Positions 1 to 64,000 of a stretch of 64,000 bases of DNA are shown here, one piece after another. A program made the translations under genes and the position numbers. The stretch's first letter is position 1, and every line of letters begins with the position of its first letter. Origin of the DNA: Gelidibacter mesophilus DSM 14095 (GTDB lineage Bacteria > Bacteroidota > Bacteroidia > Flavobacteriales > Flavobacteriaceae); the NCBI RefSeq assembly GCF_000423005.1, contig NZ_AUHD01000007.1, positions 124,001 through 188,000 of the forward strand, in the 5' to 3' direction. The notes beneath the pieces were generated by a model, which saw nothing but the letters and a program-made list of their open reading frames with translations, did no database searches and had not been told where the DNA came from.

Positions 1-1421
1 AGGATAACGTGAGTGATTCCGAAGGGGCATTCGCAACTCAAGGGTATTTTGGAAGATTGAACTATAATTATAAAGAAAAGTACCTTTTTGAAGTGAATGG
101 TCGTTACGATGCTTCTTCAAGATTTTCTGCAGATAGTCGTTGGAATTTTTTCCCATCAATTTCTGCTGGGTATAATATTGCCAAAGAAGACTTTTGGCCT
201 CTTGACAAAGTAAATATGTTCAAGATTCGTTATTCAACTGGATCCATTGGAAACCAAAATGTGAAGGATCAAGGAGGTAATATCGTTAATTATCCATACA
301 TACAAAAAATGCCTATTAGGACCAATCTTTGGTGGATCGGGAATAACGGAAGACCTAATTACACTTTAACCCCGGGTCTAATTACTCCAGATTTAACTTG
401 GGAAACTGTAAAAACGGACAACTTCGGTCTTGATATTGCAGCCTTTAATAACCGTTTGCAAACAACTTTTGAATATTTCATACGAACCACTGACGATATG
501 TTTGGACCGGCAGAGCGTTTACCTGCAATATTAGGTACCACATCACCACAATCTAACAACGCCTCTTTGGAAACCAAAGGGTTTGATTTTAGTATCCAAT
601 GGAAAGACAATTTGGGAGAAGTGAATTATAATGTTAGCCTCATTCTATCTGATGCCGTAACGAAAGTCACTAAATACCGTAATCCAAACAATTTGCTGAA
701 CACTTATCGTGAAGGACAGACACTTGGTGAAATATGGGGTTTTGAAACTATAGGTTTGTATCAAAACCAAACCGAAATAGATAATGGTCCAGACCTATCC
801 AAGTTTTATGGTGGTCAATGGTTTCCTGGTGATGTACATTACAATGACCTCAACGGCGATGGCTTTGTTGATTGGGGTAAATCTACTTCAGACGATCCGG
901 GAGATTTAAAGGTAATAGGCAACTCAACGCCTAGATATCTCTATTCTTTTACTGCAGGTATCGACTACAAAGGAATTGACTTTTCAATGTTTTGGCAAGG
1001 CATTGGAAAAAGAGAAGTATGGACTGGAGACGCCTATACTTTTGGAGCCGTTGGCAACCAATGGCAATCTGCCGGATTTGAGGAGCATAAAGATTATTGG
1101 TCTGTCGATAACCCTGGCGCATTCTTACCTAGACCAACCTTCAGAAGTGCATGGCGAAATCAAGAAGTCCAAACCAGATATTTACAAAATGGCGCTTATT
1201 TGAGATTGAAAAATATAACCCTTGGGTATAGTTTTTCTCCAGATATCTTAGATAAACTGCATCTTAAAAAACTTAGAATTTTTATGGCTGGAGAAAACTT
1301 ATTTACTTTCACTAAAATGTCAACAATTTTTGATCCAGAAGCTACTGGAGGAAGTTGGGGGAATGGAAAAATTTATCCACTCCAAAAGTCATATTCTCTT
1401 GGTCTACATATTCAATTTTAA
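1..1421 (+). CDS. SusC/RagA-family TonB-dependent receptor, C-terminal part (5' end outside window)
   Basis: This is the C-terminal part of an outer-membrane TonB-dependent transporter that imports glycan fragments together with its SusD lid. The frame is open back to the first base of the window, so the GTG at 9 is not the true start and the plug and N-terminal domains lie upstream. What is visible is SusC barrel sequence: the GYFGRLNYNY and RYDASSRF strand motifs near the left edge, the LNGDG...D acidic loop, and a C-terminus ending GLHIQF with a terminal aromatic residue as expected for BAM-assembled barrels. The SusD partner starts 12 bp after the stop, so the two are co-transcribed. The substrate cannot be read from the sequence; downstream GH2, GH27, GH16 and sulfatase genes suggest sulfated galactose- or hexosamine-containing oligosaccharides. 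Confidence 0.95.
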   Translation, partial: DNVSDSEGAFATQGYFGRLNYNYKEKYLFEVNGRYDASSRFSADSRWNFFPSISAGYNIAKEDFWPLDKVNMFKIRYSTGSIGNQNVKDQGGNIVNYPYIQKMPIRTNLWWIGNNGRPNYTLTPGLITPDLTWETVKTDNFGLDIAAFNNRLQTTFEYFIRTTDDMFGPAERLPAILGTTSPQSNNASLETKGFDFSIQWKDNLGEVNYNVSLILSDAVTKVTKYRNPNNLLNTYREGQTLGEIWGFETIGLYQNQTEIDNGPDLSKFYGGQWFPGDVHYNDLNGDGFVDWGKSTSDDPGDLKVIGNSTPRYLYSFTAGIDYKGIDFSMFWQGIGKREVWTGDAYTFGAVGNQWQSAGFEEHKDYWSVDNPGAFLPRPTFRSAWRNQEVQTRYLQNGAYLRLKNITLGYSFSPDILDKLHLKKLRIFMAGENLFTFTKMSTIFDPEATGGSWGNGKIYPLQKSYSLGLHIQF

Positions 1422-1433
1422 TAACATCATATT

Positions 1434-3176
1434 ATGAAACATACAAAATTCATTGCATTAATATTTATTCTGACCTTCAGTATTGGTTGTTCAGATGACC
1501 TGTTGGATAAACTGCCCGAAGACGAAATTTCTCCTGAGGCGTATTGGAAAACTCCTAATGACTTGGCACTTTTCCTCAACCAATTCTACACCTCGTTTCC
1601 TGTACACAATGGATACAACGGTGGTATCTTTGAGTTTGATAACAATAGTGACAACCTTGCAGATATTTTTATAAACAATCGGTTTGTTGGAACATCTTCT
1701 AATGCACCAACATCAGATGGTTCTTGGAATAACGGATACGGATTGATTAGAAGTGTGAATTTCTACCTTGAAAATAGTGGAACGGCACAAGGTGATGCTG
1801 CATTAATAGACCATTATGATGGAGAAGCGTATTTCTTTAGAGCCATGTTTTATTATAATCTACTTAAACGATATGGAGGCGTGCCGTATATAGACAAGAC
1901 TCTGAATACGGATTCCCCTGAACTCTATACAGCAAGAATGCCAAGAAATGAATTGGCAACAAAAATTGTTGAAGATTTGGATAAGGCGATAGCCAAATTA
2001 AAACCAAGAAGTACTGCAGAGAAATTTAGGGTACACCAAGGTATTGCCCTGTCTTTAAAATCGTCGGTTTGTCTTTATGAAGGAACTTGGGAAAAGTATC
2101 ACACCGGTGATGATTTTGCAGCACCAGAAAATGAAAGCACGAAATTTTTACAATGGGCGGCTGATGCAGCTGAAATGCTAATCAATCAAGGAGAATACTC
2201 TATTTATAATAATGGAACGGCTAAAACCTATTGGGATTTGTTTAACCAGGTTGATTATTCTGGAATTTCTGAAGTCATGTTCTGGAAAAAATATAATGTA
2301 TCAGATGGCGTAAGTCATTATGTAGGACATTATCTTCCTCATACGGGTTCAGGTACAGGTGTGACCAAATCTTTGGTAGACTCATACTTAGCTATTGATG
2401 GACAGCCTATTTCAGTAAGTCCTTTGTATAGTGCCAGTCAGGAAAGCAGTTTGACTACTATTATAAAAGATAGAGACCCTAGACTGAGGCAAACAATTGC
2501 TACTCCTGGCGATTTGCTAACCGTAAATTCTGGTGTTCCAGATGAACTATTTGAATTTCCAACCTTCAGAGGAAATAATGAAATTACAAATACCACCGGG
2601 TATCAAATTTACAAGGGAGGAACTACAGATAATGACCAAAGAACGAATAGTTATACAGGTGCCATCATTTTTAGATACGCTGAGGTGCTCCTTAATTATG
2701 CAGAAGCAAAGGCTGAACTTGGAAGTTTGACTCAAGGCGATCTTGATATCTCCATTAACTTACTAAGAGCGCGTGTTGGGATGCCGTCATTAAGTATAAC
2801 TCCTGTTTCAGATCCAAACAAAGCTTTTCCTGGGTTAAGTGATCTTATCAATGAGGTGAGAAGGGAACGCCGCGTAGAAACAGCTTTGGAAGGAAAGCGT
2901 TTTGATGATTTAATGCGTTGGGCAGCAGCAGATGAACTCATCGTTGGAAAGCGATTAATGGGCTTCAAGATTATCGGTAGTGATATGGAAGCTGAATTTT
3001 CTGAGGAAATTAATGCCTCAATATTGGTGAATTCATCAGGCTACATTGATCCATATATAAATACAATTCCAGAGGGTTATGGATTTAAACTTGGAAGAGA
3101 TTATCTCTCTCCAATACCTACAGAACAAATAGTTTTGAGCCAAGGGAGTCTAGTACAGAATCCAGGATGGGAATAA
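1434..3176 (+). CDS. SusD/RagB-family glycan-binding outer-membrane lipoprotein
   Basis: This is a surface lipoprotein that closes over the SusC barrel and binds the incoming glycan. The N-terminus is a lipoprotein signal with lipobox S-I-G-C (Cys at about residue 19), followed by the SDDLLDKLPEDEISPEAYW region typical of SusD N-termini. TPR-type helices follow (AYFFRAMFYYNLLKRYGGVPY), then the C-terminal hallmark of the family: IFRYAEVLLNYAEAKAEL, RRERRVETALEGKRFDDLMRW, and a PIPTEQI...NPGWE end. At 580 residues it is normal for the family. It sits 12 bp behind the SusC gene and is followed by a strong hairpin terminator, so SusC-SusD may form one unit separable from the enzyme genes downstream. 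Confidence 0.96.
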   Translation: MKHTKFIALIFILTFSIGCSDDLLDKLPEDEISPEAYWKTPNDLALFLNQFYTSFPVHNGYNGGIFEFDNNSDNLADIFINNRFVGTSSNAPTSDGSWNNGYGLIRSVNFYLENSGTAQGDAALIDHYDGEAYFFRAMFYYNLLKRYGGVPYIDKTLNTDSPELYTARMPRNELATKIVEDLDKAIAKLKPRSTAEKFRVHQGIALSLKSSVCLYEGTWEKYHTGDDFAAPENESTKFLQWAADAAEMLINQGEYSIYNNGTAKTYWDLFNQVDYSGISEVMFWKKYNVSDGVSHYVGHYLPHTGSGTGVTKSLVDSYLAIDGQPISVSPLYSASQESSLTTIIKDRDPRLRQTIATPGDLLTVNSGVPDELFEFPTFRGNNEITNTTGYQIYKGGTTDNDQRTNSYTGAIIFRYAEVLLNYAEAKAELGSLTQGDLDISINLLRARVGMPSLSITPVSDPNKAFPGLSDLINEVRRERRVETALEGKRFDDLMRWAAADELIVGKRLMGFKIIGSDMEAEFSEEINASILVNSSGYIDPYINTIPEGYGFKLGRDYLSPIPTEQIVLSQGSLVQNPGWE

Positions 3177-3229
3177 ACTAAAGAGAAGATTATATTTAAG
3201 TTTTTAATTTGATAATAGTTAGTTTGATT

Positions 3230-3262
3230 AATCCCGCTCAATAGTATTGGCGGGATTTTTTT
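3230..3262 (+). terminator. Rho-independent terminator after SusC/SusD pair
   Basis: The stem AATCCCGC/GCGGGATT (3230-3237 with 3250-3257) extends by CAA/TTG across a one-base mismatch and is followed by a run of seven T (3256-3262). It lies 54 bp after the SusD stop codon. Confidence 0.85.
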
Positions 3263-3350
3263 GTAGTTTGCACTACTACAATATCGTACACTGTAAATGT
3301 TAGAACAATCAGGTTGAAATTGTTTGTTTTTCAAGATCGATCAATAATAG

Positions 3351-3581
3351 GGGCAAGCGGCGTTGGTATTGGCGTTTAATCTAAGCATCAAGCCGCCCAT
3401 TGTTTCTTTTGATTTATCACGTTCCAATTGGTGTCCAAGATCTTTTGTGGAACCGATGGTTGTAGATTTAGGAGATTTGAAAGCGGGTCATTTCAATGTC
3501 AAAATAAAAATTCCAGCCACCCCTGTTGATGGGGATAAATTGAATCATTGGTTGGTTTCTGCTTATTTGACCTATCAATAG
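3351..3581 (+). pseudogene. Relict C-terminus of a PNGase F-like glycopeptidase
   Basis: An open stretch of 76 codons follows an in-frame TAG at 3348. It has no plausible start or signal peptide and ends at TAG 3579-3581. The encoded sequence contains SFDLSRSNWCPRSFVEP, then VDLGDLKAGHFNVKIKIP and NHWLVSAYLTYQ. I recognise this as the last beta-strands of the PNGase F C-terminal domain; the Elizabethkingia enzyme has the comparable DRAGWCPGMAVPTRIDVLNN. PNGase F removes N-glycans from glycoproteins, and this piece has lost the catalytic N-terminal domain. The identification is from remembered family motifs, not from a search. The neighbouring GH2, GH84 and GH20 genes, which would act on released N-glycans, make it plausible. 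Confidence 0.55.
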
Positions 3582-3632
3582 AAAAGTATCCTATAAAACA
3601 AGGTGTCAGCCCTTTTGAAAAGTGCCTTTTAA

Positions 3633-3644
3633 GAAAACGTTTTC
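3633..3644. promoter_or_regulatory. Perfect 12-bp palindrome GAAAACGTTTTC, LacI-type operator candidate
   Basis: The 12-bp sequence is its own reverse complement with a central CG, the form typical of LacI-family operators. It lies about 190 bp upstream of the first GH2 start. No LacI-type regulator gene is in the window, so its function is inferred only. Confidence 0.3.
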
Positions 3645-3730
3645 GTAGATTTATTAGGGAATACCCGAGGCAAATGGTAATAATTTGAGTAAATTGGTCA
3701 CTTAGATTTTTTTGAAATTTTTCACTCTAT

Positions 3731-3766
3731 AGGACATCGAAAATTCTGTGTTTTTTGCGATGTTCT
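3731..3766. other. Imperfect hairpin in the leader of the first GH2 gene
   Basis: AGGACATCGAAAA (3731-3743) can pair with TTTTGCGATGTTCT (about 3753-3766), leaving one bulged G and one G-U pair around a loop of about 9 nt. There is no T-run after it, so it is not a canonical terminator. It lies 65-100 bp before the GH2 start and could be an operator or a leader RNA structure. Confidence 0.35.
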
Positions 3767-3830
3767 ACTTGTAAGATTTCACGAAAGAATGAGTTTTCAA
3801 TTTATAGTATTCACACTTTATATTTTACAA

Positions 3831-6800
3831 ATGATCACATTTTCAAGAAAAAAAGTTTTAGGTGTATTGCAAATCGTATTTATCTGCTTTGCCGTTTTAA
3901 ACGTTAATGGTCAAGCTAAAGATCCTATTAAAGATTACGTGGATTATATTATGAACGAGGCCGTGATCAGCGAACACAAAATGGACGCACACGCCTCTTT
4001 CACCTCGTTTACTTCAGAAAAGGATGCGTTGGACAATACCCCAAAATACTACCAATTACTGGATGGGATCTGGAAATTCAATTGGGTACGAAATCCCAAA
4101 GACAGACCAACTACATTCATGAATCCCAATGAGGATGTCTCTTCGTGGGATGACATCAAAGTGCCGTCCAACTGGGAAGTGGAAGGTTACGGGATTCCTA
4201 TTTACGTGAACCATCAGTACGAATTTTCCGATTATAAAGCCATGGTGGCCGATGATATGGAACTTGTGGACCGTATCTATCCTGCCAATCCTGGGAAAGT
4301 TCCCAGCGAATATAATCCTGTTGGAACTTATGTGCGCGAATTTACGATAGCAAACGATTGGGAAGGCAAGGAAATCTCCTTGCAGATTGGTGCCATGAAA
4401 TCCGGTGGTTTTGTTTGGCTCAATGGCAAATACATTGGCTATTCGCAAGGAAGTAAATTACCTGCGGAATTCAATATTACAGCCGCGGCACATACGGGAA
4501 AGAACAAAATTGCCATTCAGATTTTTAGATGGACGGACGGTTCTTATTTGGAAGCCCAGGATTTTTGGAGGATTAGCGGTATTGAGCGCAGCGTATATGT
4601 GTATGCCCAACCCAAATTGCGCATTGAGGATTATGAAGTGGTGTCCATCTTGGATGGGGCTTATAAAGATGGGGTATTTGAATTGGATGTCACTCTTGAA
4701 AATGCCAATTCAAAATCGGATAAAGGCAGTGTGTCTTATAAAATTTTGGACGCCGACTCAAAAACTGTGGCGTCAGATTCCAAATCTTTTACTATTAACG
4801 GTTCAAAACAACATGAATTCAATTTTTCTGCCACCCTTCCCCAGGTGAAGCAATGGAGTGCAGAACATCCTAATCTGTACACCCTTCTTATTGAAACCAA
4901 GGACAGTAAGGGAAAGACCCGAGAGGTGACGACCTCTAAAATAGGGTTTCGATCGGTTGAAATCAAACAAGGGTTGTTATTGGTCAACGGGCAGCGCATC
5001 ACCTTAAAAGGAGTGAATACCCAAGAAACCAATCCGGAAACCGGGCATGTGGTACCTGAAGCCTTGATCATGAAAGATATCAAGCTTTGGAAAGAAAACA
5101 ACATCAACGCCGTACGGTTGAGCCATTACCCACAACAACGCCGGTTTTATGAACTTTGTGACGAGTATGGTTTATATGTCGTGGATGAAGCGAATATTGA
5201 ATCGCACGGCATGTATTACGGCGAACATTCCTTGGCAAAAAAACCAAGTTGGGAAAACGCACATGTGGATAGAATGGTCCGTTTGGTAAAACGCGACAAA
5301 AACCATCCGTCGGTGATTATTTGGTCCATGGGGAATGAAGCCGGAAATGGGGTGAATTTCTTCAAAGGTTATGATGCCATGAAAGCAAATGATAAGACCA
5401 AACGTCCTGTACAGTACGAGCGCCCTTATAAAGATTACGATGGCAGCATTTGGGACATGGATACCAATACGGATATACTCGTGCCGCAATATCCAACGCC
5501 AGCAACGTTTGAAGCGGTAGGAAGGACCAAAACGGACCGGCCTTATATTCCGAGTGAGTATGCCCACGCGATGGGAAACAGTACGGGAAATTTTCAGGAT
5601 TATTGGGATATTATTGAACGATATGACAACCTCCAAGGTGGTTTTATTTGGGACTGGGTAGATCAATCGATCTGGAAAACCAATGAAAAAGGCGAACGCT
5701 TTTATGCCTATGGCGGCGATTATGGTGAGAATATGCCCACCGATAATACCTTTTTAAATAACGGTATTGTCTTCCCGGACCGTACGCCACAGCCTGGGTT
5801 GTTTGAAGTTAAAAAAGCACACGAATTTATCAATTTCAGGGATCATGGTGTAAACCGTCATGACGAACTCCGAATTTTGGTGGAGAATTTATATGATTTT
5901 ACGGATCTCAATCAATTCAATTTTACTGCAGAAATAAAAGCAGATGGTAAGGTTCTAAAAACCATTCCCATTGAAGATATATCGGTGGAAACACATACCG
6001 GCAAATTAATTAGAGTGTCCCTAAAGGATGTGGATTATAAAGAAAACACCCAATACTTTTTAGAGATTTCAGCAACTACGAAAGCGCCTTGGGGCATACT
6101 TCCAAAAGGCTATGAAGTGGCCCATGAGCAATTTTCATTGAGAGGCAAGTATAAAAAAGAAAGCACGAAGCTGGATGCGAAAGGCACTTTAAAAATTAAG
6201 GACTCCAAAGAAACTTTAGAGGTTACCAATGCGGACGTGAAAGTTGTTTTTGATAAAACAAAAGGACAAATAACCTCTTACGTTTATGAAGGGACTGAGC
6301 TATTGAAAGACGGAAATGGCCCTAAACCAAACTTTTGGCGCGCCCCAACGGATAATGATTTTGGTAGCCAAATGCAAGCCAAAAATATCGAATGGAAAAA
6401 AGCCTCGCTATTTATGAAAGTGGCAAAGTTAACTTCGAAAACCAATAATGATGGCAGTGTTACCATTAATGTGAATTATAACTTGCCAGGTGTCAATACC
6501 ACTTTTGATTCGGAATATCACATTCTGGGGAATGGTGCCATTAAAATCGACAATACCCTTCACGAAACCGAGTATAAAGCCGATCTGCCACGGGTAGGCA
6601 TGCGCATGCAGTTGCCGAAGGCTTACGAAAACATGACCTATTTTGGTCGTGGCCCTTGGGAAAACTATCAGGATAGAAAAGCTTCTGCGTTTCTTGACGT
6701 TTATGAGTCAAAAGTTAAAGATCAGTACGTGCCTTACGTAAGACCACAAGAAAATGGTTATAAAACAGACGTGCGCTGGTCAGCGTTTACAGATGCTAAC

Positions 6801-7190
6801 AACAATGGTTTGCTAGTGGTGGCACAAAACCAATTTCAAGGTTTAGGTATGAGTGCCTTGCACATGCCAAACGAAGATTTTGATACCACTTCTGGGATCG
6901 CTTATAGTGGGAATGAAAATTTGGAGGAAGAATTTAGAACGGATGGGATTCCGCAAATAAATGCGTCCAAACATATCAATGATATAAAAGAACAAGATTT
7001 AGTGCAACTCAATATTGATTTGGGACAACGTGGGGTGGCAGGAGATAATAGCTGGGGAGGTAGACCACAAGAGGAATACCTGATCCGAGGACAGGAAAAA
7101 CATGCCTACAGTTTTTATTTGGTTCCTTTTAAAAACGGAACTGTAAAGGATTTTGTAGAATGGAGCAAGTTATACAGCAATCAAAACTAA
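3831..7190 (+). CDS. GH2 beta-galactosidase-like enzyme, LacZ architecture, divergent His motif
   Basis: This is a secreted retaining glycosidase of family GH2, probably releasing terminal beta-galactose. An in-frame ATG at 3789 exists, but the ATG at 3831 gives a clean signal peptide (ITFSRKKVLGVLQIVFICF...NGQA), so I use it; length is 1119 aa. The order is sugar-binding jelly-roll, Ig-like domain, TIM barrel, second Ig-like domain and Bgal small-chain domain starting around [11 protein letters not shown]. The acid/base is E503 in WSMGNEAGNG and the nucleophile is E576 in [11 protein letters not shown]. The LacZ signature GVNRHEHxP reads GVNTQETNP here, so both signature histidines are missing; this fits a divergent subfamily with altered substrate preference. 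The GH2 gene 870 bp downstream has the same architecture but the standard motif. Confidence 0.93.
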   Translation: MITFSRKKVLGVLQIVFICFAVLNVNGQAKDPIKDYVDYIMNEAVISEHKMDAHASFTSFTSEKDALDNTPKYYQLLDGIWKFNWVRNPKDRPTTFMNPNEDVSSWDDIKVPSNWEVEGYGIPIYVNHQYEFSDYKAMVADDMELVDRIYPANPGKVPSEYNPVGTYVREFTIANDWEGKEISLQIGAMKSGGFVWLNGKYIGYSQGSKLPAEFNITAAAHTGKNKIAIQIFRWTDGSYLEAQDFWRISGIERSVYVYAQPKLRIEDYEVVSILDGAYKDGVFELDVTLENANSKSDKGSVSYKILDADSKTVASDSKSFTINGSKQHEFNFSATLPQVKQWSAEHPNLYTLLIETKDSKGKTREVTTSKIGFRSVEIKQGLLLVNGQRITLKGVNTQETNPETGHVVPEALIMKDIKLWKENNINAVRLSHYPQQRRFYELCDEYGLYVVDEANIESHGMYYGEHSLAKKPSWENAHVDRMVRLVKRDKNHPSVIIWSMGNEAGNGVNFFKGYDAMKANDKTKRPVQYERPYKDYDGSIWDMDTNTDILVPQYPTPATFEAVGRTKTDRPYIPSEYAHAMGNSTGNFQDYWDIIERYDNLQGGFIWDWVDQSIWKTNEKGERFYAYGGDYGENMPTDNTFLNNGIVFPDRTPQPGLFEVKKAHEFINFRDHGVNRHDELRILVENLYDFTDLNQFNFTAEIKADGKVLKTIPIEDISVETHTGKLIRVSLKDVDYKENTQYFLEISATTKAPWGILPKGYEVAHEQFSLRGKYKKESTKLDAKGTLKIKDSKETLEVTNADVKVVFDKTKGQITSYVYEGTELLKDGNGPKPNFWRAPTDNDFGSQMQAKNIEWKKASLFMKVAKLTSKTNNDGSVTINVNYNLPGVNTTFDSEYHILGNGAIKIDNTLHETEYKADLPRVGMRMQLPKAYENMTYFGRGPWENYQDRKASAFLDVYESKVKDQYVPYVRPQENGYKTDVRWSAFTDANNNGLLVVAQNQFQGLGMSALHMPNEDFDTTSGIAYSGNENLEEEFRTDGIPQINASKHINDIKEQDLVQLNIDLGQRGVAGDNSWGGRPQEEYLIRGQEKHAYSFYLVPFKNGTVKDFVEWSKLYSNQN

Positions 7191-7294
7191 CCCTATTGGA
7201 CAGACCGCTAGAGGCAAAGGTGAATGGGGTAAAACAAATGGTAATGTTTCTTTGAGGGTTGATGAATAGATGACTAACACTATATAATTAAAAG

Positions 7295-7945
7295 ATGAAA
7301 AAACTTCTGATTCTCGTTGTGCTGTTAGTGGTGAATTTTGGATTTGCCCAAACCTACTCGAAGCACTATTACGAAAGAAAGGAATTATTTGAGAAAAGTG
7401 TGGACACACCGGACGAAATTATATTCTTAGGCAACAGTATCACCGAAGGTGGCAATTGGAAAGCCTTGTTTCCCGATAGAAACGTAGTGAACAGAGGGAT
7501 TAGTGGGGATGTGACTGACGGCATTTTATTCCGATTGGAAGAAGTGACGGCGTCACAACCGTCCAAAGTGTTCTTGTTGGTGGGAACAAATGACATGGCC
7601 AAAGGAAAAAGCATCGATTATGTTTTGGAAAACACCGAAAAAATAATTGCCCAAATAAAAGAGCAATCCAAAGACACCAAAATATACCTGCAAAGCATTT
7701 TACCGATAAATCCTAATGTTGGAAAAAAATTCCCCGGACATAAAAACAACCATGAAAAAATTATGGCCGCCAATAAACGATTAAAAGCGCTTGCAAAAGA
7801 CTATGATATAAATTATATTAATCTGCATACCCCGATGAGCGATGGAAAAAAGCACCTGAAACCAAAATACACGCACGACGGGTTGCATCTCACGGAAGAG
7901 GGGTATCAAAAATGGAAGAAGATCATATATAAATATGTCAATTAA
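7295..7945 (+). CDS. Secreted SGNH/GDSL-family esterase
   Basis: This is a 216-residue secreted hydrolase of the SGNH superfamily, close in form to the PAF-acetylhydrolase/GDSL lipases found in glycan loci, where they commonly remove O-acetyl groups. A signal peptide (KKLLILVVLLVVNFGFAQ) precedes the four family blocks in order: block I IFLGNSITEGG (nucleophile Ser), block II NRGISGD (Gly), block III VGTNDM (Asn), and block V DGLHLTEEGY (Asp-x-x-His). It lies 104 bp after the first GH2 and 115 bp before the second, so it probably belongs to one operon with them. An O-acetyl sugar, including O-acetyl sialate, is a reasonable substrate, but the sequence alone does not decide it. Confidence 0.88.
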   Translation: MKKLLILVVLLVVNFGFAQTYSKHYYERKELFEKSVDTPDEIIFLGNSITEGGNWKALFPDRNVVNRGISGDVTDGILFRLEEVTASQPSKVFLLVGTNDMAKGKSIDYVLENTEKIIAQIKEQSKDTKIYLQSILPINPNVGKKFPGHKNNHEKIMAANKRLKALAKDYDINYINLHTPMSDGKKHLKPKYTHDGLHLTEEGYQKWKKIIYKYVN

Positions 7946-7976
7946 AACAAAACCCTCAAGCCATTGTGAGCTGTAA

Positions 7977-11174
<3,198 letters not shown>

Positions 11175-11202
11175 CATAGTAAAGATCAATCAAAACAACT
11201 CC

Positions 11203-11246
11203 ATATCGACCTTCTATGTTATCCCGAAGGTCGATATTGTTTTTTA
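11203..11246 (+). terminator. Rho-independent terminator between GH2 and GH27
   Basis: A perfect 12-bp stem ATATCGACCTTC/GAAGGTCGATAT (11203-11214 with 11226-11237) with an 11-nt loop is followed by TGTTTTTTAT. It ends about 10 bp before the GH27 start codon, so read-through or a promoter within this short gap is needed for GH27 expression. Confidence 0.85.
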
Positions 11247-11256
11247 TGGACATAAA

Positions 11257-12510
11257 ATGATGAGATACGGTCTGTTGGTAGTGCTTTTGGTTTTGACCTC
11301 GTGTTGGGAGAAAGAACGGGATATAAATCCTTTTGCCGCAAGCAAGCTTAACACACAGGAAATCCATAAACCCCAAACCCCAATCATGGGATGGTCCAGC
11401 TGGAACAACTTCCATGTGGACATCAACGAAGAGGTGATCAAGGCCCAAGCCGATTTTATGGTCTCTTCCGGGATGGCCGATGTGGGCTATTCGTACATCA
11501 ATATCGATGACGGATTTTTTGGAGGTCGCGACGCCCAGGGCGATTTGCTGGTGCATCCCGAACGGTTCCCCAACGGCATGAAAGTGGTTGCGGATTATAT
11601 CCATTCCAAAGGGCTGAAAGCGGGAATTTATTCCGATGCCGGGATCAACACCTGTGCCTCACATTGGGACAAGGATACCATTGGCGTGGGTTCAGGACTT
11701 ATGGGCCACGATCGGAAGGATTTAAAATTGATGCTCAACGAGTGGAATTATGATTTTATCAAAGTCGATTGGTGCGGTGGTGATTGGTTGGGCCTGGATG
11801 AAGAAACCCGTTACACCCAAATTGCCAATATCATTAAGGAAATCAAGCCCAACACCGTTGTTAATATCTGTAGATGGGAATTCCCGGGCACTTGGGCGCT
11901 TCAAATTGCCGATTCCTGGCGGATCTCGGGGGATATTAGCAATGATTTTAATTCCATTCTGCACATTATCGATTTGAACGCTGACCTTTGGAAATATGCC
12001 TCGCCGGGCCATGTCAATGATATGGACATGTTGCAAGTGGGACGTGGGATGACGTATGAGGAAGATAAAACGCATTTTAGCATGTGGTGTATGATGAGCT
12101 CGCCACTTTTGGCAGGGAATGACTTGCGATATATGACCGACGAAACCATCGCCATTTTAACCAATAAAGAGATTATCGCTTTAAACCAAGATCCGTTAGT
12201 ATATCAAGCCCGTAGGTTGGTGGACAACGGCGATTTGGAGGTTTGGGCAAAACCATTGGTTTCTACCATGAGCGGCAAAGTGGCAGTGGCCTTGTTGAAC
12301 CGGTCGGATAAACCAGCAACCATCTCTTTTGATCTGGACCTTGTTGGCCTGATCGCTTCAGAAGGGTATAGTTACCGCGATGTATGGGCAAAGAAGGATT
12401 TTGATAAATCGACCAAGGAAAACTTGGGTTTTGAAGTGGCGCCATATGGGGTGGTGGTGTTGACATTGGACGGTACTTCAAAGCCTTTTAATAGTTTTCA
12501 GGATAAGTAG
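11257..12510 (+). CDS. GH27 alpha-galactosidase / alpha-N-acetylgalactosaminidase family lipoprotein
   Basis: This is a retaining alpha-glycosidase of family GH27. The frame is open far upstream into the preceding gene, but the ATG pair at 11257/11260 gives a lipoprotein signal with lipobox L-T-S-C, and everything before it is shadow sequence. Length is 417 aa, normal for the family. The barrel starts with TPIMGWSSWNNF and carries NIDDGFF, the nucleophile D171 in FIKVDWCGG and the acid/base D226 in SWRISGDI, then the C-terminal antiparallel beta domain. In the C2-recognition loop the sequence is C-R-W-E rather than the C-E-W of alpha-galactosidases or C-S-W of human alpha-NAGAL, so whether it prefers alpha-Gal, alpha-GalNAc or another sugar is open. 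Confidence 0.9.
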   Translation: MMRYGLLVVLLVLTSCWEKERDINPFAASKLNTQEIHKPQTPIMGWSSWNNFHVDINEEVIKAQADFMVSSGMADVGYSYINIDDGFFGGRDAQGDLLVHPERFPNGMKVVADYIHSKGLKAGIYSDAGINTCASHWDKDTIGVGSGLMGHDRKDLKLMLNEWNYDFIKVDWCGGDWLGLDEETRYTQIANIIKEIKPNTVVNICRWEFPGTWALQIADSWRISGDISNDFNSILHIIDLNADLWKYASPGHVNDMDMLQVGRGMTYEEDKTHFSMWCMMSSPLLAGNDLRYMTDETIAILTNKEIIALNQDPLVYQARRLVDNGDLEVWAKPLVSTMSGKVAVALLNRSDKPATISFDLDLVGLIASEGYSYRDVWAKKDFDKSTKENLGFEVAPYGVVVLTLDGTSKPFNSFQDK

Positions 12511-12599
12511 CTAAGAAATCATCGATAGCCAAATCAATTGTGACAATTAATTAATTTTGAATACTGCATAAAGTTTAATGAGTTTTAAACCTTGATCTA

Positions 12600-12828
12600 T
12601 GAGTAAATTCCAAAAATTAAAAGTTAAGGATTTAGAAATATCAATTACCAAGGTCAAGGATGAAGATTATATCTGGCAGCTTGGGAGAATTTAAATAATC
12701 GTGATTTTAATTATGGCGAATTCGCTATAATTAGAAATGAGTCTGGTGGCAATAGGTACAAAATTAGTGTTAAAGAATGGGTGGGTAGGACTAATTGCAA
12801 AAACTGGAATCTTATTTGTTCGATTTGA
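12600..12828 (+). pseudogene. Decayed KilA-N domain protein
   Basis: ATG at 12600 opens a 31-codon frame (SKFQKLKVKDLEISITKVKD then EDYIWQL) that stops at TAA after GRI. In the next frame, overlapping at about 12681, the sequence continues WENLNNRDFNYGEFAIIRN, SGGNRYKISVKEWVGRTN and ends at TGA 12826-12828. These pieces match, in order, the start and middle of KilA-N proteins (W-E-x-L-N-N-P-x-F, then F-x-x-x-x-N-x-A-G-x-N and a P/V-K-x-W-I/V-x-x-T-N-A motif). The segment between EDYI and WENL, and everything after RTN, is missing, and one frameshift separates the parts. KilA-N genes are phage- and island-associated DNA-binding genes, so this is probably a scar of mobile DNA. The rest of the gap 12511-12939 shows nothing I recognise. 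Confidence 0.6.
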
Positions 12829-12939
12829 ATTTTTTATTGATCAACTTTTTTCAATCAAAAAACACATCAATGTTTAGTACAAAAACACACATCACTTATA
12901 TGAAGTATCAAATAATCAAGTAAAATCAAATTACTAAGA

Positions 12940-15420
12940 ATGAATATAAAAGTGTTAATAAAACAGCTCTCTAAAGAAAATGTTCATACTCTCAGGTACT
13001 TCATTTTAGCGCTGGTTAGCTTGCTTTTTACGGGTGTTGTTTACAGTCAGGAGTCAGCTAGAAATGTACTGACGCTAGAAAAAAACTGGCGCTTCCATAA
13101 AGGCGATGTGAAAGATGCCTTTTCGCCAACGTTTGACGATTCCAATTGGGAAAGCGTTACCGTCCCCCACGATTGGGCCATCAAAGGCCCGTTCGATAAA
13201 GAGATTGACAAACAGACCGTGGCCATTGTCCAAAATGGTGAAAAGGTCGCTACCGAAAAAACCGGGCGCACCGGAGCCTTGCCCTATATAGGAGTGGGGT
13301 GGTACCGCAACCAGTTTTCCATCCCGAATTTTTCCGACGAAAAAAAGGTCATCCTACTGTTTGAAGGTGTCATGAGCGAGCCGGAAATCTTCTTGAATGG
13401 CAAGAAAGTGGGCAGCTGGAATTATGGGTACAGCTACTTTTATTTTGATGTGACCGCTCATATCCGTGGCAACGAAAACAACCTCCTAGCCGTTAAACTG
13501 ACCAACAGGCCATTGTCCTCGAGGTGGTACCCTGGTGCGGGATTGTACCGCAATGTTCGGGTGATCGTTAAGAACACCGCCAGTATCGATCAATGGGGCA
13601 CCTTTATAACCACACCAATAATTACTTCTGATTTAGCCAAGGTCAATGTCAAAACGAAAGCTTCCGGGGAGCATCTTAAACTAATCACGCAAATTAAGGA
13701 TGCTACCGGAAAAACAATAGCGGTCGATACGACCCAAGCTAGGTATGGGAACGAATTTGAGCAGAATATCGCCGTTGAAAATCCCATCTTATGGAGCCCG
13801 GAAACCCCTTATTTATATACGTCGATTGCCCAGCTCTATTCCGGCGATCTTTTAAAAGATGAAACCACAACCCGATTCGGCATTCGCAAAATCAGCTACG
13901 AAGCAGAAAAAGGCTTCAGCCTTAATGATTCGATCATCAAATTTAAAGGCGTCTGCCTGCACCATGATTTGGGTCCCATTGGCACCGCTGTCAATACCTC
14001 AGCCTTACGCCGTCAATTACGGATTTTAAAGGATATGGGGGCCAACGCCATCCGAAGTTCCCACAATATGCCGTCATTGGAGCAATTGGAATTATGCGAC
14101 GAAATGGGGTTTATGTTTTTGGCCGAAAGTTTTGACGAATGGGCAAAACCGAAAGTGGAAAACGGCTACCATCTTTATTTTGATACCGATGCGGAGAAGG
14201 ATATTGTCAATTTGGTTCGCGCCACCCGCAACCATCCCAGTATTGTGATGTGGAGCTCGGGTAATGAAGTGCCAGACCAATGGGGAAGCGACGGCGCCAA
14301 ACGTGCCAAATGGCTACAGGACATTTTTCACCGTGAAGATCCCACCCGCCCCGTAACCGTGGGTATGGATCAGGTAGAAGCCACCATGGCCTCAGGCTTT
14401 GGGGCGGTGTTGGACATTCCTGGTCTCAATTATCGGGTGCATCTTTATGAAGAGGCTTACAAGGCCTTTCCCCAAGGGTTGATTTTAGGATCGGAAACCG
14501 CCTCGACGGTGAGTTCCCGAGGGATTTATAAATTTCCCGTAATACCGGCAAAAATGAAACAATATGATGACTTTCAATCATCGTCCTATGATTTGGAAGC
14601 CTGTAGCTGGTCCAACATCCCTGATGAGGATTTTGTGTTACAGGATGACAAGCCCTGGGTGATTGGCGAATTTGTCTGGACTGGCTTCGACTATTTGGGA
14701 GAGCCTACGCCGTACGATACGGCATGGCCATCGCGAAGTTCCTATTTCGGGATTAATGATTTGGCCGGCTTGCCCAAGGATCGTTTTTATCTGTACAGAA
14801 GCCGTTGGAACACAAAAGATGAAACCTTGCATGTATTGCCCCATTGGAATTGGGAAGGACGTGAGGGTGAGGTCACACCGGTTTTCGTTTATACCAATTA
14901 TGACAGTGCTGAACTGTTTGTGAACGGCAAAAGCATGGGCGTTCAGAAAAAGAATAAAAGCTCGCCAACCCATCGGTACCGCCTGATGTGGATGGATGTC
15001 AAATATGAACCGGGTACCATTAAGGTGGTCGCTTATGATAAGGAGGGGCAAGCTGCTGCAGAAGAGGAAGTCCATACTGCGGGGAAACCCTACAAATTAA
15101 TATTAGCAACCGATAGAAAACAATTGGACGCTGACGGCAAGGATTTGGCTTTTGTCACCGTATCCGTGGTGGATAAAAACGGAATTCCCTGCCCCACCGC
15201 TACCCATCAGTTAAAGTTTAAAGTAAAAGGTGCTGGATCGTATCGAGCAGCGGCAAATGGCGATGCAACATCTTTGGAACTATTCCATCTGCCCACCATG
15301 AAATTGTTCAGTGGAAAGCTGGTGGTGTTGGTGCAGTCGGGCGAAAATAAAGGGAGGGTTGAGTTGACGGTTTCTGGAAAGGGACTGAAGCCGGCAAAAA
15401 TCGAGCTCGCAGTGCAATAG
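12940..15420 (+). CDS. GH2 glycosidase with DUF4982 domain
   Basis: This is a secreted GH2 enzyme of 826 aa, of the shorter type with C-terminal DUF4982 and an Ig-like (invasin/GH2 C5) domain, distinct from the two LacZ-like GH2s upstream. The signal segment is ILALVSLLFTGVVYSQ at about residues 22-37. The jelly-roll domain contains VPHDWAIKGPFD and VGWYRNQFSIP. The acid/base is E443 in WSSGNEVPDQWG and the nucleophile E519 in GSETASTVSSRG. The DUF4982 part (about 610-690) has VYTNYDSAELFVNGKSMG, and an Ig-like module starts near ILATDRKQLDADGKDL. Members of this type are usually beta-galactosidases acting on glycan branches. The gene follows the KilA-N relict and precedes the sulfatase, so it may start a new transcript. 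Confidence 0.92.
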   Translation: MNIKVLIKQLSKENVHTLRYFILALVSLLFTGVVYSQESARNVLTLEKNWRFHKGDVKDAFSPTFDDSNWESVTVPHDWAIKGPFDKEIDKQTVAIVQNGEKVATEKTGRTGALPYIGVGWYRNQFSIPNFSDEKKVILLFEGVMSEPEIFLNGKKVGSWNYGYSYFYFDVTAHIRGNENNLLAVKLTNRPLSSRWYPGAGLYRNVRVIVKNTASIDQWGTFITTPIITSDLAKVNVKTKASGEHLKLITQIKDATGKTIAVDTTQARYGNEFEQNIAVENPILWSPETPYLYTSIAQLYSGDLLKDETTTRFGIRKISYEAEKGFSLNDSIIKFKGVCLHHDLGPIGTAVNTSALRRQLRILKDMGANAIRSSHNMPSLEQLELCDEMGFMFLAESFDEWAKPKVENGYHLYFDTDAEKDIVNLVRATRNHPSIVMWSSGNEVPDQWGSDGAKRAKWLQDIFHREDPTRPVTVGMDQVEATMASGFGAVLDIPGLNYRVHLYEEAYKAFPQGLILGSETASTVSSRGIYKFPVIPAKMKQYDDFQSSSYDLEACSWSNIPDEDFVLQDDKPWVIGEFVWTGFDYLGEPTPYDTAWPSRSSYFGINDLAGLPKDRFYLYRSRWNTKDETLHVLPHWNWEGREGEVTPVFVYTNYDSAELFVNGKSMGVQKKNKSSPTHRYRLMWMDVKYEPGTIKVVAYDKEGQAAAEEEVHTAGKPYKLILATDRKQLDADGKDLAFVTVSVVDKNGIPCPTATHQLKFKVKGAGSYRAAANGDATSLELFHLPTMKLFSGKLVVLVQSGENKGRVELTVSGKGLKPAKIELAVQ

Positions 15421-15671
15421 TGACTTTATAGACTAAGTTTTTTTTGAGTGGATTTGATGGCTTTTGAAGTAAAACTATAACTGAAATGATTAGAAGTTGC
15501 TGTCGCTTATAAAAAATCAAGTGTCTAATTATTAGTGATCATGGTTTTGCAGATGTTACCTTGCTTTGGTCGGAAATAGCGCATGAAATAGAAAAAAATG
15601 TACCCATCTTTGAATATAAATAAATATAAATTTTAAATCTCCAGAAAGTATTACATAAAAAATAAATTTTC

Positions 15672-17279
15672 ATGAAACATCTAAATCTATTACCTTTTTG
15701 TATCGCTGTGCTGTCCTTATTAGGATGTCAAGAAAAAAACAACAGTAAAAAATCTGAAAGTCAAGCATACGAAAAACCCAATATTATTTTCATCATGTCA
15801 GATGATCACGCCTATCAAGCGATAAGTGCGTATGATAAGACCTTGATCAATACGCCTAATATTGATCGGATTGCTAATGAAGGGATGCTCTTTACGAATG
15901 CCAGCGTGACCAACTCTATTTGCGCACCTTCTAGAGCAGTTATCCTTACGGGAAAACACAGCCATATCAACGGGAAAATCGATAATTTGAGCAAGTTTGA
16001 TACCACCAATGTCACTTTTCCGCAGCTTTTTCAAAAGGCGGGTTATCAAACGGCGATGTTTGGCAAGTTGCACTTTGGTAATAATCCAAAGGGGTTTGAC
16101 GAATTCAAGATTTTACCAGGGCAAGGCGATTATTACAATCCGAAATTCATTACCCAAAAGGGGGATACCATTATCGATGGCTACGTCACGGACATCACCA
16201 CCGATCTGACCTTGGATTGGATGAAGCACCGCAGGGATCCCAACAAGCCCTTTATGTTGATGTATTTGCATAAGGCGCCCCACCGAGCCTGGTTGCCAAG
16301 TGAAAAGTATTATAAAGAATATACCCAAAAGACCTTTCCACTACCGGAAACCTTGTTTGACGATTACAAGACAAGAGGGTCGGCAGCTAAAACGGCCGAG
16401 ATGGGCATTTTAAAGCACATGTCACTTATCAATGATAACAAGCTCACGCCAGAAACGGTAAAGGAATTGGACATCAAAGAATGGAGCCGCCTTGGGGAAA
16501 GCTTATATACGATGAATGCCGAGCAACGTGCCAAGTGGGACGCCGTTTACGGGCCCATCAATGAGGATTTTAAAAAACGATACCCTACCATGAACGATTC
16601 CACGCTAACGGTCTGGAAATACCAACGCTATTTGCAGGATTATTTAGGAACGATTGCATCGGTTGATGACAATGTCGGCCGGGTGTTGGATTATTTGGAT
16701 GAAGAAAAACTGGCTGATAACACTATTGTTGTCTATACCTCCGATCAAGGTTTTTATTTGGGTGAACACGGCTGGTTTGACAAACGTTTTATGTACAACG
16801 AATCGTTTAAAACACCGTTGTTGATCAAATGGCCCAACAAGATCAAACAGGGAATTACCGAAGATGAAATGGTGCAGAACCTGGATTTCGCCCAGACTTT
16901 TCTGGAAGTGGCTGGTGTCACCGCACCTGAAGACATGCAGGGCAAAAGCTTGGTGCCGATTTTAACCGGTGATAAAGACGGCTGGGACAGAGATGCCGTG
17001 TATTACCACTATTATGAATACCCTGCGGAACATGCCGTAAAAAGACATTATGGCATCGCTACCAAGGATTATAAGATTATCCACTTTTATTATGATGTGA
17101 ACGAATGGGAATTGTACGATAGAAAAAAGGATCCGCATGAAGTTAACAATGTGATTGATCATCCTGACTATGCCGAGGTGGTGGCCAACATGAAGCAGAA
17201 ACTGGAGGACATTCGTAAAAAGTATAAGGATTCGGAAGCGCTTGATAAAAAGTATATTGAGCAGTATAATAGGGAGTAG
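15672..17279 (+). CDS. Family S1 (formylglycine-dependent) sulfatase lipoprotein
   Basis: This enzyme hydrolyses a sulfate ester on a sugar; 535 aa. An N-terminal lipoprotein signal (lipobox L-L-G-C) puts it on the cell surface or in the periplasm. The metal-binding start is PNIIFIMSDDHAYQA. The sulfatase signature is ICAPSRAVILTGKHSH with C84 as the residue converted to formylglycine and R88 in the C-x-P-S-R core. Further family motifs are MFGKLHFG, the DQGFYLGEHGWFDKRFMYNE C-side metal/substrate loop, and a C-terminal DUF4976-like region ending with WELYDRKKDPHEVNN. The subfamily cannot be fixed by eye; with GH84/GH20/GH123 in the same locus a hexosamine- or galactose-6-O-sulfatase (for example S1_11) is a fair guess. 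No maturase gene is in the window. The 251 bp before it hold no recognisable gene. Confidence 0.92.
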   Translation: MKHLNLLPFCIAVLSLLGCQEKNNSKKSESQAYEKPNIIFIMSDDHAYQAISAYDKTLINTPNIDRIANEGMLFTNASVTNSICAPSRAVILTGKHSHINGKIDNLSKFDTTNVTFPQLFQKAGYQTAMFGKLHFGNNPKGFDEFKILPGQGDYYNPKFITQKGDTIIDGYVTDITTDLTLDWMKHRRDPNKPFMLMYLHKAPHRAWLPSEKYYKEYTQKTFPLPETLFDDYKTRGSAAKTAEMGILKHMSLINDNKLTPETVKELDIKEWSRLGESLYTMNAEQRAKWDAVYGPINEDFKKRYPTMNDSTLTVWKYQRYLQDYLGTIASVDDNVGRVLDYLDEEKLADNTIVVYTSDQGFYLGEHGWFDKRFMYNESFKTPLLIKWPNKIKQGITEDEMVQNLDFAQTFLEVAGVTAPEDMQGKSLVPILTGDKDGWDRDAVYYHYYEYPAEHAVKRHYGIATKDYKIIHFYYDVNEWELYDRKKDPHEVNNVIDHPDYAEVVANMKQKLEDIRKKYKDSEALDKKYIEQYNRE

Positions 17280-17280
17280 A

Positions 17281-17324
17281 GGGTAAAGGGTAGTGGGTAG
17301 AGGGTAGTGGGTAGTAGGTAGGGG
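17281..17324 (+). repeat. GGGTARW heptanucleotide tandem repeat, G-quadruplex motif
   Basis: Five consecutive 7-bp units (GGGTAAA, GGGTAGT, GGGTAGA, GGGTAGT, GGGTAGT) start at 17281, two bases after the sulfatase stop. A degenerate unit and GGGG at 17321 follow, and one more GGG lies at 17272. Six G-runs with spacers of 4 nt (one of 9) satisfy the usual G-quadruplex pattern on the + strand. Confidence 0.85.
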
Positions 17325-17382
17325 TGCCCGGACTTTAAAATTGTAGAAAAATGGTTTTGGAAATTTTAAATATAAGGATCGT

Positions 17383-18213
17383 ATGAAAAAATATTTATGG
17401 AAATATCGGTTGGCAGTATTGATATGTTTTTGCGGGGTACTAACGTCTTGTACGGTCAGCAAACATAGAAAGGGAAAATCTGCTTCGGAGGAATACCGTT
17501 TACTATTTGAGGACCAGTTTAACGGTGATGCATACAGTCAAAAGTATTGGACGAGTTACCCAGAGAAACAAGGCAAGGCACCTTGGAACCGGTTTGTGAT
17601 CAATGACCCTAAATTAGCTGAGGTGAAAAACGGGAATTTACACATTAGGGCTCGATGGAATTCAGAAACGGAGCATCCGGAAACGGGCGCCATCCAGACC
17701 AAGGACAAATTCAGTTTTAAATACGGAAAGATTGAAGTGCGAGCAAAGTTTAACCGTGCCGAACAAGGCGGATGGCCAGCGATATGGTTGATGCCCCAGA
17801 ATGAAATCTACCCAGGCTGGCCCAATGGCGGCGAAATTGATATTATGGAACGCCTCAACACCGATAGCTTTGTGCATCAAGTGGTGCATCAAACCAATGG
17901 TGAAGCCAAGCATAATTCGATCGGGATCACCCAAGCTATTTCCCCAACAGATTATAATACCTACGGCATTATAAAAACACCCAACCGCATCGAGTTTTAT
18001 GTCAATGATCAATTGACCATGGTGCATGAGCCCAAAGATGATTTTGCGCCGAGATGGCCCTTTGAAACCGATTATTACCTCATTTTAAACCACGCCTCTG
18101 CCGATAAAGGAAAATCGGGGGTTGACTTTTGGCCAGGGCCTGTGACCTCTACAGAGAATTTTCCGCTTGAAATGGCTATTGATTATGTGAAGGTTTGGGA
18201 ACTTAAAGATTGA
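17383..18213 (+). CDS. GH16 family endo-glycosidase lipoprotein
   Basis: This is a 276-residue lipoprotein (lipobox L-T-S-C) with a single GH16 beta-jelly-roll domain. The catalytic signature is GGEIDIMERLN: nucleophile E151, D153 and acid/base E156. Flanking motifs are FKYGKIEVRAKF, GGWPAIWLMPQ and the C-terminal MAIDYVKVWE. The family covers laminarinases, lichenases, agarases, porphyranases and endo-beta-galactosidases, and the catalytic motif does not separate them. In a locus rich in beta-GlcNAc/beta-Gal enzymes and with a sulfatase immediately upstream, an endo-beta-galactosidase that cuts poly-LacNAc, keratan sulfate or O-glycan chains is the favoured reading, but it is an inference. 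The gene follows the sulfatase by 103 bp, including the G-rich repeat. Confidence 0.92.
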   Translation: MKKYLWKYRLAVLICFCGVLTSCTVSKHRKGKSASEEYRLLFEDQFNGDAYSQKYWTSYPEKQGKAPWNRFVINDPKLAEVKNGNLHIRARWNSETEHPETGAIQTKDKFSFKYGKIEVRAKFNRAEQGGWPAIWLMPQNEIYPGWPNGGEIDIMERLNTDSFVHQVVHQTNGEAKHNSIGITQAISPTDYNTYGIIKTPNRIEFYVNDQLTMVHEPKDDFAPRWPFETDYYLILNHASADKGKSGVDFWPGPVTSTENFPLEMAIDYVKVWELKD

Positions 18214-18277
18214 TTTTTTTAAATCGATTTTAGCTTGATGTTTTACGATGGCTGCCTACTAAATCTGAAGTGGTAAA

Positions 18278-18898
18278 TCAGTCGATAACGGAAACATAAA
18301 AAACTTCTTGTAATGTTTTATCGTTTGGATCAAAGACGAATTTTAATTCAAAAGCATCATTGTCTCTATAGGTTGCCTCGTGGTTAGCGTCCACTTTTAA
18401 CGGAAGGAGTTTGGTATAACTATCTAAATCCATTCCTAAACGCACGCCATAATTGAGTTGCAGGTTTTCGGACTGTAATCGCATATAGGTAATGCGTTCC
18501 ACATACTTATTTTTTAAAATTTCGATAATATCGATGTCTGATGCGAACCGAATTAAAGAATCACGTCCGTTATCAAAATCTCGTTTACCAATAACCACAA
18601 AGCTATTTGAGTTGGCTTTCAAAAGGGAGTCTCCATCTGCATCTACATGCGGGTTTTTATTTAAGATATAGCTCTTATGGAATTTGATAGCGTTTAAGCG
18701 CTGTTCGTTAAGTTTGGTGTTTACCGTAATGGGCGATTCTAAAAATAAATCGAGGCGTTCTTCTTTGTTCAAAGCTTGATTGTCCAGTGAATTACCATTG
18801 ACTTCTTTATCTTTATAAGACATAAAAAAGCTTGATATAAGAACTAATAAAATGACACTAGTGGCATGCCGTTTAGAGATTGAAAAAGTTTCAGTCAT
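18278..18898 (-). CDS. Hypothetical exported protein, 206 aa
   Basis: I do not recognise this protein. It starts METFSISKR-like basic residues after M-T, then a hydrophobic segment (TSVILLVLISSFFMSY, about residues 13-28) that could be a signal anchor. The rest is soluble and charged, with FVVIGKRDFDNGRDSLIRFA and YGVRLGMDLDSYTKLLPLK as the most distinctive stretches. It converges with GH16 (64 bp apart) and is separated from the SusD gene upstream on its own strand by a terminator, so it has its own promoter. Repeated aspartates (VDADGDS) might bind metal. The codon pattern looks like normal coding sequence. Confidence 0.75.
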   Translation of the reverse strand: MTETFSISKRHATSVILLVLISSFFMSYKDKEVNGNSLDNQALNKEERLDLFLESPITVNTKLNEQRLNAIKFHKSYILNKNPHVDADGDSLLKANSNSFVVIGKRDFDNGRDSLIRFASDIDIIEILKNKYVERITYMRLQSENLQLNYGVRLGMDLDSYTKLLPLKVDANHEATYRDNDAFELKFVFDPNDKTLQEVFYVSVID

Positions 18899-19124
18899 AA
18901 TTCAGGATTTAAAATAGTTATAACTCTAAGGTAACGATGATTTTAAATGCGTGTATTAATTATATGATGAAAGTATTTATAGGCAAATGAAAAACCTTTT
19001 AGGCCAAAGTGAAGTTTGAAATAATAACGGAATTTGCGATGTTGGCATCTGGGAAAAAGTCAAAACTAGATGTGCCGTTTCTTTTTATTCAGATTCATAG
19101 GTTGATAAAACAAGATAATATCAT

Positions 19125-19163
19125 AAAAAATCCCGCCAATCCATTTTTAAGGTTGACGGGATT
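19125..19163 (-). terminator. Rho-independent terminator of the sigma/FecR/SusC/SusD operon
   Basis: Read on the - strand, AATCCCGTCAA pairs with TTGGCGGGATT (one mismatch) and is followed by a run of seven T (A-run 19124-19130 on the + strand). It lies 60 bp after the SusD stop. The remaining sequence between 18899 and 19223 shows no gene. Confidence 0.85.
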
Positions 19164-19223
19164 ATTTAATTTAGTCTGGATGTGTAATTGATCGTTTGTT
19201 TATGTCTTTTTTTCAGACACTAA

Positions 19224-20819
19224 CTAATATCCTGGGTTATTAGGGGTCAACATTGGATTTTTGTCAATAGCACTTTGAGGTATCGGTAATAGATTGTTTT
19301 TAGGTGATTGGAATTGTCTGCTTTCAACCAAATTGGCTGGCAAGGTTAAAGAAACATTATAATCGCCGTTTGGCTGTGTTGTTTCTAAAACAGTACCTCT
19401 TTTTGTGCCTAATAGGTCTCCATTAAGAACATCTGTCGCGATATTCCAACGGATAATATCATCTCTTCTAAGACCTTCCATGGCAAATTCCACGCGACGT
19501 TCGTTTCTTAATAGTGTTCTTAAACTTGCCTGATCAGCATATTTCGCTCTGTCAACTGCCGGCATTCCGGCCCTTAATCGAACAGCATCTAAAGCGTCAT
19601 AAACCTCACTATCGATTGTTCCCAATTCAATTTTTGCTTCTGCAATGGTTAAAAGTACTTCAGCATATCTAAAAATATAGATATCATTGCCCATATTCCA
19701 ATAAGGAGAACTTGGGTTAAGATCTAAAAAGGTGGTGTACTTTTTAAAGTTATAGCCGGTTTTAGAAGCGTTATCAGCTTTGTTATAATAATCTGGGCTA
19801 GTATCTTCCACAGAACGGTAAACTTTGTTTGCAAATACTTGTCCGGAGTAAACTACTGAAGCCCTTAATCGAGGATCTCTGTTTACGTACGGATTGTTGG
19901 GATCATATTCTCCAGCCGTTAGAGCCTCTTGAATTGTTTTACCATTTGCCATTTCGAACGCATCAACCAATGATTGGGTAGGTACAACAGAAGACCAACC
20001 TCCAAGACCGTTGGGCATAAATGGTGTGAAATCAAGTGAATAGTTATCTGCTGTGTGTTGTATAGATAAAATAACCTCTTCATTTTGTTCATTTGCTGGA
20101 TCAAAAAGACCTTCAAAAGTAGCGTTCAACGCATAACCAGAGATACTTTTGGCAGTGCTTAATGCCTTATCATACTCTTTAAAGTAAAGAAAATAACGCA
20201 TTAATAATGCTTGGGCAGCTCCTTTGGTAGCTTTGCCATACTCATCGCCAGGATAGGAATCTGGCAACATGCCAATCACTGTAGTCAATTCCTCTTCTAT
20301 AAATGTACGAATCACCTCTTGCGGGTCTCTTGGAACTTTGGCTTCTTCAGGCGTTGCAAAATTTTGTTCTATTAAAGGCACATCTCCATAACTTGTCGTT
20401 AGGATGTAATATCTATAGGCTCTAATAAAACGAACTTGAGCTTTGTAAATAGCTCTGTCTTCCTCTGAAACTGTGGTTGCATTGTCAACATTGGCTAAAA
20501 ACTCGTTACATCGGTTTATGGTCCCAAAATTGTAATAAGAGGCACCTGGGTCTGCAGGAGAAAGATTACCATTTCCAATATTTGTCCAACCTTCCCATGG
20601 GAAGTTGTTGTAGGCGTTATCTGAGCCAGAATCACGATACATAAGATCTCCTCCGTCTGCGAAGCCATTATAACAACCAGTCAAGGCCAAGTCTAAATCT
20701 TTCTTCGATTTCCAAAATGTGGAAGGTGAAAGCGCATCGTTTGGCGCTGTATCTAAAAATGAATCGTCACAAGCACTAAATGTGACCACGATTCCTAATA
20801 AGTATATTAATTTTTTCAT
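19224..20819 (-). CDS. SusD/RagB-family glycan-binding lipoprotein
   Basis: This is the partner of the SusC encoded immediately upstream on the same strand (13 bp gap); 531 aa. It has a lipoprotein signal with lipobox F-S-A-C, then CDDSFLDTAPNDALSPSTFW at the N-terminus. RFIRAYRYYILTTSYGDVPLI is the TPR segment. The C-terminal family signature is IFRYAEVLLTIAEAKIELG, RNERRVEFAMEGLRRDDIIRW and LLPIPQSAIDKNPMLTPNNPGY. It is the last gene of the operon controlled by the sigma/anti-sigma pair and is followed by a strong terminator. Confidence 0.96.
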   Translation of the reverse strand: MKKLIYLLGIVVTFSACDDSFLDTAPNDALSPSTFWKSKKDLDLALTGCYNGFADGGDLMYRDSGSDNAYNNFPWEGWTNIGNGNLSPADPGASYYNFGTINRCNEFLANVDNATTVSEEDRAIYKAQVRFIRAYRYYILTTSYGDVPLIEQNFATPEEAKVPRDPQEVIRTFIEEELTTVIGMLPDSYPGDEYGKATKGAAQALLMRYFLYFKEYDKALSTAKSISGYALNATFEGLFDPANEQNEEVILSIQHTADNYSLDFTPFMPNGLGGWSSVVPTQSLVDAFEMANGKTIQEALTAGEYDPNNPYVNRDPRLRASVVYSGQVFANKVYRSVEDTSPDYYNKADNASKTGYNFKKYTTFLDLNPSSPYWNMGNDIYIFRYAEVLLTIAEAKIELGTIDSEVYDALDAVRLRAGMPAVDRAKYADQASLRTLLRNERRVEFAMEGLRRDDIIRWNIATDVLNGDLLGTKRGTVLETTQPNGDYNVSLTLPANLVESRQFQSPKNNLLPIPQSAIDKNPMLTPNNPGY

Positions 20820-20832
20820 CTTGTACTATATA

Positions 20833-23800
20833 TTAAAAAGTTAAATTAACTCCGAGTGAATTGGTCATCACTACAGGGTAACTGCTACCACGTCCTGAAG
20901 GTGCTTCTGGATCCCAACCTTTAAGATAGTTGGTTACCGTAAACAAGTTTTGAGCACTGTAATAAACTCTTAGGTTTTTAATACCCCAATTATCTAAAGT
21001 TTCACTTGGAATAGTATAGCCTAGCTGCAAATTCTTCATTCTTAAATAATCTGTGCTTCTCAACCAATAACTTGTAGTTGAATTTTGAGGCATACTCGGG
21101 CCATTGATCCCGTCAATAAGACGAGGTACACTAGTATTTGTGTTTTCTGGAGTCCAACGATCCAACCAAATTGCCGAAGGTTTTTGACCATCACCGTTAA
21201 CGGCACCAACAGCGTCAAAATCCATATATCCTTTACCGCCTGTCGCACCTTGGAAAAGCATTTGCAAATCAAAATTCATAAACCCTACGCTTAAATTAAA
21301 TCCGAAGTTAAAATTTGGTGTAGAATTACCTAACAAAACACGGTCGTCCGCGTCTACGATACCATCGCCGTTGGTGTCTACGTAACGCAAGTCTCCCGGT
21401 TTAATTTGGTTCCCATAAATTGTGTTTGTTGGGTATGCATCGATATCCGCCTGGCTTTGATGTAAACCATCCGTTTTATAGCCGTACCAAGAATCAAGAG
21501 TTTCACCCAATTGACGAACTTTACGCCCATTGATAATTTGATCTGTTCCCGCTAATTGAACCAATTCGTTTTCGTTATAGGCGATATTTCCTCCAAAACT
21601 GAAATCTACTTCTCCAAAGGTGTCTCTATAACTTGCACTGACCTCAATTCCTTTATTCTCTAACATACCTACGTTGTCGAAGAAATTACCTAAAGCAAAT
21701 TCGTTAGGTGAAGGCACTTGCATGATGATCCCCTCCGTTTCTTTTTTATAAAGATCAATAGTCATATCAATTTTTCTAAATAAACGGACATCCAAACCAA
21801 TCCCGTAGCTCGTCGTTTTTTCCCAGATCAAAGCACCGTTTTTGGCACTTGTCACTGCTGCGCCTGGTTGAATGGTGCTGTTGAACGGATAGTCCAGGCC
21901 AAGTCCTAAAGTAGGTATGGTAGGATAATAGGCAGATTGTCCATCACTTAGGGCATCTTGATTCCCCAGTTGCCCCCAAGACAATCTGATCTTTAAGTCA
22001 TTGATTGAGTTTTTAGCGTTTTCAAAAAAGGCTTCTTCAGAAATTCTCCAACCTGCAGAGAATGATGGAAACACACCCACTCGGTTATCTTCAGCAAAAC
22101 GAGAAGAGGCGTCTGATCTTACGTTAGCTTCAAATAAATAACGTCCATCATAATCGTAGTTGATCCGTCCAAAAAACGATATCATATTAAGCTCGCGTGT
22201 GTAACCACTATTCCTCATCCCACTAGTTGATCCCGCATCTAAATTGGGTAGTTCAGTGCTCGGGAAATTTTCGCGATAAGCGGTCGTTTGTTTGAAATTA
22301 AAAGCTTCAGCGTGATACCCTGCAAGGACCGCTACATTATGCACATCGTTGAACGTGTTAAAATAATTTGCAGTCAAATCAAAAGTGTTACGGGTACTCG
22401 TATTTATGACCTCAGTCAATTTAGTAGGACCATGATATTTGTTAGGATTGTATTGCACCTCTTTATTCATTTCTGAATTTTCCTCATTCACATTTCTATG
22501 GGAGAATAATGCCTTAACATTAAATCCTTCAAATATATCTGCTTGAATTGAACCTATCCCAACAAATGTTTTACGCAGATAATTAATTTGAGGTCCTAAG
22601 TCTAACCATGCAATCGGGTTACCATCAGAAATAGTCCCATAAGTACCGTCCTCATTTTTGTAAGGAATCCATGGTGCAATTCTATTGCCTTGTCTGATGA
22701 TTTGATCTATTCCGCCGCCTACATAAGCATTGTTTGGCTCCTCGCGGTCCATTTGAGTATAGGACAAATTCATGTTGGTGGTCAACCATTTTTTAGGTGT
22801 GACCGTAAGATTGACACGTCCGTTATATTCGTTTTTACCGGTATATTGGATGATACCTTCTTGTTTTTGATGGTTAATAGAGGCACGATATTTTGTGAAT
22901 TCTGATCCTCCAGAAACGCCTAAGTTATTTGTAATTAAAAAACCTGAGCCTTGGTAAAGAAGATCTTGCCAGTCTGTGTCAGGATGACCAAATGGATCAG
23001 TACCATTGCGGAATAATTCAATGTCATTATCTGTGAATTTAGGTGATTTTCCGTTATTGACTAAAGCTTCGTTGTATAAACGCGCATAATCATAAGATCC
23101 TAAATAATCAGGTAATTCAGTAGGACGTTGCCAACCCACATCGGTTGTATAGCTCACTACAGGCTCACCAGATTTACCGGATTTTGTAGTAATTAATATA
23201 ACACCGTTGGCGGCTTTTGAACCGTAAATTGCAGCTGAGGCAGCATCCTTAAGAACGGAGATACTAGCAATGTCATTGGCTTGTACATCATTCAATGATC
23301 CTTCTACACCATCAATCAATACCATAGGTGACGCTTGGTTTAAAGTACCTGTACCACGGATTCTGATAGTGGCTCCATCAGCACCTGGTCTTCCAGTTTG
23401 TTGATTTACAGATACACCAGGCAACAGACCAGCTAATGCAGCGGATACATTGGTAATAGGTCTGCTTTCAAGCATTTCACCACTTACTGTCGCAACAGAA
23501 CCTGTAAGGTTTACTTTTTTCTGTACGCCATATCCAACAACAACCACTTCATCTAATGCAGCGGCATTCTCTTCTAGTTGCGCTGAAACCGTTGATTGCC
23601 CATTTAAAGGAACCTCTAACGTTGTAAAACCCATATAGGAAATTACCAAAGTTGCATTTGTTGTGGCTACTGAAAGGGAGAAATTACCATCAAAGTCGGT
23701 TTGCACGCCATTCGCAGTTCCTTTTTCCAGAACACTGGCTCCCGGCAATGGTGCTCCATTACTGTCAGTAACATTTCCTTTTATCTCGTGTTGTTGGCTC

Positions 23801-24177
23801 TTGAGAAGGACTGTTTCTCTTATTATAATAGTGTTTTTGTTGCTAAGTTCGAATTCAAAGTTTTTTGAAGAAAGTGCTTGTTTTAATAATTCGTTAGCAT
23901 CAATTTGACCTTTTTTTAATTTGAGTTTAGGTAGATTTTTAAAAATATCTTCTTGATAAATGAAGGCGAAATCAGTTTGTTTTCTCAAAATGTCAAAAAC
24001 CTCATCAATGGCGACGGTTTTGTCTTGATCAATTATAATTTTTACGTCCTGTGAGAAGAGTGTGCCTGAAGAAAAACTAAAAACTGAGGTACAAAATAAT
24101 AATATAAATGTTCTCATAATAAATTGATAGAGACCTCTCCGTTTATGGGAGGGCTGTTTAGTAGTCTGAAATTTCAT
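20833..24177 (-). CDS. SusC-type TonB-dependent transducer with N-terminal STN domain
   Basis: This outer-membrane glycan transporter also signals; 1114 aa. After a signal segment (TFILLFCTSVFSFSSGTLFSQ) there is a secretin/TonB short N-terminal (STN) domain at about residues 45-120 (DVKIIIDQDKTVAIDEVFDI, FAFIYQEDIF). A CarboxypepD_reg-like domain (KGNVTDSNGAPLPGASV) follows, then the TonB box/plug (VVVGYGVQKK, IRIRGTGTLNQ, ASAAIYGSKAANGVILITTK) and a 22-strand barrel ending LGVNLTF. The STN domain touches FecR-type anti-sigma factors in the periplasm, and exactly such a gene lies 99 bp upstream, preceded by an ECF sigma factor. This makes the protein the sensor of a trans-envelope system that reports glycan binding. 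Confidence 0.96.
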   Translation of the reverse strand: MKFQTTKQPSHKRRGLYQFIMRTFILLFCTSVFSFSSGTLFSQDVKIIIDQDKTVAIDEVFDILRKQTDFAFIYQEDIFKNLPKLKLKKGQIDANELLKQALSSKNFEFELSNKNTIIIRETVLLKSQQHEIKGNVTDSNGAPLPGASVLEKGTANGVQTDFDGNFSLSVATTNATLVISYMGFTTLEVPLNGQSTVSAQLEENAAALDEVVVVGYGVQKKVNLTGSVATVSGEMLESRPITNVSAALAGLLPGVSVNQQTGRPGADGATIRIRGTGTLNQASPMVLIDGVEGSLNDVQANDIASISVLKDAASAAIYGSKAANGVILITTKSGKSGEPVVSYTTDVGWQRPTELPDYLGSYDYARLYNEALVNNGKSPKFTDNDIELFRNGTDPFGHPDTDWQDLLYQGSGFLITNNLGVSGGSEFTKYRASINHQKQEGIIQYTGKNEYNGRVNLTVTPKKWLTTNMNLSYTQMDREEPNNAYVGGGIDQIIRQGNRIAPWIPYKNEDGTYGTISDGNPIAWLDLGPQINYLRKTFVGIGSIQADIFEGFNVKALFSHRNVNEENSEMNKEVQYNPNKYHGPTKLTEVINTSTRNTFDLTANYFNTFNDVHNVAVLAGYHAEAFNFKQTTAYRENFPSTELPNLDAGSTSGMRNSGYTRELNMISFFGRINYDYDGRYLFEANVRSDASSRFAEDNRVGVFPSFSAGWRISEEAFFENAKNSINDLKIRLSWGQLGNQDALSDGQSAYYPTIPTLGLGLDYPFNSTIQPGAAVTSAKNGALIWEKTTSYGIGLDVRLFRKIDMTIDLYKKETEGIIMQVPSPNEFALGNFFDNVGMLENKGIEVSASYRDTFGEVDFSFGGNIAYNENELVQLAGTDQIINGRKVRQLGETLDSWYGYKTDGLHQSQADIDAYPTNTIYGNQIKPGDLRYVDTNGDGIVDADDRVLLGNSTPNFNFGFNLSVGFMNFDLQMLFQGATGGKGYMDFDAVGAVNGDGQKPSAIWLDRWTPENTNTSVPRLIDGINGPSMPQNSTTSYWLRSTDYLRMKNLQLGYTIPSETLDNWGIKNLRVYYSAQNLFTVTNYLKGWDPEAPSGRGSSYPVVMTNSLGVNLTF

Positions 24178-24276
24178 AGATTTGCATGTTAGTTAATTAT
24201 ACATTTTTATTAATTAATAATATTAAGGGGGGAGATTCACACATTACTTCTCAAGGTTAGGCTTTCTTCCCTTCTT

Positions 24277-25446
24277 TTAATTGATGATGATTTTTTTGTC
24301 GTTTATCTCATAGGCATTAATGAATTTTGTTTCTTTAATGATGTTTAATATATCTTCAATACTTTGTCTTTTTAGCAAAACGCCATTGAACTTGATGTTT
24401 TCCATATGGTGATCTCGAAACTCAAATTCAATATCGTACCATCGCGATAATACGACCATGATTTCTTTTAAAGGTTTTCCTTTGAAACTAAACAATCCAT
24501 TCTTCCATGAAATTTCATCGTAAACATCTACAGTCTTTACAGTTAATTTTTCCCTGTCTATATTGAGTATGGCTTGTTGGCTTGGAATCAAATTTTGTCT
24601 TGAGTTCTTACTATTTAGTGCCACTTTACCTTCCACTAATGTGGTATAAATATTAGAGGAATTTTTGTAAGCTTTTATATTGAATTCAGTTCCTAGTACT
24701 TCTATATTCTGAACTTGTGATTTCACATTAAACTTACTGCCATGATGCTTTGAACTTGGAGAAACCTCAAAATAAGCTTCGCCATACATGAGTTCTACTT
24801 GGCGCAGTGCACCATCTACAAAAGCTACTGGATATTTCAGTTTCGTTTCTGAATTTAACCATACTTTTGTGCCATCAGCTAATTCAAGCTGAAATTGACC
24901 ACCTCTGGGAATTGTTAAATAGTTGAATGCTATTTCTGATGTGGTGTTGGTTTTAGTATCGTATACTAATTTTTCGCCACTGCTAGTAGCATGATTTACA
25001 ACAACATTGGTTTCTTTCTCTAAAGAAATTTCTTCACCATTTTCTAAGGTCAGGATCGCTTTATCCGTTCCTATCTGTATCTTGTTTTTTACTATAATAG
25101 GAGCAGCCTCTGAAGGTCTTTTTACGGTGTTAATTTTAAGAAAGTAGCCCGAAGCTAAAGCAATGACAACAACTGCCACCGCGGTATATTTCCAGAACTG
25201 TGATTTCTTTTTTGTGGGAGCCGTAGTTTCTATAATATTTTTAAAGATTTTGTCTGCTTGAGCATCTTGCATACCAGGAAGATCATCAATCAATTCATGT
25301 AAATCCTCTTCAGTTGGAATTTCTGAGGTTTTTTTTGAGTTGTTAATATAGCTCAAAATTTGCTGTGTTTCTTCGGGGGAGCATTTTCGCCCTGCGAATT
25401 TTATAAATAGACTTTTAATTTCCGTTGGTTTAAGCATTCTGATCAT
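24277..25446 (-). CDS. FecR-family anti-sigma factor
   Basis: This is an inner-membrane anti-sigma factor of 389 aa. The cytoplasmic N-terminus (about 1-82) should bind the ECF sigma factor. One membrane helix follows at about 84-104 (FWKYTAVAVVVIALASGYF). The periplasmic FecR domain contains LTIPRGGQFQLELADGTKVW, LNSETKLKYP and GEAYFEVSP. The C-terminal DUF4974 domain (about 315-389) contains FKGKPLKEIMVVLSRWYDIE. This layout is the standard Bacteroidota partner of STN-bearing SusC proteins. An internal ATG three codons in (25437) is an alternative start. It lies between the sigma factor (297 bp upstream) and the SusC. Confidence 0.95.
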   Translation of the reverse strand: MIRMLKPTEIKSLFIKFAGRKCSPEETQQILSYINNSKKTSEIPTEEDLHELIDDLPGMQDAQADKIFKNIIETTAPTKKKSQFWKYTAVAVVVIALASGYFLKINTVKRPSEAAPIIVKNKIQIGTDKAILTLENGEEISLEKETNVVVNHATSSGEKLVYDTKTNTTSEIAFNYLTIPRGGQFQLELADGTKVWLNSETKLKYPVAFVDGALRQVELMYGEAYFEVSPSSKHHGSKFNVKSQVQNIEVLGTEFNIKAYKNSSNIYTTLVEGKVALNSKNSRQNLIPSQQAILNIDREKLTVKTVDVYDEISWKNGLFSFKGKPLKEIMVVLSRWYDIEFEFRDHHMENIKFNGVLLKRQSIEDILNIIKETKFINAYEINDKKIIIN

Positions 25447-25743
25447 AATCTGTACCTATAATACCTTTGAGAAGCCATTTAATACTACTCAATATTTCTT
25501 TTTTCTTAATAATTTCATATGAAAATGGGTTGATTGGGTTCAGGTGTTTGATTATTAGTGAATTAGATAGAAAAGAATCAATTAATTTATTTTTGCATAA
25601 AAGGTATTAGCTTTTTTTTGAGTTGAGACGTACTCGTTATTATAGACTTCAAACTCGATATAACATAAGGTTGGGAAGAGTTAGATTGAAATCAATAAAA
25701 TAGTTGTTTCAAAATCTATTTACCGGGAGTTGCTCTATATTTA

Positions 25744-26340
25744 TTATAGGAAGTAATTTAAAAAGACTAACAAAACAAAAGCGATATCCTTGTTTTCTAA
25801 TAGAGAAATTCGAAGTGATTCCAAGGCTTTGCTCATTTGGTTTCTGACCGTATGCGGAGAGATTTGAAGCTCTTCTGCAATTTTATCATAACTTTTGCCT
25901 TCATTTCGAGACATTTCAAAAATCATGAGTCTTTTTGGAGGTAGTTTATTCAGTGCGTCGTTTTTTATAAGTTCCAACTCCGATTCACGTATGGTGTGCT
26001 CTGTTATATTGGTGACATTCTGACTAGAGTAAAACACTTCCTCACACAATTTTCGGTTATTGGCAGCTTTCTTTAAAAACTTGATGGTTTTGTTCCTTGT
26101 TATGGTGAAGAGATATGCTCTAAAGGATAGTTCTGGATTTAAGGATTCGTGTTTAATCCATACTTTTAAAAACACATCTTGAACAATCTCTTCTGCATAT
26201 ACGTCTGAAAAGACCATGCTTAAACTGTATCTGTATAAATCGTTTCTGTAGGTGTCGAAAAGCTTCCGAAATGCTTTATGATTGCCAACTCTAAGTTCAT
26301 TAACTAATAACTTCTCGTTATGTATTTCTTTAGTACTCAT
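25744..26340 (-). CDS. ECF RNA polymerase sigma factor (Bacteroidota sigma-70 family 1)
   Basis: This is a 198-residue extracytoplasmic-function sigma factor. Region 2 is at about residues 20-90 (AFRKLFDTYRNDLYRYSLSM, AEEIVQDVFLKVW), with RAYLFTITRNKTIKFLKK as region 2.3-2.4. Region 4 is at about 130-180 (LPPKRLMIFEMSRNEGKSYD, IAEELQISPHTVRNQMSKAL, helix-turn-helix). The tail IAFVLLVFLNYFL is strongly hydrophobic, a feature often seen in this family. It is the first gene of the sigma/anti-sigma/SusC/SusD unit and should be released by the FecR protein when the STN-SusC binds its glycan. Such switches are known to control host-glycan loci in gut Bacteroides. Confidence 0.96.
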   Translation of the reverse strand: MSTKEIHNEKLLVNELRVGNHKAFRKLFDTYRNDLYRYSLSMVFSDVYAEEIVQDVFLKVWIKHESLNPELSFRAYLFTITRNKTIKFLKKAANNRKLCEEVFYSSQNVTNITEHTIRESELELIKNDALNKLPPKRLMIFEMSRNEGKSYDKIAEELQISPHTVRNQMSKALESLRISLLENKDIAFVLLVFLNYFL

Positions 26341-26927
26341 TAATTAAAATACGTTTTTTAGTTTAAAGGAATGTCTAATCCTTAGCTAAATTGTTTTATT
26401 AGAAGGAGTTATTTGGTTTAAAGTTGTTAGGTAGAAACCTATAAAAAATTATATATGAAAATTACTCAGCAGAAATCAATATTACAAAAGAATAAATCAA
26501 CATACTAATTATTTGATTATTATTTATAACAGTCGCAATGCATTATGTGTAACATATTAAAATACGCTGCAAGCGATAATAAAAAAAAGTGCTATAAAGA
26601 ACGTCATATTTTATCTTTTCAATCTAAACTTTAAAAACCTCCTAAAGGTCTCAAAATGAATTTAAGGGATGATTTAATTAATTATTTATGATCCCCTTTC
26701 GATTTTATTTAAAACCTTGCAACATTTAAATTCTTATCGACCAATTACCTTCTCACGCTAATAAATCGAAAGTCACCTTTTCATAGCTTTTTAATATAAT
26801 AATCAATTGTCTCCATGTTATAGGAGGTTTTTAGGTCTCTTAATTTATTTAAATTTCGTATAATAATGTATTGTCTTATGTTTTATCTGTGCTAACTAAA
26901 ATTAAAAGTGGTTAAGTATTTCGATTT
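26341..26927. other. AT-rich intergenic region with a 13-bp inverted repeat and an operator-like site
   Basis: No gene is visible in these 587 bp between the sigma factor start and the GH84 stop. It must contain the promoter of the sigma operon, but I see no clear TTTG/TAnnTTTG pair. Two structures stand out: TTATGTGTAACATATTA at 26543-26559, similar to the palindrome in the divergent promoter at 36340, and the widely spaced inverted repeat at 26632/26821. Confidence 0.6.
26632..26833. repeat. 13-bp inverted repeat enclosing 176 bp
   Basis: TAAAAACCTCCTA (26632-26644) is the exact reverse complement of TAGGAGGTTTTTA (26821-26833). Both copies are followed within 1-3 bases by AGGTCTC in the same orientation. 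The enclosed 176 bp contain no gene. No target-site duplication is evident. Confidence 0.6.
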
Positions 26928-29159
26928 TTATTTTACGTTCACGGTCAATTGTTCGATACGCGCTTCCACTGTATTAATAGCAGTGTTGACAATGCGAATG
27001 TATTTCACCGATTGATTCACGTTACCCTGTAGGATATCCTTGTCTTCTTTGGTAACTATCGATTTCCATTCGGTGCTATCTGTGGACACTTCTAATTTGA
27101 AATTGGCGTAACTAGAAGTCGGTGATACTTTTAAAGCCACTCTATTTACGTGGACTAAATCTTGCAATTCAAAACCAAAATAACTGTTGGCTTCAAACCG
27201 GATGACCTCTAGGGGTGCATTCATCGTAAGCGTTCGTTCTCTCAACGTGGTTTGTTGGTTTTGGAGTTGCGCCACGTCGGTATATAATTTGTGGGGGTTG
27301 TAATGGCCTTCCACCTCAAGATTTTTATCGAAGGCTTGGTTATAGGCATTGGTCAAATAGGCAAAACCCTTGTCAATAAAGGGTTGCATCACCAAGCTGC
27401 CCGTCACCACACCTGGTTGGTACGGATTTTGGTTTTCGCTACGATCAATCACATACATTTGTGCTTTAATGGCATTGAGCGCGCGATAGCTCCTTTCAAA
27501 ATCGTCTGCTTTCTTGGCTTCCAGAGTTTCGTACATATTCAAGAGGGTCAATCCGGATTGTCCCAGAAGTTGGAATTGCTTGACCCAAGGTCTGATCTCA
27601 TCCAAAAGCACAGCATTATCGGTGCTACCCAGTAGGATATAGGAGGCTTCCACCATATTTTGAAATTCCTTTTTTACTGCAGCAAAATTGCCGACAGGTT
27701 GACCTGCTTCAAGCTGTTTTAGAAAGTCATCAGCTAATGGTGCAAAGGTCACGGATTCATCCCGTCTGTATTTATGGCCGTTGGGGCCCAGATCACTATT
27801 GTGCCGTGCGAAAATCTCCAAGGCATTGTGACTTTCTGGCATCACCACTTTCATGGCGTTCGACCAATTTTGTCCTGCATTGTATTCCGTCATGTTCCAC
27901 GTATAATCCGCGACCCCGTAAATGGCGATTTTAGAAGCTTCGGCATGTTCCATTGGGTTGGACACAAAACCAGAAACGTCATTAGCGATATCTTGACCAT
28001 TGCCATAGGTCGGCCCCATAAGCAGATGGTTCCGAACATAATCAGATACTGGAAAATTCCACCAAATAAATGCTTTCCGTTGGATCTGGTTGTTGATCCA
28101 GGCCATGGTTTGCTTATTGATATCGGAAACCACCGTGTTTCCTGTCCACATGATTCGGATGGAAGGGTCCAACTCCTTGCCTAAGGTGGCCAAATAACCG
28201 CCTTCCACGTTAGACCAGCCTTTATTGTATTCGGTAGGACACATGATCAATGGTTTTACATCTTTTTTCACGGTTACGAATTTGTTGTGTAAGAAATTCA
28301 ATAACCCAGCTTGTTGGGTTGGATTGGTGCCTTCTCCTGAAATATCATCAAAAAACACCGCATAGGAGCGAATGCCCAAATCGTACATTAGTTCGAATTT
28401 GTGGAGTAGGGCAGCGCGGTCTTCATCATTCCATTTAATGTCCTTCCCCGGGTGAACGGCCCAAACAAAATCCACATGGTTCATTTCAGAACGGTCAATC
28501 AATTTTTTTAATTGGACGGCTTCATCTTCAGGATAGGGTTTTCTCCAGTTTGGAGAGCTATGGTAAGGATCGTCCTTTGGTCCATAAATATAAGTGTTCA
28601 ACTTATTCAATCCGTAAAAGTCGATTTGGCGCATGCGGTGCTCAAAACTCCACGGCGTCCCATAAAAACCTTCAACGGTCCCTCGTGCATGCACATCAGG
28701 ATAATCTGAAATTTCGCCCAAAGGCATTTGATCTGCTGTCAATAGGCTGAGTAAGGTCCGCACTCCATAATAGGCGCCTCGGGCATCACGTCCAATAACG
28801 GTGATGTTCTTATTGGTGCTATTGATGTAATAACCTTCTGGGTTTTCAGGTACTTTTTTTAGGAGTTTTCTAGAAAATTTGTCATTGACCTCTCCAACAG
28901 TAATGGAAAATCCCGTTTTGGAACTATTCTTTTCATTAAAAAAAGTAGCCAAAAGACTTTGTGTAGCCTTATCTTCATTTTTCTGCTCCAGATGGAACTG
29001 CTTTGGGGTAGTGATAGTTTCTGAAAACTCAACTTGTTGTGGTACGGGATGAATGTCGATGGTCTGCGCACTACCAAATATGCTAGTCAACATAAAAATT
29101 CCTGAGAGCAGCATCGTTTTGAAAAGAGAATTGTTTTTAGGCACTTGTAGTTTAATCAT
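26928..29159 (-). CDS. GH84 beta-N-acetylglucosaminidase
   Basis: This secreted enzyme cleaves terminal beta-GlcNAc by substrate-assisted catalysis; 743 aa, similar in size to Bacteroides GH84 enzymes. The signal peptide ends GSAQ. A GH20b-like N-terminal domain (about 35-150: DIHPVPQQVEF, ITVIGRDARGAYYGVRTLL) is followed by the catalytic barrel beginning GTVEGFYGTPWSFEHR. The catalytic Asp pair is D271-D272 in AVFFDDISGEGT. A helical region follows, and the C-terminal 100 residues (VIRFEANSYFGFELQDLVHV) look like an F5/8-type carbohydrate-binding domain. It is the last gene of the GH20-GH20-GH123-GH84 series, 39 bp after GH123. Confidence 0.94.
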   Translation of the reverse strand: MIKLQVPKNNSLFKTMLLSGIFMLTSIFGSAQTIDIHPVPQQVEFSETITTPKQFHLEQKNEDKATQSLLATFFNEKNSSKTGFSITVGEVNDKFSRKLLKKVPENPEGYYINSTNKNITVIGRDARGAYYGVRTLLSLLTADQMPLGEISDYPDVHARGTVEGFYGTPWSFEHRMRQIDFYGLNKLNTYIYGPKDDPYHSSPNWRKPYPEDEAVQLKKLIDRSEMNHVDFVWAVHPGKDIKWNDEDRAALLHKFELMYDLGIRSYAVFFDDISGEGTNPTQQAGLLNFLHNKFVTVKKDVKPLIMCPTEYNKGWSNVEGGYLATLGKELDPSIRIMWTGNTVVSDINKQTMAWINNQIQRKAFIWWNFPVSDYVRNHLLMGPTYGNGQDIANDVSGFVSNPMEHAEASKIAIYGVADYTWNMTEYNAGQNWSNAMKVVMPESHNALEIFARHNSDLGPNGHKYRRDESVTFAPLADDFLKQLEAGQPVGNFAAVKKEFQNMVEASYILLGSTDNAVLLDEIRPWVKQFQLLGQSGLTLLNMYETLEAKKADDFERSYRALNAIKAQMYVIDRSENQNPYQPGVVTGSLVMQPFIDKGFAYLTNAYNQAFDKNLEVEGHYNPHKLYTDVAQLQNQQTTLRERTLTMNAPLEVIRFEANSYFGFELQDLVHVNRVALKVSPTSSYANFKLEVSTDSTEWKSIVTKEDKDILQGNVNQSVKYIRIVNTAINTVEARIEQLTVNVK

Positions 29160-29198
29160 AATAAAAGCAAAAGGTTAAGAGAAATCTATTATTTAATT

Positions 29199-30974
29199 TT
29201 ATTTGTTAAGTTTTTGAGCTAAGATATTGAGTTGGTTCTTGGCATCTTGGAGCATTTTTTCAAAATTGTCAGGTTTTGAAGTCACGTTAAATTGCGCAAC
29301 GACTTGGTTTAAATGATCCAATTCATCTAGCATTCCTTGCGCTTCAAGTCCTTCTCTCAAAATCCTGATTTTTTCAGCATCCTGGATGCCTTCCCTTAAT
29401 TTTTCAAAACGTATGGAGCTTCTGTTGTCTGGATAGACAAGGGAGGTATCGCCAGCTGGCCAGGTGATGAACCGGGAGTCCTGCATTGGGTTTTCGGTCC
29501 AGCTGTTGTAGGCCCAACGTAAAAAGCCATCAAAATCAGCGGCCATGGTGTACCAGCCAATAAAGGTGCTTTCAGCGGGAGGGGAAAAGGTAAAGGTGTT
29601 TGGAAATTCATGGGCGCAGGACAAATAAAAGGTACTGATATATCCCTTTTCTCTTCTATAGGCCAAATCTTCTGGATCTACGGGGTGACCAAAAGCGGGG
29701 GACATGTCTTTCAATGCGTCAGGATACAATTTGTAGCTTTTATGGTTGTCGGCAAACGACACGCCAAATTCCGGCGCATGTTCATTCAGTAATTGCAACA
29801 TGGCTTTCATCTCTTCCGGGCCGCGTTCGTCCATAGCAATCCGTGTAATGGTGTTCCAGCCTTTTTCTTCTAAATGGGCCTTAAACTGTTCCAAAAACGG
29901 AATCCATAAAGCATCATATTCGGGGGTTCCTGGCGCCGCTTTTATCTTGACATCCTTATTTTCGGCTTCATCAAAATAATAAAACTCATTCCCCCAGGGC
30001 ACCATGGAATAGCCACTGATTTGGTTCTTTATCCCCAAATCCATCATCATCTGCACCCATTGGTCAAAGATGGTATAATCATAACTCCAAGTTCCATCTT
30101 CCTTTTTGCGCCATTCAACCATCGCTTCAAACTGGTCGTAGGTCTGTCCGCCCCAAGGTCTCTTGTTCAACGATACGGTAATGACTTTCTGGCCGGCATC
30201 GGCAAGGCGTTTCATGAGGGGTTTTAAGAGCCCAAAATGCGCCTCAGACCATGGCTCTACGTCGTGGAAACGTGCTACGGCGTAGGGGTTTTGCCATAAG
30301 TCCAAATGGAATTTCCAATCGGAAGCTGGGGGTAATTCCTGATCGATCACCCCAATGGAAAAGGCCATGGTCTTGCTTGCCTGTCCTTTTATGTCGATGG
30401 TGAAGGTGCTGTTGTACGTGCCTGCCTTGGCATCAGAAGGGATGTCGAGGGTTACCCAAATTGGACGGGTTTGCTGTGCCTTAAGGGCGTACGAAGAGAT
30501 TGGATCCAAGACATCGGCCGCTAAAGAGGCATCGAAATCTTCAGGTTTTCTGTAACCGCAACCTTCGGCAAATTCATCCGTAATCACGTGTTTTACAAAA
30601 TTTATTTTGGCAATATCCGATGGTAAGATGTCACCTGAATCCGACTTGAATTCGGAAAACTTGGTAGTGACTTCAGTCAGCGAATCGTTACTCCATAGAA
30701 CAACTTGTGCAGAAATGCGTTCGCCTTTCCACGCGGTTCCCGACCAACTGTTTTGCTGTGCCACTTTTGGGATTTCACTAGGTACGAAACGAATATCAGT
30801 TGAGGTTACCGAAGCCTGTAAGCCTGTCGGAACAGCCGACCAATTCTGGCCAGGAGTTGGCGCAGGGTCTTGAGGCTCTTCGTAGGTTTGGGCTACGGTA
30901 AAGTCTTTTTGATTTTGACATGTAAAAGCCAATAAGATAGAAAAAACTAGAAGCGATTTAAAGAGTAGTTTCAT
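29199..30974 (-). CDS. GH123 (DUF4091) beta-N-acetylgalactosaminidase-like lipoprotein
   Basis: This is a lipoprotein (lipobox F-T-C, Cys at about residue 19) of 591 aa with a GH123_N-type beta domain (about 50-225: WKGERISAQVVLWSND, IWVTLDIPSDAKAGTYNSTF) and the GH123 catalytic domain formerly called DUF4091 (about 235-545). Family members release terminal beta-GalNAc from glycolipid- and glycoprotein-type glycans by substrate assistance with a neighbouring Asp-Glu pair. The candidate pair here is D382-E383 in TRIAMDERGPEEM. Other family features are FHLDLWQNPYAVARFHDVEPW and FDGFLRWAYNSWTENP. The gene sits between GH84 and GH20, which supports a role on N-acetylhexosamine glycans. Confidence 0.88.
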   Translation of the reverse strand: MKLLFKSLLVFSILLAFTCQNQKDFTVAQTYEEPQDPAPTPGQNWSAVPTGLQASVTSTDIRFVPSEIPKVAQQNSWSGTAWKGERISAQVVLWSNDSLTEVTTKFSEFKSDSGDILPSDIAKINFVKHVITDEFAEGCGYRKPEDFDASLAADVLDPISSYALKAQQTRPIWVTLDIPSDAKAGTYNSTFTIDIKGQASKTMAFSIGVIDQELPPASDWKFHLDLWQNPYAVARFHDVEPWSEAHFGLLKPLMKRLADAGQKVITVSLNKRPWGGQTYDQFEAMVEWRKKEDGTWSYDYTIFDQWVQMMMDLGIKNQISGYSMVPWGNEFYYFDEAENKDVKIKAAPGTPEYDALWIPFLEQFKAHLEEKGWNTITRIAMDERGPEEMKAMLQLLNEHAPEFGVSFADNHKSYKLYPDALKDMSPAFGHPVDPEDLAYRREKGYISTFYLSCAHEFPNTFTFSPPAESTFIGWYTMAADFDGFLRWAYNSWTENPMQDSRFITWPAGDTSLVYPDNRSSIRFEKLREGIQDAEKIRILREGLEAQGMLDELDHLNQVVAQFNVTSKPDNFEKMLQDAKNQLNILAQKLNK

Positions 30975-31024
30975 TTTTATTTTTATTTCGAGAGTCGGTA
31001 TTTATTAGTTCTCATGATTCTGAT

Positions 31025-31136
31025 TTTAACCGTAAGGATCGCAACGGGATACGTAAAGGTCGCAATGCTTTTATAAGATACAATTTGTATAGTTTTGCGT
31101 TCCGTCCGGTTTTACTTTGCGGCCTTTGCGGTTAAA
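31025..31136. repeat. Palindromic intergenic element (about 112 bp) with imperfect terminal inverted repeats
   Basis: The left end TTTAACCGTAAGGATCGCAA (31025-31044) is an imperfect reverse complement of the right end, whose complement reads TTTAACCGCAAAGGCCGCAA. The similarity continues inward with further CGCAA units (AAGGTCGCAATG on the left, AACGCAAAAC on the right). The centre is the odd palindrome ATACAATTTGTAT at 31078-31090. As RNA it could fold into one long hairpin with G-U pairs. It sits between the GH20 stop and the GH123 start inside the - strand gene series. Confidence 0.6.
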
Positions 31137-31162
31137 CTTCTTTAATTGATGTTTTTACACTC

Positions 31163-33472
31163 TTACTCCCCAATAACAGCGCCCTCCAAGACTTGTTTTT
31201 CACTATTTGGAGCAGTATACCACCCTTTTAAAGTTCCTCCACCAGTTGCCTCGTGGAATTTCACGATTAAGGGGTGCCATCCTTTTTTAAGGGCTACCAT
31301 CCCGTTTTTCTCCATGGCCGAATGGTTTCCACCATTATCCACCACCATTTTTTTGCCGATATATAACAAACTCCCATCGTCAGATGTGGTAGCAAATTCA
31401 TACAGACCGTCTTCCGCGGCATAAAAATAACCTTTAAATACCATGGACACCTGTTCTTTGCCGTCGTAACCTGAAAAATCAATCGTCTCCACCGGTGTAA
31501 AGCTGGCGTTTTTTGGTAAGGTGACCTCATCCACTACAGAAAATTGCTTCTCCCCAGCCCAACGTTTGATGGAACCTGTTTTTGGAGTGATCCCAACAGG
31601 TTCCATATAGGTTTGTTTTTCAATCAATGCTGTTCTCTCATCGCTTGCAATCTCCCCTCGATAGGCAATCGTGTTTAAGGTGGCCGTTTCTGAAATTTCG
31701 AATGGGCCACTATATTTTTTGGAATCCCTAGACGGTACACTTCCATCGGTGGTGTAATAGATGTCCATACCTTTTAAAGGCGCTTGTAAATCGATGGTCG
31801 CTTTATCCAAAAAAGCCACTTTGTCCTTAAATCCTGTCACGGAAGGGATGTGGTATTGGATGTCCAAGGCATCCAATCGGTCGTATTGGCGCAACATTCT
31901 TTTTTCGAAATCCTCATGGTCCTTATCCTCTTTTGAAGTCCAGGCTGTTTCTGCCAAGGCCAATAGTCTCGGAAAAGCCATATACTGCAAGCGCTTGAAA
32001 TTAGGGATCATTTCCGACCATAAGTTGGCTTGAACCCCTAATATATACTTACTTTGGTCTTGGTTAAATCCTTCGGGAATGGGCTCGTAGTTATACACTT
32101 TCGCAAAAGGGGTAACCTCGTGTTGTGCATCAAAATAATACTCAAAACAGGGTGTCATCACGATATCATTGCCGTTATTGGCAGCTTTGGTGAGCATGTC
32201 CGGTGCCCAATTGCGCCACCACATCATAGACGTCTTGTCAGAGATGCCACCTTCAACAATTTCATCCCAACCCATCATGCGTTTTCCTTTTGATTTTAAG
32301 AAGTCTTCAATCTCTCTGTTGAAAAAAGATTGTAGTTCGTGTTCATCTTTTAAATGATTGTCTTTTATGGCTTTTTGGCAGAGCGGACATTCCTTCCACG
32401 ATTGTATATTCACTTCGTCACCGCCAATATGGATGTATTCTGACGGAAATAAATCGACGATTTCCGATAGGATGTTTTTTGTGAAATCATAGGTTGTCTC
32501 TTTTCCCAAACAGGCTGGTGTTGAGAAAAGCTCGCCCCAACCTGCTTCCCCAGTGCAGGATAAATAGGGATAATTATCGATGGCCGATTTGAAATGTCCG
32601 GGCATATCAATTTCAGGGATGACCTCTATTTGGCGTTCAGCAGCATAGGCAATAATGTCTTTGATATCGTCTTGGGTAAAGAAACCGCCGTACATTTTTT
32701 TCCCATCCCGATCGTGGTAATGCCGTTCGTCAATGGTAAAGGACGGATCCGTTTTTGCCAATTCCTTGCAGGCTTTGTCATGGCTGCTTTCCACGCGCCA
32801 AGCCCCTTTTTCGGTCAATAACGGGTATTTTTTGACCTCAATGCGCCAACCTTGATCATCGGTGAGATGCATGTGGTAGGTATTGAGTTTATAAAGGGCC
32901 ATATAGTCCAAAAAGGTTTTGACCTCGTCCATACTGAAAAAGTGACGGCTAAAATCCATGTGCATCCCCCGCCATGCAAAACGTGGTCCATCCTTAATCG
33001 AGATGCTCGGAACCAGCCAATTTTGTTCCTCGCTGTTTTCGGTTTCAATACTCGGAGGAAGCAATTGACGTAAGGTTTGCACCCCGTAAAAGTAACCTGC
33101 GGCGTCACTGGCTTTGATAACTATTTTCTTTGGAGTGACTTCTAGAGTATAAGCTTCACGAGTCAGCGATTCATCCTCACTAAAAATGACCCCATTATCT
33201 TCCTTGGTATTCACAATGGTGATAGAATCGCCAATAGCCGTTTTAAATAAATCAGATAAATATTTGGCTGCAGGTTTTTGAGCATCATTTGCGACAGATA
33301 TTTTGGTTTCTTTTGTGAACTTATAACTACCCTCTGCAATTACCATTTCTGAAGGTTTCGGAACTATGGAAACTTCATCATTTGAAAATGTTTTTGTTTT
33401 TTTTGTGTCGCAGCTATTAAGAATGAGTAATAGTACGACTAAGGATGAGAAATACTTCATATATGAAATCAT
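31163..33472 (-). CDS. GH20 beta-N-acetylhexosaminidase with Fn3-like and PA14 C-terminal domains
   Basis: This exported lipoprotein (lipobox L-N-S-C) removes terminal beta-GlcNAc or beta-GalNAc; 769 aa. An internal Met four codons in (33460) is an equally good start. The GH20b domain (VSIVPKPSEMVIAEGSYKF) is followed by the catalytic barrel from RFAWRGMHMDFSRHFFSMDE. The catalytic pair is D352-E353 in YIHIGGDEVN. About residues 550-615 form a chitobiase-type Fn3 domain (MDIYYTTDGSVPSRDSKKYS). The last 120 residues are PA14-like (YFYAAEDGLYEFATTSDDGS, LYIGKKMVVDNGG), a module that often binds sugar. It lies 76 bp after the other GH20 gene. Confidence 0.95.
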   Translation of the reverse strand: MISYMKYFSSLVVLLLILNSCDTKKTKTFSNDEVSIVPKPSEMVIAEGSYKFTKETKISVANDAQKPAAKYLSDLFKTAIGDSITIVNTKEDNGVIFSEDESLTREAYTLEVTPKKIVIKASDAAGYFYGVQTLRQLLPPSIETENSEEQNWLVPSISIKDGPRFAWRGMHMDFSRHFFSMDEVKTFLDYMALYKLNTYHMHLTDDQGWRIEVKKYPLLTEKGAWRVESSHDKACKELAKTDPSFTIDERHYHDRDGKKMYGGFFTQDDIKDIIAYAAERQIEVIPEIDMPGHFKSAIDNYPYLSCTGEAGWGELFSTPACLGKETTYDFTKNILSEIVDLFPSEYIHIGGDEVNIQSWKECPLCQKAIKDNHLKDEHELQSFFNREIEDFLKSKGKRMMGWDEIVEGGISDKTSMMWWRNWAPDMLTKAANNGNDIVMTPCFEYYFDAQHEVTPFAKVYNYEPIPEGFNQDQSKYILGVQANLWSEMIPNFKRLQYMAFPRLLALAETAWTSKEDKDHEDFEKRMLRQYDRLDALDIQYHIPSVTGFKDKVAFLDKATIDLQAPLKGMDIYYTTDGSVPSRDSKKYSGPFEISETATLNTIAYRGEIASDERTALIEKQTYMEPVGITPKTGSIKRWAGEKQFSVVDEVTLPKNASFTPVETIDFSGYDGKEQVSMVFKGYFYAAEDGLYEFATTSDDGSLLYIGKKMVVDNGGNHSAMEKNGMVALKKGWHPLIVKFHEATGGGTLKGWYTAPNSEKQVLEGAVIGE

Positions 33473-33548
33473 TTTAAAAGTGATGGTTTCCTAAACTTGT
33501 ATTGTTCAGACGGTTTTGTTTTTATTTAGAAACTAGAAGCCATGAATT

Positions 33549-35195
33549 TTATTCCACTTCCGCTTCAAGCTTATCAGAATCCTTGAAATAATTGATGCCT
33601 AAACTATCCCAGTGATTTTCCATTTTTTTAAGGGCCACCTTAAAACTGTCGTAATCTTTATTTTCAAGTTCCGTCCAACCTACTTCGGCATAAGCCGCTA
33701 TCCTTGGAAATGTCTGACGCTCAACGTCTGCATTGGTTGGGGTCCATTCGCTCCACATTTGGGCGCCTGTACCATAAATATTTTTGTGGTACTGTGCATC
33801 CAACCCTTCTGGGATAGGATCAAAATGATAAGCTTTTTTTAAAGGGATAGATTGGTAACTGTAATCTAAATAAGTGCTACTATGCAAGGAGTTAACGATG
33901 GCGTAGCCATTTTTGGCGGCATCGGATAACAATTCCAAATCACCTTTCCAAAAATGCACGATGGTATTTTTAGCCAATTCGGTTTCTGCTTCAGCATCAT
34001 TTTTCTTTTCCGCAAAATCCGCGTGAATGTTTTTACCTAAAATTTCGTTCCAGCCCATCATGCGTCGTCCGTTGTCTTCAATATATTTAGAGATTTTGTT
34101 GGTGAAATTGATTTGCAAATCAGCAGGTGATTTGATGTGGTGTTCTTTCATGTATTTCTGAACAGACGCCGACTTCTCCCAAACTTCATAGCCAACTTCA
34201 TCGCCCCCAATATGAATCACTTCTGAAGGGAACAACTCAAATAATTCATCTAAGACATCTTTGACAAAGGTGATGACTTCTGGTTTGGTGACGTCATAAT
34301 TATCATACAAACGTCCAAATACGATTGGAACGTCAATAGCTTTACCTTCAGTGCCCAGCCAAGGATACGAAGCAATGGCGGCACTTGCATGACCGGGCAT
34401 TTCAAATTCTGGGACCACATTGATATTTCGAGCGGCCGCGTAGGCTACAATAGCTTTTATTTGTTCTTGGGTGTAAAAACCACCATGTGGTTCTCCTGAT
34501 GTTTTTCCGCTTTTCCAAGTGCCAATTTCGCTATCTGTACGAAATGCGCCCACTTCAGTTAGTTTTGGATATTTTTTAATTTCGATGCGCCAGCCTGCAT
34601 CATCTACTAAGTGCCAGTGCAACGTGTTCATTTTTAGCAATGCCATTTGATCTATCATCTGTTTTGCAAACGCTTCACCATGAAAATAGCGAGCGTCGTC
34701 AATCATAAAGGCGCGCCATTTAAACCTGGGACTATCTTTTATGCTAACCGATGGCACTAAAGTAAGGGCGTCTTGGGAACCTTCTTGGTTCTCAGTGACA
34801 ACTAATTGTTTTAAGGTTTGTACCGCATAAAAATAGCCGGCGGCATCATTGGCCAAAATGCTGATTTTTTTAGGAGATACAATTAACTCATAACCTTCGG
34901 GAATGACATCCTCATTTTTTTCAAAACTGATGGAGGCACCATAACTTTTGACCAATGAGGCTTCCACACCTGAAGTTTCAGAAATAAAAGATTGAAAGGA
35001 TGCAGCTGCATTTTGTTGTTCATCAAGATCAGCGAAAATCTGTTGACCATTTTTAATGGCAAAAGAGCCCTCGCTGACAGTTAAAGAATTGGGTTGTGGG
35101 AGAAGCACAATTTCAGAGGCTGTAAAAGACTTGGTTTTCTGTTCGCAATTAGTGAGCGTGAAAATTGCAATTAATGCTAAGAAGGTGATTTTCAT
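33549..35195 (-). CDS. GH20 beta-N-acetylhexosaminidase
   Basis: This is a second GH20 lipoprotein (lipobox L-T-N-C), 548 aa, without the C-terminal Fn3 and PA14 modules of its neighbour. The GH20b domain (IVLLPQPNSLTVSEGSFAI) is followed by the barrel starting RFKWRAFMIDDARYFHGE. HLVDDAGWRIEIKKYP and the catalytic pair D332-E333 in VIHIGGDEVGYE are conserved. GNGR-like MMGWNEIL and MWSEWTPTNAD are late barrel motifs. The two tandem GH20s are divergent enough to suggest different linkage or aglycone preference. It follows the M28 peptidase gene by 130 bp on the same strand. Confidence 0.95.
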   Translation of the reverse strand: MKITFLALIAIFTLTNCEQKTKSFTASEIVLLPQPNSLTVSEGSFAIKNGQQIFADLDEQQNAAASFQSFISETSGVEASLVKSYGASISFEKNEDVIPEGYELIVSPKKISILANDAAGYFYAVQTLKQLVVTENQEGSQDALTLVPSVSIKDSPRFKWRAFMIDDARYFHGEAFAKQMIDQMALLKMNTLHWHLVDDAGWRIEIKKYPKLTEVGAFRTDSEIGTWKSGKTSGEPHGGFYTQEQIKAIVAYAAARNINVVPEFEMPGHASAAIASYPWLGTEGKAIDVPIVFGRLYDNYDVTKPEVITFVKDVLDELFELFPSEVIHIGGDEVGYEVWEKSASVQKYMKEHHIKSPADLQINFTNKISKYIEDNGRRMMGWNEILGKNIHADFAEKKNDAEAETELAKNTIVHFWKGDLELLSDAAKNGYAIVNSLHSSTYLDYSYQSIPLKKAYHFDPIPEGLDAQYHKNIYGTGAQMWSEWTPTNADVERQTFPRIAAYAEVGWTELENKDYDSFKVALKKMENHWDSLGINYFKDSDKLEAEVE

Positions 35196-35325
35196 TTTTT
35201 GATGGTTATAAATGTTTAGTTACGGTTCGTTATTTTAAAAAAAAAACAATCTGAAAATATAGAAACTTACAGGGAATTTTGGAAAAGAATTCGACAGACG
35301 ACCACAGGTGATGGACGAAGGTATT

Positions 35326-36282
35326 TTATTCTTGTGGGATAAACGCCATTTTATATTCAGTAGCGGTAAAAGTCATTAATGCTTTGTAAATATAATCACT
35401 TACCTGTTTTTGACCAGAAATATTTATCAAATCAACAGTATCTTCTGGTCTATGGTATTGTGGATGTGCGCCTGTATGGATGCCTAAAACAGAAATATCT
35501 TTCTTAAAAAACGACACGTGGTCTGAGCCTCCTACGGAACCTGCATGCACAATAGGTGTCAGTCTTAAGGAATCGCCTAATTGTTGCATAAATTCAACAC
35601 CACCGGGAAAAGTTCCAGCACCATTCATATACACGTGATTTGCCTCATTTAAACGGCCAATCATGTCCATATTGATCATCAATTTTATTTGGGACAATGG
35701 CACAAGTGGGTTATCAACAAAATACTGACTCCCCAATAAGCCTTGTTCCTCGGCACCAAAAGCAATGAAAATTACGCTACGTTTTAAGCGTTTTTTATTT
35801 GCAGCAACTTTTTCGGCAATTTCCAAGAGTGTTGCAATGCCACTGGCATTATCATCAGCACCATAATGAATTGTATTTTTTTTATCGAATTTTGAAGAAG
35901 GTCCGCCCATTCCTAAATGATCATAATGAGCGCCTAAAATAATATATTCATGTTTCAGTATAGGGTCATTGCCTTCAAGAAAGGCCGCAACATTACAGGT
36001 TTTGGCAAGAGATTTCTCAGGTTCTCCTTGGGCAACACGGAGACGAGCCTTAAATTTCTGTTGGTAATTTTTTTCCAAAGGAAGAAGGCCATGGACTTTA
36101 AAATCTTTGATGATGTAGTTAACAACATCACGATTGGCTTTAGTACCAGGGTAGCGCCCTGCATTCTGTTCTGAGGCCAAGAATAGAATATGGGCCTTGA
36201 TTTCATTTTCAGTAACGTCGGTTTGCGAAAACGAAGCTTGATAGATAAATATTAAAACTAAAAATACAAGTGTTTTTTTCAT
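35326..36282 (-). CDS. Secreted M28-family zinc aminopeptidase
   Basis: This is a 318-residue exported metallopeptidase with signal peptide KKTLVFLVLIFIYQASFSQ. The M28 co-catalytic zinc ligands are in place: His in GAHYDHLGMG, bridging Asp in GADDNASGIA, Glu pair in GAEEQGLLGS, Asp in NMDMIGRL and His in PQYHRPEDT. It trims N-terminal residues from peptides. It heads the - strand series with two GH20s, GH123 and GH84, divergent from the Kelch-symporter gene, with an operator-like palindrome between. A role in clearing glycopeptide backbones is possible, but general peptide scavenging would look the same. Confidence 0.93.
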   Translation of the reverse strand: MKKTLVFLVLIFIYQASFSQTDVTENEIKAHILFLASEQNAGRYPGTKANRDVVNYIIKDFKVHGLLPLEKNYQQKFKARLRVAQGEPEKSLAKTCNVAAFLEGNDPILKHEYIILGAHYDHLGMGGPSSKFDKKNTIHYGADDNASGIATLLEIAEKVAANKKRLKRSVIFIAFGAEEQGLLGSQYFVDNPLVPLSQIKLMINMDMIGRLNEANHVYMNGAGTFPGGVEFMQQLGDSLRLTPIVHAGSVGGSDHVSFFKKDISVLGIHTGAHPQYHRPEDTVDLINISGQKQVSDYIYKALMTFTATEYKMAFIPQE

Positions 36283-36339
36283 GGTTTGATTTACAGGCTT
36301 TTGAAGAATTAAAATGGCTTAGAGCCCAAATTAACAAAT

Positions 36340-36358
36340 TATTATGTAATACATAATA
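36340..36358. promoter_or_regulatory. Perfect 9+1+9 palindrome in a divergent promoter region
   Basis: TATTATGTA-A-TACATAATA is a perfect inverted repeat around one central base. It lies 58 bp upstream of the peptidase start and 147 bp upstream of the Kelch-symporter start, a natural place for an operator serving both. The form is that of a dimeric helix-turn-helix (for example GntR-type) site, but no such regulator is encoded in the window. Confidence 0.55.
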
Positions 36359-36504
36359 CATTAAATTCTATTTTATTATATTAGCATGATTTTTTGTCGA
36401 TTTAGGTTTGTTTCATCTAAGTAAAACCATGGTCTTACAAATTTGAGAGAAATTTAAATGGTATCCGAATAAAGCAGTAATATTTATAAGTAATCTTTCC
36501 TAAA

Positions 36505-39126
36505 ATGAAGAAAATTCAGAAAACGGTCCTTTTATTAGTCATCACTCTTGCCTGGATACCTTTCTTTGGACAAGAAATTTCAAAATTGGAACTTGCAGAT
36601 CTTCCAAGTTTACCTTCGGAAAATGGCACTAGTGAATCCATTGGCTATGCAGGGATGCTTGGCGGTACCCATAATGGTGTTTATATAGCGGCCGGTGGTG
36701 CCAATTTTCCTGAGGGACGGCCTTGGGAAGGTGGAAAAAAGGCATGGACCGATGCCATTTTTATTTTTGAGAATGGGCAATGGCGGTTATCTGCAACACA
36801 ATTGCCAATCCCATTGGCCTATTCGGCTTCGGTTTCTACAGCCCAAGGTATTTTATGCATGGGTGGCAATAATGAAAGCCTGATCAGTGACCAAGTATTT
36901 CTAATGACTTATAATAGCGCCACTAAAGAGGTGGAAGTTAATGAATATCCAAAACTTCCAGAGCCTTTGTCGTTTTCATCGGCAGTTCTTTTTGAGGATG
37001 CTGTATACCTAATTGGAGGTAACAATTCTGAAGGGAGCACGAATTCATTTTATAGATTAACTTTAAAAGATAAGCAGAAATGGGAAAAACTAACTGATTT
37101 TCCTGGACTTCCAAGAGCACTTCATGCTACTGCAATTCAAGAAACCCAAACCACTAAAAAACTTTTCGTGATTGGTGGTAGAAATGAGATCGCCGGTCAG
37201 AAGTCAGAAGCCGTAACCACCTATTTATCTTATGATTTTAAAAACCGAACCTGGGCCAATGAAGGTGACTTGCTCATAAAAGATGCGCCTAGGGTTTTGA
37301 TGGGTGCCTCGGCCGAAGTCATGGGGTCTATGCATATTATGGTGTATGGCGGTAGTGATGCGTTGCTTTTTGATGAATTGGAGACCATTGGTTTGGAAAT
37401 TGGGAGTACGGAAAGCGATTCTATTACCAATGGATTAATAGCTAGGCGAGACGCTATTCTAAATACCCATCCAGGTTTTTCGAAGGATATTTTGGCCTAC
37501 AATACTATTACAAAAAAGTGGTTTGTTTATGCCAGTTTGCCTTCCCAAATACCAGTTACGGCTCTTTCGTTTAAAAATAACGACGATTTTATAATTGTTT
37601 CCGGAGAGGTTTCGCCAGGGATTCGAACCTCAGGGGTCCAAAATTTCAAAATTGCCGATGCCGCACATCCTTTCGGAATTTTGAATTATAGTATTCTTGC
37701 GATATACCTGTTAATCTCCGTTTTGATCGGTCTTTATTTTGCACGGAAACAAAAATCGACTGAAGATTACTTTGTTGGTGGAGGACGCATTCCGTGGTGG
37801 GCGGCCGGATTGAGCGTTTTTGGTACCTTGTTGAGCGCCATCACTTTTATGGCGATTCCTGCCAAAGCTTTTATAACGGATTGGTCTTTCTTTTTCCTGA
37901 ATATTACAGCGATACTCATCACGCCCTTAATCGCTTTTGTGTTTATTCCATTTTTTAATAAACTAAAAATAAAAACGGCCTATGAATATCTAGAGGACCG
38001 TTTTAATTATACCGCGCGTGCTTTTGGGAGTCTCTCATTTATTTTATTTCAGTTAGGACGGATTGGGATCGTGTTGTTATTGCCGTCTTTGGCCATTTCC
38101 ATCGTCACCGGAATTCCTGTGGAAACGAGTATTTTAATTATGGGTGTGCTGTGCATATTTTATACGACTTTTGGGGGGATTGAGGCGGTGATTTGGACCG
38201 ATGTTATGCAAGTAATTGTACTGCTTGGTGGTAGTGTCTTGGCGGTAGTATGGATCATGTTGCATACTGAAACCTCTTTTGGGGATATGATTACCTATGC
38301 TTCGGAACGGGATAAATTTAACATTGCCAATATGGACTTCAACTTTACGGAATCCACATTCTGGGTGGTGTTTATCGGAGGACTCGCCTCAGCGATGGTC
38401 ACCCAAGGTACGGATCAAACTATTGTGCAGCGGTATTTGACCAGTTCCAGCGTTAAGGATTCCCAGAAAACCTTATATACCAATGCCGTCCTGACCTTAC
38501 CAGCAACTATAATATTTTTTGGAATAGGGACGCTCTTGTTTATATTTTATTCTGAAATGCCTAGCAAACTGTCGCCAGCCATTTCCAATAACGATTCCAT
38601 CTTTCCGTGGTATATTGTAAGAGAGTTGCCAATGGGTGTTTCCGGCTTGTTGGTAGCGGGAATTTTCTCTGCCGCCATGTCGAGTATCAGTAGTAGTCTA
38701 AATTCGGTGTCCACTGCGTATTGCAACGATTTCCATCTACATTTTAGACCTAAAGTTAATGATACCAAGCTCTTGCGTATTGCGCGTGCCGCCACTATGG
38801 TAACGGGTGTTCTTGGTGTTCTTTTGGCACTGTGGATGGCAAGTTCTGAAATTAAATCGCTTTGGGATCAGTTTTACCGGTTTTTAGGGCTTTTTACGGG
38901 AGGTCTTGGAGGTATGTTTCTTTTGGGAATGCTCACCAAAAAAGCAAATGCCAAAGGTACTTTAATGGGCTTGGTGGTCAGTGCGCTTTTAATATGGTAC
39001 ATCAGCGTTTTTACAGAAATCAACTTTTTGATGTATTCCTTTTTTGGGGTAGCATCCTGCTTTGGTTTTGGGTATATGTTCAGCTTGATGTTTCCTAATA
39101 AAGAAAATCAGGAGCAAATTGAATAA
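36505..39126 (+). CDS. Fusion of NanM-like Kelch mutarotase domain and sodium:solute symporter
   Basis: The 873-residue protein has a signal peptide (TVLLLVITLAWIPFFGQ), a Kelch beta-propeller at about 25-380 and a sodium:solute symporter (SSS) domain from about 395 to the end. Propeller blades show GGANFPEGRPWEGGKKAW, LCMGGNN, YLIGGNN and FVIGGRNE. GGANFP and RPWEGG match the cyclically permuted mutarotase/N-acetylneuraminate epimerase family. The SSS part starts YSILAIYLLISVLIGLYFAR and carries STEDYFVGGGRIPWWAAGLS and GGIEAVIWTDVMQ. The propeller would equilibrate sugar anomers in the periplasm and the symporter would import the product with sodium. A sialic acid or N-acetylhexosamine is the likely substrate by family; no nanA, nanE or sialidase gene is in the window. 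Confidence 0.92.
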   Translation: MKKIQKTVLLLVITLAWIPFFGQEISKLELADLPSLPSENGTSESIGYAGMLGGTHNGVYIAAGGANFPEGRPWEGGKKAWTDAIFIFENGQWRLSATQLPIPLAYSASVSTAQGILCMGGNNESLISDQVFLMTYNSATKEVEVNEYPKLPEPLSFSSAVLFEDAVYLIGGNNSEGSTNSFYRLTLKDKQKWEKLTDFPGLPRALHATAIQETQTTKKLFVIGGRNEIAGQKSEAVTTYLSYDFKNRTWANEGDLLIKDAPRVLMGASAEVMGSMHIMVYGGSDALLFDELETIGLEIGSTESDSITNGLIARRDAILNTHPGFSKDILAYNTITKKWFVYASLPSQIPVTALSFKNNDDFIIVSGEVSPGIRTSGVQNFKIADAAHPFGILNYSILAIYLLISVLIGLYFARKQKSTEDYFVGGGRIPWWAAGLSVFGTLLSAITFMAIPAKAFITDWSFFFLNITAILITPLIAFVFIPFFNKLKIKTAYEYLEDRFNYTARAFGSLSFILFQLGRIGIVLLLPSLAISIVTGIPVETSILIMGVLCIFYTTFGGIEAVIWTDVMQVIVLLGGSVLAVVWIMLHTETSFGDMITYASERDKFNIANMDFNFTESTFWVVFIGGLASAMVTQGTDQTIVQRYLTSSSVKDSQKTLYTNAVLTLPATIIFFGIGTLLFIFYSEMPSKLSPAISNNDSIFPWYIVRELPMGVSGLLVAGIFSAAMSSISSSLNSVSTAYCNDFHLHFRPKVNDTKLLRIARAATMVTGVLGVLLALWMASSEIKSLWDQFYRFLGLFTGGLGGMFLLGMLTKKANAKGTLMGLVVSALLIWYISVFTEINFLMYSFFGVASCFGFGYMFSLMFPNKENQEQIE

Positions 39127-39190
39127 TGATTTAAAACTTCGTCAAGCTTTTATGTAGTGTCATGCCGATTTAAAAAGTTCTGAACGTTTT

Positions 39191-39288
39191 GCGTGAGGGA
39201 TAGCAGTGGAAAGCCCGGAGCGACCCGATTTTTAATGGGGAAGCGAGGACTTGGAACGGATAGCCCGACCCTTTTGGGGCACGCCCAA
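39191..39288 (+). ncRNA. Candidate conserved Flavobacteria intergenic RNA element (possibly Flavo-1-like)
   Basis: This GC-rich block in AT-rich surroundings reads GCGTGAGGGATAGCAGTGGA, then AAGCCCGGAGCGACCCGA, and later ACTTGGAACGGATAGCCCGA and CCCTTTTGGGGCACGCCC. The paired signatures GGATAGCAGTGGAAAGCCC and GGAACGGATAGCCCGAC are ones I remember from many flavobacterial intergenic regions. GACCCTTTTGGGGC forms a short hairpin, and GGATAGC occurs twice. It might belong to the Flavo-1 RNA motif; I could not check this against a covariance model. The strand is chosen from the orientation in which I recall the motif. It lies between the convergent symporter and DNA glycosylase genes. Confidence 0.45.
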
Positions 39289-39329
39289 ATAAGGCACAAC
39301 CACAGTGGTGTTTATGAGTCCAATTCGTG

Positions 39330-40118
39330 CTATTTTACTAATTCTTGCCATTCAGGAGAAAAATATGTGGAACGTCCGCCCACTTTAATTTTCTTTATTT
39401 CTGCGCCTGTGTGAACACATTTTGCACCTTCTTTGCGATTGTGGATTAAGAAATATTCAGGAAAATCAGGATAGTGGGCCTCGTTTTTAATAGCCACTTC
39501 AATCACATTTTTCATGGCCTTAAAGATGGTGTCAATGTTTTTTTCTGAGAGGTCTTGCACTTTGCTTTCAGGATGTATTTTCGACTGATATAAAATGTCA
39601 TCGGCCATCCAATTACCAATTCCAGCTGCCACACTTTGGTCCATAAGAACAGCTTTGATAGCGGTTTTCCGTTTGCCCAATGCGGTCTTAAAATCCTCTA
39701 AACTTAAGTCTCTGGCATCATCACTGAGTTTGCGAGCTGCTTTGTAATCTGCAATAGCGTCTGTCAAATCCCACCAACCAAACTTACGTTTGTTTTCAAA
39801 GGCAAAGTGAAATCCGTTTTCAAAGGTTAGAACGATATGGCCATATTTTGGACGATCTTCTTTTTCCTTATAATAGTTGGGACGACCGGTCATGCCAAAA
39901 TGGATAACCAGTATTTTTTTGCCCGAAGTTTTGACGAACAAATACTTTCCAATCCGTTTGGTGCCGGTCAGTTTTTCGTTAACAAGATACTTTTCAAAAT
40001 CTGCTGATGCGGTTTTCAGCAATCGGGCATCTCGACATTCAAATGCGGTGATTTCTTTATTTAAGCAGGTGCTGTCTATGTAGATTTTATAACCCTCTAC
40101 TTCTGGTAGTTCTGGCAT
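39330..40118 (-). CDS. Fpg/Nei-family DNA glycosylase with degenerate zinc finger
   Basis: This is a base-excision DNA repair glycosylase/AP lyase of 262 aa. The N-terminus is PELPEVEGY, with the catalytic proline after Met removal and the following Glu. RIGKYLFVK carries the conserved Lys, and the helix-two-turn-helix contains QSVAAGIGNWMADDILYQSK. The C-terminal finger normally has four cysteines. Here only one is left (KCVHTGAEIKKIKVGGRSTY then FSPEWQ), while the DNA-contacting Arg in GGRSTYFSPEWQ is kept. This is a zinc-less finger like that of NEIL1. Function is probably intact. It is unrelated to the glycan genes around it. Confidence 0.9.
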   Translation of the reverse strand: MPELPEVEGYKIYIDSTCLNKEITAFECRDARLLKTASADFEKYLVNEKLTGTKRIGKYLFVKTSGKKILVIHFGMTGRPNYYKEKEDRPKYGHIVLTFENGFHFAFENKRKFGWWDLTDAIADYKAARKLSDDARDLSLEDFKTALGKRKTAIKAVLMDQSVAAGIGNWMADDILYQSKIHPESKVQDLSEKNIDTIFKAMKNVIEVAIKNEAHYPDFPEYFLIHNRKEGAKCVHTGAEIKKIKVGGRSTYFSPEWQELVK

Positions 40119-40264
40119 AGGTATTCGTTTCTGTCTAAATTAACTAAAATCTGTCCAAAAATAAGTAAAAGATGCGAAATACGACTTTAGTTTTATGTAA
40201 CTCATTGATGTATAATAAAGTACGAATTCAATTATGATCACGGAATTGGTGTCAAATAAATTCT

Positions 40265-40277
40265 TAAATTTGGTACT
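40265..40277 (+). promoter_or_regulatory. Possible TAnnTTTG -7 box directly before the GNAT start
   Basis: TAAATTTG (40265-40272) matches the Bacteroidota -7 consensus TAnnTTTG, with ATTG 16 bp upstream (40245-40248) as a weak -33 element. Transcription would start at about 40277, almost on the ATG at 40278, which implies a leaderless or near-leaderless mRNA. Confidence 0.3.
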
Positions 40278-40706
40278 ATGAAGATTTACAAACTTACTAC
40301 CGTTACAGACAAAGTCGTTACTGCATTTGAGAAATTAATACCTCTACTTGCCCCTGATGTTGTTTTACCTACTAAGGAAGACTTAGAGGCGATTGTAGGC
40401 TCTGGCAACACTTTACTCTTTATAGCAGAAGATGCCAATGAAATTGTGGGCACATTGACCTTGGTGGTGAACAAAATACCTACAGGCGACAAAATTTGGA
40501 TAGAGGATGTGGTGGTGGATACTTCGGTCAGGGGTAAAGGTGTTGGTATAAAACTGATGGATTTTTCTATGACGTATGCCAAGAATAAACGTATGAAAAG
40601 TATTAATTTGACCTCCAGTCCTGAAAGGGTTGCAGCTAATACGCTGTACCAAAAGCTGGGCTTTGTGAAACGAGAAACTAATGTCTATAGGTTAATGATT
40701 GATTAA
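40278..40706 (+). CDS. GNAT-family N-acetyltransferase
   Basis: This is a 142-residue acetyl-CoA-dependent acetyltransferase. The GNAT core is visible: LLFIAEDANEIVGTLTLVVN (strands 2-4), IEDVVVDTSVRGKGVGIKLM with the acetyl-CoA loop R-G-K-G-V-G, and SSPERVAANTLYQKLGFVKRE at the C-terminus. The acceptor cannot be inferred. It is a single gene between the divergent DNA glycosylase and the convergent hybrid two-component regulator, 46 bp from the latter. Confidence 0.9.
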   Translation: MKIYKLTTVTDKVVTAFEKLIPLLAPDVVLPTKEDLEAIVGSGNTLLFIAEDANEIVGTLTLVVNKIPTGDKIWIEDVVVDTSVRGKGVGIKLMDFSMTYAKNKRMKSINLTSSPERVAANTLYQKLGFVKRETNVYRLMID

Positions 40707-40751
40707 GAGTTCAAGTATTAAGCATTTCAATGATACTCAAGATGTTTTTTA

Positions 40752-43700
40752 CTAAAACAACGTCACTTCATGTTTGTTTAAATATTCATCAATTCCGAGT
40801 TTTTGTGCTTCATTTTTAAAGTTCATAGGATTTTTTTTGAACTGTTTTTTAAAACATTTTGAAAAATATTTAGGATCGTTAAAACCGGTCATAAAAGCTG
40901 CTTCTGAAACTGTGAATCCGTTTTTAGTAATTAAAATTGCTGCTTTCTTTAGGCGTAATATTCTTACAAAATCTACTAAGCTATGTCCGGTTAAGGCCTG
41001 ACATTTCCTATATATTGTTGAATAGCTCATATTTAACGGGGCTGCCAGATCTTCCATTTTAAAACTGGAATCTTCCATTCTTAAATTAATAGTAGCCACT
41101 AGATTTTCTAGAAATAACTCATCTTGTGATTTTTGTAACGGAACAGCCGGTCTAGAAATAGCTTCCTTACGGTATTTGGTGATGATATGCTCTGTAGCCA
41201 GGAGGATATTTTGAATTTTCAGCAACAATTCATTCGTATTAAAAGGCTTGTTGATATATTCTATGGCGCCAGATTTTAATCCCTCTATTTTAGACTGCGT
41301 TGAATTTTTTGCGGTCAATAAAATAATAGGAATATGTTGGGTAAGCTGCTCTTCTTGTAATTTTTTGCACATTTCTATGCCATCGAGTTCGGGCATCATA
41401 ATGTCACTTAAAATAAGGTCTGGAATGTTGCTTTTTGCATAATGATAGCCTTCTTTCCCATTCTCTGCTAGAATGACATTGTATTGATCCTGTAAGAGTT
41501 CTTTTAGAAAGAGTTGTAAATCTAAAGTATCTTCCACAATGAGTATGGTTTTCTTCAATACATTGAGATCTTGGTTTTTTGTAGGTTCTGCTTTCTCTTT
41601 CGTTAGAAGTGGTGTGGATTCATCGTCATAATCGGCTGTAATCCTCTCTAGATCTGAATAGGCATCCTCGTGTATTGGAAACGTTATGGTAAATGTGGTG
41701 CCGCTTATTGCTGATGATTCGACTTCAATTTTCCCCTTATGCAAGTCAATTAATTCTTTTGTAAGCGCTAAACCAATACCGGTTCCTTTATTTTTCTTTC
41801 CGATGTTCGACTGATAAAAAAGCTCAAAAATGGTGTTTAGTTCTTCCTTTGAAACCCCTGGGCCAGAATCAGTCACTGAGACCTTTACCATTCTCTTTGA
41901 ATTTATTGGGGTTACAGTCAGTTGAATGTTGCCCTCCTTTGGTGTGAATTTAAAAGCATTGGAAAGGAGGTTGTAAATAATATGTTCAATTTTTTCTTTG
42001 TCGTACCATGCTTCCGTTAAGTTTTTAGGGCAATTAATGGTAAAGTCTATGTTTTTCTTCCTTGCTAATTCCTTAAATGATTGTGAAATATCGTCAATGT
42101 TTTTAAACAAGTTTGTTTTGATAACGTTCAATCTTGATTTATCGAGTTCTTTATTTCTTACCAAGGTCAGTTCATACGCTATTTTAGAAAGACGCTTGGT
42201 GTTATAAGCAATGATATTTAAACGCTGTTTTAAAAGCAAATTTCCATTTTTTTCGGCGTTGAGAATCATGTCTTGGATGGGGCCTAGGATTAAGGTTAGT
42301 GGCGTTTGTATTTCGTGGGACATTTTAGCAAAAAAGTTCATTTTTAGTTCATGGAGCTCATTCTGATTTTGATGACTGACTTTCTCAACGAACAGCTTCT
42401 TTTTTAAGGCATACCAACGTCTAATTCCATAAATTCCCAAAATTAAAAAGCACACATATATGGCCCAAGCAAAAGGTTTGTTCCAAAAAGGTTGCTCAAT
42501 AGAGATGTTTATACTTTTGGCAGGAATATCCCAAATGTCGTCCCTTGTGCCTGCCTTAACCTCAAAGGTGTAATTGCCTGCAGGGATATTGGTATACGTT
42601 GCAGAACGTTCCAAATGACTATAGATCCAATCGTTGTCAAAACCTTTTAAGCGATACGCATAAAAGTGTTTAGGATATAATATATTGTCTAAAGCAGCAA
42701 AACGAAATGAAAATGAAGATTGATTGTATTCTAGTTGCAATGATTTTACGTTGGCAACGCCACTGCTAACTTGTTGCGGTAATAAGACTTCGGCAGGTTG
42801 GTTAAGAACTTCTATGCTATTTATTTGTAGGTTGGGCTGTGATTTTTTTTTGTGTAAATCTTTGGGATAGAAATAATTTAGCCCTTTAGATCCCCCAAAA
42901 TACATGATCCCCATTTTGTCCTTAAAGGCGCTTCTAGCTAAAAACATATTATCTTGGAGTCCGTCAGTAATGTAATAGGTTTTTATAATGGAATCTCGCG
43001 TATTGAAATTGACAATGCCGTTATTTGAACTGATCCATAAGTTATCATTGTCTTCGTTAATAACCGCAGTTAACGACCTGTTGGATAGTGTCTTTAAGTC
43101 TTCAAAATCAGAGTAAGCGTTCTTTTTTATATCGTATTTCATTAATTTACCAGCATCATTGATGAGCCATAAAGTGTTATAGGAGCCTTCTGCAATTGAT
43201 TTTACACTCTTTAGTCTGTCCAAATTGGCGTTGATTATAGAAAAATCTAAAAAAGTAGAGGCCGCAAGCTCATTTTGATTTTCATTAAATTGAAAAAGCC
43301 CTCCTTCAAAGATTCCAAACCATAAGGTGCCGTTTTTCAGCTCCATAATGCTTTCAACGATAGTGCCTTTCAAGCTATTTAGATTGTTTTCGAAAGACGC
43401 TAGAAGTTCTAAGCTGTCAGAATAAATGTTCAGACAGGTATTGGAACCTACCCATATACGACCTTTATTGTCTTTATAAACGGTCCGAACGTCAGTAGCT
43501 TTTTGATTTTTACTGTTTAAAACTGAGATTTCACGAAATTGATTTTTTTTGGAATCATAATACCATAAACCATTTTTATAGGTGCCAATCCAAATATTAC
43601 CTCTGTTATCTTCAGTTATACTTTGTACATAAAACCCTTTGTTGGTATTGAAATCATTGAAAAACTGTTTTTCGCTTGAGCCGCCATCGGTATTGAAAGT

Positions 43701-44840
43701 TATTTTAGTAAGTCCCGAACCATCGGTGCCTGCCCATAGCACATCGTCAGTGCCTTTGTAAATACTCAAAATTCTGCTGGGCACCCGATTTTCAGATCCT
43801 TCATGATAATTGATATTATTATCTGCGTTGGGTAAGATATTTAGGTTGCCGTAATTAGGTGTGATCCAAATGTTTTGATGATTATCCTCATTGATATGTA
43901 AAATGGTGTTACTGCTTAAGGATGATTCATTATTAACTTGTTTGGTGAATAAAAAGACTTCGCCAGTTGCTAAATTCACTTTATACAGGCCACCGCCGTC
44001 TGTTCCGGCCCATAAAAAGCCGTTGGAATCAGCATAGAGATTCAGAAATAATTCATTTTTAATAGTTTGCGTATCTCCTTTAAAAAATGAATCTTGAATA
44101 AACTGTTTGCGAGCGATATCATATAGAAAAAGCCCGCTTGTTTCTGTACCAATCCACAATCTATTGTAACTGTCCGTCAATAACCTTAAGCTTTCCGGAT
44201 AATTGTTAAAAGGTGCCTCTAGATATTCTTGCTTTTGGGATGGTATTACGTACATCATGACATTACCATCTCCTGTGCTTAAGAAAATGTCTCTTGACTC
44301 TCCAACAGCTATATCCACGACGTTTTTTAAAGTGCTGCCTAGTCCCGGGAAAGTGGTGATACTGTCCATTTTATAGTTGACATACGTATAGATGCTGCCT
44401 TTAGTTGTGGCTAGCCAAACTTCTTTGTTTTTTGAAGTGATTGCACTGACTTTTTCCTTCTTTATGAGTGGCGTTAAATCGTTAAAGCCTTTATCAGGGT
44501 CATATTGGGTTAATGATCCTTTGGCTGAAACCAACCATATTTTCTTGAAATCATCAATCAGAATATCCTTTATGGTTTCGTAATCTCGCGAATTTGGGAA
44601 AATAGTACTGTTGGTGATGAGTCGGTAATTATAGCCATCATAGACGTAAATATCGCCACTTTGTACCATCCATATATTTCCAGAAGCATCCTGGATTGTT
44701 TTATTTACTGCAATCGCTCTATTGTCAGAAGAAGGTGTTAAATGGGTAAAGTTGACATGATCTTGACTTCGTACAGGAATAAATGAAAATATAAGAAAAC
44801 AGGACGTAAAAAGGTAATGTTTTAAATTGAACATGAACAA
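40752..44840 (-). CDS. Hybrid two-component system regulator (HTCS)
   Basis: This is a 1362-residue one-protein two-component system. A periplasmic double beta-propeller of Reg_prop repeats (for example GTDGGGLYKVNL, WIGTYKNGLWYYDSK) fills about 25-690. A Y_Y_Y domain follows (YAYRLKGFDNDWIYSHLERS), then one membrane helix at about 786-808. The histidine kinase has H842 in KMSHEIQTPLTLILG and ATPase boxes NLLSNAFKFTPKEG and GTGIGLALTKELI. The receiver has phospho-acceptor D1146 in LILSDIMMPELDG. An AraC-type helix-turn-helix ends the protein (FKMEDLAAPLNMSYSTIYRK, MTGFNDPKYFSKCFKKQF). It is divergent from GH109-SusC-SusD-DUF3472 and most likely controls that unit after binding a glycan fragment. 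Confidence 0.97.
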   Translation of the reverse strand: MFMFNLKHYLFTSCFLIFSFIPVRSQDHVNFTHLTPSSDNRAIAVNKTIQDASGNIWMVQSGDIYVYDGYNYRLITNSTIFPNSRDYETIKDILIDDFKKIWLVSAKGSLTQYDPDKGFNDLTPLIKKEKVSAITSKNKEVWLATTKGSIYTYVNYKMDSITTFPGLGSTLKNVVDIAVGESRDIFLSTGDGNVMMYVIPSQKQEYLEAPFNNYPESLRLLTDSYNRLWIGTETSGLFLYDIARKQFIQDSFFKGDTQTIKNELFLNLYADSNGFLWAGTDGGGLYKVNLATGEVFLFTKQVNNESSLSSNTILHINEDNHQNIWITPNYGNLNILPNADNNINYHEGSENRVPSRILSIYKGTDDVLWAGTDGSGLTKITFNTDGGSSEKQFFNDFNTNKGFYVQSITEDNRGNIWIGTYKNGLWYYDSKKNQFREISVLNSKNQKATDVRTVYKDNKGRIWVGSNTCLNIYSDSLELLASFENNLNSLKGTIVESIMELKNGTLWFGIFEGGLFQFNENQNELAASTFLDFSIINANLDRLKSVKSIAEGSYNTLWLINDAGKLMKYDIKKNAYSDFEDLKTLSNRSLTAVINEDNDNLWISSNNGIVNFNTRDSIIKTYYITDGLQDNMFLARSAFKDKMGIMYFGGSKGLNYFYPKDLHKKKSQPNLQINSIEVLNQPAEVLLPQQVSSGVANVKSLQLEYNQSSFSFRFAALDNILYPKHFYAYRLKGFDNDWIYSHLERSATYTNIPAGNYTFEVKAGTRDDIWDIPAKSINISIEQPFWNKPFAWAIYVCFLILGIYGIRRWYALKKKLFVEKVSHQNQNELHELKMNFFAKMSHEIQTPLTLILGPIQDMILNAEKNGNLLLKQRLNIIAYNTKRLSKIAYELTLVRNKELDKSRLNVIKTNLFKNIDDISQSFKELARKKNIDFTINCPKNLTEAWYDKEKIEHIIYNLLSNAFKFTPKEGNIQLTVTPINSKRMVKVSVTDSGPGVSKEELNTIFELFYQSNIGKKNKGTGIGLALTKELIDLHKGKIEVESSAISGTTFTITFPIHEDAYSDLERITADYDDESTPLLTKEKAEPTKNQDLNVLKKTILIVEDTLDLQLFLKELLQDQYNVILAENGKEGYHYAKSNIPDLILSDIMMPELDGIEMCKKLQEEQLTQHIPIILLTAKNSTQSKIEGLKSGAIEYINKPFNTNELLLKIQNILLATEHIITKYRKEAISRPAVPLQKSQDELFLENLVATINLRMEDSSFKMEDLAAPLNMSYSTIYRKCQALTGHSLVDFVRILRLKKAAILITKNGFTVSEAAFMTGFNDPKYFSKCFKKQFKKNPMNFKNEAQKLGIDEYLNKHEVTLF

Positions 44841-44873
44841 ATTCTTGAATTATTGAGGGCTATTATCTGACGT

Positions 44874-44968
44874 GATACATATGGTTCAGCAACTCATGTA
44901 CGGGAGTTGCCTTTTGTTGTAAATATATTAATAATATAAAAGCAAAGAGACTTCCGGTGATATGTATC
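44874..44968. promoter_or_regulatory. Divergent control region: 9-bp inverted repeat and a 7-bp hairpin
   Basis: GATACATAT (44874-44882) is the exact reverse complement of ATATGTATC (44960-44968). Between them GCAACTC/GAGTTGC (44889-44895 with 44904-44910) forms a hairpin with an 8-nt loop. All lie between the HTCS start and the GH109 start and are candidates for regulator binding sites. Confidence 0.4.
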
Positions 44969-45123
44969 GGTTAATTTGGAGGAAAATATTCGTCAAATAG
45001 GGGGATTATTTCATCATTTCAATTGTTGTCCCCCCAAACGCCTAAAATTTCCCCCGAATTATATTAGTAATACTTCACATTTGGTGTTAAGATTATTTAA
45101 CGAAAAATTAACGATTTCAAAAT

Positions 45124-46482
45124 ATGAGTTCAAGAAGAGACTTTGTAAAAAAAACAGCGTTGGCTGGTGCGGGCATTATGATGCTCCCTAATTTGTCCTT
45201 TGGTGCTATGTTAGGCTCCGCTGATCAAAAATTAAAAATGGCTTTTATTGGCGTGGGCCTTAGAGGGTGTAACCATTTAAATAATGCATTGTTAAGAAAG
45301 GATACGGAAATCACTGCAATTTGTGATGTCGATCCTGCTAGAATTGAAATTGCATTGAAAATGATCAAGGATGCAGGTTTTGCCAAACCACAGGTTTTTA
45401 GCAAAGATGACCAAGATTATTTGAATCTATTGAATTTGAAAGAGGTTGATGCGGTTGTTATTTCTACGCCTTGGTTATGGCACACCAGAATGGCGGTAGA
45501 TAGTATGAAGGCTGGAAAATATACCGGCTTAGAAGTTTCAGCGGCCAACACTTTGGAAGAATGTTGGGATTTGGTTAATACACACGAATCAACAGGATCA
45601 CACCTTATGATTCTTGAAAATGTGAATTACCGTCGCGATGTTATGGCGGTATTAAATATGGTCAAACAAAATGTATTTGGTGAATTGGTGCACTTTAGAT
45701 GTGGCTATCAACATGATTTGCGAGGCGTAAAATTTAATGACGGTAAATCGGCTTATGGTAAAGGCGTTGAATTTGGTGATAAAGGTATTTCTGAATCTGC
45801 ATGGCGAACTCAACATTCACTTTTAAGAAATGCAGATGTCTATCCGACCCATGGATTGGGGCCTATGGCTGTAATGTGTGATATTAATAGAGGAAATAGA
45901 TTGAGCTCATTGACGTCCCATGCTTCAAAAGGTGTCGGATTACATAATTATATAGTTGATAATGGAGGGAAAGATCATCCAAACGCCAAGTTGAAATTTA
46001 AACAGGGTGATGTTATCACGACAACCGTTGAAACTACGAATGGCGAAACCATCATCATTACCCACGACGTTAATCTACCAAGACCGTATTCTTTAGGATT
46101 CAGGGTGCAAGGCGCCAATGGTTTATGGGAAGCTGATGGTAGTAGAATTTATGTAGAGGGCAAATCAAAGCCACACCGTTGGGATGAGGCTGACGAATGG
46201 TTGAAAAAATATGATCATCCTTTATGGAAAAAGTATGGAGAAATGGCTATGGACGCTGGCCATGGGGGAATGGACTTTTTTGTCATGAATTCATTTGTTG
46301 AGTCGGCTAAAGAAAAGATAGCGCCACCAATGGATGCTTATGATGCTGCGGCATGGAGTTCAATTACCCCGCTTTCAGAAGTTTCTATAGAGAACAATGG
46401 TGAACCTCAAGATATCCCTGACTTTACAAGAGGCATGTGGGTAAAACGTAAACCATACAATTGGATTAAGGATACTTATTAA
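45124..46482 (+). CDS. GH109 alpha-N-acetylgalactosaminidase (Gfo/Idh/MocA fold, Tat-exported)
   Basis: This is an NAD-dependent glycosidase of family GH109, which removes alpha-GalNAc (A antigen, mucin core Tn) by a redox mechanism with tightly bound NAD; 452 aa. The N-terminus SSRRDFVKKTALAGAGIMML is a twin-arginine signal, fitting export of a folded cofactor protein. The Rossmann motif is FIGVGLRGCNH with CDVDPARIE after it. The family-specific block is ENVNYRRDVMAVLNMVKQNV, then CGYQHDLRGVKFNDG, YPTHGLGPMA, RPYSLGFRVQG and AGHGGMDFFV, which agrees closely with my memory of the Elizabethkingia enzyme. It is first in the operon with SusC and SusD (54 bp to SusC), divergent from the HTCS. 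Confidence 0.92.
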   Translation: MSSRRDFVKKTALAGAGIMMLPNLSFGAMLGSADQKLKMAFIGVGLRGCNHLNNALLRKDTEITAICDVDPARIEIALKMIKDAGFAKPQVFSKDDQDYLNLLNLKEVDAVVISTPWLWHTRMAVDSMKAGKYTGLEVSAANTLEECWDLVNTHESTGSHLMILENVNYRRDVMAVLNMVKQNVFGELVHFRCGYQHDLRGVKFNDGKSAYGKGVEFGDKGISESAWRTQHSLLRNADVYPTHGLGPMAVMCDINRGNRLSSLTSHASKGVGLHNYIVDNGGKDHPNAKLKFKQGDVITTTVETTNGETIIITHDVNLPRPYSLGFRVQGANGLWEADGSRIYVEGKSKPHRWDEADEWLKKYDHPLWKKYGEMAMDAGHGGMDFFVMNSFVESAKEKIAPPMDAYDAAAWSSITPLSEVSIENNGEPQDIPDFTRGMWVKRKPYNWIKDTY

Positions 46483-46535
46483 TAAAGTACAATAAAATTT
46501 TTTTTTTAAAATGAAAACAACTTAAAATCATACTT

Positions 46536-49500
46536 ATGAAGAAACTATTATTTGTTTTATTCTCAACCTTACTTTTCGGTTCTGCATATGCACAGCAATC
46601 TAAAATTGAGGTTAAAGGAACAATAACAGAAGCTAGCACCGGAATGTTTGTTCCGGGAGCAACTATTATTGAAAAAGGCACCTCTAATGGTGCTGCATCT
46701 GATTTTGATGGTAATTTTACTATAAACGTTAATAGTGACGCCACACTAGTTGTGTCCTTTATGGGATTCGTTACACAAGAGGTTCCAGTTAGCGGTCGCT
46801 CTGAAATAAAAATTATTCTGCAAGATGATGTTGCTAGTTTGGACGAAGTTATTGTTGTAGGATACAGTACTCAAAAAAGAGAGAGTGTAACAGGCGCATT
46901 GAACACTGTTAAAGGAGATGATCTTAGGAACGTTACCACGCCTTCCGTAGAAAATATGCTTAACGGAAAAGCACCTGGGGTATATGTAGCATCAGGATCA
47001 GGGCAACCTGGTTCAAGAGGTGCTGTAGTCATCCGTGGTCAAGCTACTTTAAGTGGGACAACATCTCCACTTTGGGTTATTGACGGGGTTATAGTTGGAT
47101 CAAGTTCAGGAGAATTAAATCCTGATGACATAGATTCCATGACCGTTTTAAAAGATGCTGCTTCAACTGCTATTTATGGCTCACAAGGTGCCAATGGCGT
47201 TATTGTAGTAACAACAAAGCGAGCTAAAATAGGGAAAACAAGTGTTAGCTTTTCTACCAAGGTTGGTATCAATCTGCTCAATAACGGAAACACAGAAATG
47301 ATGAACGGTGCTGAATTGTACGATTATTATGCGTCGTTTGCGAATGCTGATCAAATTTCCTTTCCACGCTGGAATTCAGATTTGCGCAATAGCAATTTCG
47401 ATTGGTGGGATGTGGCAACGAAGACAGGTTTGACCCGTACTTACAATGTTTCTATCCAAGGAGGTACTGAAACCCTTCGTTCATTTATGTCGCTTGGGAT
47501 GTATGATGAAGAAGGTGCTGTAAAAGGCTATGACTATAAGCGTTACAATCTCCGTTTCAAAACGGAATATAAGCCCGTGGATTGGTTGACTATAAAACCT
47601 GCGATAACAGGTTCATTACGTGATGTGGATGATCGTCAGTATTCAACAACAGCCATGTATTCTAATCTACCATGGGACAGTCCTTACAATGAAGATGGAA
47701 GTTTGGTTGGACACCGTTCTAGCAGTTGGGTAAATAGTGCCAGTACCAACTACCTGTACGATCTTCAGTGGAATCATGGGGGTAGCAAGAACTATGAATT
47801 TATGGGAAATATGGACTTTGATGTCAGACTGACCGATTGGTTGACATTCTCGTCTGTTAACAACATCCGTTATAACAATTACAAATCAAGTGGTTACACA
47901 GACCCACGATCCAGTGGAGGTGAAAGTGTAGGCGGACGTATTGAAGAGTACAGATCAGATTACACCCGTTTATACACCAATCAAATTTTAAGATTTGACA
48001 AAAGTTGGGGCAATCACGACGTAAATGGTTTGTTAGCTTATGAATTTAATGATTACACAAGCCAGACTTTGGATGCGGCTGGTACTGGATTTATTCCAGG
48101 TTTTGAAATTTTAGATGTAGTTGCAGTACCAGAGCGTACTAAAGGCGGTATCAGTGAATGGGCAGTACAATCCGTTCTTTTTAATGCTAATTATGCGTAT
48201 GATAATAGGTACTTGGGGCAGGTTTCTTTTCGTAGAGATGGTGCTTCCAACTTTGGTGATAATGCAAAGTATGGTAATTTCTATTCTATTAGTGGGGGTT
48301 GGAATATCCACAACGAGGAATGGTTTGATGCTGATTGGATAAATTCTCTGAAAATCCGTGCTTCTTACGGCTCTGTTGGAAATCGTCCAAGTGCATTATA
48401 TCCTCAGTATGACTTATATGCCGTATCTGGTGGTGCCAGCTATAATCAGAATCCAGGCGCATTGATAAGCCAAATTGGAAATAAAAACTTAACTTGGGAA
48501 AAGACCTATACCGGTGGTGCAGGTTTAGATGCTGCATTTTTTGATAATCGCTTGAGACTATCTTTTGATTATTACGAAAAGAATACAGAAAATATTCTTT
48601 ATAGAGTTCCTATTACAGGATTAACAGGTGTGACAAGTATATGGCAAAATATAGGTGAAATGGAGAACAAGGGGATTGAGCTTTCCATTGGAGGAGATAT
48701 CATTCGCAATCAAGATTTGACTTGGAGTGTTGATTTGAATTTAGGTCATAACAATAATAAGCTAACCAAGTTGTACAAAACAAAAAATTCTAATGGCGAT
48801 TATGTGGTCAGACCAATCATAGTTGGTGACGGATTAGGCATTGCCGGATCTGCGCAACGTATGTTAGAGCCAGGTCGTCCGGTGGATACGTATTATTTGA
48901 AAGAATGGGCTGGTGTTAATCCTGAAAACGGACTGCCATTATGGTATATTGTAGATAGAGATGCCGACGGAAATGAATTGTCTCGTGAAACCACATCTAA
49001 TTACTCACAAGCGACTTTTGAAAAAACAGGAAAAGTATCTCCAGATCTTTTTGGAGGGTTTTCTACTGCTTTGATTTATAAGAAGTTTGATTTTAATGCA
49101 GTATTTGGTTATGCCTTAGGTGGTAAAATTTATAATTATTCAAGACAAGAATATGATTCTGATGGAACTTATACTGATCGTAACCAAATGCGTCTGAGAC
49201 CAGAATGGAACCGTTGGGAAAAACCAGGTGATATTGCCACGCACCCAATTGCAAGATATAATAACCAAGATAAAGGTAATGCCACATCTACGCGTTATTT
49301 GGAAAACAACGATTTCTTAAAGTTGCGTTCATTGTCCTTGGGTTATAATATTGACTTGAGTCAATATAAGATTGACAACTTACGTGTCTCCTTATCAGGA
49401 GAGAATCTGTTCACTATTACTAAATACTCAGGAGTAGATCCAGAAATCCCGGCAATTGATGGATCCGTTATGGGCTCAACAGGACCTGCGGTATATCCGG

Positions 49501-49541
49501 CAACAACTAAGTTTATGTTCGGACTTAACTTACAATTTTAA
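46536..49541 (+). CDS. SusC/RagA-family TonB-dependent glycan transporter
   Basis: This is an outer-membrane glycan importer of 1001 aa. The signal peptide (KKLLFVLFSTLLFGSAYAQ) is followed directly by a CarboxypepD_reg-like domain (VKGTITEASTGMFVPGATI); unlike the SusC at 20.8 kb it has no STN domain, so it should not signal through a FecR protein. The TonB box/plug region has LDEVIVVGYSTQKRESVTGA, VVIRGQATL and ASTAIYGSQGANGVIVVTTK. The barrel ends TKFMFGLNLQF. It is flanked by GH109 and its SusD (11 bp apart). Control through the divergent HTCS is consistent with the lack of STN. Confidence 0.97.
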   Translation: MKKLLFVLFSTLLFGSAYAQQSKIEVKGTITEASTGMFVPGATIIEKGTSNGAASDFDGNFTINVNSDATLVVSFMGFVTQEVPVSGRSEIKIILQDDVASLDEVIVVGYSTQKRESVTGALNTVKGDDLRNVTTPSVENMLNGKAPGVYVASGSGQPGSRGAVVIRGQATLSGTTSPLWVIDGVIVGSSSGELNPDDIDSMTVLKDAASTAIYGSQGANGVIVVTTKRAKIGKTSVSFSTKVGINLLNNGNTEMMNGAELYDYYASFANADQISFPRWNSDLRNSNFDWWDVATKTGLTRTYNVSIQGGTETLRSFMSLGMYDEEGAVKGYDYKRYNLRFKTEYKPVDWLTIKPAITGSLRDVDDRQYSTTAMYSNLPWDSPYNEDGSLVGHRSSSWVNSASTNYLYDLQWNHGGSKNYEFMGNMDFDVRLTDWLTFSSVNNIRYNNYKSSGYTDPRSSGGESVGGRIEEYRSDYTRLYTNQILRFDKSWGNHDVNGLLAYEFNDYTSQTLDAAGTGFIPGFEILDVVAVPERTKGGISEWAVQSVLFNANYAYDNRYLGQVSFRRDGASNFGDNAKYGNFYSISGGWNIHNEEWFDADWINSLKIRASYGSVGNRPSALYPQYDLYAVSGGASYNQNPGALISQIGNKNLTWEKTYTGGAGLDAAFFDNRLRLSFDYYEKNTENILYRVPITGLTGVTSIWQNIGEMENKGIELSIGGDIIRNQDLTWSVDLNLGHNNNKLTKLYKTKNSNGDYVVRPIIVGDGLGIAGSAQRMLEPGRPVDTYYLKEWAGVNPENGLPLWYIVDRDADGNELSRETTSNYSQATFEKTGKVSPDLFGGFSTALIYKKFDFNAVFGYALGGKIYNYSRQEYDSDGTYTDRNQMRLRPEWNRWEKPGDIATHPIARYNNQDKGNATSTRYLENNDFLKLRSLSLGYNIDLSQYKIDNLRVSLSGENLFTITKYSGVDPEIPAIDGSVMGSTGPAVYPATTKFMFGLNLQF

Positions 49542-49552
49542 AAGGAAACACC

Positions 49553-51262
49553 ATGAAAAAAATATTTATAGCCATATTGGTCGCGGCAACATTCACAGCG
49601 TGTGATATAGACCGTTTGCCTAAAGGAAGCATGGACTCAGAGACTATTGTCGGTAATCCAGATGCTTCTCTAGATGCATTGCTTAATGGAATGTACGCTC
49701 AGTTAAAATCTTGGTCAGACCCTATGCATCGAATGGGGGAGTACGCAGGAGACAATATGATGATTCGCGGATCATCTACAGATGCTTTTTACGAATTCAT
49801 CTCATATGCGCGTACACCAAATAACTATCGTTTAACCCAAATGTGGGATTCCGGATATAAGGCAATTGCACAAGCCTCAAATATCATTGATATGATTGAT
49901 GAAGGCCAAAGTGCTGAAATAGACAATAAGATTGGAGAGACTTACTACGTACGTGGGATGATGTATTTCTACTTGACGCGTGCATTCGGTCGTCCCTATT
50001 ATCAAAGTCCAGAAACAAATTTGGGCGTGCCTATCGTAAATGGCACTCCAGATGATGTGCTTAATATGAATCTTGATGATCGTGCAACGGTTAAAGATAG
50101 TTATGAGCAAGCAATCAGTGATTTGAAGAAAGCCGAAGAATTGTTGACTCTGGATAAAACTTCAATTTTTGCTTCTAAAGAAGCTGCTCAGGCCATGTTG
50201 TCTCGTGTTTATCTTTATATGAGTGGCACTTATACTGCGCCTAATGCTGAGTATGCACAGCTTTCTGTAGAGTACTCTGACAAAGTAATTAACTCCGGAA
50301 AATATGCCTTATTGCCAAGAGCGCAATTTATGAAGTACAATACTTTTATTCCTGAAAACAATGTGGAGACCATCTTTGCCATCAAACGTGTGGCATCAGA
50401 GTATTCAGGTTTTGACCACTATTATGGTGTTGGTGGAATGTATGCCAATTTAGGTGGCATGGGCTGGGGTGAAATGTATGCCAGTGCCAAGTACATCGAT
50501 TTGCTTAACGAAACAGGCCGTAATGACTGGCGTGAAGATAGCTATAATCTGGTAGATGCGCGTGCAGCTTTTATAGAACCTACCTACTCACAGGATGCTG
50601 ATGGTGCATATTCTGAAGTATTTCGTTTTGTGAAAGAAGATGGTCCTGATAATTTAAACTATGTGCAGGCTACAATCACCCGAAGCGGTAGTACTATCAC
50701 AGCTAAAGAAGGAGATATTACTTATACGCTCACTGCTATTGATGCTGCTCAGGAAACTTATTCCATATTGTATAAGGACGGCAAAACATATTCTGGAGTA
50801 ATTGATGACTATATTACGCTCAATCGAGTTTACCCACAGTTCTACATTACAAAATCCTCATTGGAAGGTGAGGAATCTCATTTGCATTCTCCAGTCATCA
50901 GCCGTTTGGGTGAGGTCTATCTCAACCGTGCAGAAGCTTATGCTAAATTAGGAAACTATAGCGCGGCACTTATTGATCTCAATACCATTAGAGAGCGCTC
51001 TATTGTAGACGCAGGGTACTCGACTCTGGACGCTTCCAATGCGAGTGAAAGAATAGACAAAGAGCGTCAGTTGGAGCTGGCCTATCAAGCTGAACGAAGC
51101 TATGATGTGTTTCGTAATGGGAAAGAGTTGGAGCGCCACTACCCAGGACCTCATAAACAGTTTGATGATATCTCAGCAACTGATTTCCGAGTGGTGTATT
51201 ATATTCCGCAAGATGCGATTAACTCCTACCCAGGCACATTGACTCAAAATCCAACGCAATAA
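49553..51262 (+). CDS. SusD/RagB-family glycan-binding lipoprotein
   Basis: This is the surface lipoprotein partner of the preceding SusC; 569 aa. The lipobox is F-T-A-C (Cys at about residue 17). MYFYLTRAFGRPYYQSPETN is the TPR segment that holds the SusD fold. The C-terminal signature is VISRLGEVYLNRAEAYAKLG, DKERQLELAYQAERSYDVFR and YYIPQDAINSYPGTLTQNPTQ. The insert around residues 355-425 (SGSTITAKEGDITYTLTAID) is longer than in the other two SusDs here and may shape the glycan site. A hairpin terminator follows after about 100 bp. Confidence 0.96.
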   Translation: MKKIFIAILVAATFTACDIDRLPKGSMDSETIVGNPDASLDALLNGMYAQLKSWSDPMHRMGEYAGDNMMIRGSSTDAFYEFISYARTPNNYRLTQMWDSGYKAIAQASNIIDMIDEGQSAEIDNKIGETYYVRGMMYFYLTRAFGRPYYQSPETNLGVPIVNGTPDDVLNMNLDDRATVKDSYEQAISDLKKAEELLTLDKTSIFASKEAAQAMLSRVYLYMSGTYTAPNAEYAQLSVEYSDKVINSGKYALLPRAQFMKYNTFIPENNVETIFAIKRVASEYSGFDHYYGVGGMYANLGGMGWGEMYASAKYIDLLNETGRNDWREDSYNLVDARAAFIEPTYSQDADGAYSEVFRFVKEDGPDNLNYVQATITRSGSTITAKEGDITYTLTAIDAAQETYSILYKDGKTYSGVIDDYITLNRVYPQFYITKSSLEGEESHLHSPVISRLGEVYLNRAEAYAKLGNYSAALIDLNTIRERSIVDAGYSTLDASNASERIDKERQLELAYQAERSYDVFRNGKELERHYPGPHKQFDDISATDFRVVYYIPQDAINSYPGTLTQNPTQ

Positions 51263-51357
51263 TTGTTTGGTGCAGCCTGGTAATTTAAAATATCCGGCAA
51301 TCAGTGTAGAAATCTACCGAAGTTATTTTTACCTAAGTTGCGATAAAAATTAATATA

Positions 51358-51400
51358 GGGAGAACCTTGACTTAAACATTAAGCTTCTCCCTTCTTATTT
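51358..51400 (+). terminator. Hairpin terminator after the third SusC/SusD pair
   Basis: GGGAGAACCTT (51358-51368) pairs with AAGCTTCTCCC (51381-51391) with one mismatch and a 12-nt loop, followed by a T-rich tail TTCTTATTTG. Confidence 0.6.
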
Positions 51401-51496
51401 GTCATTGTTTTAAGTAGACCTAACTGATTAATCTAAATTTTTCAAAAACTATGATATATCGCATCTAAATAAATATCGGAAATCAAGACTAAAAAT

Positions 51497-52816
51497 ATGC
51501 TAAAAATGAGATTCCTTAATCTTTTCGTGTTGCTGCTGTCCGTTTTTTTGACAAATTGTAACACTACTAAATCGACTGAAAAACAAGAAGAACTAGATTT
51601 ATCCATCCAAATTCCCGTCGGACCAAACAGCTGGGTGGTGAACAGTGCTACCGCTAATACCGATATGATCAGTGATTCTGGAATTAAAAATTGGTCGGAT
51701 TTAAAAACTGTAGTTCGTACCTATTTCAAAACAGACACTGCAGGAAAACTACACCTAGGGTTGAATTTGAATGTACCAGAAGGTACATCACGAATTAAAG
51801 TGTCCCTAGAAAATCAAACCAAAAATGTAAAGGTAAATTCTTCGCAAAACCAACCTGTTAATCTTGGTGTTTTTGATGTTCAAGCGGGGTATCATGTTAT
51901 TGAGATAGTTGGCGAAGCAAAATCCGGTCCTGTTGTTGCGGATATTAATGAAGTTTTAATTGGCGGACCAGCCACCGAAGGCAACGTTTATTTTATTAAA
52001 GACGATTTCTATTTTGGGCGTCGCGGACCATCGGTCCATTTGTCTTATGAATTACCAGAGGACAAGGATGTGGTTTGGTTTTACAATGAAATTAATGTTC
52101 CTGAAGGCGAAGATGTCATTGGATCCTATTATATGGCCAACGGTTTCATGGATGGGTATTTTGGAATTCAGGTCAATTCAGAAACTGAACGACGCATTTT
52201 GTTCTCCGTTTGGAGTCCTTTTGACACCCAAGATCCTAAAGAGATTCCCGACGATCATAAAATACTTTTACTGGGCAAAGGGGATAATGTAACCACAGGA
52301 GAGTTTGGCAACGAGGGTTCTGGAGGCCAAAGCTATAAAGTGTACAATTGGAAGGCGGGCACATCCTATCGGTTTTTATTGAAAGGAGTGCCAGCAGAAA
52401 ATAATTCAACAGATTATACCGCATATTTCTTCACGCCAGAAACTAATACTTGGAATTTGATTGCGAGTTTTAGAAGACCGCAGGGCAGTCGACACTTAAA
52501 AAGATTATATTCTTTTTTAGAAAATTTTGTGCCTTCAACCGGCAATATATCTCGAAAAGCTAACTACAACAATCAATGGATATATACGGCGGATAAAGAA
52601 TGGATAGAGTTGACCAAAGCAAAATTTACGGCCGATGCCACAGCAAGAAAGAAATCGAGAATGGATTATGCTGGTGGGGTTGAAGGGAACCAGTTTTTTA
52701 TGGAAAATGGTGGCTTTTTTAGTGAGACCACCCCAATTGATTCTGAATTTTCAAGAACGGCAAACGGCGTAGCTCCAAATATTGATTTCTCTAAATTAGA
52801 AAAGCCAAAAAAATAG
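51497..52816 (+). CDS. DUF3472 lipoprotein with DUF5077-like N-terminal domain
   Basis: This is an exported lipoprotein of 439 aa (lipobox L-T-N-C) of unknown biochemical role. The N-terminal half (about 35-160: LSIQIPVGPNSWVVNSATAN, AGYHVIEIVGEAKSGPV) resembles the DUF5077 beta-sandwich. The central part (about 170-360) is DUF3472: HLSYELPEDKDVVWFYNEIN, IGSYYMANGFMDGYFGIQVN, GKGDNVTTGEFGNEGSGGQS and WNLIASFRRPQG. DUF3472 proteins recur in Bacteroidota glycan loci and may bind sugar. An alternative start is ATG 51506. It is set apart from SusD by a terminator and followed by its own, so it can be transcribed alone. Confidence 0.85.
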   Translation: MLKMRFLNLFVLLLSVFLTNCNTTKSTEKQEELDLSIQIPVGPNSWVVNSATANTDMISDSGIKNWSDLKTVVRTYFKTDTAGKLHLGLNLNVPEGTSRIKVSLENQTKNVKVNSSQNQPVNLGVFDVQAGYHVIEIVGEAKSGPVVADINEVLIGGPATEGNVYFIKDDFYFGRRGPSVHLSYELPEDKDVVWFYNEINVPEGEDVIGSYYMANGFMDGYFGIQVNSETERRILFSVWSPFDTQDPKEIPDDHKILLLGKGDNVTTGEFGNEGSGGQSYKVYNWKAGTSYRFLLKGVPAENNSTDYTAYFFTPETNTWNLIASFRRPQGSRHLKRLYSFLENFVPSTGNISRKANYNNQWIYTADKEWIELTKAKFTADATARKKSRMDYAGGVEGNQFFMENGGFFSETTPIDSEFSRTANGVAPNIDFSKLEKPKK

Positions 52817-52845
52817 AAATTTAAGTTTATTTGATTAGTTGGTAG

Positions 52846-52879
52846 GGCCCGTAGAAAATTATTTTCTCGGGCCTTTTTT
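52846..52879 (+). terminator. Rho-independent terminator after the DUF3472 gene
   Basis: GGCCCG-T-AGAAAA (52846-52858) pairs with TTTTCT-CGGGCC (52862-52873) around a 3-nt loop with one unpaired T, followed by TTTTTT. The rest of the gap to 53244 shows no recognisable gene and marks the right boundary of the glycan loci. Confidence 0.88.
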
Positions 52880-53244
52880 AGTGAAACCCAAAAACCAAAA
52901 TAGCGGCATATTGTTTTTGCTGATTGAGCTAATGCCGCCGTTAACAGCAGCTATATCCTGATATTTTTTGATTCTCATTAAGTCATCTCAACTTTACATA
53001 CCATGCTAAAGATGCTATTATGATCAAATTTAATAACGTGAGTAAACCTCGGTTTCCCTTTTTGATACGCTCGCTTATTATAGATTGAATAAGTGCAATG
53101 TATAATTTGTAAAATTCCATGGGGAATTGGGGCTTTGATGGAGGTTGGTGTAACAATTATTTTTTTTCAAATAAAATTCTTGTTTTTATTGATATAAATA
53201 ATTTTAAATGCGAAATTGTACCTTAAATACAAAAGTCTCCAAGA

Positions 53245-54597
53245 ATGAGCAAAGTTACCCAGCGTATAAACGCTTTTTTTAAACAAGCGTCCGCACCAGG
53301 AATTTTATTGATTATTGCCACTGCTTCAGCCTTAATAGTTGCAAACAGCTCCTTAAATGGTTTTTATCATACGGTGATGCAGTATAATTTTGGAATGGGC
53401 TTTAAAGACCTATATATTTCTAAGACGCTGCACGATTGGGTGAATGACGGCTTAATGGCGCTCTTTTTTTTGTTGGTTGGACTTGAAATTAAGAGCGAAC
53501 TTAAATTTGGGAGCCTAACTTCTTTTAAATCTGCTATCTTCCCAGTGGCTGCTGCATTTTGCGGGGCACTTGTTCCGGCTATCATATATTTTGTGTTCAA
53601 TCAAGGCACTGAATATATTAAGGGATGGGCTATACCGATGGCTACAGATATTGCATTTGTGATTGGTATTTTGGCCATGCTTGGTTCTCGAATGCCGTCT
53701 TGGGCAAAAGTTTTTATAACCACCATAGCAGTTGTGGACGACCTTATTGCGGTATTGGTCATTGCTTTTTTTTATACTGAAGAAATACATTGGCTGGCGT
53801 TGGGAATTGCAGCTGGATGCACCGTAATACTTCTTATTTTTAATCGCAAGGGAGTGAACCGTTTGACGCCCTATCTCGTTATTGGGTTTGTAATGTGGTG
53901 GGCCATTTTGGCATCTGGCATTCACGCTACAATTGCTGGGGTTATCTTAGCGATGACCCTACCGCTGCGGCGCGAATGGGAGCTTGAAAGAATAAGAAAG
54001 GTTTCTATACAAGGCTATCTGCTATTTAAGCAAGCTAAAGATGAAACACTTGCCATGACCACGACTCAAGTCCATCACTTTCTTGAAAACATACAACGTG
54101 AGATGGAATCTCCTTTAAAACGATTGGAACGTAAACTTCATGGGTTTGTCTACTTTTTTATCATGCCTACCTTTGCTTTTGTAAATGCTGGAATTGTATT
54201 TGATTCTAAGGTTTTAAATGAAGCATTCCATCTGCCCATTACCTGGGGCACTATGTTAGGGCTTTTGATTGGCAAACCGGTGGGAATTATGTTTGCCAGC
54301 TGGATCTTCTTGACCTTTTTCTATAAAAGTGCGAAAAAGACTCCAGAAATTTGGCGACTGCTTTTCGGAATATCTCTCCTTTGTGGGATCGGTTTCACGA
54401 TGTCATTGTTCATAGTAAATCTCTCATTTACGGATCAAATGCTACAAGAAGAAGCTAAAATTGGAATTCTATTGGCGTCTGCGTTAAGTGGCGTGTTAGG
54501 ATATTTAGTGCTTCGCAATGCCACCCGTAAGCCAGAAGCAATTACTGAAGATAAGATTAGAATTAATTTGTCTCAATTGCCAGAACAGGAATTATAG
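53245..54597 (+). CDS. nhaA: NhaA-type Na+/H+ antiporter
   Basis: This inner-membrane antiporter exchanges protons for sodium and keeps cytosolic Na+ and pH in check; 450 aa, slightly longer than E. coli NhaA because of an insert around 255-300 and a charged tail. About 11-12 membrane segments are visible. Family motifs are the N-terminal FFKQASAPGILLIIATASAL, HDWVNDGLMALFFLLVGLEI, WAIPMATDIAFVIGILAMLG, the ion-binding pair D165-D166 in TIAVVDDLIAVLVIA, and GIGFTMSLFIVNLSF. The insert (LAMTTTQVHHFLENIQREME) is typical of Bacteroidota NhaA. Sodium export fits a marine habitat and would complement the sodium-coupled sugar symporter at 36.5 kb. Confidence 0.97.
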   Translation: MSKVTQRINAFFKQASAPGILLIIATASALIVANSSLNGFYHTVMQYNFGMGFKDLYISKTLHDWVNDGLMALFFLLVGLEIKSELKFGSLTSFKSAIFPVAAAFCGALVPAIIYFVFNQGTEYIKGWAIPMATDIAFVIGILAMLGSRMPSWAKVFITTIAVVDDLIAVLVIAFFYTEEIHWLALGIAAGCTVILLIFNRKGVNRLTPYLVIGFVMWWAILASGIHATIAGVILAMTLPLRREWELERIRKVSIQGYLLFKQAKDETLAMTTTQVHHFLENIQREMESPLKRLERKLHGFVYFFIMPTFAFVNAGIVFDSKVLNEAFHLPITWGTMLGLLIGKPVGIMFASWIFLTFFYKSAKKTPEIWRLLFGISLLCGIGFTMSLFIVNLSFTDQMLQEEAKIGILLASALSGVLGYLVLRNATRKPEAITEDKIRINLSQLPEQEL

Positions 54598-54601
54598 TAT
54601 C

Positions 54602-54656
54602 CCAAAACCGGATGCATACTATAAGTGTTGATGGGCGGTCTTGGATTTTGTTTTTT
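54602..54656 (+). terminator. Probable terminator after nhaA
   Basis: CCAAAACCG (54602-54610) pairs with CGGTCTTGG (54636-54644), one mismatch, followed by ATTTTGTTTTTT. The loop is long (25 nt). Confidence 0.5.
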
Positions 54657-55098
54657 AACCAATCTAAATATGTGTCGGATTTCTATACTCCTTCATCTCG
54701 AATTTAGATTTCCTTGATCTAATTAATTGACACTTCTGTCTCTTGGGGTTTTTAAGTTGATTGTTGGGTGGTTTTCTAGAATCCTATTGAATGTCAGGTT
54801 CTTTTATGAGAGAGGCAAGGTCAACTTCAGAATTTTATTCGTCATGACCAATGATAGTTTTCTTTTTTTAGATATAAGGAGTTATATTAGAACAAATCCG
54901 TAACTTTAAAGGGCTTAAATAAAACATTGGTGATTTGATGACCATGTTTTAACAAATGGATTTGGAAAAGTAAATCTTCTTTTAATAGGCATGTGGTTAG
55001 TTTTATGAAGAGGCCTCGGCGCTTTTTACAAATGGCCATATGGTCCAATTATCCTTGTTGTAATAGCATAAATCACTAACATTTTAAATTATAGTACT
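54657..55098. other. Intergenic region before acnA
   Basis: About 440 bp, AT-rich, no gene or recognisable relict. It should hold the acnA promoter, but I see no convincing TTTG/TAnnTTTG pair. Confidence 0.5.
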
Positions 55099-57879
55099 AT
55101 GGGAAATGATCTTTTTAAAACTAAAAAAGAAATAGCAGTTAACGGTAAAAACTTCACTTATTATAGCCTTCAAGAACTCTCCAATCAAGGTCACGAGATC
55201 GATAAGTTGCCATTTTCAATTCGTATTTTATTGGAAAATGCCTTGCGAAATTTTGATGACTTTTCGGTTACTAAAGAAAATATTGAAACACTTCTCAATT
55301 GGAAGCCAAAAGGGGTAGACAAGGACATCCCCTTTAAGCCTGCTCGGGTATTAATGCAAGATTTTACAGGGGTTCCTGCAGTTGTTGATATTGCAGCACT
55401 TAGAGCTGAAGTTGCGCGTAAAGGAGGCGATCCAGATAGCATTAATCCACTAGTGCCCGTCGATTTAGTGATAGATCATTCTGTTCAAGTCGATTTTTTT
55501 GGTACGGACTATTCTTACCAAAGGAATATGGAAGAAGAGTACAAACGGAATAAAGAACGCTATCAATTTTTAAAATGGGCCCAACAATCATTTGATAATT
55601 TTAGTGTGGTTCCTCCAGGAATGGGTATTTGCCATCAAATTAACCTTGAATATTTTTCCAAAGGGGTCATCGACCGTAATGGGGAACTTTTTCCAGATAC
55701 TTTGGTCGGCACGGATAGCCATACACCCATGGTCAATGGCATAGGTGTTGTGGCATGGGGCATTGGTGGTATTGAAGCGGAAGCCGCTATTTTAGGGCAG
55801 CCGCTGTATTTTATTATGCCAGAAGTTATCGGATTAAAGTTGACCGGTAAATTACCTTTGGGCTCAACCGCTACAGACTTGGTACTGACCATTGCCAATA
55901 TCCTAAGAAAGCAAGGTGTTGTTGGTAAATTTGTTGAGGTTTTTGGGCCAGGATTGGACCATTTGTCAGTTCCGGATAGAGCTACCATTGGTAACATGTC
56001 TCCAGAATTTGGATGTACCATTACTTATTTCCCAATTGATGATAAAACCTTAAAATACATGCGGGAAAGTAACCGATCAGAAGAACAGATCAATTTGGTT
56101 GAAACCTATTGCAAAGCTAATATGCTATGGCGTGAAAATGAAGATCGTATCACCTATACAGAAGTTGTTGAGTTGGATGTGTCTACTATTGAACCCACTG
56201 TTGCAGGTCCTAAACGGCCACAGGATAAAATACTTTTAAAGAATTTCAAGCCCAAATTCATTGATTTATTGAGTTCTTCTTTTGAGCGTGAATATATTGA
56301 GCATGAAGATCGGGAATCTGTTATCAAATGGAAGAATGAAGGTGGAAATCAACCTACTAGCCCACCTAGGGAGATGGCTGAAGGAACGAAAATTGAAACT
56401 AAAGAACAAAACGGACTTAAAACGGTTTGGATTGATAAAGGCGAACAAAAATATTCATTATCAGACGGGTCAGTTGTTATTGCCGCAATTACTTCATGTA
56501 CCAATACCTCTAATCCGTTTGTAATGATTGGTGCGGGGTTGGTGGCCAAAAAAGCAAGAGAGCACGGTATTGATGTTAAACCTTGGGTAAAAACCTCCTT
56601 GGCACCTGGATCAAAAGTAGTGACGGATTATTTGAAAAAGGCCGATTTGCTAAAAGATCTTGAAGCGCTTCAATTTCATTTAGTGGGCTATGGTTGTACT
56701 TCTTGTATCGGGAACTCAGGGCCATTGCCTCCTGCCATTGCAAAATCAGTAGTTGAAAATGACCTTGTAGTGTGTTCAGTGCTTTCAGGAAATCGGAATT
56801 TTGAAGCGCGTGTCCATTCACAGGTCAAAATGAACTACTTGATGTCGCCTATGCTGGTTGTTGCTTTTGCTATTGCCGGACGAGTGGATATTAATTTGAC
56901 TACCGAACCTATCAGTTACGATAAAAATCAATTGCCCGTTTATTTGAAGGATATATGGCCAACAGATGATGAGATTAATGCAGTGCTGAAGGAAGTACTT
57001 ACACCAAAGGATTTTCAAAAAAACTATGCGGAGATATTTGATGGAAATGAGATTTGGAGAAATTTAGAGATTCCAACAGGGAAGTTATATGAATGGGATC
57101 AAGAATCTACCTATATTAAGGAAATTCCCTTCTTTAAAGACATTTCATCAACAGCACTACCGCTTCAAAACATTGAAAATGCACGCGCACTTTTAGTCTT
57201 GGGAGATAGTATTACAACTGACCATATTTCTCCAGCGGGTGCTTTTGACGAGCATTCCGCAGCAGGAAAATACCTCATAGAAAAAGGTGTCAAAAAAGAA
57301 GAGTTTAACTCTTACGGAAGCCGACGTGGAAATGATGAAGTGATGGTGAGAGGAACTTTTGCAAACGTTCGAATAAAAAATAAACTAGCAGAGAAGGAAG
57401 GGGGATATACCACACATTTGCCTTCAGGACAAGAGATGAGCGTTTATGATGCGGCGGTTAAATATGAGAAAGATAATACCCCTTTAGTCGTTCTTACCGG
57501 AAAGGAATATGGAAGTGGTTCTTCTAGGGATTGGGCAGCAAAAGGAACATTTTTATTGGGTATTAAAGCAGTTATCGCTGAAAGTTATGAACGCATCCAC
57601 AGAAGTAATTTAGTAGGCCTTGGTGTCTTACCACTGCAGTATGAAGCTGGAGATACCGCAGAAAAGTTAGGCTTAAGGGGAACCGAAACCTTTACTATTT
57701 CTGGGATTTCTGAAGGATTGACACCACATAAATCTGTGGATGTGGTTGCGGAAAATGAAAAAAGTGAACTTATTAAATTTAAGGTTATTGCCCGATTGGA
57801 TTCTTTGATAGATATTGAATATTATCGCAATGGAGGGATCCTTCAATATGTTTTAAGACAATTTTTGGATGAGAAATAG
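55099..57879 (+). CDS. acnA: Aconitate hydratase, AcnA/IRP1 type
   Basis: This TCA-cycle enzyme isomerises citrate to isocitrate through cis-aconitate using a [4Fe-4S] cluster; 926 aa, normal for the AcnA type. The cluster cysteines are C467 in AITSCTNTSNP and C533/C536 in GYGCTSCIGNSGPL. Other family motifs are VLMQDFTGVPAVVDIAALR, GTDSHTPMVNGIGVVAWGIG, GDSITTDHISPAGAF, and the swivelling-domain GKEYGSGSSRDWAAKG. It is a single gene with long flanking spacers. Many flavobacteria rely on a mitochondrial-type aconitase of about 755 aa, so this may be a second aconitase; that cannot be judged from this window. Confidence 0.97.
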   Translation: MGNDLFKTKKEIAVNGKNFTYYSLQELSNQGHEIDKLPFSIRILLENALRNFDDFSVTKENIETLLNWKPKGVDKDIPFKPARVLMQDFTGVPAVVDIAALRAEVARKGGDPDSINPLVPVDLVIDHSVQVDFFGTDYSYQRNMEEEYKRNKERYQFLKWAQQSFDNFSVVPPGMGICHQINLEYFSKGVIDRNGELFPDTLVGTDSHTPMVNGIGVVAWGIGGIEAEAAILGQPLYFIMPEVIGLKLTGKLPLGSTATDLVLTIANILRKQGVVGKFVEVFGPGLDHLSVPDRATIGNMSPEFGCTITYFPIDDKTLKYMRESNRSEEQINLVETYCKANMLWRENEDRITYTEVVELDVSTIEPTVAGPKRPQDKILLKNFKPKFIDLLSSSFEREYIEHEDRESVIKWKNEGGNQPTSPPREMAEGTKIETKEQNGLKTVWIDKGEQKYSLSDGSVVIAAITSCTNTSNPFVMIGAGLVAKKAREHGIDVKPWVKTSLAPGSKVVTDYLKKADLLKDLEALQFHLVGYGCTSCIGNSGPLPPAIAKSVVENDLVVCSVLSGNRNFEARVHSQVKMNYLMSPMLVVAFAIAGRVDINLTTEPISYDKNQLPVYLKDIWPTDDEINAVLKEVLTPKDFQKNYAEIFDGNEIWRNLEIPTGKLYEWDQESTYIKEIPFFKDISSTALPLQNIENARALLVLGDSITTDHISPAGAFDEHSAAGKYLIEKGVKKEEFNSYGSRRGNDEVMVRGTFANVRIKNKLAEKEGGYTTHLPSGQEMSVYDAAVKYEKDNTPLVVLTGKEYGSGSSRDWAAKGTFLLGIKAVIAESYERIHRSNLVGLGVLPLQYEAGDTAEKLGLRGTETFTISGISEGLTPHKSVDVVAENEKSELIKFKVIARLDSLIDIEYYRNGGILQYVLRQFLDEK

Positions 57880-58187
57880 GTATTAACGATTGTTGATATG
57901 GCAGATGAACTATACCATAGGACGGATTCACGACAAGGAAGTTGCATTGCCATGCCGCCCCCTCGTTTGTAGCATTTGCGGCAGTCCAAATGGAACCGTA
58001 CTAGAAGGTGAACTTGGGCATTTTTTGCCCCAGTTCTTAATTGGGACAAACATTGTAGGTTTGACCAATACCAATAGCATATAGAGCTATCTAGGTCTCG
58101 TGCATCTTTATTCGCGTTTTGGACGCTATCAGAAAAATGGTTTATAACCATTACAGGCCAATAGATAATAATCGAAATTGCGAAATA
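57880..58187. other. Gap between acnA and a reductase relict
   Basis: No intact gene. GAACTTGGGC/GCCCCAGTTC (58010-58035) forms a 10-bp stem with one mismatch around a 6-T loop. Short open stretches here match nothing I know; together with the adjacent relict the region looks like decayed coding DNA. Confidence 0.4.
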
Positions 58188-58527
58188 ATGAAAAATCAAG
58201 AAGTCAGCATAAAATTGATTGAACATGCCACGCACGATGTGTTGCATATTGTGGTAGAAAAACCGGAAGGAATGGAGTTTGAGCCAAGACAGGCCACTAG
58301 AAAAGGGATTCAGTAAACTGTTAGGAAACAACTTCAATATTCTTTCTAAAGAAACTGTTGAAGGTCTAGAACGCGGGCAGATTACTGAGGAATTTCTGAA
58401 AAACTGCGAGGTTTCTTTTGACAAACCTGTTTATCTCTGCGGCCCACCACCAATAATGGAAGCTGTTGAAGCGCAATTATAAAATTTGGATGTGAAGAAG
58501 AAACCTATCATTATGGAAGAATTTTAA
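58188..58527 (+). pseudogene. Relict of a flavodoxin/ferredoxin reductase (FAD-binding oxidoreductase)
   Basis: ATG 58188 opens with VSIKLIEHATHDVLHIVVEK then PEGMEFEPRQAT, the FAD-domain start of flavodoxin-reductase proteins (usual form ...FTPGQAT). The frame ends at 58316. From about 58300 a different frame gives LLGNNFNILSKETVEG, GQITEEFLKN and FDKPVYLCGPPPIMEAVEAQ, the NAD-domain end with the conserved C-G-P-P-x-M-M motif. After an in-frame TAA (58480-58482) the same frame runs on as NLDVKKKPIIMEEF to a second TAA at 58525-58527, which matches the usual C-terminus. About 120-130 central codons are missing, with a frame change at the junction and one premature stop. It is a dead gene. Confidence 0.75.
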
Positions 58528-58531
58528 TGCG

Positions 58532-58882
58532 ATGAAAAAGATTCTAATCAAACGAGTATATGATACACCGTCAAAATCGGATGGATATCGGGTGCTAATT
58601 GATAGAATTTGGCCTAGAGGTGTATCCAAAAAAGAAGCTAAATTAGACGCTTGGAATAAAGAATTGGCACCTTCTACTCAACTTCGAAAATGGTTTGACC
58701 ATGATCCCAACAAATTTGACGCCTTCACTGTAAAATATAAAACGGAATTGGAAGACAGAACCGATGCCCTAAAACAATTGCGTCAAACATTAAAGAAACA
58801 AACTGTGACGTTGCTCTATGGAACCAAGGATAACGAGCATAACCAAGCTCTAGTCCTTAAGAAGGTTTTAGAGGATGTTTGA
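58532..58882 (+). CDS. DUF488 family protein (YeaO-like)
   Basis: This is a small cytoplasmic protein of 116 aa with the DUF488 pattern: IKRVYDTPSKSDGYRVLIDR, IWPRGVSKKEAKLDAWNKEL, APSTQLRKWFDHDP and VTLLYGTKDNEHNQALVLKK. The family is widespread and has no settled function. It starts 5 bp after the end of the reductase relict, so it may have lost its former upstream partner and promoter. Confidence 0.9.
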   Translation: MKKILIKRVYDTPSKSDGYRVLIDRIWPRGVSKKEAKLDAWNKELAPSTQLRKWFDHDPNKFDAFTVKYKTELEDRTDALKQLRQTLKKQTVTLLYGTKDNEHNQALVLKKVLEDV

Positions 58883-58910
58883 GATCAATACAGTTTGTAG
58901 TTTAAAAAAA

Positions 58911-58940
58911 TTTCTGTAACAGAAAAATTCCTCTTTTTTT
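58911..58940 (+). terminator. Weak terminator after the DUF488 gene
   Basis: TTTCTG-TAA-CAGAAA (58911-58925) hairpin followed by AATTCCTCTTTTTTT. Confidence 0.45.
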
Positions 58941-59267
58941 ATTATCGATGTTTAATAAATTTTAAGTATGTTTATTCTCGTTTAAATTTATATTCCCCTG
59001 AAGAATATAAAAGCTTTATCGACTGATGCAACTGCTGAATAGCTGTATTGGTAGAATTTAATGAAAATAGATTCGGAATCCCATAAATCTACTGTAGCCC
59101 TTGGAAAATAATTCAAATATTTTGGCTTTTAGCAAAGCTTTAAGAATGTGAAGAATTACTCAGGTTGTTGTGAAATAAGATGTGATTAGTGATCTTATGT
59201 ATTGAATTTTATTAAAATAGCTGATTTTTTGCATTGAACAGGTAATTGGAATTAATAATTAGGTGGA
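58941..59267. other. Intergenic region
   Basis: About 330 bp, AT-rich, without a recognisable gene, relict or repeat. Confidence 0.5.
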
Positions 59268-60323
59268 ATGATTGAGGTAATAGAGAACAAAAAAGAATGG
59301 AACAAAGAATTGGAGTTATTGAAGGATGTGGATTTTTATCATACATATGACTATCATCATCTTTCCAAGAATTCTAATGAATCAGCTGTACTCATAAAAT
59401 ATACAGATGGGAGCACCTCTCTTTTTTTACCATTGCTAATAAGGGATATCGATAACTCCATTTACAAAGATGCAACATCGGTGTATGGATATTCAGGTGT
59501 CTTGTCATTAAATATGTCCGATAAGTTTAAAACAGAAGAGTTCTATAAGGAACTCAACGTGTTTTTCAATGACTATAAAATTATTTCGGTATTTTCAAGG
59601 CTACATCCCTTTGTAAATCATCAAGAAGCAATTCTGTCAGGATTGGGAACGGTAGCTAACTTGGGGAAAGTTGTCTATATTGATCTCACTGATACCATAG
59701 AAAATCAACGAAAGATGTTCAATAAGCGCATGAAGTCTTATTTGAATGCATCCCGTAAAAGTTGTACGGTTATTGAAAGTAAACTCGAAAACCATCTTCA
59801 GACCTTTATTAAGCTGTATCATGAAAACATGAAGCGTGTTGATGCCGATACGAACTACTTTTTTGAGGATAGTTATTTTCACCAATTATTGACAAGTACT
59901 GATTTTTCGACCAAATTATATTTATGCTCGCATAACGAAACACAACAAATTATAGGTGGCGCTCTATTTATTGAAAAAGGGGGAATGGTGCAATATCATT
60001 TGTCTGGGTACGACGAAGATTATCATGATCTGAATGCCATTAAACTTATAATTGATGAAGTGCGTATACGTTCTACGCAAAATAATTTCATATTTTTAAA
60101 TCTTGGAGGGGGAAGAGGAAGTAAAGAAGATTCTCTTTTTACTTTTAAAAAGTGCTTTTCTAAAAACACCAAACAATTTAAAATTTGGAAGTACATCGTT
60201 AATGAAGAAGTTTATGGGGCACTTGTCCAAAAGTATTTAGGATCCTCATTGATGACTGAGAGTAATGAGTTTTTTCCTGCTTATCGCGTAAAAGGAATTT
60301 CTTCTAAACAACAACTGCATTGA
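59268..60323 (+). CDS. FemAB/GNAT-like acyltransferase (Acetyltransf_6 type)
   Basis: This 351-residue protein has no signal peptide and is likely cytoplasmic. It has the double-GNAT layout of FemAB-related proteins. The N-terminal half has VDFYHTYDYHHLSKNSNES and the conserved ATSVYGYSGVL strand. The C-terminal half is Acetyltransf_6-like (RKMFNKRMKSYLNASRKSCT, FIKLYHENMKRVDADTNYFF, IIGGALFIEKGGMVQYHLSG, IFLNLGGGRGSKEDSLFTFK). Relatives act in peptidoglycan bridge, capsule or exopolysaccharide synthesis by transferring aminoacyl or acyl groups. No polysaccharide genes are next to it, so the substrate is unknown. Confidence 0.82.
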   Translation: MIEVIENKKEWNKELELLKDVDFYHTYDYHHLSKNSNESAVLIKYTDGSTSLFLPLLIRDIDNSIYKDATSVYGYSGVLSLNMSDKFKTEEFYKELNVFFNDYKIISVFSRLHPFVNHQEAILSGLGTVANLGKVVYIDLTDTIENQRKMFNKRMKSYLNASRKSCTVIESKLENHLQTFIKLYHENMKRVDADTNYFFEDSYFHQLLTSTDFSTKLYLCSHNETQQIIGGALFIEKGGMVQYHLSGYDEDYHDLNAIKLIIDEVRIRSTQNNFIFLNLGGGRGSKEDSLFTFKKCFSKNTKQFKIWKYIVNEEVYGALVQKYLGSSLMTESNEFFPAYRVKGISSKQQLH

Positions 60324-60436
60324 GACCATTATTGGATGTTTTCTAGGTGTAAGTGTGAGATTTATAAATAGGTCAACCGTCGTAAAATTTAACGATGACT
60401 AAATCAAATAATACCAAGAGTTACATGGTATAAAAC

Positions 60437-60470
60437 AAAAGAGCCTTCCGTTTCAGGGAAAGCTCCTTTT
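60437..60470. terminator. Bidirectional hairpin terminator between convergent genes
   Basis: AAAAGAGC-CTTCC pairs with GGAAAGCTCCTTTT (GAGC/GCTC and TTCC/GGAA stems with small bulges). A- and T-runs at its two ends let it serve both the + strand acyltransferase and the - strand GH13 gene. Confidence 0.65.
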
Positions 60471-60491
60471 GCTAATTAAATTTTCTCTATT

Positions 60492-63350
60492 CTATAACTT
60501 AATTAATTTTGAAATTAAGGTTTGTCCATTCTTGTTTTCAACTTTTATCAGATAAACGCTTTGGTTCAAATCTGAAATATCAAAACTATCCGCTTGTGTA
60601 AAATCACCTTTGAACGATTTGATACGCTTACCAGTTAAATCGTAAATGTCAAGCATATTTACTTCTTTATTGACTTTAAAAGTGTTGGATACCGGATTGG
60701 GATAAATACTAAATTCTGATGCACTTTCAAATGAGTCCGTACTTAATGTTGACGCCTTATTTCCGAAAATTCTAAACTGACCTGCAGGAATTGTTACGGT
60801 GGCAGCACTAAAGGAGGTATTGCCAGTATCATCCATCAAGTCATACCAAATCTCTCCTGTTGGGATCGTTGTATTAAATGCTTTTTGGTTTACATCAAAA
60901 TTTGCTAATACAATCACTTTGTTAAGATTGGTTGCAGATAATGAGCTATCAAAAATTTCAATGGTTGGTGTCAATGAATTGGTGCTTATATTGTAGTCTC
61001 CTTTAAACACGGGTTCTTTAGTTTTTAAATGGATCAATCGGGCCCAATCATTATAAATTTTATTCCTATAGGTGTTTTCTAGCCAGTTTTCTGCCCATTG
61101 CGGTTGTGGTTTTGTGTCCAACTTACAGTCACCATCAATTCCACCAGGAACGTTAACAGTGCCATTTTTACATGTGAAGATGGAGTTTTGCATTCCCAAT
61201 TCGCCAAAATGCCAAATCATTTTAGGTCCTGGAACAGTTAAGGTCACAGCTCCCAAAGCGGACATTCTTGATAATGCCGTATTTAGATCTTTGACATCAT
61301 GTGAGCTGTTGTTGCTATTTATGTACATTAAATTCTTGTACATCAAGCGCTCTTCATCATGGCTTTCAGCGTACCCTATCACACGTGGACCTTGAAATTG
61401 AGGTCTCGATTTGTGGCCAATACCACTAATATCTGCCGGATATCCCATGGTTAATTCATTATAGGCGTAGTTCATATTACCCCACATTATGATGCCTTTT
61501 CCTTCATTATACCTGTAATTTGCCCATTCTTTTTCTTCATCTTCAGAACCTAAATGTTCGAAAATCACATAATGGGTTGGGTCCAATGCCCATGAGTAAT
61601 CGGCATATTCTTTCAAAATAGCCACACGATCAGCCTGGTAGGCATTGGTACAACTGTCGTCTTTCTCAGTGCAGTTTTGAGTAAATCCTTTGGTTAAATC
61701 CCAACGGAAACCGTCAATTTTAAATTCTTCAACCCAGTGTTTGACAATACGCTTTACATATTCCTGAGTTCTAGGACTAGCGTGGTTAAAATCTGAACCC
61801 ACATTATAACTGTGTCTTGGCGTTGTATTGAAATATGGATTCTCAGTACTTGGATTTCCCCAACCATCGCCATCAGGGTCATTCATCCACATACGTACCA
61901 TTGGATTTCTGCCAAAAGCGTGGTTTAATGCTACATCCAAAATGACTGCAATACCGTTTTGATGACAGATGTCAATAAATTCCTTCAACTTATTTTCAGT
62001 GCCATAGAACTTATCCAGGGCCATATGGAAAGCTGTATTATAGCCCCAACTTTCGTTGCCTTCAAATTCCATAACAGGTAAAAGCTCAATAGCATTGATA
62101 TTTAGATTTTTAAAATAATCCATGCGATCAATCAAATCCTGAAAATTACGATTGGAATCAAAATCCCTAATCAGTACTTCGTACACTACTAAATTTTCCT
62201 TTTCAGGTTTAGAGAAATTAGTGACTTGCCAATTGTAAGCTGTTTGCCCCGTTTGTAAAACCGTGACTTCACGTTCCTGTCCCGCGGGAAAGGCAGGAAG
62301 ATTAGGATAGGTGTTTGCTGGAATGTCCGGATCATCAAATGGTGATAATACCAAAGTGGAATAGGGATCGGCTGTTTTTACCATTTTTGGTGATTTTGCA
62401 ATTGGCGTTTGGTCACCAACCCAATATTGATAAGTATGGGTCTGACCCGAAACCAATCCGGTCAATTCTAACCAGAATTTACCTGATGTAGGATCTTTTT
62501 TCATGGTGTAAGTGTCAGTTGGTTGCCAATTATTAAAACTCCCTGCAACATATACATAATCTTTGCCTGGGGCATCAAGTACTAAAGTGGCCTTGGTGTT
62601 GTCTGACGTATTATAATTGATGCCATCAAGCATCCCAGAGGGTAAAGATGCGGATACTGGTGTTGAGCTAACAATAACTGAAAATGATTTGCTCAGGGTA
62701 GTTCCTGATTGGGTAATTTCTAACTCGTAATATTGGTTGGAAGCAATATTTGAGTGCGTGTAAGAATAACTAGAGGTGTTGGCTTTGGTGTTGATGCTCG
62801 TGCCATTGGCAAATAGGTTATAACTGGCATTCCCCCCTGTATTTGTTGCCGAAATATTTAAACTGCCACCAGAAGAAAGAATGGTGGTACTATTTTGTTG
62901 TGGGTTTGTTAGGCTGGCTTGAAAACTTCCTACGTTTAGGAGAATGTCTTGACTTTTTTTATCACCATCCCCATTTTTTGCTTTGATTAAAAATCCAAGG
63001 CGTCCAATTCCCGTTCTATTGTAGAACGTTGATGGAGTAAAGGAAATACTATAGGTGTCATTCCCTGAATTATAAGTAAGTTTATTAGCTTCATTGGAGT
63101 TTTTCCATATGCCATTAGTGGGACTATTGTGATTGTTTTGGTTATTGGTATCAAATGACCAAGCCCATAAATAGAGTGCATTATTAGTGACGCCCCATGT
63201 CGCTTCATTGATACTGCTGCCATTAAATGTCAAGGTAATATTCTGGTTTTCTTCAAAAGGTGTTGGAGATACAGAATAGGTGACATTTTGCTGCTGGGCA
63301 AAAGACCATGAACACAGTAATAATGCTATATAAAAAGTAATTTTTTGCAT
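60492..63350 (-). CDS. Secreted GH13 alpha-amylase-family enzyme with T9SS sorting domain
   Basis: This is an extracellular starch- or glycogen-degrading enzyme of 952 aa. After a signal peptide ending WSFAQ come N-terminal Ig-like modules (about 20-240) and a CBM48/AMPK-type module at about 262-345 (YVYVAGSFNNWQPTDTYTMK). The GH13 barrel covers about 385-790, with nucleophile D551 in GFRWDLTKGF, acid/base E598 in VIFEHLG and D665 in AESHDEERL. NAIELLPVMEFEGNESWGYN and VILDVALNHAFG are conserved regions I and V. The end (SIYPNPVSNTFKVNKEVNML ... SKLIKL) is a type A C-terminal domain for type IX secretion. It follows the SusE/SusF-like gene on the - strand after a terminator, as in flavobacterial starch loci. 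Confidence 0.95.
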   Translation of the reverse strand: MQKITFYIALLLCSWSFAQQQNVTYSVSPTPFEENQNITLTFNGSSINEATWGVTNNALYLWAWSFDTNNQNNHNSPTNGIWKNSNEANKLTYNSGNDTYSISFTPSTFYNRTGIGRLGFLIKAKNGDGDKKSQDILLNVGSFQASLTNPQQNSTTILSSGGSLNISATNTGGNASYNLFANGTSINTKANTSSYSYTHSNIASNQYYELEITQSGTTLSKSFSVIVSSTPVSASLPSGMLDGINYNTSDNTKATLVLDAPGKDYVYVAGSFNNWQPTDTYTMKKDPTSGKFWLELTGLVSGQTHTYQYWVGDQTPIAKSPKMVKTADPYSTLVLSPFDDPDIPANTYPNLPAFPAGQEREVTVLQTGQTAYNWQVTNFSKPEKENLVVYEVLIRDFDSNRNFQDLIDRMDYFKNLNINAIELLPVMEFEGNESWGYNTAFHMALDKFYGTENKLKEFIDICHQNGIAVILDVALNHAFGRNPMVRMWMNDPDGDGWGNPSTENPYFNTTPRHSYNVGSDFNHASPRTQEYVKRIVKHWVEEFKIDGFRWDLTKGFTQNCTEKDDSCTNAYQADRVAILKEYADYSWALDPTHYVIFEHLGSEDEEKEWANYRYNEGKGIIMWGNMNYAYNELTMGYPADISGIGHKSRPQFQGPRVIGYAESHDEERLMYKNLMYINSNNSSHDVKDLNTALSRMSALGAVTLTVPGPKMIWHFGELGMQNSIFTCKNGTVNVPGGIDGDCKLDTKPQPQWAENWLENTYRNKIYNDWARLIHLKTKEPVFKGDYNISTNSLTPTIEIFDSSLSATNLNKVIVLANFDVNQKAFNTTIPTGEIWYDLMDDTGNTSFSAATVTIPAGQFRIFGNKASTLSTDSFESASEFSIYPNPVSNTFKVNKEVNMLDIYDLTGKRIKSFKGDFTQADSFDISDLNQSVYLIKVENKNGQTLISKLIKL

Positions 63351-63368
63351 ATGACAAGGATTTTAATT

Positions 63369-63402
63369 AAAAAGGCTATTCGTTGAAGAATAGCCTTTTT
63401 TT
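63369..63402 (-). terminator. Rho-independent terminator after the SusE/SusF-like gene
   Basis: GGCTATT (63374-63380) and AATAGCC (63389-63395) form a stem with an 8-nt loop, extended by A5/T5 pairing. On the - strand it is followed by T-rich sequence, just before the GH13 gene. Confidence 0.8.
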
Positions 63403-63408
63403 GAATTT

Positions 63409-64000
63409 CTATTTGATGCTGTATGTTGGTTTTTCACTATCACTAAAGTCTAAAGTAGTAGTATATGTGCGAGCCGTGACATTGATGTTGTTTTCGTTCT
63501 CTTTGTCAAGAACACCATCTAATTCAAGGTCTCCATAATCATTGCCCCATGCATCATTTGTTCTGAATTTAATTTGTCCATCTTTTAAAGTGAAGTTCTT
63601 TAAAGTCCAAATTCCTGGGTTTGAAAAATCTGGAGTAAATTTCGAGTCAGGGCCATCCCAACCATTAGGAGTTGATGAGCCTACAGCGCCCCAGATTTCA
63701 GTTGGCTCAATAGAATACTCCAGAGTATTAAAATTGGCCGTAATCAAGTAATAACCAGCGGTAACTTTAATATTATTTTCGTTCTCTTGGTCGAGTATGC
63801 CATCAAGATCAAGGTCTCCATAATCGCCACCCCAAGTGTCGTTCATTCTAAATTTCAATTCGCCATCAGTTAACTGCACAACTGTTTTAAAGCTATCCGT
63901 GTTAAAATCATATTGAAGTTTGGTGTCTGGGCCATCCCAGCCGTTTGGAGTTGCTGAGCCTACTATGCCCCAATAAAATTTCTCCAGAGTATAAGTGTTG
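63409..64000 (-). CDS. SusE/SusF-like starch-binding protein, C-terminal part (5' end outside window)
   Basis: The frame is open to the right edge of the window, so the internal Met at 63879 is not the start and the gene continues upstream. The visible part consists of two tandem repeats of about 97 residues. Each starts WG-x-VGS-x-TPNGWDGPD, then has LKF/IKFR-N-D-x-WG-x-DYGDL-x-LDG-x-LD-x-ENENNI and ends with a beta strand such as YYLITANFNTLEYSI. Repeats of this kind are found in SusE/SusF-type surface starch-binding lipoproteins. The GH13 gene downstream supports a starch locus. A signal peptide and SusC/SusD genes should lie beyond 64000. Confidence 0.85.
   Translation of the reverse strand, partial: NTYTLEKFYWGIVGSATPNGWDGPDTKLQYDFNTDSFKTVVQLTDGELKFRMNDTWGGDYGDLDLDGILDQENENNIKVTAGYYLITANFNTLEYSIEPTEIWGAVGSSTPNGWDGPDSKFTPDFSNPGIWTLKNFTLKDGQIKFRTNDAWGNDYGDLELDGVLDKENENNINVTARTYTTTLDFSDSEKPTYSIK

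Follow-up and report, generated by a model that had tools for sequence, protein, structure and literature searches.

Does a cluster of glycan loci in a Gelidibacter genome serve the consumption of animal-type glycoproteins? Feeding on animal glycans of this kind has been studied mainly in gut microbes, and carbohydrate research on marine flavobacteria has dealt mainly with algal polysaccharides. The window analyzed here is a stretch of 64,000 nucleotides (C6:124001-188000), for which the original prediction had proposed clustered loci for animal-type glycoprotein glycans, perhaps from fish or invertebrate mucus, in an environmental flavobacterium, the latter being consistent with the genus. 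All of these loci were found in the window; their extent had to be corrected, as they form the right-hand part of an island of about 104 kb (C6:73205-176816) through which the window cuts. With this cluster, Gelidibacter probably strips glycans from animal glycoproteins, for instance those of mucus, and consumes them, and we are rather confident that the window represents the right part of a multi-PUL island by which animal-type glycoproteins are dismantled to single sugars. The analysis established protein families, the order and conservation of the genes and their nearest relatives, from which we infer activities, localisation, regulation and substrate. Adjacent SusC/SusD pairs, CAZymes and a regulator occur together, as in a Sus-like polysaccharide utilisation locus (PUL). 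Using Pfam and NCBIfam, the predicted three GH2 enzymes, SGNH esterase, GH27, S1 sulfatase, GH16, GH84, GH123, two GH20 enzymes, M28 peptidase and GH109 were confirmed where they had been placed, as were the NanM-like/symporter fusion, three SusC/SusD pairs and, by Pfam, two kinds of regulator (ECF sigma/FecR and a hybrid two-component regulator). The lowest-scoring enzyme-domain match in the window was that of GH16 (Pfam, 7.6e-15). The claimed absence of an alginate lyase holds for the window. A SusD profile search of the whole genome gave 20 matches over the cut-off, and the bacterium is therefore a generalist; a profile search of the genome for an M60 mucinase, with a positive control, found none. 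Both points weigh against a locus for animal glycoproteins.

The left half of the island, outside the window, carries a sialic-acid operon and an N-glycan operon, the latter continuing directly into the window. The sialidase, sialate catabolism, PNGase F, glycosylasparaginase, GH92, GH29 and GH130 found there, directly upstream, support the reading as loci for animal-type glycoprotein glycans. The sialic-acid operon contains a GH33 sialidase with five Asp-boxes, similar to solved exo-sialidases and the sole PF13088 match of the genome, a NanU-like SusD (358 bits to the NanU model, below the cut-off of 425), a NanA-like lyase gene (157 bits versus a cut-off of 281) and an AGE epimerase (651 bits, above the cut-off of 600). 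Sialidase, transporter, lyase and epimerase thus stand together as in a nan operon, with the lyase assigned by a sub-cut-off score; the NanM-like/symporter fusion is located 77 kb away. A sialate-esterase-type protein gave a weak NCBIfam match to acetylxylan esterase (157 of 700). Orthologues of the sialidase were found in 23 of 249 family genomes, and the enzyme is therefore not peculiar to the island. The N-glycan operon encodes a group-1 PNGase F, a glycosylasparaginase, four GH92, two GH29, a GH20, a GH18 and a GH130 enzyme (503 bits to UhgbMP). An Endo F/H-type assignment of the GH18 protein was not supported, its nearest relatives being chitinases. Asp191 of the PNGase aligns with Gly351 of the group-2 enzyme 4r4z chain, which is the published G380 (offset 29; the same offset puts Glu390 at E419). 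Group 1 (type I) is marked by Glu or Asp, not Gly, at the E118 position; with its Asp the enzyme is assigned to this group and hence predicted not to accept core alpha-1,3-fucose. Full PNGase matches (E <= 1e-48, our own threshold) were found in 24 of the 249 family genomes, and matches at E <= 0.001 in 38. Elizabethkingia meningoseptica, which we take to be the source of 1p4k, 2ixa and the PNGases compared, has the same kinds of glycosylasparaginase (410 bits to 1p4k) and GH109 (510 bits to 2ixa). Its PNGases differ, since the island enzyme is of the Bacteroides group-1 type, and scored 23 bits against 1pnf (PNGase F) and 216 bits against 4r4z (PNGF-II).

Such genes might also serve to degrade glycoproteins of microalgae, or of further eukaryotes that are not animals, when blooms occur, which we consider unlikely. 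In PMC10877868, "host glycan" genes (GH92, GH20, GH109) of particle-attached marine bacteria are explained by microalgal glycans; they occur in 33 of 71 abundant MAGs, with microalgal N-glycans as proposed substrate, and genes for sialic-acid degradation were tracked as well. The same study names the genus Polaribacter, of which one full contig carries 24 of the 55 island genes, including GH16, with the PUL1 and N-glycan blocks arranged differently. On that contig the nan, GH84 and PUL3 blocks were not found, and the missing sialate module speaks against a microalgal substrate. So do the group-1 PNGase, the sulfatase of the 6S-GlcNAc type, the O-glycanase-like GH16, the GH109 of the alpha-GalNAcase type and the sialate module of the island, which jointly indicate animal-type chains. 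Poly-LacNAc carrying sulfate is not known from algae.

To the right of PUL1, the island continues within the window up to PUL3 at its end. Encoded on the minus strand are SusD2 (19224-20819; PF07980), SusC2 (20833-24177; Plug domain, CarbopepD_reg_2), a FecR anti-sigma factor (24277-25446; PF04773, PF16344), an ECF sigma factor (25744-26340; Sigma70_r2 and r4_2), a GH84 beta-N-acetylglucosaminidase (26928-29159; NF041654, 1135 bits, above the cut-off of 1000), a GH123 beta-N-acetylgalactosaminidase (29199-30974; 525 bits to 5l7r), two GH20 beta-hexosaminidases (31163-33472, PF00728 with a PA14 domain, PF07691; 33549-35195, PF00728), an M28 peptidase (35326-36282; PF04389) and the hybrid two-component regulator (HTCS, 40752-44840; Reg_prop, Y_Y_Y, HATPase_c, Response_reg, HTH_18). 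The plus strand carries the fusion of a NanM-like sialate mutarotase with a sodium symporter, a predicted sialic acid importer (36505-39126; PF24996 and PF00474, NCBIfam mutarotase models scoring below their cut-offs), a GH109 NAD-dependent alpha-N-acetylgalactosaminidase-like enzyme (45124-46482) matching the solved alpha-N-acetylgalactosaminidase 2ixa over nearly its full length (residues 31-451, 510 bits), SusC3 (46536-49541) and SusD3 (49553-51262), both by Pfam, and, at the right end of the island, a putative DUF5077/DUF3472 lipoprotein (51497-52816; Pfam) with 67-69% identity in two Gelidibacter.

Do these blocks belong together? Scoring a gene as present at >= 55% identity over at least half its length, six genomes contained 50, 47, 40, 35, 27 and 24 of the 55 island genes. 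Gelidibacter sediminis DSM 28135 (50/55) and G. salicanalis IC162 (47/55) retain them in order, likewise with NhaA and aconitase as right-hand neighbours, and this shared order argues against chance clustering. The PNGase neighbourhoods of two further genomes showed no island and were left out of the six-genome count; Mangrovibacterium, also left out, has GH16, S1, GH20, PNGase and a nan-like SusC/D at 31-68% identity in a different arrangement. In a 20.8-kb stretch of G. salicanalis PAMC21136, GH16 and S1_11 were the only ones of the 55 genes. That several independent loci, each with its own unrelated substrate (PUL3, for instance, with a different glycan), became neighbours by accident is very improbable. 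Five SusC/SusD pairs and three regulator types (LytTR/HK, ECF/FecR, HTCS) in the whole island would fit such independence, as would the absence or exchange of SusC/D pairs in relatives that retain the enzymes, the rearranged PUL1 and N-glycan blocks on the Polaribacter contig, which lacks the nan, GH84 and PUL3 blocks, and a last PUL3 gene, the DUF3472 protein, without assigned role. Against this stand the identical order and right flank in the two Gelidibacter genomes and the complementary predicted activities.

PUL1, in the left part of the window, is the same-strand continuation of the PNGase operon, in relatives too. Its SusC1 is truncated by the window edge: the 3' part covers 3-1421 (TIGR04056, 413 bits; full ORF L006:2287-5421), and the gene begins 1.7 kb beyond that edge, at C6:122287. 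On the plus strand follow the glycan-binding lipoprotein SusD1 (1434-3176; PF07980, 156 bits), a GH2 LacZ-type beta-galactosidase (3789-7190; Pfam, NF052611 with 983 bits, slightly below the cut-off of 999), an SGNH/GDSL esterase, possibly an O-deacetylase (7295-7945; PF13472), a GH2 beta-galactosidase (7977-11174; Pfam), a member of the GH27 alpha-galactosidase/alpha-N-acetylgalactosaminidase family (11257-12510; PF16499) with the alpha-galactosidase 1uas as best solved relative, a GH2 GalB-like beta-galactosidase (12940-15420; NF041463, 890 bits, slightly below the cut-off of 900), the S1 sulfatase (15672-17279) and GH16 (17383-18213). The GH27 start is probably the ATG around 11257 rather than the GTG at 10933, which falls inside the preceding GH2 gene. 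A conserved protein without Pfam match or assigned function (18278-18898, minus strand) is kept beside GH16, with 63-65% identity in three Gelidibacter stretches; its predicted structure was discarded at a mean pLDDT of 45.6.

Algal subfamily membership of GH16 and S1, which would have spoken against the original prediction, was assessed by nearest solved relative, and for neither was this an algal enzyme. For S1 the nearest relatives were the "mucin-desulfating sulfatase" 7p24 (551 bits) and the "N-acetylglucosamine-6-sulfatase" 5g2v (530 bits), while the exo-L-galactose-6-sulfatase reached 343 bits, about 200 below the mucin sulfatase. The alignment is one unbroken stretch with 7p24 and 5g2v and three stretches with 7lha. 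Together with the maturation motif CAPSR, which fits C/S-x-P/A-S/X-R, this predicts an S1_11-like exo GlcNAc-6-O-sulfatase, with subfamily labels that we presume for the PDB entries compared. GH16 was closest to the O-glycanase 6t2r in the sequence search and at rank 1 of the fold search, below which laminarinases and O-glycanases were intermixed. A red-algal galactan locus in PUL1, with the glycoprotein loci as mere neighbours, was rejected as scarcely credible: the set of GH2, GH16, S1 and GH27 (here three GH2, with SGNH) is found in agar, porphyran and carrageenan loci too, but GH16 matched kappa-carrageenases at 1.3e-6 or weaker, the sulfatase is by score nearer to the mucin than to the L-Gal-6-sulfatase, PUL1 is continuous with the PNGase operon, and the stretches around 14 GH16-orthologue loci contained GH20 in 12, a GH2 relative in 12 and an S1_11 relative (>=52% identity) in 10.

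Like the gut GH16 O-glycanases (PMC7419316; 6t2r and others), the island GH16 shows the fold, the catalytic stretch GGEIDIME, corresponding to the E-x-D-x-x-E of the subfamily 3 O-glycanases, and three tryptophans (W131, W135, W146) in finger 3, columns that we assigned ourselves from the Trp-containing finger-3 motif described in that paper. It differs in its identity of 33% to 6t2r (fold alignment) and in a stretch ADKGKSG, present in its clade and absent from 6t2r. In a quick tree with long stems, including 6t2r as the only characterised O-glycanase and two glucanases, a group of 22 rows with 6t2r was separated from the glucanases 7wwc and 4dfs (99% SH-aLRT); the clade of the window protein (16 rows, of which the window protein accounts for two) formed a sister branch beside, not including, 6t2r. 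Orthologues were found in five of 249 family genomes (threshold 1e-60), all five of which also have a GH33 orthologue (threshold 1e-80). GH16 is predicted to be an endo-beta-galactosidase on poly-LacNAc or keratan-sulfate-like chains.

The island is best read, from its gene content, as a modular locus for animal-type glycoproteins that would be sialylated, sulfated and bear poly-LacNAc. Glycopeptides would be imported by the five SusC/SusD pairs, and the GH33 sialidase and the sialate-esterase-type protein would uncap the chains. Freed sialic acid may be taken up via the NanM/symporter fusion, after which the lyase and the 2-epimerase would convert it to GlcNAc. N-glycans would be released from asparagine by PNGase F and glycosylasparaginase, with core and mannose arms dismantled by GH29, GH92, GH130, GH20 and GH18. 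GH16 would cut poly-LacNAc chains internally, S1_11 would remove the 6-sulfate from GlcNAc, and beta-Gal and beta-GlcNAc would be trimmed by GH2, GH20 and GH84. Beta-GalNAc, alpha-GalNAc and alpha-Gal may be taken off by GH123, GH109 and GH27, respectively. A more far-reaching proposal, which we put forward tentatively and with slightly more doubt than conviction, is that one island encodes, self-contained, the whole pathway from animal glycoproteins bearing sialic acid and sulfate to monosaccharides, and that its GH16 clade represents a new lineage of poly-LacNAc/keratan-sulfate endo-beta-galactosidases across non-gut Bacteroidota, parallel to the gut mucin O-glycanases.

Bacteroides N-glycan loci (PMC9522356, PMC10154615) share with the island the PNGase Asp at the E118 position, GH92, GH29, GH20, GH2, GH130 and SusC/D, to which the Gelidibacter block adds glycosylasparaginase, the sialic-acid operon and the poly-LacNAc/sulfatase module. 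By description, the sialic acid PUL of Tenacibaculum maritimum (PMC5561996) shares SusC/D, N-acetylneuraminate lyase, 2-epimerase and the mutarotase/symporter fusion, which is known from there. Described as comprising nine genes, including one for a multidomain T9SS sialidase, it belongs to a genome without gpd operon or sulfatase, whereas in Gelidibacter the GH33 is short and the island large. PUL5 (Gpd) of Capnocytophaga canimorsus with its periplasmic sialidase, as described via PMC5561996, likewise stands for flavobacterial N-glycan harvesting. In Flaviramulus ichthyoenteri, a marine flavobacterium from fish gut (PMC4324048), sialidases, NanA, sulfatases and fucosidases were read as mucus use; the genes are described singly there, sialic acid uptake is assigned to a TRAP transporter, and the text seen describes no comparable island. 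Among the open-access matches listed, a scope mostly outside the subscription literature, no Gelidibacter island of this kind was reported.

The individual parts are already known; their combination in one island and the GH16 clade are new. Candidate tool enzymes are GH109, the PNGase of group 1 and the GH16 clade. If the reading as a locus for animal-type glycoproteins is true, the island would offer a testable counterpart to mucin and N-glycan foraging in the gut, and mucus, eggs, carcasses or gut surfaces would be a carbon source worth retaining in several Gelidibacter species.

Pfam and NCBIfam scans recovered in the window all families named in the original prediction, and its reading as loci for animal-type glycoprotein glycans is supported and enlarged by the sialic-acid and N-glycan genes in the left half of a gene island through which the window cuts. 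This island spans 103,612 bases from the leftmost SusC to the DUF3472 gene (C6:73205-176816, with the window at C6:124001-188000; C6 is contig NZ_AUHD01000007.1) in a genome of 4.43 Mb and 55 contigs. In the window, the first block, on the plus strand, comprises SusC1 (cut by the window edge), SusD1, GH2, SGNH, GH2, GH27, GH2, the S1 sulfatase and GH16. The second, on the minus strand, contains in plus coordinate order SusD2, SusC2, FecR, an ECF sigma factor, GH84, GH123, GH20, GH20 and M28, followed on the plus strand by a NanM-like/sodium symporter fusion. The third starts with an HTCS regulator on the minus strand, then GH109, SusC3, SusD3 and a DUF5077/DUF3472 putative lipoprotein (window 51497-52816), the last gene of this locus (PUL3) here and in two related genomes. 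Genes for an Fpg-type DNA glycosylase and a GNAT acetyltransferase also lie within the island (window 39330-40706); both G. sediminis and G. salicanalis IC162 carry them too.

Left of the window, ORFs of C6:64001-126000 were scanned with Pfam. The sialic-acid and N-glycan half (C6:73205-124000, with four GH92 and two GH29) lay outside the view of the original prediction. It begins with SusC, SusD, a DHDPS/sialate-lyase-like protein, YhcH, AGE epimerase, creatininase, BNR sialidase, LrgA and LrgB, continues with a GDSL and sialate-esterase protein, GH27, GH20, SusC and a SusD-like protein, then with a LytTR regulator and histidine kinase (opposite strand), GH92, an SSF symporter and GH130. A CBM9 protein (gene scanned in part), GH18, a GHL10 protein, GH92 and a glycosylasparaginase-type protein follow, and finally GH20, two GH29, two GH92 and PNGase F, whose gene is separated from SusC1 on the same strand by 225 bases.

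The sialidase is the sole PF13088 match in the genome, carries five Asp-boxes and matched the solved exo-sialidases 7lbu and 1eur with 158 and 148 bits. Among NCBIfam models, the AGE epimerase scored 651 bits (cut-off 600), while scores below the cut-off were obtained for the SusD of the leftmost pair with the NanU model (358, cut-off 425), the sialate-lyase-like gene (157, cut-off 281), the mutarotase domain of the fusion (181, cut-off 243) and the esterase protein, a weak acetylxylan-esterase match (157, cut-off 700). A mutarotase/symporter fusion is likewise part of the Tenacibaculum maritimum sialate PUL described in PMC5561996, which by analogy supports a sialate role of the fusion in the window.

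For the PNGase the best solved structures were 4qhb (402 bits) and 3ks7 (394), with weaker matches to 7zgn (221), 4r4z (216) and 1pnf (23). PMC9522356 separates two groups by the residue at the E118 position, which is Glu/Asp in group 1 and Gly (G380) in group 2. Counting along the printed alignment pairs Gly351 of the 4r4z chain with Asp191 of the island PNGase; adding the 29 residues by which Gly351 differs from G380 also brings Glu390 to E419 of that paper's figure legend (Glu418 in its text). By this alignment the island PNGase is of the group-1 type and predicted to reject core alpha-1,3-fucose. The glycosylasparaginase-type protein matched 1p4k with 410 bits, GH130 is closest to UhgbMP (503 bits), and chitinases are the nearest solved relatives of GH18 (top score 427 bits). 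In the window, GH109 matched 2ixa (510 bits), GH123 5l7r (525 bits) and GH27 1uas (275 bits).

The S1 sulfatase matched best 7p24 (mucin-desulfating sulfatase, 551 bits), 5g2v (N-acetylglucosamine-6-sulfatase, 530) and 9s03 (putative sulfatase, 523), followed by two unnamed sulfatases (436 and 435); the exo-L-galactose-6-sulfatase 7lha aligned with 343 bits in three pieces. According to PMC10154612, the part contacting the N-acetyl group is missing in about half of S1_11, especially in aquatic enzymes acting on L-galactose. Since the alignment to 7p24 and 5g2v is full length and unbroken, 6S-GlcNAc is favoured as predicted substrate, though not proven. The genome yielded six sulfatase-domain matches and eight FGE-family matches, one of these below cut-off. 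An extra S1 sulfatase, 27-34% identical to that of the window, directly precedes the S1_11 gene in the examined stretches of four Gelidibacter; it was not seen in the window.

GH16 matched 6t2r, a gut O-glycanase, first by sequence (122 bits), a glucanase second (100 bits), and kappa-carrageenases at E 1.3e-6 or weaker. Its AlphaFold2 model (mean pLDDT 86.6) again retrieved 6t2r as top fold match (E 1.7e-22, 33% identity), then laminarinases mixed with other O-glycanases, and carrageenases further down. In a quick tree of 94 rows, the window clade (16 rows, SH-aLRT 100) and a clade of 6 rows with 6t2r and a second GH16 of the genome (SH-aLRT 82) formed a group of 22 rows (SH-aLRT 99), separate from 7wwc and 4dfs. 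As branches were long and 6t2r was the single O-glycanase included, the window clade is cautiously described as a putative sister of the O-glycanases. Among 62 GH16 loci found in genome contigs, 14 showed at least 54% identity (Gelidibacter, Flavobacterium, Polaribacter, Aestuariibaculum, Sunxiuqinia, Mangrovibacterium, Algoriphagus). Within the examined stretches, some of which stop at a contig edge, relatives of GH20 and of GH2 (some distant) were each found near 12 of the 14, and an S1_11 relative (at least 52% identity) near 10. Together, GH16, GH20, GH2 and the 6S-GlcNAc-type sulfatase would form a set for poly-LacNAc or keratan-sulfate chains. Between GH16 and the GH84 block lies a conserved 206-residue protein (window 18278-18898) without Pfam match and with a low-confidence predicted structure. 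A second possible mucin locus (C4:303362-320719) holds GH29, a GH16 grouping with 6t2r, HTCS, SusC, SusD, GH2 and GH89, a possibly broken gene whose ORF terminates early within the C-terminal domain.

Plain, signal-peptide-like N-termini were seen in the PNGase and in several glycosidases. GH16 starts like a lipoprotein, with no acidic residue immediately behind its cysteine, and the Pfam results of island proteins included no T9SS tail. Most likely, glycopeptides would be produced outside the cell, imported by the SusC/D pairs and dismantled mainly in the periplasm.

Conservation was analyzed by tblastn with 55 island proteins (LrgA/LrgB and one unscanned 239-residue ORF left off). G. sediminis possessed 50, G. 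salicanalis IC162 47, G. maritimus 40 and an uncultured Gelidibacter 35, the latter two on stretches ending at contig ends; contigs of Flavobacterium sp. TAB 87 and Polaribacter sp. IC073 carried 27 and 24. Gene order was kept among Gelidibacter, one GH2 was displaced in TAB 87, and in Polaribacter the genes of the first block (PUL1) were inverted and adjoined the N-glycan block. At the right end, G. sediminis and G. salicanalis IC162 have the same neighbouring genes, NhaA and aconitase (79% and 90% identity). By contrast, in a 20.8-kb stretch of G. salicanalis PAMC21136, island genes other than S1_11 and GH16 were not found. PNGase F matches, two of them weak, occurred in 12 of 14 searched genomes (the window genome and 13 with a GH16 relative). 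In a sample of 249 genomes of the family, including two congeners (G. salicanalis IC162, G. sediminis), 24 had a full PNGase (cut chosen by us), 23 a GH33 and five a GH16 orthologue. With relatedness ignored in all tests, GH33 was present in 5/5 GH16 genomes (Fisher 4e-6; 3/3, 5e-4 without the two congeners) and in 9/24 PNGase genomes (5e-5; 9e-4 without them), and PNGase in 3/5 GH16 genomes, all three Gelidibacter (0.007).

Between relatives, enzymes were mostly kept and transporters varied. SusC1/SusD1 were absent from the examined stretches of G. maritimus, the uncultured Gelidibacter and TAB 87; no SusC3/SusD3 was detected for G. salicanalis IC162, whose GH109 is followed by different SusC/D genes. 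The SusD2-SusC2-FecR-ECF block (window 19224-26340) was found in none of the six compared genomes. G. sediminis and G. salicanalis have its flanking genes side by side, and its G+C is 0.372 versus 0.414 and 0.419 in the flanks, which together suggests that the block was inserted later into a conserved enzyme block of the window genome.

Genes of the GH92/GH20/GH109 type might serve microalgal glycans rather than animal glycoprotein, as PMC10877868 proposes for 33 of 71 North Sea MAGs; however, the gene combination of the island fits a candidate animal substrate better. PMC10811738 makes the case that animal mucin is a steady substrate in the benthos, and PMC4324048 that a fish-gut flavobacterium uses mucus. 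Right of the island, a separate alpha-glucan locus (window 60492-63350 and beyond) encodes an alpha-amylase with T9SS tail, SusD, an MFS transporter, GH65 and a SusC-like ORF. All parts of the island belong to known kinds; what is new is the assembly of these parts in a single Gelidibacter island, together with the uncharacterised clade of GH16 proteins. As four of the 21 SusD-like_3 matches in the genome (20 above cut-off) lie within the island, the organism is not an animal-glycan specialist.
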